DNA of 18,205 nucleotides. It comes from Accumulibacter sp. (lineage in GTDB: Bacteria > Pseudomonadota > Gammaproteobacteria > Burkholderiales > Rhodocyclaceae). The notes under the pieces are model-generated. The model was not told the origin of the DNA and ran no database searches. It was given only the letters and a program-made list of their open reading frames with translations. Shown here piece after piece: positions 1 through 18,205 of the stretch. The position numbers and the translations under genes were made by a program. The stretch lies in the NCBI GenBank assembly GCA_031274075.1, contig JAISQQ010000242.1, positions 1 through 18,205 of the forward strand. Direction: 5' to 3'. Each line of letters begins with the position of its first letter. The first letter of the stretch is position 1.

Positions 1-38
1 GTCAAAAGCGGGGCTGGTGCCCCGCGCTCCCAGAGGCG
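1..38. repeat. GC-rich hairpin repeat (type D), copy 1
   Basis: Positions 8-25 form a perfect 7-bp stem (GCGGGGC / GCCCCGC) with a TGGT loop, followed by CGCTCCCAGAGGCG. The whole 38-bp stretch recurs exactly as its reverse complement at 9696-9733. Its central 28 bp recur in direct orientation at 9759-9786. It directly abuts the heptamer element at 35-90 and seems to have replaced that element's left arm. No coding function is seen. Confidence 0.85.
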
Positions 39-90
39 CTTCGCGCCCGCAAATATTACTGTCCTCTGTCCTCTGTCTTCTGTCCTCTGA
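35..90. repeat. Heptamer-arm palindromic element, copy E1 (half element)
   Basis: The hairpin core lies near 35-50 and is followed by CCGCAAATATTA. Then comes an arm of four tandem heptamers (CTGTCCT, CTGTCCT, CTGTCTT, CTGTCCT). On the minus strand this arm supplies the last ten residues and the TAA stop of the LplT-like gene. The expected left arm is missing and type D repeat sequence stands in its place. Seven related copies lie elsewhere in the window. Confidence 0.85.
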
Positions 91-1465
91 ACCCCAGCCA
101 CGCCAGCGCGCGGATGAGAAATTCCGGCACGACGCTGAATATGTAGGCGGTGACGGCGGCGTGCAGGCCCGCGACCAGCAGGAAGAGGCGCGGGATGCTG
201 TTCCCGCCGCCGAGGAAGACGCTGGCTCCGGCGGCGGCGAGCACCATGAACAGGGCGTTGAGGATGTTGTTGGCGGCGATGATCCGCGCCCGGTATTCGA
301 CCGCGCTGCGCTGCTGCACGAGCGCATAGAGCGGCACGCAATAGATGCCGCCGAAGACGCCGAGCAGCACCAGGTCGGCCAGGACGCGCAGGGTGCCGCC
401 GCGGGCCAGGGCGTCGGCGAGCGGCAGCAGCGCGCCGGCGGCTTCTCCCGGAGAGGCGAGCGCCAGGTCGGCGCCGAAGACGACCATGCCGAGCGCCCCG
501 AGCGGCACCAGCCCCGGCTCGACCAGCTTGCCGCGATAGCGGGTGAGCCGTTCGCACAACAGCGACCCCGAGCCGATGCCGATCGAGAAGACCGCCAGCA
601 GCACGGTCACCAGGCTTTCGCCGCCGCCGAGCACGCTCTTGGTGTAGGCCGGAAACTGCGCCAGCAGCAGCGCGCCGTAGGCCCAGAACCACGAAATCGC
701 CAGGATGGAGAGGAACACGCTGCGCTCCTTTCGCGCGAAGCCGATGCAGCGCCATGTTTCGCGCAGCGGATTGACGGCGATCTTCAGTTCCGGCGCGGGC
801 GCGGGCGCTTCGGGAATGTAGCGGCTCGACAGGAAACCGCCGACCGCCACCGTCAGGCAGATGGCGACGATCCAGGCGATGCCGCCGTCGAGGCCGGCCA
901 GCAGGCCGCCGGTGAGCGTGCCGAGCAGCACGGAAACGAAGGTTCCCGCCTCGACCAGCGCGTTGCCGCCGACGAGTTCGCCAGGATGCAGGTGCTGCGG
1001 CAGGATGGCGTATTTCACCGGGCCGAAGAGCGTCGATTGCAGGCCCAGCAGGAACAGCGCCGCGAGCAGCACCGGCAGGCTTTGCCGCCAGAAGCCGAAG
1101 CCGGCGAGGACGACGATGACGATCTCCAGCAGCTTGGTCGCGCGCGCCAGGCGCGCCTTGTCGAACTTGTCCGCCAGTTGCCCGGCGGTGGCGGAAAAGA
1201 GGAAGAACGGCAGGATGAAGAGGCCCGCCGCGATGTTGGCCAGCACCTCGGGCTTCAAACTGGTCCACGAAGCGGCGCTGAAGGTGAGCAGCACCACCAG
1301 CGCGTTCTTGTAGGCGTTGTCGTTGAACGCGCCGAGGAACTGGGTGACGAACAGCGGCCAGAAACGGCGCGTGCCGAACAGGGCGAACTGGGAGTGTTGG
1401 GAGTGCTGGGAGTGCTGGGAGTGCTGGGAGTGCTGGCCGGCCTCGCCGGCGGAGGTTTCATTCAT
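56..1465 (-). CDS. lplT: LplT-like MFS lysophospholipid transporter
   Basis: A 469-residue, very hydrophobic protein of the major facilitator superfamily. The N-terminal FVTQFLGAFNDNAYKNALVV stretch is characteristic of LplT-type flippases, which move lysophospholipids across the inner membrane to the acyltransferase Aas. About 12 membrane segments can be read, with the usual cytoplasmic loop ADKFDKARLARATK after the second or third. The ATG at 1463-1465 overlaps the upstream gene's TGA by 8 bp, which supports the start and translational coupling. Two oddities are visible. Five tandem 9-bp units encode (QHS)5 just after the start. The final RGQKTEDRGQ and the stop codon are encoded by a dispersed repeat, not by family sequence. 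Identity as LplT is inferred from motif and from the neighbouring aas. A general MFS transporter is the alternative. Confidence 0.85.
   Translation of the reverse strand: MNETSAGEAGQHSQHSQHSQHSQHSQFALFGTRRFWPLFVTQFLGAFNDNAYKNALVVLLTFSAASWTSLKPEVLANIAAGLFILPFFLFSATAGQLADKFDKARLARATKLLEIVIVVLAGFGFWRQSLPVLLAALFLLGLQSTLFGPVKYAILPQHLHPGELVGGNALVEAGTFVSVLLGTLTGGLLAGLDGGIAWIVAICLTVAVGGFLSSRYIPEAPAPAPELKIAVNPLRETWRCIGFARKERSVFLSILAISWFWAYGALLLAQFPAYTKSVLGGGESLVTVLLAVFSIGIGSGSLLCERLTRYRGKLVEPGLVPLGALGMVVFGADLALASPGEAAGALLPLADALARGGTLRVLADLVLLGVFGGIYCVPLYALVQQRSAVEYRARIIAANNILNALFMVLAAAGASVFLGGGNSIPRLFLLVAGLHAAVTAYIFSVVPEFLIRALAWLGFRGQKTEDRGQ
1390..1434. repeat. Coding 9-bp tandem repeat, 5 units
   Basis: Five consecutive GGGAGTGYT units on the plus strand (the first has GTT, the other four GCT). 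They encode (QHS)5 on the minus strand at residues 11-26 of the LplT-like protein, upstream of the first membrane segment. The unit length is a multiple of three, so slippage would change length without changing frame. Confidence 0.9.
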
Positions 1466-2714
1466 GCGTGCGTTCCTCGAAGAAGGCGCGGGTGGCGAAA
1501 ACCCGCGCCGGAAAGGATTTGCCCTGCCACGACAGGCTGCGCTTGAGCGCCAGGTCGAAATAGAGCGGATTGTGTTCGCGCAGCGTTTGCAGGTCGGCGA
1601 CGGCTTCTTTCGGCAACAGGCCGCGGGCGGCCAGCGCGGCGGGCGAGACCAGCGGCAGGATGCCCGGCAGCGGATAGTCGGAACCGTTGAGCAGGCGTCC
1701 GTGCCAGTCGCCCTGTTCGAGCAGGGTGCGGATGACCTCGGGTTCGCGGTTGCGCAGCACGATGGCCGAAATGTCGCCGAAGAGGCGCTCCTTCCACTCC
1801 GTCCGTTCCATGAGACGGGTGAACAGCTCGAAGCTCGCGCGCCGCGTCCCCGGCCGGTCGAGGTCTTCGTCGGTACCCACGGTGGCGCAATGCGCCACCA
1901 CCACCCGCGCGCCCGCGTCCAGCGCCCGCCGCAGGCGCAGCGGATTGCCCAGGTACTCCAGGCTCGCGTTCTGTGCCGCCTTTTCCGCGCCGCAGTGGGT
2001 GATCAGCGGCAGGCGCAAACGGGCGAGCGCGGCGAAGAAAGCGTCGCAGCGCTTCGCCGCGGGGTCGATGTTCTGCGCCGCCGGCAGCCATTTCACCGCC
2101 CTCGCGCCCTGCGCCGCGGCGGCTTCGAGCCGATCCAGGGCGTCGGGGGCGTAGGGATGGATGGAAGCCGCCCATTCGAACACCTCCGGCCGCGCCGCCG
2201 CCACGCGGCGGGCGTAGTCGTCCGGGACATAAAACGTGCTTTGCGCCGCGTCCGGGCGGCCGGCGTCGTCGCGATACCAGTCGAAGGCGAAGAGCAGCGT
2301 CTTGAAACCGGGTGCTATGTTCCGCGCCAGCAGGGCGATGCGGCGCACGTAGTTTTCGTCGACGCTGCCCGGCTCGGTCGCCACGCAGCCGGCGTTGAGA
2401 TAGAACAGGCGCTGGCTGTAGAGCACCGGATGCCACAGGCTCAGCAAGGACGCCCCGATCTCGAGGCCGTTGCCGCTGTCGCCGATGCCCGCCAGATGCA
2501 CGTGCCCATCCCAGACCTGGGCGGGATCGAGTCCTTCCCAGACCCTGGCGAGCCACGGACTCTCCGCCAGGGCGTCGAGCGCGGGATCGCGGCAGGGATT
2601 GACGAGCCGGGGCCGGGGCCGGGATAAGCCAAGCCCGGCCATCCCCGTCCCGAGCGCCAGCAGGCCGGCCTTGAGGAAATGGCGGCGCGCGGCGGATGCT
2701 TTTTTTTCCTTCAT
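1458..2714 (-). CDS. Tat-exported amidohydrolase-like metal-dependent hydrolase
   Basis: A 418-residue protein resembling the amidohydrolase_2 TIM-barrel group. Residues 10-15 read RRHFLK, a twin-arginine motif followed by a hydrophobic stretch (LLALGTGMAGLGLS), so export through Tat is likely. Visible metal-site candidates are HVH at about 71-73, K at about 208 in AVKWLP, H at about 240 in ITHCG, H at about 275 in VAHC, and D at about 346 in NGSDYPLP. The order and spacing suit a mononuclear or binuclear amidohydrolase. I chose ATG 2714 because it puts the Tat motif at the normal place and has GGAG 11 bases upstream. An in-frame GTG at 2741 would add nine residues. The gene lies between aas and lplT and overlaps lplT by 8 bp, which suggests a role in envelope lipid or lipid-derived substrate metabolism. 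That role and the substrate are not shown by the sequence. Confidence 0.8.
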   Translation of the reverse strand: MKEKKASAARRHFLKAGLLALGTGMAGLGLSRPRPRLVNPCRDPALDALAESPWLARVWEGLDPAQVWDGHVHLAGIGDSGNGLEIGASLLSLWHPVLYSQRLFYLNAGCVATEPGSVDENYVRRIALLARNIAPGFKTLLFAFDWYRDDAGRPDAAQSTFYVPDDYARRVAAARPEVFEWAASIHPYAPDALDRLEAAAAQGARAVKWLPAAQNIDPAAKRCDAFFAALARLRLPLITHCGAEKAAQNASLEYLGNPLRLRRALDAGARVVVAHCATVGTDEDLDRPGTRRASFELFTRLMERTEWKERLFGDISAIVLRNREPEVIRTLLEQGDWHGRLLNGSDYPLPGILPLVSPAALAARGLLPKEAVADLQTLREHNPLYFDLALKRSLSWQGKSFPARVFATRAFFEERTHE

Positions 2715-2782
2715 CGTAAAACGAACTCCGGTTTGAGCCACCGCCCTTCAGGACGGCGCGGATTCAGGTTGATTCGGCTGAT

Positions 2783-4975
2783 TCAGGCTTCCTCCGCCAG
2801 GCGTTTCAGGGAGACGTAATCGGTCTTGCCGGTGCCGAGCAGCGGCAGCGCCTCGAGGCGCACGATCTTGCGCGGCACCGCCAGTTCGGGCAGGCCCAGT
2901 TGCCGCGCCGCTCGCTGCAGCGCGGCGCGATCGAGTCCGGCGAGGGTGGTGAACAGCACCAGCGCCTCGCCCTTGTCGGCGTCGGGCTGGCTGGAGACGG
3001 CGTGCTGCCCCTCGGGCGCGGCGGCCAAGGCCAGTTTTTCCGCCGTTTCCAGGCTCACCATCTCGCCCGCCACCTTGGCGAAGCGCTTGACGCGGCCAAG
3101 GATATGCACGAAGCCATCGTCGTCGATGTCGACGATGTCGCCGGTCTCGTACCAGCCCGCCCCGACCTCGGAGGCCGGCGCCTGCAGCACCCCGGGCCGG
3201 TCGGCTTTCAGGTAGCCGCTCATGACGTTGGGGCCGCGCACGTGCAGCACGCCGCCGCGCTCGATGCCGGGCACCGGCAGCAGGCGGTGTTCGAGGCTCG
3301 GCAGCAGTTGCCCCACGGTGCCGCGGCGATAGGCCATCGGCGTGTTGACCGCGATCACCGGCGCGGTCTCGGTGGCGCCGTAGCCTTCGAGAATGCGGAT
3401 GCCGAACTTCTCGAACCATTGGTCGCGCACGGCGTCGGCGAGCTTTTCGGCTCCGGCGACGACGTAGCGCAGGCGGTAGAAATCGTAGGGATGCGCGAAG
3501 CGCGCGTAGTTGCCGAGGAAGGTGCTGGTGCCGAACATCACCGTGCAGCCGCGGTCGTAGGCCAGTTCGGGAATCACCCGGTAATGCAGCGGCGAGGGAT
3601 AGAGGAAGAGGCTCGCGCCGGTGAGCACCGGCAGCAGGGTTCCCGCCGTCAGTCCGAACGAGTGGAAGATCGGCAGCACGTTGAGCACGCGGTCGTCGAT
3701 GGAAAAATCGACGATCGCGCGAATCTGCGCGACGTTGGCGAGAATCGCCCGGTGCGACAAGACCACGCCCTTGGGTTTGCCCTCGGAACCGGAGGTGAAC
3801 AGCACCACCGCGGCGTCCTCGGTATCCGCCTCGCCTTCCACCGCGCGCGGGAACCACAGCGCCCAGGCCAGCAGCCAGAGCTTGTCGAAAAAGCGCATCT
3901 CCGCGCGCAGGTCTTCAAGATAGACAATGCGCTCCAATTCCTGCAAGGCCGCCAGCTTGTCGGCCAGCTTGGCCTGCTCGACGAAGGCGCGCGAGGTGAT
4001 CACGGTGCGGATCTCCGCCGCCGTGCATGCCGCCTGCATGCCGTCGACGCCCGCCGTGTAGTTGAGCATCGCCGGCACGCGCTTCAAGGCCGTCAGGCCG
4101 AGGAACAGACCGAGGGTCGGCATCATGTTGGGCAGCAGCAGGCCGACGCGCTCGCCGGGGCGGGTCAGGCGTCCGGCCAGCCGCCCGAGCGCCAGCGCCG
4201 TCTTCAGCAAATCCTGGTAGGAATATTCCACCTGCTTGATGTCCTCAACCACGCGGCGGCCGCGCCCATGCTGTTCGATGGCGTCGCACAGCGCGCCGTA
4301 GAGAGTGCGCCGGTGCGGCTGCGCCAGCGCCATCTCCTGCATCAGCCGGCGCAGCGCCTCGCCGGCCTTCTGGCGGCGCGCCTTGGCCGAAGGCGCTTCC
4401 GGCATCGGCAGCCGGGTCATCGGCAAAACGGTGAGGGTGATGCGCGGAAAGAGCTTGCGCGGCCGTCCGTACAGGCGCGAGAAATAGCTGCGCGACGGGC
4501 CGTCGAGGCGCACCGGCAGGAGCGTCGCCGCCGTCTTCGCCGCCACGAAGGCCGGCCCGTCGTAGACTTTCATCAGCCCGCCGGTGAGCGTGATCCGCCC
4601 CTCGGGGAAGATCACCACCGGGCGGCCGGATTCCAGCAGCCGCACCACCCGCTTCATCGCCATCGGATTGCCCGGATCGACCGACAGGTAGTCGGCCATC
4701 ACCCCGAGCCAGAAGCGCCAGAAACAGCGCTTCACCACTTCGGTATGCACCACGAAGACCGGGTTTTCGATCGGCAGGAACAGGCCGAGCAGGATGCCGT
4801 CGAGAAAGGATTCGTGATTGGCGATCACCAGCAGCCGCCGCCCCTTCACGCTCCCCGCCTCCCGCGCTGCGTCGATTCCCCGCACCCGCACGCGGAACAG
4901 GAGCCTCGCCAGGGCGCGCAGGATCACGTGCAGGAAGCCGCGCGCGCAGGCTCTGAGCGTATTTTTGTCTGTCAT
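2783..4975 (-). CDS. aas: Bifunctional acyltransferase / acyl-ACP synthetase (Aas)
   Basis: A 730-residue fusion, close to the 719 residues of E. coli Aas. Residues 1-230 are a PlsC-like acyltransferase with the H-x4-D motif (NHESFLD, H54/D59) and FPEGR (123-127). The rest is an AMP-binding acyl-activating enzyme with FTSGSEGKPKG (about 393-403), EGYGATETAPV (about 530-540) and YETGDIVDID. The family activates fatty acids onto ACP and re-acylates lysophosphatidylethanolamine at the inner membrane. The start is uncertain: ATG 4975, ATG 4981 and TTG 4999 are in frame and none has a clear ribosome-binding site. I prefer 4975 because its leader aligns with the arsR leader up to the ATG. It lies 34 bp after arsR, and the downstream Tat hydrolase and flippase complete the cluster. 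Confidence 0.92.
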   Translation of the reverse strand: MTDKNTLRACARGFLHVILRALARLLFRVRVRGIDAAREAGSVKGRRLLVIANHESFLDGILLGLFLPIENPVFVVHTEVVKRCFWRFWLGVMADYLSVDPGNPMAMKRVVRLLESGRPVVIFPEGRITLTGGLMKVYDGPAFVAAKTAATLLPVRLDGPSRSYFSRLYGRPRKLFPRITLTVLPMTRLPMPEAPSAKARRQKAGEALRRLMQEMALAQPHRRTLYGALCDAIEQHGRGRRVVEDIKQVEYSYQDLLKTALALGRLAGRLTRPGERVGLLLPNMMPTLGLFLGLTALKRVPAMLNYTAGVDGMQAACTAAEIRTVITSRAFVEQAKLADKLAALQELERIVYLEDLRAEMRFFDKLWLLAWALWFPRAVEGEADTEDAAVVLFTSGSEGKPKGVVLSHRAILANVAQIRAIVDFSIDDRVLNVLPIFHSFGLTAGTLLPVLTGASLFLYPSPLHYRVIPELAYDRGCTVMFGTSTFLGNYARFAHPYDFYRLRYVVAGAEKLADAVRDQWFEKFGIRILEGYGATETAPVIAVNTPMAYRRGTVGQLLPSLEHRLLPVPGIERGGVLHVRGPNVMSGYLKADRPGVLQAPASEVGAGWYETGDIVDIDDDGFVHILGRVKRFAKVAGEMVSLETAEKLALAAAPEGQHAVSSQPDADKGEALVLFTTLAGLDRAALQRAARQLGLPELAVPRKIVRLEALPLLGTGKTDYVSLKRLAEEA

Positions 4976-4997
4976 ATCCATGGATTTCGTTATGTCC
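4973..4997 (-). promoter_or_regulatory. Putative ArsR-family operator at aas start
   Basis: The 25 bases ending at the ATG of aas match 17 of 25 bases of the segment ending at the ATG of arsR (5319-5343). The shared core is GAYATAACKAA followed by CAT and GAYATG. This copy is less palindromic than the arsR one. Whether the regulator binds here is inference. Confidence 0.35.
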
Positions 4998-5009
4998 AAT
5001 CAAAAAAAA

Positions 5010-5321
5010 TCAGCAACACGCGCGCACGTAGTCGAGCACATTGCCCAGGGTTTCTTCCAGCCAGCGCCGGTTGATCCAGAACCAGACCTCCTTGCCGATC
5101 TTCTCCGAACACAGCACGCCCGCCTCGTGCAGAATCTTGAGGTGGTGCGACACCGTGGAACGGCTCAGCGTCGACACCGCGGCGATCTGCCCGACGTTGA
5201 GGCGCTCGCCCCGGTCGAACAACATCAGGATGCGCTGCCGGTGCTCGTCGCCCAAAGCCGTGAAAACCCGGGCCATCGGACGCCACTCGGGAGGGATCGA
5301 ACGAGTATAATCGGTTTTCAT
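5010..5321 (-). CDS. ArsR-family winged-helix transcriptional regulator
   Basis: A 103-residue protein. FTALGDEHRQRILMLF opens the domain, the recognition helix is STLSRSTVSHHLKILHEAG, and a short wing (EKIGKEVWFWINRR) follows. This is the full length of a typical ArsR/SmtB repressor. The frame stays open to 5501, but the extra 60 codons are repeat sequence (heptamer element E2), so ATG 5321 is chosen. The metal-binding ELCVCD-type helix of ArsR/SmtB sensors is absent (it reads LNVGQIAA here). Candidate ligands are limited to a cysteine in VLCSEK and a C-terminal RACC, so it may sense a non-metal signal. It precedes aas by 34 bp and likely controls itself and the aas operon. Confidence 0.9.
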   Translation of the reverse strand: MKTDYTRSIPPEWRPMARVFTALGDEHRQRILMLFDRGERLNVGQIAAVSTLSRSTVSHHLKILHEAGVLCSEKIGKEVWFWINRRWLEETLGNVLDYVRACC

Positions 5322-5343
5322 GTCGATGATCTTAGTTATATCG
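5319..5343 (-). promoter_or_regulatory. Putative autoregulatory operator of the arsR gene
   Basis: On the minus strand TCGAT (5340-5344) and ATCGA (5323-5327) form an inverted repeat spaced by 12 bp, overlapping the ribosome-binding region and start of arsR. This size and placement suit a dimeric winged-helix repressor. A related sequence sits at the same place relative to aas. Confidence 0.45.
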
Positions 5344-5360
5344 ATACGTTGTGTCAAGGC

Positions 5361-5470
5361 TTCCAGGGGACAGAAGACAGAAGACAGTAATATTTGCGGG
5401 CGCGAAGCGCCCGGTAAGCGAACTGTCCTCTGTCCTCTGTCTTCCGTCCTTTGTTCTCCGTCCTCTGGAA
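5361..5470. repeat. Heptamer-arm palindromic element, copy E2 (best full copy)
   Basis: About 110 bp bounded by TTCCAG and CTGGAA. The left arm has three GACAG heptamers (GGGACAG, AAGACAG, AAGACAG). Next come TAATATTTGCGG, a perfect GGGCGC-GAA-GCGCCC hairpin core, and GGTAAGCGAA. The right arm has six heptamers starting with CTGTCCT. It lies in the divergent gap between arsR and the symporter gene, so it is not confined to gene 3' ends. Confidence 0.9.
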
Positions 5471-5573
5471 TCCCTGCGGAAAGTGTTGATTCCCGGAGCA
5501 TTAACCGGCATCATCGCCGCTTTTACCGCGCCCGCGCCCGATTTTTCCCCGAAACTTCCGTGATAGGAATGGC

Positions 5574-7121
5574 ATGATCCCTAAACTTGTAATGATGCTG
5601 GCGTTTTTTGCCATCACCGTCCATATCGGCTTCCGTACCCGGAAGAGCGCGATGGATGTCGATGGTTTCGTGCTGGGTGGGCGCAATGTGGGGCCGTGGC
5701 TTTCTGCCTTTGCTTATGGCACCTCGTATTTTTCGGCGGTGGTCTTTATCGGTTATGCCGGTCAGTTCGGCTGGAAGTACGGCATGGCGGCGCTATGGAT
5801 AGGCTTGGGCAACGCTTTCGTCGGCAGCCTGCTGGCCTGGTACGTGCTGGGCGCGCGCACGCGCGCGATGACGCATCACTTGCGGGCGCAAACCATGCCG
5901 GAGTTTTTTGGCGCGCGTTTTTCGAGCCGCGGGCTGCGCATTGCCGCGGCGGCTATCATTTTCGTTTTTCTCATTCCGTATACCGCCAGCGTTTACAATG
6001 GCCTCTCGCGCCTCTTCGACATGGCGTTCAGTATTCCATACGAGTGGTGCGTCATTTTCATGGCGGCGCTGACCTGCGTCTATGTGGTGCTGGGAGGGTA
6101 TATGGCGACCGCCGTCAATGACACGGTGCAGGGGTGCGTCATGTTGTTCGGCATCGTCGCCGTCATCGTCGCCGCCTTGAGCGGCCATGGCGGTTTTACG
6201 CAGGCGCTCGTCACCTTGTCGCGGGTGCCCAACGACGTGGCGGGCACGGCCGGGATGCAGGGCGCGTTCATTTCGCTGTTTGGCCCCGACCTTTTCAATC
6301 TTGCGGGGGTGTTTGTCCTGACTTCGCTGGGCACCTGGGGATTGCCGCAGATGGTGCAGAAGTTCTACGCCATCAAGAGCAGCCTGGCCATCAAGCGCGG
6401 GGCCATCATTTCGACGGTGTTCGCGCTGGTGGTCGCCGGCGGCAGCTATTTCCTGGGAGGATTCGGCCGCCTCGCCGCGGACCGCGTCGCCTATACGCCC
6501 GCCGGCACGCCGGTGTACGATTCGATCATTCCCGCCATGCTGGCGAACATGCCGGACGTGCTCATCGGGCTGACGGTGGTGCTGGTGTTGAGCGCCTCCA
6601 TGTCGACCCTGAGCGCGCTCGTGCTGACCTCGAGTTCCACGCTGACGCTCGATTTTCTCAGGGGCAATTTCATCAAGGAGATGGACGTCAAGTTCCAGCT
6701 CGTGACGATCAGGCTGCTCATCGTGGCGTTCGTGCTCATCTCGATGTTCATCGCGCTCATCCAGTACAACTCGTCGGTCACTTTCATCGCGCAGCTCATG
6801 TCCATCAGTTGGGGAGCGTTGGCGGGCGCGTTCCTGGCGCCCTTTCTCTACGGGCTTTACTGGAAACGCGTCACCACGGCCAGCGTCTGGGCGTGTTTCG
6901 TTTTCGCGCTGCTGCTGGTCTGTTCCAACATGGCGCTGGGCGTCAGTTCGCCGATCAACGCCGGCGCGCTGGCGATGCTTGCGGGACTGGTCATCGTGCC
7001 GCTGGTCAGTCTCGTCACGCCGCCGCCCGACGCCGCCCGCGTCGACGCGCTGTTCAGGGAGTCCTACCTCAATTTCCATGATGCGAGGATAGACGCGGAT
7101 CAGGTGGCAGGTGGCAGGTGA
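5574..7121 (+). CDS. Sodium:solute symporter family (SSS) protein
   Basis: A 515-residue integral membrane protein with about 13 hydrophobic segments and the look of the SSS (SLC5-like) family. Visible marks are a short N-terminal helix followed by GFVLGGRNVGPWLSAFAYGTSYFSAV (the TM2 signature), then GWKYGMAALWIGLGN, the conserved WGLPQMVQKFYAIKS and the serine-rich SASMSTLSALVLTSSSTLTLD. The last of these matches the family's Na2-site region. Members import an organic solute with Na+, but the substrate cannot be read here. ATG 5574 has AGGA about 8 bases upstream. The closing residues DQVAGGR and the TGA stop are encoded by dispersed repeat E3. It stands alone on the plus strand and is convergent with the rhodanese gene. 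Confidence 0.9.
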   Translation: MIPKLVMMLAFFAITVHIGFRTRKSAMDVDGFVLGGRNVGPWLSAFAYGTSYFSAVVFIGYAGQFGWKYGMAALWIGLGNAFVGSLLAWYVLGARTRAMTHHLRAQTMPEFFGARFSSRGLRIAAAAIIFVFLIPYTASVYNGLSRLFDMAFSIPYEWCVIFMAALTCVYVVLGGYMATAVNDTVQGCVMLFGIVAVIVAALSGHGGFTQALVTLSRVPNDVAGTAGMQGAFISLFGPDLFNLAGVFVLTSLGTWGLPQMVQKFYAIKSSLAIKRGAIISTVFALVVAGGSYFLGGFGRLAADRVAYTPAGTPVYDSIIPAMLANMPDVLIGLTVVLVLSASMSTLSALVLTSSSTLTLDFLRGNFIKEMDVKFQLVTIRLLIVAFVLISMFIALIQYNSSVTFIAQLMSISWGALAGAFLAPFLYGLYWKRVTTASVWACFVFALLLVCSNMALGVSSPINAGALAMLAGLVIVPLVSLVTPPPDAARVDALFRESYLNFHDARIDADQVAGGR

Positions 7122-7200
7122 CAGGTGGCGGGGAACAGGAGTTACCGGCGCTTCGCGCCGCAAAATCCTGTCACCTGCTACCTGTCACCTGATCCCTGAA
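7101..7200. repeat. Heptamer-arm palindromic element, copy E3 (variant heptamer)
   Basis: The same architecture with another heptamer. The left arm is CAGGTGG, CAGGTGG, CAGGTGA, CAGGTGG, CGGGGAA. The perfect hairpin is CGGCGC-TTC-GCGCCG at 7146-7160, followed by CAAAATC. The right arm is CCTGTCA, CCTGCTA, CCTGTCA, CCTGATC. Both arms complement each other although both differ from the CTGTCCT type. It lies between two convergent genes and provides the stop codon of each. It could act as a bidirectional terminator, although a U-tract is lacking. Confidence 0.88.
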
Positions 7201-8395
7201 CAACGGGCCGCTTCGGGTCTACGCACCATTCGCTCCACGAACCCGCGTAGAGCCGCGCGCCCGGCAGACCGGCCAGTTCCATGGCCAGCAGGTTGTGGCA
7301 GGCGCTGACGCCCGAGCCGCAATACATCACCACCCGCTCCGGCTCGGCGCCGGCGAGGACGTCCAGAAACTGCCGGCGCAATTCCTCCGCCGGGAGGAAC
7401 TTGCCCGAAGCGTCGAGATTGTCGCGGAAGAAGCGATGGCGCGCGCCCGGAATATGCCCGCCCACCGGGTCCAGGCCTTCGTTTTCGCCGCGAAAGCGAT
7501 CCGCGGCGCGCGCGTCGATCAGGCAGAAATCGTTTTTCTCCAGGCCATCGACGACCTGATCCACGGAGACCACCCCGTCGTCGCGCAGGCGAATATCGAA
7601 TTTTGCCGTGACAAACACCGGCAGGTCGGTGGTCACCGGACGCCCTTCGCCGGTCCACGCTCCGATGCCACCATCGAGCACGGCGACGCGATCGTGCCCC
7701 AGCCATCGCAGCAGCCACCACAGCCGCGCGGCGTTCATGCCGCTGTCGTCGTCGTAGGCGACCACCCGGGTCTGTCCGTTCACCCCGGCGGCGGCGAGCT
7801 TCGCGGCCAGCACTTCCGGGTCGGGCAAGGGATGGCGGCCGTTCCTGCCGTTCTTCGGCCCGGACAGATCGCGGTCGAGATGCATGAAAACGGCTCCCGG
7901 CAAATGCCCTTTGGCGTAGGCCCGCTCGCCCTGCGCGGTGTCTGTCAGCAGATGGCGGCAATCGAAAACGCGCCAGCCGGGATCGGCCAGATGAGCGGCG
8001 AGTTCCTCGCACGAAACCAGCGCCGCGCACGTTTCGTCCGCCTCCTCCGCGCCGGCGTCGAGCCAGGCCGCCGCCTCGGCGGCGTCTTCGAACACGCCCA
8101 TCCCGGCGTTGACGAAAATCTGCGACAGCCAGGCGCTCCACGCCACCCACTGGCTTTGCGTGACCACGGCGATGCGCTTGAAATCGTCCGGATGCGCCCG
8201 GGCGAAAACGATGTCCTCCCACGCCACGTCGACGGTGAAATCCGCCATTTCCCGCAAGTCCATGAGCAGGTCGACCGGCCCTTCGAAAGCGACCTTGTCG
8301 TTGACCATTTCCTCGAATTCCTTGAAATCCGCCAGAGTGAACTCGCCGTAAACATTGACCGAGACACGATTGTTTCGATGCTGGATGACGATCAT
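7178..8395 (-). CDS. SpoIIAA-like domain fused to two-domain rhodanese (sulfurtransferase)
   Basis: A 405-residue protein. Residues 1 to about 120 look like the SpoIIAA-like/STAS-related fold (MIVIQHRNNRVSVNVYGEFT, then LLMDLREM and a closing FEDAAEAAAWL). Residues from about 125 are an SseA-type tandem rhodanese. The first, non-catalytic domain has AYDDDSGMNAARLWWLLRWLG and LDGGIGAWT. The second has DARAADRFRGE, GHIPGARH and the active-site loop CGSGVSACH with catalytic Cys359. The family transfers sulfane sulfur from thiosulfate or 3-mercaptopyruvate to a thiol acceptor in the cytoplasm. The CGSGV-type loop leans towards mercaptopyruvate. ATG 8395 is chosen for its strong AAGGAGG seven bases upstream. 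The frame is open to 8467. The last residues (QGSGDR) and the TAG come from repeat E3. The fusion is unusual compared with SseA alone (about 280 residues). Confidence 0.87.
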   Translation of the reverse strand: MIVIQHRNNRVSVNVYGEFTLADFKEFEEMVNDKVAFEGPVDLLMDLREMADFTVDVAWEDIVFARAHPDDFKRIAVVTQSQWVAWSAWLSQIFVNAGMGVFEDAAEAAAWLDAGAEEADETCAALVSCEELAAHLADPGWRVFDCRHLLTDTAQGERAYAKGHLPGAVFMHLDRDLSGPKNGRNGRHPLPDPEVLAAKLAAAGVNGQTRVVAYDDDSGMNAARLWWLLRWLGHDRVAVLDGGIGAWTGEGRPVTTDLPVFVTAKFDIRLRDDGVVSVDQVVDGLEKNDFCLIDARAADRFRGENEGLDPVGGHIPGARHRFFRDNLDASGKFLPAEELRRQFLDVLAGAEPERVVMYCGSGVSACHNLLAMELAGLPGARLYAGSWSEWCVDPKRPVVQGSGDR

Positions 8396-8471
8396 GGCCT
8401 TGCCTCCTTGCAAGCGGGTTAAACCGTTAACCGCTTCTATCCTAGACCCGCGCCTACCCGAAGCCAAGCAT

Positions 8472-8550
8472 CAGAGGACAGAAGACAGAGGACAGAGGAC
8501 AGTAATGTTTGCGGGCGCGAAGCGCCCGGTAGCTGAACTGTCCTCTGTCA
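8472..8550. repeat. Heptamer-arm palindromic element, copy E4
   Basis: The left arm has four heptamers (AGGACAG-like) and TAATGTTTGCGG. The GGGCGC-GAA-GCGCCC hairpin core is perfect and GGTAGCTGAA follows. The right arm is short, CTGTCCT CTGTCA. Its core is nearly identical to E2. It lies between the rhodanese start and the EamA stop, and the EamA TGA falls inside it. Confidence 0.9.
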
Positions 8551-9399
8551 CCCGACCCCCGGATCGGCCCTGGAAAACCACGTTGCCACGACTCCGCTGG
8601 CGACGATCAGGGCAATCGCCAGCCAGGCGTCGACGCTCAGGATCTCGTGCCAGAAGATGGCGCCGAAAAGGCTGGCGAAAACCACCGTGGTGTAGGCCAG
8701 GCTGGCGGCCATGAGCGTGTTGCCCTGCTTGTAGGCCCGGGTCATCGCCAGTTGCGCCGCCGAGCCGAACAGGCCGACGCCCAGGAGCAGGGCGCCGCCT
8801 TCCGCATCGATCGGATGAAACTCGAAAAACAGCATCCACACCGCGCCGACCACCGTGCATACCAGCGCGAAATAGAAGACGATGCGCTCTTCGAGCTCGC
8901 CGCGCTCGCCCAGTTCTTTGATATTGAAGTACGCCACGGCGGAAACCATGCCGCTGGCCAGCCCCATGACGCCGCCGAACAGTTGGTCGGCGCGGAAGGT
9001 CGGATGCAAAAGCAGGACCACGCCGGCAAACCCCAGCGCCAGCGCGAAGGCCATTCCGCCGCGCAGCCGCGCCTTGCCGAGCACCGCCAGATAGAGGGCC
9101 AGGAACAGCGGCGAGGTGTAGGAAAGCGTCACCGCGGTCGCCAGCGGGAGCAGGCTGATGGCGTAGAAATAGAGAATCAGCGAAAAACAGCCGCTCGCGC
9201 TGCGCCGGATGTGGAATACCCACAGCGGCGTCCTGACGGAAATGCCGCGCGCCCTCACCAGCGCCCAGATGAACAGCAGGTTGATGAGGGCGCGGTAGAA
9301 GACGATCTCCGCCGCCGAATAGCGCGCCGACGCCAGCTTTACGCACACGCCCATGCCGGCGAAGAAAAAACTGGCGACGATCATCCACAGGGATTGCAT
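8548..9399 (-). CDS. EamA/DMT-family transporter
   Basis: A 283-residue protein with two homologous halves of about five hydrophobic helices each, the standard EamA (drug/metabolite transporter) pattern and length. Recognisable parts are AAEIVFYRALINLLF, the region ASGCFSLILYFYAISLLPLATA with AVTLSYTSPLF, and in the second half AYKQGNTLMAASLAYTTVVFASLFGAIFWHE. Such proteins export or import small metabolites at the inner membrane. The substrate is not predictable here. ATG 9399 begins MQSLWMIVASFFFAGMG, directly the first helix. The TGA stop lies inside repeat E4 and repeat E5 lies just upstream of the start. The gap to the next gene on the same strand is 152 bp and repeat-filled, so it is probably its own unit. 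Confidence 0.9.
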   Translation of the reverse strand: MQSLWMIVASFFFAGMGVCVKLASARYSAAEIVFYRALINLLFIWALVRARGISVRTPLWVFHIRRSASGCFSLILYFYAISLLPLATAVTLSYTSPLFLALYLAVLGKARLRGGMAFALALGFAGVVLLLHPTFRADQLFGGVMGLASGMVSAVAYFNIKELGERGELEERIVFYFALVCTVVGAVWMLFFEFHPIDAEGGALLLGVGLFGSAAQLAMTRAYKQGNTLMAASLAYTTVVFASLFGAIFWHEILSVDAWLAIALIVASGVVATWFSRADPGVG

Positions 9400-9424
9400 G
9401 GTCGTTTCGGAAGCGGTCTCGGGT

Positions 9425-9507
9425 CAGGGGACGGAGGACAGAGGACAGTAATTCTTGCGGCGGCGGAGCCGCCGGTAGATGAACTATTTCCAGTCTTCCG
9501 TCCTCCA
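9425..9507. repeat. Heptamer-arm palindromic element, copy E5 (decayed)
   Basis: The left arm is GGACGG AGGACAG AGGACAG, then TAATTCTTGCGG. The hairpin core is CGGCGG-CGGAG-CCGCCG and GGTAGATGAACT follows. The right arm is degraded to CAGTCTTCCGTCCTCC. It sits just upstream of the EamA start codon. Confidence 0.8.
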
Positions 9508-9608
9508 AAAATCATCGGATTCTATTCCCTTCCTTCCAGCTTTCCAATTGAACGAAGTTATCCAGGGCCATCGCATGGACGCCATCATGTTTGAAACGGG
9601 GCAGGATC

Positions 9609-9633
9609 GTAGGGCGGATGCAATCCGCCCTAC
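9609..9633. repeat. Perfect GTAGGGCGG hairpin repeat
   Basis: An 11-bp perfect stem beginning GTAGGGCGGAT, a GCA loop, and the complement ending CCGCCCTAC. A related but degenerate copy lies at about 9848-9870, and a larger inverted repeat with the same GTAGGGCGG ends is at 14041-14117. The GTAG foot followed by a palindrome recalls REP elements. Confidence 0.8.
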
Positions 9634-9652
9634 CCGACCGCCTCTCGCCTCT

Positions 9653-9704
9653 GTGCCGCCTCTGGGTGCCGCCTCTGGGTGCCGCCTCTGGGTGCCGCCT
9701 CTGG
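9653..9704. repeat. 13-bp tandem repeat, 4 units
   Basis: Four exact consecutive copies of GTGCCGCCTCTGG, running straight into the type D repeat whose end (GCCTCTGGGAGCGC) shares the same sequence. The tandem probably grew by amplification of the type D edge. Confidence 0.93.
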
Positions 9705-9733
9705 GAGCGCGGGGCACCAGCCCCGCTTTTGAC
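9696..9733. repeat. Type D hairpin repeat, inverted copy
   Basis: The exact reverse complement of window positions 1-38, with hairpin GCGGGGC / GCCCCGC. It is paired with a direct copy of 28 bp 25 bases further on, so the two together form a larger inverted repeat. Confidence 0.9.
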
Positions 9734-9758
9734 CCGCGCCATGACACTACCGCTGTTG

Positions 9759-9786
9759 CGGGGCTGGTGCCCCGCGCTCCCAGAGA
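9759..9786. repeat. Type D hairpin repeat, direct copy
   Basis: Identical to window positions 8-35. It is in inverted orientation to the copy at 9696-9733. Confidence 0.9.
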
Positions 9787-9893
9787 ACCAATCGCAAACA
9801 GTCGTAGCTTTGCCGCAGACGAAGCCTGCGCCAATCTTGCAGAAATGCGGCGGATTGCATCCACCCTACGGGACCGTCCCTCGCCTCTGCGCC

Positions 9894-9967
9894 GCCTCTG
9901 GGAGCGCGGCGCTTCCGCCCCGCAAGAATTACTGATTCCTGATTCCCGACATCTGATCCCTGCCACC
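9894..9967. repeat. Heptamer-arm element, copy E6 (variant heptamer, half element)
   Basis: A type D edge (CCTCTGGGAGCGC) is fused to the core GCGCTTCCGC..CCGCAAGAATTA. A right arm of about five heptamers of a third sort follows: CTGATTC, CTGATTC, CCGACAT, CTGATCC, CTGCCAC. The same type D/core junction is seen in E1. Confidence 0.75.
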
Positions 9968-10028
9968 TCTCCAACTGAACGAAGTGTTATCCTTGGAATA
10001 TTTTTCAACGTTTCAGCCATCTCACGCC

Positions 10029-10310
10029 ATGTCTCGATCACTCTCTGCGGAAAAGGACGCGAAGGAATCTCCCGTTCCGGCGGTATCCCCGGACACCCCG
10101 TTTGAAACGGCTCTCGCGGAAATCGAACAGATCGTCCAGGACATGGAAAGCGGTCGCCTGCCGCTGGAAGAATCGATCCTGGCCTACCGCCGCGGCAGCG
10201 AGCTGCTCAGGCATTGCCAAGGGCAGCTCGGCGAGGCGGAGCGGCGGATCCAGATGTTCGAGAAGGGCGAGTTGCGCGATGCGGTGCTGGACGGGGAATC
10301 CGGCCGATGA
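10029..10310 (+). CDS. xseB: Exodeoxyribonuclease VII small subunit
   Basis: A 93-residue protein. Its core FETALAEIEQIVQDMESGRLPLEESILAYRRGSELLRHCQGQLGEAERRIQ is the standard XseB helical-hairpin domain, preceded by about 25 low-complexity residues. With XseA it forms the nuclease that degrades single-stranded DNA. XseA is not in this window. ATG 10029 is chosen. A GTG at 9984 is in frame, but the added residues come from repeat-flanking sequence. No strong ribosome-binding site is seen. The TGA overlaps the ispA ATG (ATGA), so the two are translationally coupled, as in many proteobacteria. Confidence 0.95.
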   Translation: MSRSLSAEKDAKESPVPAVSPDTPFETALAEIEQIVQDMESGRLPLEESILAYRRGSELLRHCQGQLGEAERRIQMFEKGELRDAVLDGESGR

Positions 10311-11203
10311 GCGCGCGCCTGCCCTTCCCCGAGTGGATGGCCTGCGTCCAGGAGCGCGTCGAAAAAGCGCTGGCGCGTCATTTGCCGTCCGCCGAGGCCA
10401 TTCCGGCGCGCCTGCACCGGGCGATGCGCTATTCCTGCCTCAACGGTGGAAAAAGGGTGCGCCCGCTGCTGGCCTTCGCCAGCGGGGAAATCTGCGCGGC
10501 GCCTGAGGAAAAGCTGGAAATCGTCGCCTGCGCGCTGGAAATGATCCACGCCTATTCGCTGGTGCACGACGACCTGCCGTGCATGGACAACGACGTATTG
10601 CGCCGCGGCCGCCCCACCTGCCACGTCGAATACGGCGAAGCGACCGCGCTGCTCGCCGGCGACGCCTTGCAGACGCAGGCTTTCCTGCTGCTCGCCCGGG
10701 AAAGCCTCGGCGACCCGGCCGTGCAGCTTGAAATGCTGCGCGTGCTGGCCCACGCCTGCGGCTCGCTGGGCATGGCCGGCGGCCAGGCGATCGACCTCGA
10801 CGCGGTTGGCCGCGCGCTGGAACTGCCGGAACTGGAATTGATGCACGCGATGAAGACGGGCGCCTTGATCCGCGCCGCGGCGACGCTCGGCGCGCTCTGC
10901 GGCGAAGGCTTGCCCGACGGGGCGCGGCAGGCGCTGGATCGCTTCGCCAAACGCGCCGGCCTGCTCTTCCAGGTGGTCGACGACATTCTCGACTGCACCG
11001 CGAGCACGGCCACGCTCGGCAAGACCGCGGGCAAGGATTCGGCCGCCGACAAACCCAGCTGCGTCGGCCTGATGGGGCTGGAACGGGCGCGGGAATTCGC
11101 CGGCCAACTGCGCGAACAGGCGATCGAGTCGCTGGCGTCCTTCGGCGAGCGGGCGCGGCGGCTGGTCGAATTGACCGACTTCATCGCCCGCCGCCGGTTT
11201 TAG
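10307..11203 (+). CDS. ispA: Polyprenyl (farnesyl) diphosphate synthase
   Basis: A 298-residue protein, the normal IspA length. It has GGKRVRP (48-53), the first aspartate-rich motif DDLPCMD (88-94), a KTG at about 183, and the second motif QVVDDILD (222-229). It condenses dimethylallyl diphosphate with isopentenyl diphosphate to geranyl and farnesyl diphosphate in the cytoplasm. The ATG overlaps the xseB stop. It is followed by dxs after 25 bp, giving the classic xseB-ispA-dxs order. Chain length (C15) is assumed from gene order. Confidence 0.96.
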
Positions 11204-11228
11204 TGCCGCGGCCCGCCCCCTGCAAAGC

Positions 11229-13085
11229 ATGAACGCCTATCCCCTGCTCGACACCATCGATCATCCGGCGCAACTGCGCCAACTCGAGCGCAAGCAGTTG
11301 CCGCAAGTGGCCGAGGAATTGCGCGCTTTCCTCGTGGAATCGGTGTCGCGCACCGGCGGCCACCTGTCGTCGAACCTCGGCACGGTCGAGCTGACCATCG
11401 CCCTGCACTACGTCTTCGACACGCCGGACGACCGGCTCGTCTGGGACGTCGGGCACCAGACCTACGCGCACAAGATCCTCACCGGACGCCGCGCCGGAAT
11501 GGCCCGGCTGCGCACCCACGGCGGCGTCTCGGGCTTCCCCAAGCGCTGTGAAAGCCCGTACGACACCTTCGGCGTCGGCCACTCCTCGACGTCGATTTCC
11601 GCGGCGCTCGGCATGGCCCTCGCCGCCAAGTTCAACGGCGACGCGCGGCGCACGGTGGCGATCATCGGCGACGGCGCGATGTCCGCCGGGCAGGCTTTCG
11701 AGGCGCTCAACAACGCCGGCGTGGCCGACGCCGACATGCTCGTCATTCTCAACGACAACGACATGTCGATTTCCCCGCCGGTCGGCGCGCTGAACAAATA
11801 CCTCGCGCGCGCGCTGTCCGGCAGCGCCTTCAACGCCGCCCGCCGCGCCGGGGAAAAGGTGCTCCGCGTCTCGCCCTCCCTGCTCCAGTTCGCCAGCCGC
11901 GTGGAAGAGCACGTCAAGGGCATGCTGACGCCGGGAACCCTGTTCGAGGAACTCGGCTTCAACTACATCGGGCCGATCGACGGCCACGACCTCGACTCGC
12001 TGATCCCGACGCTGCAAAACCTGCAAAAACTCAAGGGGCCGCAATTCCTGCACGTGATCACCTGCAAGGGGCAAGGCTACAAGCTGGCCGAGGCCGATCC
12101 GGTGCTCTACCACGGCGTCACCCGCTTCCAGCCGGAGGTCGGCATCGAAGACCGGCAGACCGGCGGCAAGCCGACCTACACCCAGGTCTTCGGCCGATGG
12201 CTGTGCGACATGGCCGCCGTCGAGCCCCGGCTGGTCGCCATCACGCCGGCCATGGGCGAGGGTTCGGGCATGATGGAATTCGCCGAGCGTTTCGCCGAAC
12301 GCTACTTCGACGTCGGCATCGCCGAACAGCACGCCGTGACTTTCGCCGCCGGCCTCGCCTGCGAAGGCATGCGCCCGGTGGTCGCCATCTATTCGACCTT
12401 CCTCCAGCGCGCCTACGACCAGTTGCTGCACGACGTCGCGCTGCAAAAGCTGCCAGTCGTCTTCGCCCTCGACCGGGGCGGGCTGGTCGGCGCCGACGGT
12501 CCGACGCATCACGGCGCGTTCGACCTCTCGTACCTGAGCTGCATCCCGAACATGGTGGTCATGACCCCCGGCGACGAAGAAGAATGCCGCCGGATGCTGA
12601 GCACCGCGCTGCGCCACGACGGCCCCTGCGCGGTGCGCTACCCGCGCGGTCCCGGCCCCGGCGTAAACACCTCGGAGACGCTGGACGGCCTGCCCATCGG
12701 CCGGGGCGAGATCCGGCGGCACGGCAAGAACGTCGCCCTGCTCGCCTTCGGCAGCATGCTGACGCCGGCCCTGCAGGCGGGCGAAGCGATCGACGCCAGC
12801 GTGGCCAACATGCGCTTCGCCAAGCCGGTCGACCGCGAACTGATCGTCCGTCTGGCGCGGGAACATTCGCTGCTCATCAGCATCGAAGAAAATGCGCTGA
12901 TCGGCGGCGCCGGCGCGGAAGTCGCCCGCGTCCTCGACGAAACCGGCAGCCCGGCGCGCTTCGTGCGCATGGGACTCCCGGACCGCTTCATCGATCACGG
13001 CGACCAGTCCAGGCTGCTTGCGGAAGCCGGACTCGACAAGGCCGGTATTCTCCGCATGGTGCAAAGCTGCCAGGATAAGGAATAA
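11229..13085 (+). CDS. dxs: 1-deoxy-D-xylulose-5-phosphate synthase
   Basis: A 618-residue, full-length DXS. The thiamine diphosphate motif runs from [16 protein letters not shown] to LNDNDMS (147-180). The catalytic glutamate is E366 in [24 protein letters not shown] and [13 protein letters not shown] are also typical. It joins pyruvate and glyceraldehyde 3-phosphate in the first step of the MEP pathway, which supplies IspA with precursors. The start [17 protein letters not shown] fits the family. The ATG has no strong Shine-Dalgarno sequence, so coupling to ispA is likely. folE2 follows after 8 bp. Confidence 0.97.
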
Positions 13086-13093
13086 GCAACGGA

Positions 13094-13930
13094 ATGAGCA
13101 ACACGCAAAAGCAAAACGCCGCCGCCATACTCGACGTGCAGAGTCTCGCCGACACCCGGCGCATCGCCATCAACCGGGTGGGAATCAAGTCCATCCGCCA
13201 TCCGGTCAAGGTGCTCGACCGCTCGGGCGGAATCCAGCACACCATCGCGGTGTTCGGCATGTACGTCGGGCTGCCGCACAATTTCAAGGGCACGCACATG
13301 TCGCGCTTCGTGGAAATCCTCAACAGCCACGAACGCGAAATCTCGGTGCAAAACTTTCCGGTCATGCTGCGCGAAATGGTGCGCAAGCTGGAAGCGGAAA
13401 CCGGGCACATCGAGATGAACTTCCCCTATTTCATCGCCAAGTCCGCCCCGGTTTCCGGCGTGCAAAGCCTGATGGACTACGACGTCACGCTGACCAGCGA
13501 AATATCCCACGGCGAGATCGCCTCGACGATCAAGGCCGTCGTTCCCGTCTCCAGCCTGTGCCCGTGCTCCAAGAAAATCTCGGAACGCGGCGCGCACAAC
13601 CAGCGCTCGCACGTCACCGTCACCGCCCGCATCCTCGAACACGTATGGATCGAGGAAATCGTCCAACTGGTCGAAGCGCAGGCCTCATGCGAGCTTTACG
13701 GCCTGCTCAAGCGGCCCGACGAGAAGTACGTCACCGAGCGCGCCTACGACAATCCCAAATTCGTCGAAGACATGGTGCGCGACGTCGCCGCCAGGCTCAA
13801 CGCGGAAGAGCGCATCGGCGCGTACATCGTCGAATCGGAGAACTTCGAGTCGATCCACAATCACTCGGCGTACGCGCTGATCGAGAACGATAGGCAGGGG
13901 ACAGAGGACGGAGGACAGAAGACAGAATAG
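13094..13930 (+). CDS. folE2: GTP cyclohydrolase FolE2 (type IB)
   Basis: A 278-residue protein of the COG1469/FolE2 family. Features are [11 protein letters not shown], the catalytic-cysteine region [20 protein letters not shown] (Cys156 and Cys158) and the closing [12 protein letters not shown]. It turns GTP into 7,8-dihydroneopterin triphosphate for folate and related pterins or queuosine. It is the isoenzyme that can use metals other than zinc, so zinc limitation is often its context, though no Zur-like site is evident here. ATG 13094 follows the dxs stop by 8 bp, with AAGGA at 13077-13081. The last 13 residues (about [12 protein letters not shown]) and the TAG derive from repeat E7. The family sequence ends near ALIEND. 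Confidence 0.95.
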
Positions 13931-13956
13931 TTTGCGGCGCGAAGCGCCGGAGACAA
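13893..13956. repeat. Heptamer-arm palindromic element, copy E7 (right arm lost)
   Basis: The left arm is GGGGACAG AGGACGG AGGACAG AAGACAG, then AATAGTTTGCGG, the core GGCGC-GAA-GCGCC and GAGACAAACGAACTG. Where the right arm should start, the type B hairpin begins. The arm encodes the end of folE2. Confidence 0.85.
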
Positions 13957-13990
13957 ACGAACTGGATTCCGGCTTTCGCCGGAATGACGG
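13957..13990. repeat. Type B hairpin repeat, copy 1
   Basis: GAACTGGATTCCGGC-TTTC-GCCGGAATGACGG. Read on the minus strand it ends CCAGTTCGTTT and matches the copy at 14149-14183. Such short intergenic hairpins with GGATTCCGGC..GCCGGAATGAC are common dispersed repeats in proteobacteria. Confidence 0.8.
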
Positions 13991-14040
13991 CGTGGAAATG
14001 GCCGCGCGGCGGCTCAACCCGGCGTATGTCCGTCCAACCC

Positions 14041-14117
14041 GTAGGGCGGGAAAGCGAAGCGCCTCCCGCCGGTCGTTCCCCTCCACCGCGCCAGCGGCGC
14101 ATATTTTTCCGCCCTAC
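14041..14117. repeat. 77-bp inverted repeat with GTAGGGCGG ends
   Basis: It starts GTAGGGCGGGAAAGCGAAGCG and ends with the complement TTTTTCCGCCCTAC, giving imperfect terminal inverted repeats of about 14 bp. It shares the GTAGGGCGG end with the hairpin at 9609-9633. No coding capacity. Confidence 0.75.
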
Positions 14118-14148
14118 GCGGACTGAACGTTGGTATAGGCCTAGAGGC

Positions 14149-14183
14149 GTCGTCCCGGCGCAAACCGGGACCCAGTTCGTTCC
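14149..14183. repeat. Type B hairpin repeat, copy 2
   Basis: GTCGTCCCGGC-GCAAA-CCGGGACCCAGTTCGTTCC, the same scheme as the minus strand of 13957-13990 with compensating stem changes (CCCGG/CCGGG against TTCCGG/CCGGAA). The downstream TCCTCGAAATTCCTGGATTC resembles the tail of the copy at 16021. Confidence 0.75.
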
Positions 14184-14334
14184 TCGAAATTCCTGGATTC
14201 TTTCTTTCCTTATCGCTTTCCTCTGAAAAGTGCTTGCATCGGGCTGATTTGCTGATGTAAATTCAGGCTCGCGAGTCCGTGGCAAGAGTGTGGGCAAAAT
14301 GGAAAAAGCGGCGCGATACCTTCCCGTTTACGTC

Positions 14335-14367
14335 CAGGCCAGAATTCCTGATTCCGGCCTGATTTTT
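14335..14367 (+). terminator. Terminator-like hairpin
   Basis: CAGGCC-A-GAAT / ATTC-C-GGCCTG with loop TCCTG, followed by ATTTTT. The stem is about 10 bp with one A.C mismatch. No gene ends nearby on this strand except folE2, 400 bp away, so it may end a small transcript or attenuate the lipoprotein mRNA. Confidence 0.45.
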
Positions 14368-14430
14368 GCTGTACACACTCATCGCTCGTTAACCGCGCCC
14401 GCCGCCAAGCGTAGCGCGGCTTTTGGTGTT

Positions 14431-14444
14431 CCCCCCCCCCCCCC
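14431..14444. repeat. Poly-C homopolymer, 14 C
   Basis: An uninterrupted run of 14 C, followed by GTTTTT, 177 bp before the lipoprotein start. Such runs slip readily in replication and, near promoters, can cause phase variation. A sequencing or assembly length error is equally possible. Confidence 0.9.
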
Positions 14445-14450
14445 GTTTTT

Positions 14451-14484
14451 AGATCCTGCTTCTGTCTAGGTCCTGCTTCTGTCG
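14451..14484. repeat. 17-bp tandem duplication
   Basis: Two copies of AGRTCCTGCTTCTGTCK directly after the poly-C tract, sharing 13 exact bases in TCCTGCTTCTGTC. Confidence 0.85.
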
Positions 14485-14502
14485 GGAATGGAGTCTTTTC
14501 GT

Positions 14503-14598
14503 CTCCCCATTTCCGGGTGACCGCAAGCAGGCAGCTTAGTCCGCCGCTATCGTCCTCGCCGGCTTTCCGCCGCTACGGGGATGACTATCCCGATTTTT
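14503..14598 (+). promoter_or_regulatory. Possible attenuator or riboswitch-like leader
   Basis: GGGAT (14578-14582) pairs with ATCCC (14587-14591) and is followed by GATTTTT, a short terminator-like hairpin ending just before AAGGAG. The same GGGG can instead pair with CCCC at 14505-14508, closing an intervening structured segment. The two pairings exclude each other. No known aptamer was recognised. Confidence 0.25.
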
Positions 14599-14620
14599 CC
14601 TCTGCGACAAGGAGTCTTTG

Positions 14621-15931
14621 ATGAAACACATACAGGCCGTTCTATTTTCCGTGATGTTCGCCGCGATGCTGGCGCTGGTTGGTTGCGGCGGTGGGGGTGG
14701 TTCCCATGACAGTGATGGCGGTGATGTCACGCCGCCGGTCTTCAGCATCGCCATCGCGCCGCAGACCGTAGTGATCCAGACTGGCGAGACGCTGACGCTC
14801 GAAGCCACGGTTAATCAGGGCGGCGTCACTTGGCCGGCGGTGGTACAGAACGCCACATTGACTCCGAGCGGCAATACGGTGACCTTTACTACCAATACAT
14901 CAGGCACCTACACGATCACCGTCACGGCGGACAACGATCCGGGCCAGACCGCAACGGCGACGATAATGGCATACAGATTCACGGATATCGCCTATCCGGG
15001 CGCGGATAATACCTACGTTATTGGCATCGACACCTCGGGGCGGGTTTTCGGCTCGTATCAGGACGCCAGTGGTGCCAATAGCGGTTATTCACATGGCTTC
15101 GTGTATGACGGCGCAAGCTACACACCCATCGTTTATCCAAATGCAATCAATACCGACGTTATTGACATCGACGCCTCGGGCCAGGTTTTCGGCTCGTATC
15201 GGGACGCTAGTGGTCAGTACCATGGCTTCATGTATGACGGCACTACCTATGCCTCTATCGATTATCCAAATGCAATCGAAACCCATGTTATTGACATTAA
15301 CGCCTCGGGCCGGGTTCTCGGCTCGTACCGGGACGCCAGTAGTCAGTACCACCATGGCTTCATGTATGATGGCGTGACCTATATACCCATCGTTTATCCA
15401 AATGCAATCAGTACCTCCCCCACTGACATCGACGCATCGGGCCGGGTTCTCGGCCAGTATCGGGACGCCAGTGGTCAGTTCCATAGCTTCATGTATGACG
15501 GCGCGACCTACACACCCATCGTTTATCCAAATGCAATCGCTACCTTCGCTACTGGCATCGACACCTTGGGCCGGGTTTTCGGCTCGTATCGGGACACCAG
15601 TGGTGCCAGTACCAATAGCGGTGATTGGCATGGCTTCGTGTATGACGGCACGACTTACTCACCCATCGTTTATCCGAATGCGAGCGGCGAAACCGAGATT
15701 GTGGGCATTGATGCGGCGGGCCGGATTTTCGGAATTTACCTTATGTCTACGACGGATGGTTCCTTTAACGAACACAGCTTCGTGTACGAGTACGACGGCG
15801 CGGCTTACACCGCCATTGATTATCCGGGCTCAGGTATCACTGATACCGACATGAAAGGCGTCAATGCGCTTGGACAGTTCTTCGGAATGTACAGCGACGC
15901 CACCGGTATTCACTTATTTGTGGCGCACTGA
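14621..15931 (+). CDS. Repeat-containing lipoprotein (HAF-like extracellular repeats)
   Basis: 436 residues. ATG 14621 has AAGGAG six or seven bases upstream. A lipoprotein signal ends in the lipobox LVGC (Cys22), followed by a glycine-rich GGGGGSH linker, so it is probably anchored in the outer or inner membrane. Residues about 40-117 resemble an Ig-like beta domain (FSIAIAPQTVVIQTGETLTL ... GTYTITVTADN). From about 119 come seven repeats of about 40-49 residues. Each has a core IVYPNA, then DIDASGRVFGSYRDASG and HGFMYDGTTY. This resembles the HAF-type extracellular repeat and would suit a beta-propeller or solenoid. The function is unknown. Central repeats are nearly identical at DNA level (CCCATCGTTTATCCAAATGC occurs three times exactly), so recent duplication or recombination is likely. 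It looks less GC-rich than its neighbours and may be acquired. Confidence 0.88.
   Translation: MKHIQAVLFSVMFAAMLALVGCGGGGGSHDSDGGDVTPPVFSIAIAPQTVVIQTGETLTLEATVNQGGVTWPAVVQNATLTPSGNTVTFTTNTSGTYTITVTADNDPGQTATATIMAYRFTDIAYPGADNTYVIGIDTSGRVFGSYQDASGANSGYSHGFVYDGASYTPIVYPNAINTDVIDIDASGQVFGSYRDASGQYHGFMYDGTTYASIDYPNAIETHVIDINASGRVLGSYRDASSQYHHGFMYDGVTYIPIVYPNAISTSPTDIDASGRVLGQYRDASGQFHSFMYDGATYTPIVYPNAIATFATGIDTLGRVFGSYRDTSGASTNSGDWHGFVYDGTTYSPIVYPNASGETEIVGIDAAGRIFGIYLMSTTDGSFNEHSFVYEYDGAAYTAIDYPGSGITDTDMKGVNALGQFFGMYSDATGIHLFVAH
15122..15680 (+). repeat. Intragenic near-identical DNA repeats (about 132 bp period)
   Basis: The sequence around CCCATCGTTTATCCAAATGC recurs near 15125, 15389 and 15513, with a close variant near 15660. 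A related ATCGATTATCCAAATGC lies near 15257. Successive units are about 120-150 bp apart, matching the protein repeat period. Confidence 0.85.
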
Positions 15932-16144
15932 GCGAAAGGCGCGAAAGCAATGCCTGGAGCATTTTCGGTTTAGGTACGGACACGATTCCGTCGTGTGAGC
16001 GTTGTGGTATAAGCTCAAGCACGTCGTCCCGGCTTGCGCTGGGACGACGTGCGTTCCTCAAAATTCCGGATTCCGGCTGTTCGGCTGACAGTAATTCATG
16101 CGGCGGCAAAGCCGCCGCAAACTCTACTGTCCTCCGTCTTCTGT
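15932..16144. other. Convergent intergenic region with hairpins
   Basis: 213 bp between the lipoprotein gene and rplS. It holds the perfect-stem hairpin at 16021-16050 and heptamer element E8. Either could serve as a bidirectional transcription barrier. No small gene is seen. Confidence 0.6.
16021..16050. repeat. Type B hairpin repeat, copy 3 (possible terminator)
   Basis: A 10-bp perfect stem (ACGTCGTCCC / GGGACGACGT) around GGCTTGCGCT, followed by GCGTTCCTCAAAATTCCGGATTC, whose tail matches the copy at 14149. It lies between convergent genes. No U-tract follows, so intrinsic termination is unproven. Confidence 0.7.
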
Positions 16145-16159
16145 CTACTGTCCTCCGAA
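16087..16159. repeat. Heptamer-arm palindromic element, copy E8
   Basis: GACAGTAATTCATGCGG is followed by the core GCGGC-AAA-GCCGC and CGCAAACTCTA. A right arm of four heptamers follows (CTGTCCT, CCGTCTT, CTGTCTA, CTGTCCT). On the minus strand the arm gives the last residues and the TAG of rplS. Confidence 0.85.
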
Positions 16160-16534
16160 CCCGGCGGTGTTCTTCACCTTGCGCGTCAGCTTTTCCTTGA
16201 TGCGCGCCGACTTGCCGGAGCGCTCGCGCAGGTAGTAGAGCTTGGCCCGGCGCACGTCGCCGCGGCGCTTGACCTCGATCGACGCGACCAGCGGGGAATA
16301 GGTCTGGAAGGTTCGCTCGACGCCCTCGCCGGAGGAAATCTTGCGCACGATGAAGCTCGAATTGAGGCCGCGATTGCGCTTGGCGATCACCACGCCTTCG
16401 TAAGCCTGGAGACGCTCGCGCGTGCCTTCCTTGACCTTGACCTGGACGACCACCGTATCGCCGGGGGCGAACTCCGGGACCGTCTTGCCCAATCGGGCGA
16501 TTTCTTCCTGTTCGAGTTGCGCTATCAGATTCAT
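16145..16534 (-). CDS. rplS: 50S ribosomal protein L19
   Basis: 129 residues. [70 protein letters not shown] and [23 protein letters not shown] are unmistakable L19. The protein sits at the 30S/50S interface. ATG 16534 has AAAGGAG at good spacing and overlaps the trmD TGA (ATGA). The C-terminal end (GFGGQ) and the TAG stop come from repeat E8. It is about 14 residues longer than E. coli L19. It is last in the operon rpsP-rimM-trmD-rplS. Confidence 0.98.
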
Positions 16535-17361
16535 TCTAGGACTCCTTTTAAGTTTTCCTGACCGCATTGCTCCTGATACTGCCGCAGGAGTTGCGTTTCC
16601 TCGTTCGACAACGGACGCGCCGCCAGCAAATCCGGCCGCCGCCGCCATGTCCGCCCCAGCGCCTGTTGCAGACGCCAACGGCGGATTGCTTCGTGATGCC
16701 CGGACAACAACACCTCGGGCACCCGCGAACCTTCGTAATCCTCCGGCCGCGTATAGTGCGGGCAATCCAGCAAGCCCGCGACAAACGAATCCTGCGTTGC
16801 CGATCCGGCGTCGTTCAGCACGCCCGGCAACTGCCTGACGATGGCGTCCAGCAAGGCCATCGCCGGGATTTCACCGCCCGAGAGCACGAAATCCCCGATC
16901 GAAATCTCCTCGTCGACACAGCGCGCGATCAGGCGCTCGTCGATCCCTTCATAGCGGCCGCAGAGGAGGATCAGCCCTTCTCCCGCCGCCGCCTCGCGCA
17001 CCGCTTGCATCACCCGCCGGTGCGTCAGCGGCACACCCTGCGGCGACAGATACACTACCCGGCTCCTCGCCGCCCCGGCGGCCAGGAGCCGCTCCCTGGC
17101 CGCGCCGAGCGCCCTTTCCAGCGGCGCGGGCATCATCACCATTCCCGGCCCGCCGCCATACGGACGATCATCGACGCTGCGATAGGCGTCCGTAGCGTAG
17201 TCGCGCGGATTCGTGTACTCCAGGCTCCAGCGCCCCTCCTCCAAGGCCCGGCGCGTCACGCCCGATTGCGTCAGCGCCGCGAACATCTCGGGAAACAGCG
17301 TCACCACCCCGGCCAGGAAACGCGACTCCGACCCAGACCCAGACCCAATATCCCCGCGCAT
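16531..17361 (-). CDS. trmD: tRNA (guanine37-N1)-methyltransferase
   Basis: 276 residues against about 245-255 usual. [51 protein letters not shown] and [11 protein letters not shown] are the SPOUT-family TrmD signatures around the knotted SAM site. It methylates G37 next to the anticodon to keep the reading frame. ATG 17361 lies 8 bp after the rimM stop. It gives an unusual [18 protein letters not shown] leader, partly encoded by three GACCCA hexamers. A GTG start directly before VVTLFPEMF is possible and would give the usual N-terminus. The stop overlaps the rplS start. Confidence 0.97.
17330..17347. repeat. Hexamer repeat (GACCCA)x3 at trmD start
   Basis: Three exact GACCCA units, encoding a GSGSGS stretch at residues 6-11 of TrmD if ATG 17361 is used. 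It is a small in-frame expansion. Confidence 0.9.
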
Positions 17362-17369
17362 CGCCAGGC

Positions 17370-17876
17370 TCACCAATCCGCCTGCCAATCGGCCAGGATA
17401 CGCCGCCCCGGCAGATCCACATCCCGCACCACGGCATTCACGAAAGGCAACAAGCGTTCCCGGCCTGCCTCGTCCACCACTTGCAACACGTCGTTGGCGC
17501 CCGTGGCGATCAGCCCGGCAACCCGTCCCAGCGGTTGCCCCTGCCCATTCACCACCTCCAGTCCGACGAGATCGCCCCAGTAATACGCCCCACTCTCCGT
17601 CGCCGGCAATTCCTCGCGCGGCGCGCCCACCAGCATTCCCCGCAGCGACTCCGAAGCGTCGCGGTCGGCGATCCCTTCCAGCGTCGCGATCAGCAATCCG
17701 GACCGCTCCCGGCATCGAATCAGGCGCAAACAACGCCACGCCTCCGGCGCGTCGCCCTCGCCGCCGAGCCACCAGCGCGGCATCGCCCCCCAGGATCGCG
17801 GATCGTCGGCAAACGGATGTACCCGCACCGCGCCGCGCAAACCGTAAACATCGACGACCTTGCCAAGCACGACCAT
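17370..17876 (-). CDS. rimM: 16S rRNA processing protein RimM
   Basis: 168 residues from ATG 17876. [26 protein letters not shown] is the RimM N-terminal beta barrel. [30 protein letters not shown] and [17 protein letters not shown] form the PRC-barrel end. It helps mature the 30S head and binds S19. An in-frame TTG at 17912, 4 bp after the rpsP stop, would add 12 residues ([11 protein letters not shown]...). The family usually starts at MVVLGR-like sequence, so I prefer ATG, but neither start has a well-placed Shine-Dalgarno sequence. It is second in the operon. Confidence 0.95.
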
Positions 17877-17916
17877 GCCGGCGGACGGCGCGCCGCCTTC
17901 CTCCCCGGCCAACGGA

Positions 17917-18174
17917 TCAGGCCGCGGCGACGGCCTTGGCGGACTGTTTGACCAGGCGCGTCACGGTCGGCGACAGCCTGGCGCCCTGCTGCTGCCAGTA
18001 GCTCAAGCGATCCACCGCGACCCGCAGACCTTCCTCGTTGGCCGAAGCGACAGGATTGTAAAACCCGATACGCTCGATGAACCGCCCGTCACGACGAGTG
18101 CGCGAATCGGCCACGACCACGCTGTAGAACGGCCGCTTCTTCGCGCCGCCACGAGCAAGACGAATGACTACCAT
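17917..18174 (-). CDS. rpsP: 30S ribosomal protein S16
   Basis: 85 residues. [41 protein letters not shown] is canonical S16, and the tail [11 protein letters not shown] is usual for the family. ATG 18174 has GGAAAA upstream. It is the first gene of rpsP-rimM-trmD-rplS. The operon promoter is probably outside the window, since only 31 bp remain. Confidence 0.98.
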
Positions 18175-18205
18175 GAGATATTTTCCGAATCCAGAAAAAA
18201 GGGAG

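Follow-up and report, generated by a model that had tools for sequence, protein, structure and literature searches.

A dispersed hairpin repeat with exchangeable seven-base arms in Accumulibacter sp.

The 18,205-nt stretch of Accumulibacter sp. DNA analysed here (the window), together with the draft genome to which it belongs, carries a dispersed palindromic repeat in which a common hairpin core lies between arms of tandem heptamers. The two arms of a copy are mostly of one heptamer kind, this kind can be exchanged, and the relatives compared are element-free at the sites examined. We give an even chance to the reading that this dispersed hairpin repeat is non-autonomous and owes the likeness of its arms to slippage and template switching. 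In the passages compared, heptameric repeats are described as over-represented in many bacteria, with no agreed reason (PMC4692102). Here, the heptamers form the arms of a defined element for which a common core and a searchable model are available, and copies per genome range within the genus from no model match to more than 170, so that the origin of heptameric repeats becomes testable, with questions such as movement of the core, the agent of its copying and the joint switch of heptamer in both arms.

Copies, core and fold

The own genome (G000) is a 3.18 Mb draft in 474 contigs, 88.7% complete. The initial annotation had described eight dispersed copies in the window and proposed a genome-wide count; a heptamer array beside a GC hairpin was present at all eight places, and the genome contained 172 exact TAATNTTTGCGG cores, compared with 0 for the reversed control, giving a total of at least 172 copies. 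Sixteen own copies, 6 of these from the window, served to build a covariance model, which recovered seven of the eight window copies at E <= 0.001. The copies are given below with the model score, the DNA-fold z-score and the matching places in other genomes (G numbers).

Copy 1, 35..90, minus strand: one-armed, a heptamer arm with TAATATTTGCGG and the hairpin, second arm missing, adjoining another repeat family (1-34); model match 11-72, minus strand, 27.4 bits; z -2.5; matching flank without an adjacent element in G052, G199 and G207.
Copy 2, 5361..5470, plus strand: two-armed, with its core at 5388-5422 and the hairpin CGGGCGC-GAA-GCGCCCG, lying upstream of an ArsR-like ORF (minus strand, named by eye) and of ORF 5574-7121; 82.9 bits; z -5.2; left flank without an adjacent element in G052, G199 and G207.
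Copy 3, 7101..7200, minus strand: two-armed, both arms of CAGGTGA-type heptamers, TAAT missing; ORF 5574-7121 runs into it, with its TGA stop inside the heptamer array; 44.9 bits; z -6.1; right flank without an adjacent element in G199, G206 and G209.
Copy 4, 8472..8550, plus strand: two-armed, ending where the EamA-like ORF 8548-9399 (minus strand, named by eye) has its TGA stop; 83.1 bits; z -7.7; both flanks with nothing between in G199, G206, G209 and G213.
Copy 5, 9425..9507, plus strand: two-armed, hairpin CGGCGGC-GGA-GCCGCCG with the stem altered on both sides; 65.1 bits; z -4.7; no element in G199, G206 and G209.
Copy 6, 9894..9967, minus strand: one-armed, with units of the GGAATCA type, fused on the armless side to a different repeat family; missed by the model at E <= 0.001; z -1.7; neighbouring genes without the element between them in G199 and G206.
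Copy 7, 13893..13956, plus strand: one-armed, the folE2-like ORF 13094-13930 (named by eye) running in and stopping at the core TAG; 52.9 bits; z -3.3; no element in G199, G052, G207, G206 and G209.
Copy 8, 16087..16159, plus strand: two-armed, left arm short, hairpin TGCGGCGGC-AAA-GCCGCCGCA; 59.7 bits; z -6.2; no element in G052, G207, G200 and G213.

The arms on both sides that had been claimed are present at 5361, 7101, 8472, 9425 and 16087, the copies at 35-90, 9894-9967 and 13893-13956 having one arm only. Folding as one long hairpin is supported for the two-armed five of the eight copies, whose DNA folds beat every shuffle (z -4.7 to -7.7, 0/200 shuffles as good); the z-scores of the one-armed copies are -2.5, -1.7 and -3.3. 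The RNA folding energies of the elements are low. Of the core taken as common, the window has three exact TAATNTTTGCGG occurrences (47-58, 5388-5399 and 8503-8514), the remaining copies being variants, and the GACAG heptamer plan has to be given up as a rule, as the unit is not fixed but of other types in copies 3 and 6. Three copies, at 35, 7101 and 9894, lie on the minus strand and the other five on the plus strand.

The element usually measures 80-125 bp, and its core runs from TAATATTTG through a GC stem of 6-9 bp, closed by a loop of 3-4 bases, to GTAACTGA; the heptamer arrays on either side of it are inverted. The hairpin-core pattern gave 5 matches at 4 sites in the window (mean 0.04 and maximum 2 in 200 shuffles), and GACAGARGACAG occurs 13 times, while 0/200 dinucleotide shuffles contained any. 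With the letters that the search pattern imposes left out, identity among 68 own copies is 93% in the hairpin part (positions 13-27), 82% (left) and 80% (right) in the first two arm units and 77% in positions 28-34, right of the hairpin; the contrast between core and arms (93% versus 80-82%) is thus moderate. A perfect stem of 6-13 bp is kept in 57 of 58 distinct model-found elements despite changing sequence, a count to be read with the model's own preference for paired stems. The hairpin is flanked by TTTG on its 5' side and in most cores by GGTAAC (GGTAG in a few) on its 3' side; among 82 own cores, read in one core orientation, the exact hairpin has the loop GAA in 62 and the inverse TTC in 11, and a recognisable right arm follows in 76. 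The window gave no Rfam match above the gathering score, and at the level of titles and abstract openings no description of this element was found in the literature.

Likeness and exchange of the heptamer arms

The period of seven is marked: in 201 kb, CAG at 7-nt spacing forms 119 runs, compared with 0 to 33 at six other spacings. The commonest parsed arm has five units including the outermost (left 24/68, right 28/68), and this outermost unit tends to NGTTCAG, of which the first four bases may be host DNA. Within the heptamer one base is hypervariable. The lengths of the left and right arms in the own genome are uncorrelated (r = 0.03).

The two arms of one copy resemble each other more than arms of different copies (17.3 versus 9.1, p = 0.0002; 28 elements from 12 genomes). 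As 14 arm pairs enter the model score, this comparison was repeated on 30 bases outside the model, giving 10.3 within versus 6.5 between copies (p = 0.0002) and, for G050 alone, 11.2 versus 6.5 (p = 0.0004). In the own genome a TCAG-type left arm is accompanied by a TCAG-type right arm in 5/5 copies, compared with 3/63 of the others (p = 5e-6), and the two arms differ in heptamer class in 3 of 68 copies. Exchange between copies affects entire heptamer kinds, which leaves the terminal sequence unfixed. A mirrored order of units between the arms was not found (inner register 0.34 versus 0.41 expected; outer 0.50 versus 0.44, p = 0.11), and inside the ACAG class no co-variation of left with right arms was seen (Mantel p = 0.70). 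Inheritance of the arms with the core lineage inside this class was considered and rejected, 0 pairs sharing both arms with 1.2 expected.

Occurrence in relatives and insertion sites

The covariance-model search of relatives proposed by the initial annotation matched 7 of 28 genus genomes (21 without match), 15/199 of the family and 3/300 of the order; the family matches in G130, G104 and G043 have no heptamer arms by eye and look like chance. Six genus genomes are rich in the element, with 15 or more copies (G000, G199, G207, G219, G208 and G202). Cores of the same kind also occur in other genera, where the heptamers are unrelated; in one genome five kinds of heptamer were seen by eye. In the phylum sample the strict two-arm GACAG pattern occurred in 1 of 398 genomes, namely the own genome, therefore its occurrence across phyla is patchy. 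The two-arm GACAG pattern was also found in 3 stretches of viral_contigs; as to phage carriage, the 98 viral_contigs matches of the 15-base core are about the chance number by a rough estimate, and the idea was dropped. One window copy used as plasmid query gave no match, a weak result since BLAST masks simple repeats.

The search for empty orthologous sites, also proposed, turned out as expected of a mobile element: none of ten own sites carries it in the relatives compared, these sites having been chosen for usable flank matches, which favours tidy, element-free junctions. One further site, L034, is spanned without the element in G052 (524 kb). In G202, two of eight matching intergenic regions hold heptamer-armed elements or arrays, an element with a different core at the gene end of copy 7 and an array upstream of the next gene in the region of copy 6, and descent of a shared position is conceivable there. 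The copies seem to have spread recently, because only 7/28 genus genomes match and 0/10 of the sites are occupied in relatives.

Copies lie close to gene ends: 25 of 40 flanking gene 3' ends are within 75 bp of the core, compared with 11 of 44 flanking 5' ends (p = 0.0008). They sometimes replace the last codons of genes and, at L251, about 110 bp. No convincing target duplication was seen in 68 copies, scanned for 2-6 bp beside the outermost CAG/CTG with right-hand shifts of 0-5; only k = 4 at shift 1 exceeded permutation (one copy versus 0.03), and a TGA or TGAT duplication is possible at one site, L017.

Explanations and known systems

The position at gene 3' ends, the strong fold and the stems kept through sequence change would also be found in a selected 3'-end element, whose RNA hairpin stabilises or ends transcripts and whose copies are kept where useful, and Xanthomonas heptamer arrays are, in the passages compared, mostly transcribed and near stop codons (PMC4692102). 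We nevertheless hold this to be unlikely, as the positions are not conserved among the relatives examined, most genus genomes are without a model match, the ends show no T-run by eye and mere survival at gene ends would yield the same pattern. Somewhat less probable is spread through RNA, with the element transcribed and reverse-copied at gene ends, as has reportedly been proposed for cyanobacterial SDRs. Low folding energies, the 3'-end location, the host DNA replaced at some sites and a target duplication not having been seen agree with it, but the distribution of reverse transcriptases (PF00078) does not follow that of the element: they are present in 3/6 element-rich and 14/22 other genus genomes.

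Short length, palindromy, high copy number and patchiness within the genus recall a MITE of a DDE insertion sequence with the arms as degenerate terminal inverted repeats; the exchange of whole heptamer kinds at the ends, the absence of a convincing duplication and the replacement at L251 make this improbable. More doubtful still is a REPIN-like element on whose hairpin a RAYT (Y1 transposase) acts in trans. The small GC hairpin and the many, mostly intergenic copies are shared with REPINs as described in the part of PMC3116915 compared; however, REPs have no iterated arms, and no conserved GTAG or CGTC tag accompanies the hairpin. Moreover, the own draft genome gave 0 candidates for Y1_Tnp (PF01797), which among the genus drafts occurs in 1/6 element-rich versus 17/22 other genomes (Fisher p = 0.013), opposite to the prediction of the RAYT model. 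The mobilisation by RAYT suggested initially is thus not upheld, while the judgement that the element fits neither REP nor MITE cleanly stands. RAYT and reverse transcriptase were both set aside as drivers, neither being positively associated with the element, and no mobilising enzyme or autonomous copy was found in the analysis. Finally, polymerase slippage could create heptamer arrays in place, with no movement; the period of seven and the variable unit number fit, and footprint-linked slippage is discussed in the passages compared (PMC4692102). A common core, 93% identical in its hairpin and present at more than 170 places, is beyond slippage and contradicts such an origin for the core, leaving it possible for the arms; as a full explanation it is very improbable.

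In the preferred reading, that of a non-autonomous repeat with slippage and template switching, the core would be the part recognised and copied, and movement would be transposition in trans. A trans-acting factor would insert copies at new sites, often tight against a gene 3' end, apparently with no target duplication and at times at the cost of the last codons. At its new site the palindrome could fold into a hairpin or cruciform while being replicated; slippage would alter the unit number separately in each arm, and template switching from arm to arm would hold both to one heptamer kind and flip the hairpin loop. Inversion of the spacer is expected from template switching between inverted repeats, according to the part of PMC8604942 compared. 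Since unit order is unmirrored and the ACAG class shows no co-variation, such switching would have to be old or be overwritten by change at the variable base.

Several described repeats resemble the element. In heterocystous cyanobacteria, SDR hairpins of 21-27 nt are embedded in tandem heptamers (STRR heptanucleotide repeats), the STRR unit TTGTCAG being equal to the CAGTTGT unit of G050; the SDRs are alike in being short hairpin elements within tandem heptamers. Calothrix heptanucleotides are mentioned in the passages compared of PMC4692102, which also hold the closest published match, the facing GGGAATC heptamer arrays of Xanthomonas. The Xanthomonas heptameric repeats, of which 70-75 facing pairs are a subset, are dispersed, mostly intergenic, near or over stop codons and with a clear preference for four units (PMC4692102, passages compared). 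Tandem seven-base units and facing pairs are both found here, so the absence of a recognised family name, a fair statement in itself, has to be qualified: the arms are of a described kind. Unlike here, the Xanthomonas units are G-rich, and the passages compared mention no hairpin core between pairs (PMC4692102). Their positions are reported there as mostly shared between related species (83%) versus 0/10 here, where the species may be more distant. Among 369 sampled genomes of the class, 0 showed the GGGAATC pair pattern.

TAACTGA repeats of Beggiatoaceae, Cyanobacteria and Bacteroidetes are likewise tandem heptamer arrays, patchy across phyla, and their unit TAACTGA, one of the CTGATAA type, is also present in the core here (GGTAACTGAA); however, in the passages compared they are direct repeats except for a single indirect one in the BOGUAY genome, start codons follow closely after most of them and no hairpin core is described (PMC4679880). 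REPs and REPINs are, in the parts compared, small palindromes of many copies spread within genomes (PMC3116915, PMC3733652), defined by a GTAG or CGTC motif at one palindrome end (PMC3733652); the present element differs by the missing tag, its seven-base arms and the lack of a RAYT in the own genome searched.

Tentatively, the element may represent an unrecognised class of mobile palindromes, in which the core travels and two inverted, replaceable arms of strict seven-base period are rewritten in concert; facing GACAG arrays in Verrucomicrobiota, Planctomycetota, Nitrospinota, Acidobacteria, Desulfobacterota, Bacillota and the isolate Volucribacter psittacicida would then belong to the same class with other cores. 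The copies also matter for annotation, as they leave odd tails on predicted proteins, such as the TEDGGQKTE tail that copy 7 adds to the end of the folE2-like ORF.

Structure of the element in its own genome

The heptamer array adjoining a GC hairpin, which the initial annotation had placed at eight positions of the window, was borne out at all eight. Two arms are present in five copies (named by start: 5361, 7101, 8472, 9425 and 16087), and one arm in copies 35, 9894 and 13893. The DNA-fold z-scores of the former were −4.7 to −7.7 (0/200 shuffles as good), and those of the latter −2.5, −1.7 and −3.3, with 1, 11 and 0 of 200 shuffles folding as well, respectively. GACAGARGACAG occurred 13 times in the window and 0 times in 200 shuffles. 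In the draft genome containing the window (G000; 3.18 Mb, 474 contigs, 88.7% complete), a pattern search found 172 exact cores TAATNTTTGCGG, 89 and 83 by strand, and the reversed control pattern found 0.

Anatomy was determined on 68 own copies having the exact pattern and flanks long enough to parse. With pattern-forced letters left out, core positions 13-27 are 93% identical, core positions 28-34 77%, and the first two arm units 82% on the left and 80% on the right. The loop is GAA with an exact hairpin in 62 of 82 own cores and the inverse TTC in 11, the other parts of the core all being in one orientation. A perfect stem of 6-13 bp was present in 57 of 58 distinct elements found with a covariance model built from own copies (R1), despite changes in stem sequence (CGGGCGC, CGGCGGC, CGCGCGC and CGCGAGC among the variants), a conservation that is not independent of the search, as R1 favours paired stems.

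A right arm was recognisable in 76 of the 82 cores. Both arms were of ACAG type in 59 of the 68 copies and of TCAG type in 5, with 3 mixed and 1 ACAG/ACGG; left and right TCAG-type arms are concordant in this genome (p = 5e-6). Position 2 of 432 inner ACAG-type units is hypervariable (G 240, A 153, T 36, C 3; 1.35 bits), and positions 1 and 3, not forced by the parser, are 95% A and 99.5% G. The lengths of the two arms are uncorrelated (r = 0.03), and among copies of the ACAG class the left arm does not co-vary with the right (Mantel p = 0.70). Mirrored unit order was looked for in own copies and not found, which speaks against very recent arm-to-arm copying. CAG at 7-nt spacing formed 119 runs in 201 kb, 99 with a core at most 70 bases away when a strict pattern is used; the remaining 20 mostly have, by eye, a variant hairpin. 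Chimeric own copies, with a different heptamer class on each side of one core occur in stretches such as L035, L236, L237 and L252; examples pair AGGACAG on the left with CTGATCC, CTGACAC or CTGTTAC on the right.

Insertion sites and gene ends

Likeness to relatives ends near the edges of the window elements. At the junctions of window copies that could be compared with G199, G052, G207 and more distant species, some of them anchored on one flank only, no element is seen. The exception is G202: following folE2 (window ORFs were named by eye, from translations) it has an element whose arms are heptameric but whose core differs, and another heptamer array lies upstream of the gene that adjoins copy 9894 on the right. 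When the flanks of 24 own elements, including copy 8472, were searched against G199, G207, G052 and G202, both were found on one relative contig for 9 elements and one flank for a tenth. The counterparts of these 10 sites held an element in 0/10 cases, and a three-CAG run at 7-nt spacing was absent from all 21 fetched relative stretches. Window-level identity to these four genomes is mostly 84-91%.

The insertion in stretch L017 is clean, flanked by a TGA stop and by the following gene's AGGAG. In L251 the element takes the place of about 110 bp of G199, last codons included. Differing last codons, with a reading frame that continues into the array, are seen in L019, L240 (2398) and L236 (6771). 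Gene stops often lie at the element border or are supplied by the array. By rough gene calls over 201 kb, 6 of the 58 cores examined fall within a called gene and 42 between two such genes, while 10 lack a neighbour. A core lay within 75 bp of 25 of 40 flanking 3' ends versus 11 of 44 flanking 5' ends (p = 0.0008, the cores not being all independent, as some share one intergenic region). Target duplication of 2-6 bp, delimited by the outermost CAG/CTG of the 68 copies, did not exceed permutation, save in one copy (k = 4, shift 1). On either side the outermost unit tends towards NGTTCAG, and likeness between the two sides of one copy was not significant.

Distribution of cores and exchange of heptamers

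R1 matched 7 of 28 genus genomes (E <= 0.001), and those without a match may still carry elements with another core; in G000, the weakest match among those listed has E = 1e-11.

R1 matches per genus genome (E <= 0.001)
G000 (own genome): at least 150
G199: 131
G207: 41
G219: 35
G208: 20
G202: 15
G211: 1

Matches were found in 15 of 199 family genomes (E <= 0.01), 3 of these without arms by eye, and in 3 of 300 order genomes (E <= 1e-4). The two-arm pattern GACAGARGACAG-N25..55-CTGTCYTCTGTC occurs in at least 76 stretches of genome_contigs, mostly MAG records. Titles among the matches listed include Verrucomicrobia, Akkermansiaceae, Planctomycetota, Nitrospinota, Acidobacteria, Desulfobacterales, Oscillospiraceae, Kiritimatiellae, Bacteroidia, Gallionella, the isolate Volucribacter psittacicida and others; among them the own core type was seen, by eye, only in some Accumulibacter, Zoogloeaceae or Betaproteobacteria records. 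The arms alone reach further than the core-based model. With a gap of 20-50 the pattern was present in 1 of 398 sampled phylum genomes, G000 only, so its occurrence is patchy. In the isolate genome of V. psittacicida, GACAG arms flank an AT-rich core on both sides (L124, L142), and the arms are therefore not confined to MAGs.

A second core type, a long stem with AACCGAGCGCTCGGTTTT between the same heptamer arms, lies at both ends of L163 (G202 contig C192), next to a 36-base tandem array (4317-4565, 6.9 copies) built of the heptamers and GCGATTTGAG. Similar elements are present in JAITAJ records (L104, L133).

The most surprising result is the joint heptamer change of both arms around a constant core kind. 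In 28 elements from 12 genomes, arms match better within a copy than between copies (17.3 v 9.1, p = 0.0002), in a sample where R1, by scoring 14 arm pairs, selects for such likeness; for only the 30 bases outside R1 the values are 10.3 v 6.5 (p = 0.0002), and G050 alone (completeness 100, contamination 0) gives p = 0.0004. In this genome CAGTTGT, GGGATCA, CTAGGGG, CCTCACC and TCGAGAG heptamers surround, by eye, the same kind of core. The core kind is constant and the heptamer is exchanged, in both arms together.

Copying process, affiliation and neighbouring repeats

For a shared core to have spread recently, some process must have copied it. A RAYT-like transposase, one of the mobilisers considered initially, is an unlikely driver from the Y1_Tnp searches of the own genome and the genus, which gave no hit in the G000 draft and no positive association in the genus; reverse transcriptases showed no association with the element across genus genomes. 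Template switching between inverted repeats, described in the abstract of PMC8604942 as inverting the spacer, would invert the loop and yield like arms, both of which are its expected outcome, and slippage would vary the unit number per arm. We give an even chance to the whole reading, a mobile hairpin repeat with arms shaped by slippage and template switching.

The STRR and SDR of cyanobacteria are among the closest known systems. We file the element with the heptameric repeats, as a variant, and as neither REP nor MITE, using the REP/REPIN features in sections of PMC3116915 and PMC3733652 for comparison. The sections consulted of PMC4679880 describe TAACTGA heptamers, and those of PMC4692102 (Rehm et al. 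2015) describe no core for the Xanthomonas heptameric repeats, whereas the present element has one.

Positions 1-34 and 9694-9801 of the window belong to a separate dispersed family, of GGGAGCGCGGGGC-ACCA-GCCCCGC type with CTGGGAGCGC, to which the one-armed copies 35 and 9894 are fused; at least 9 further own-genome contigs match around 9694-9801. Some stretches from Akkermansiaceae (L085, L117, L127) also have CTCCCAGA next to GACAG heptamers. A dispersed palindrome of a third kind (GGATTCCGGCTTTCGCCGGAATGACG type) lies at 13960-14000, 14124-14200 and 16020-16085, and its copies flank several heptamer elements. Outside the element are a perfect 13-base GTGCCGCCTCTGG tandem array (9653-9705) and, at the start of an MFS-like ORF, a 9-base CTGGGAGTG array (1388-1436) giving HSQ repeats in the protein. 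A 14-C run at 14431-14444, which could be a slippage switch, precedes by about 175 bp an ORF (14618-15931) that looks lipoprotein-like by eye and has internal repeats of 129 bases.
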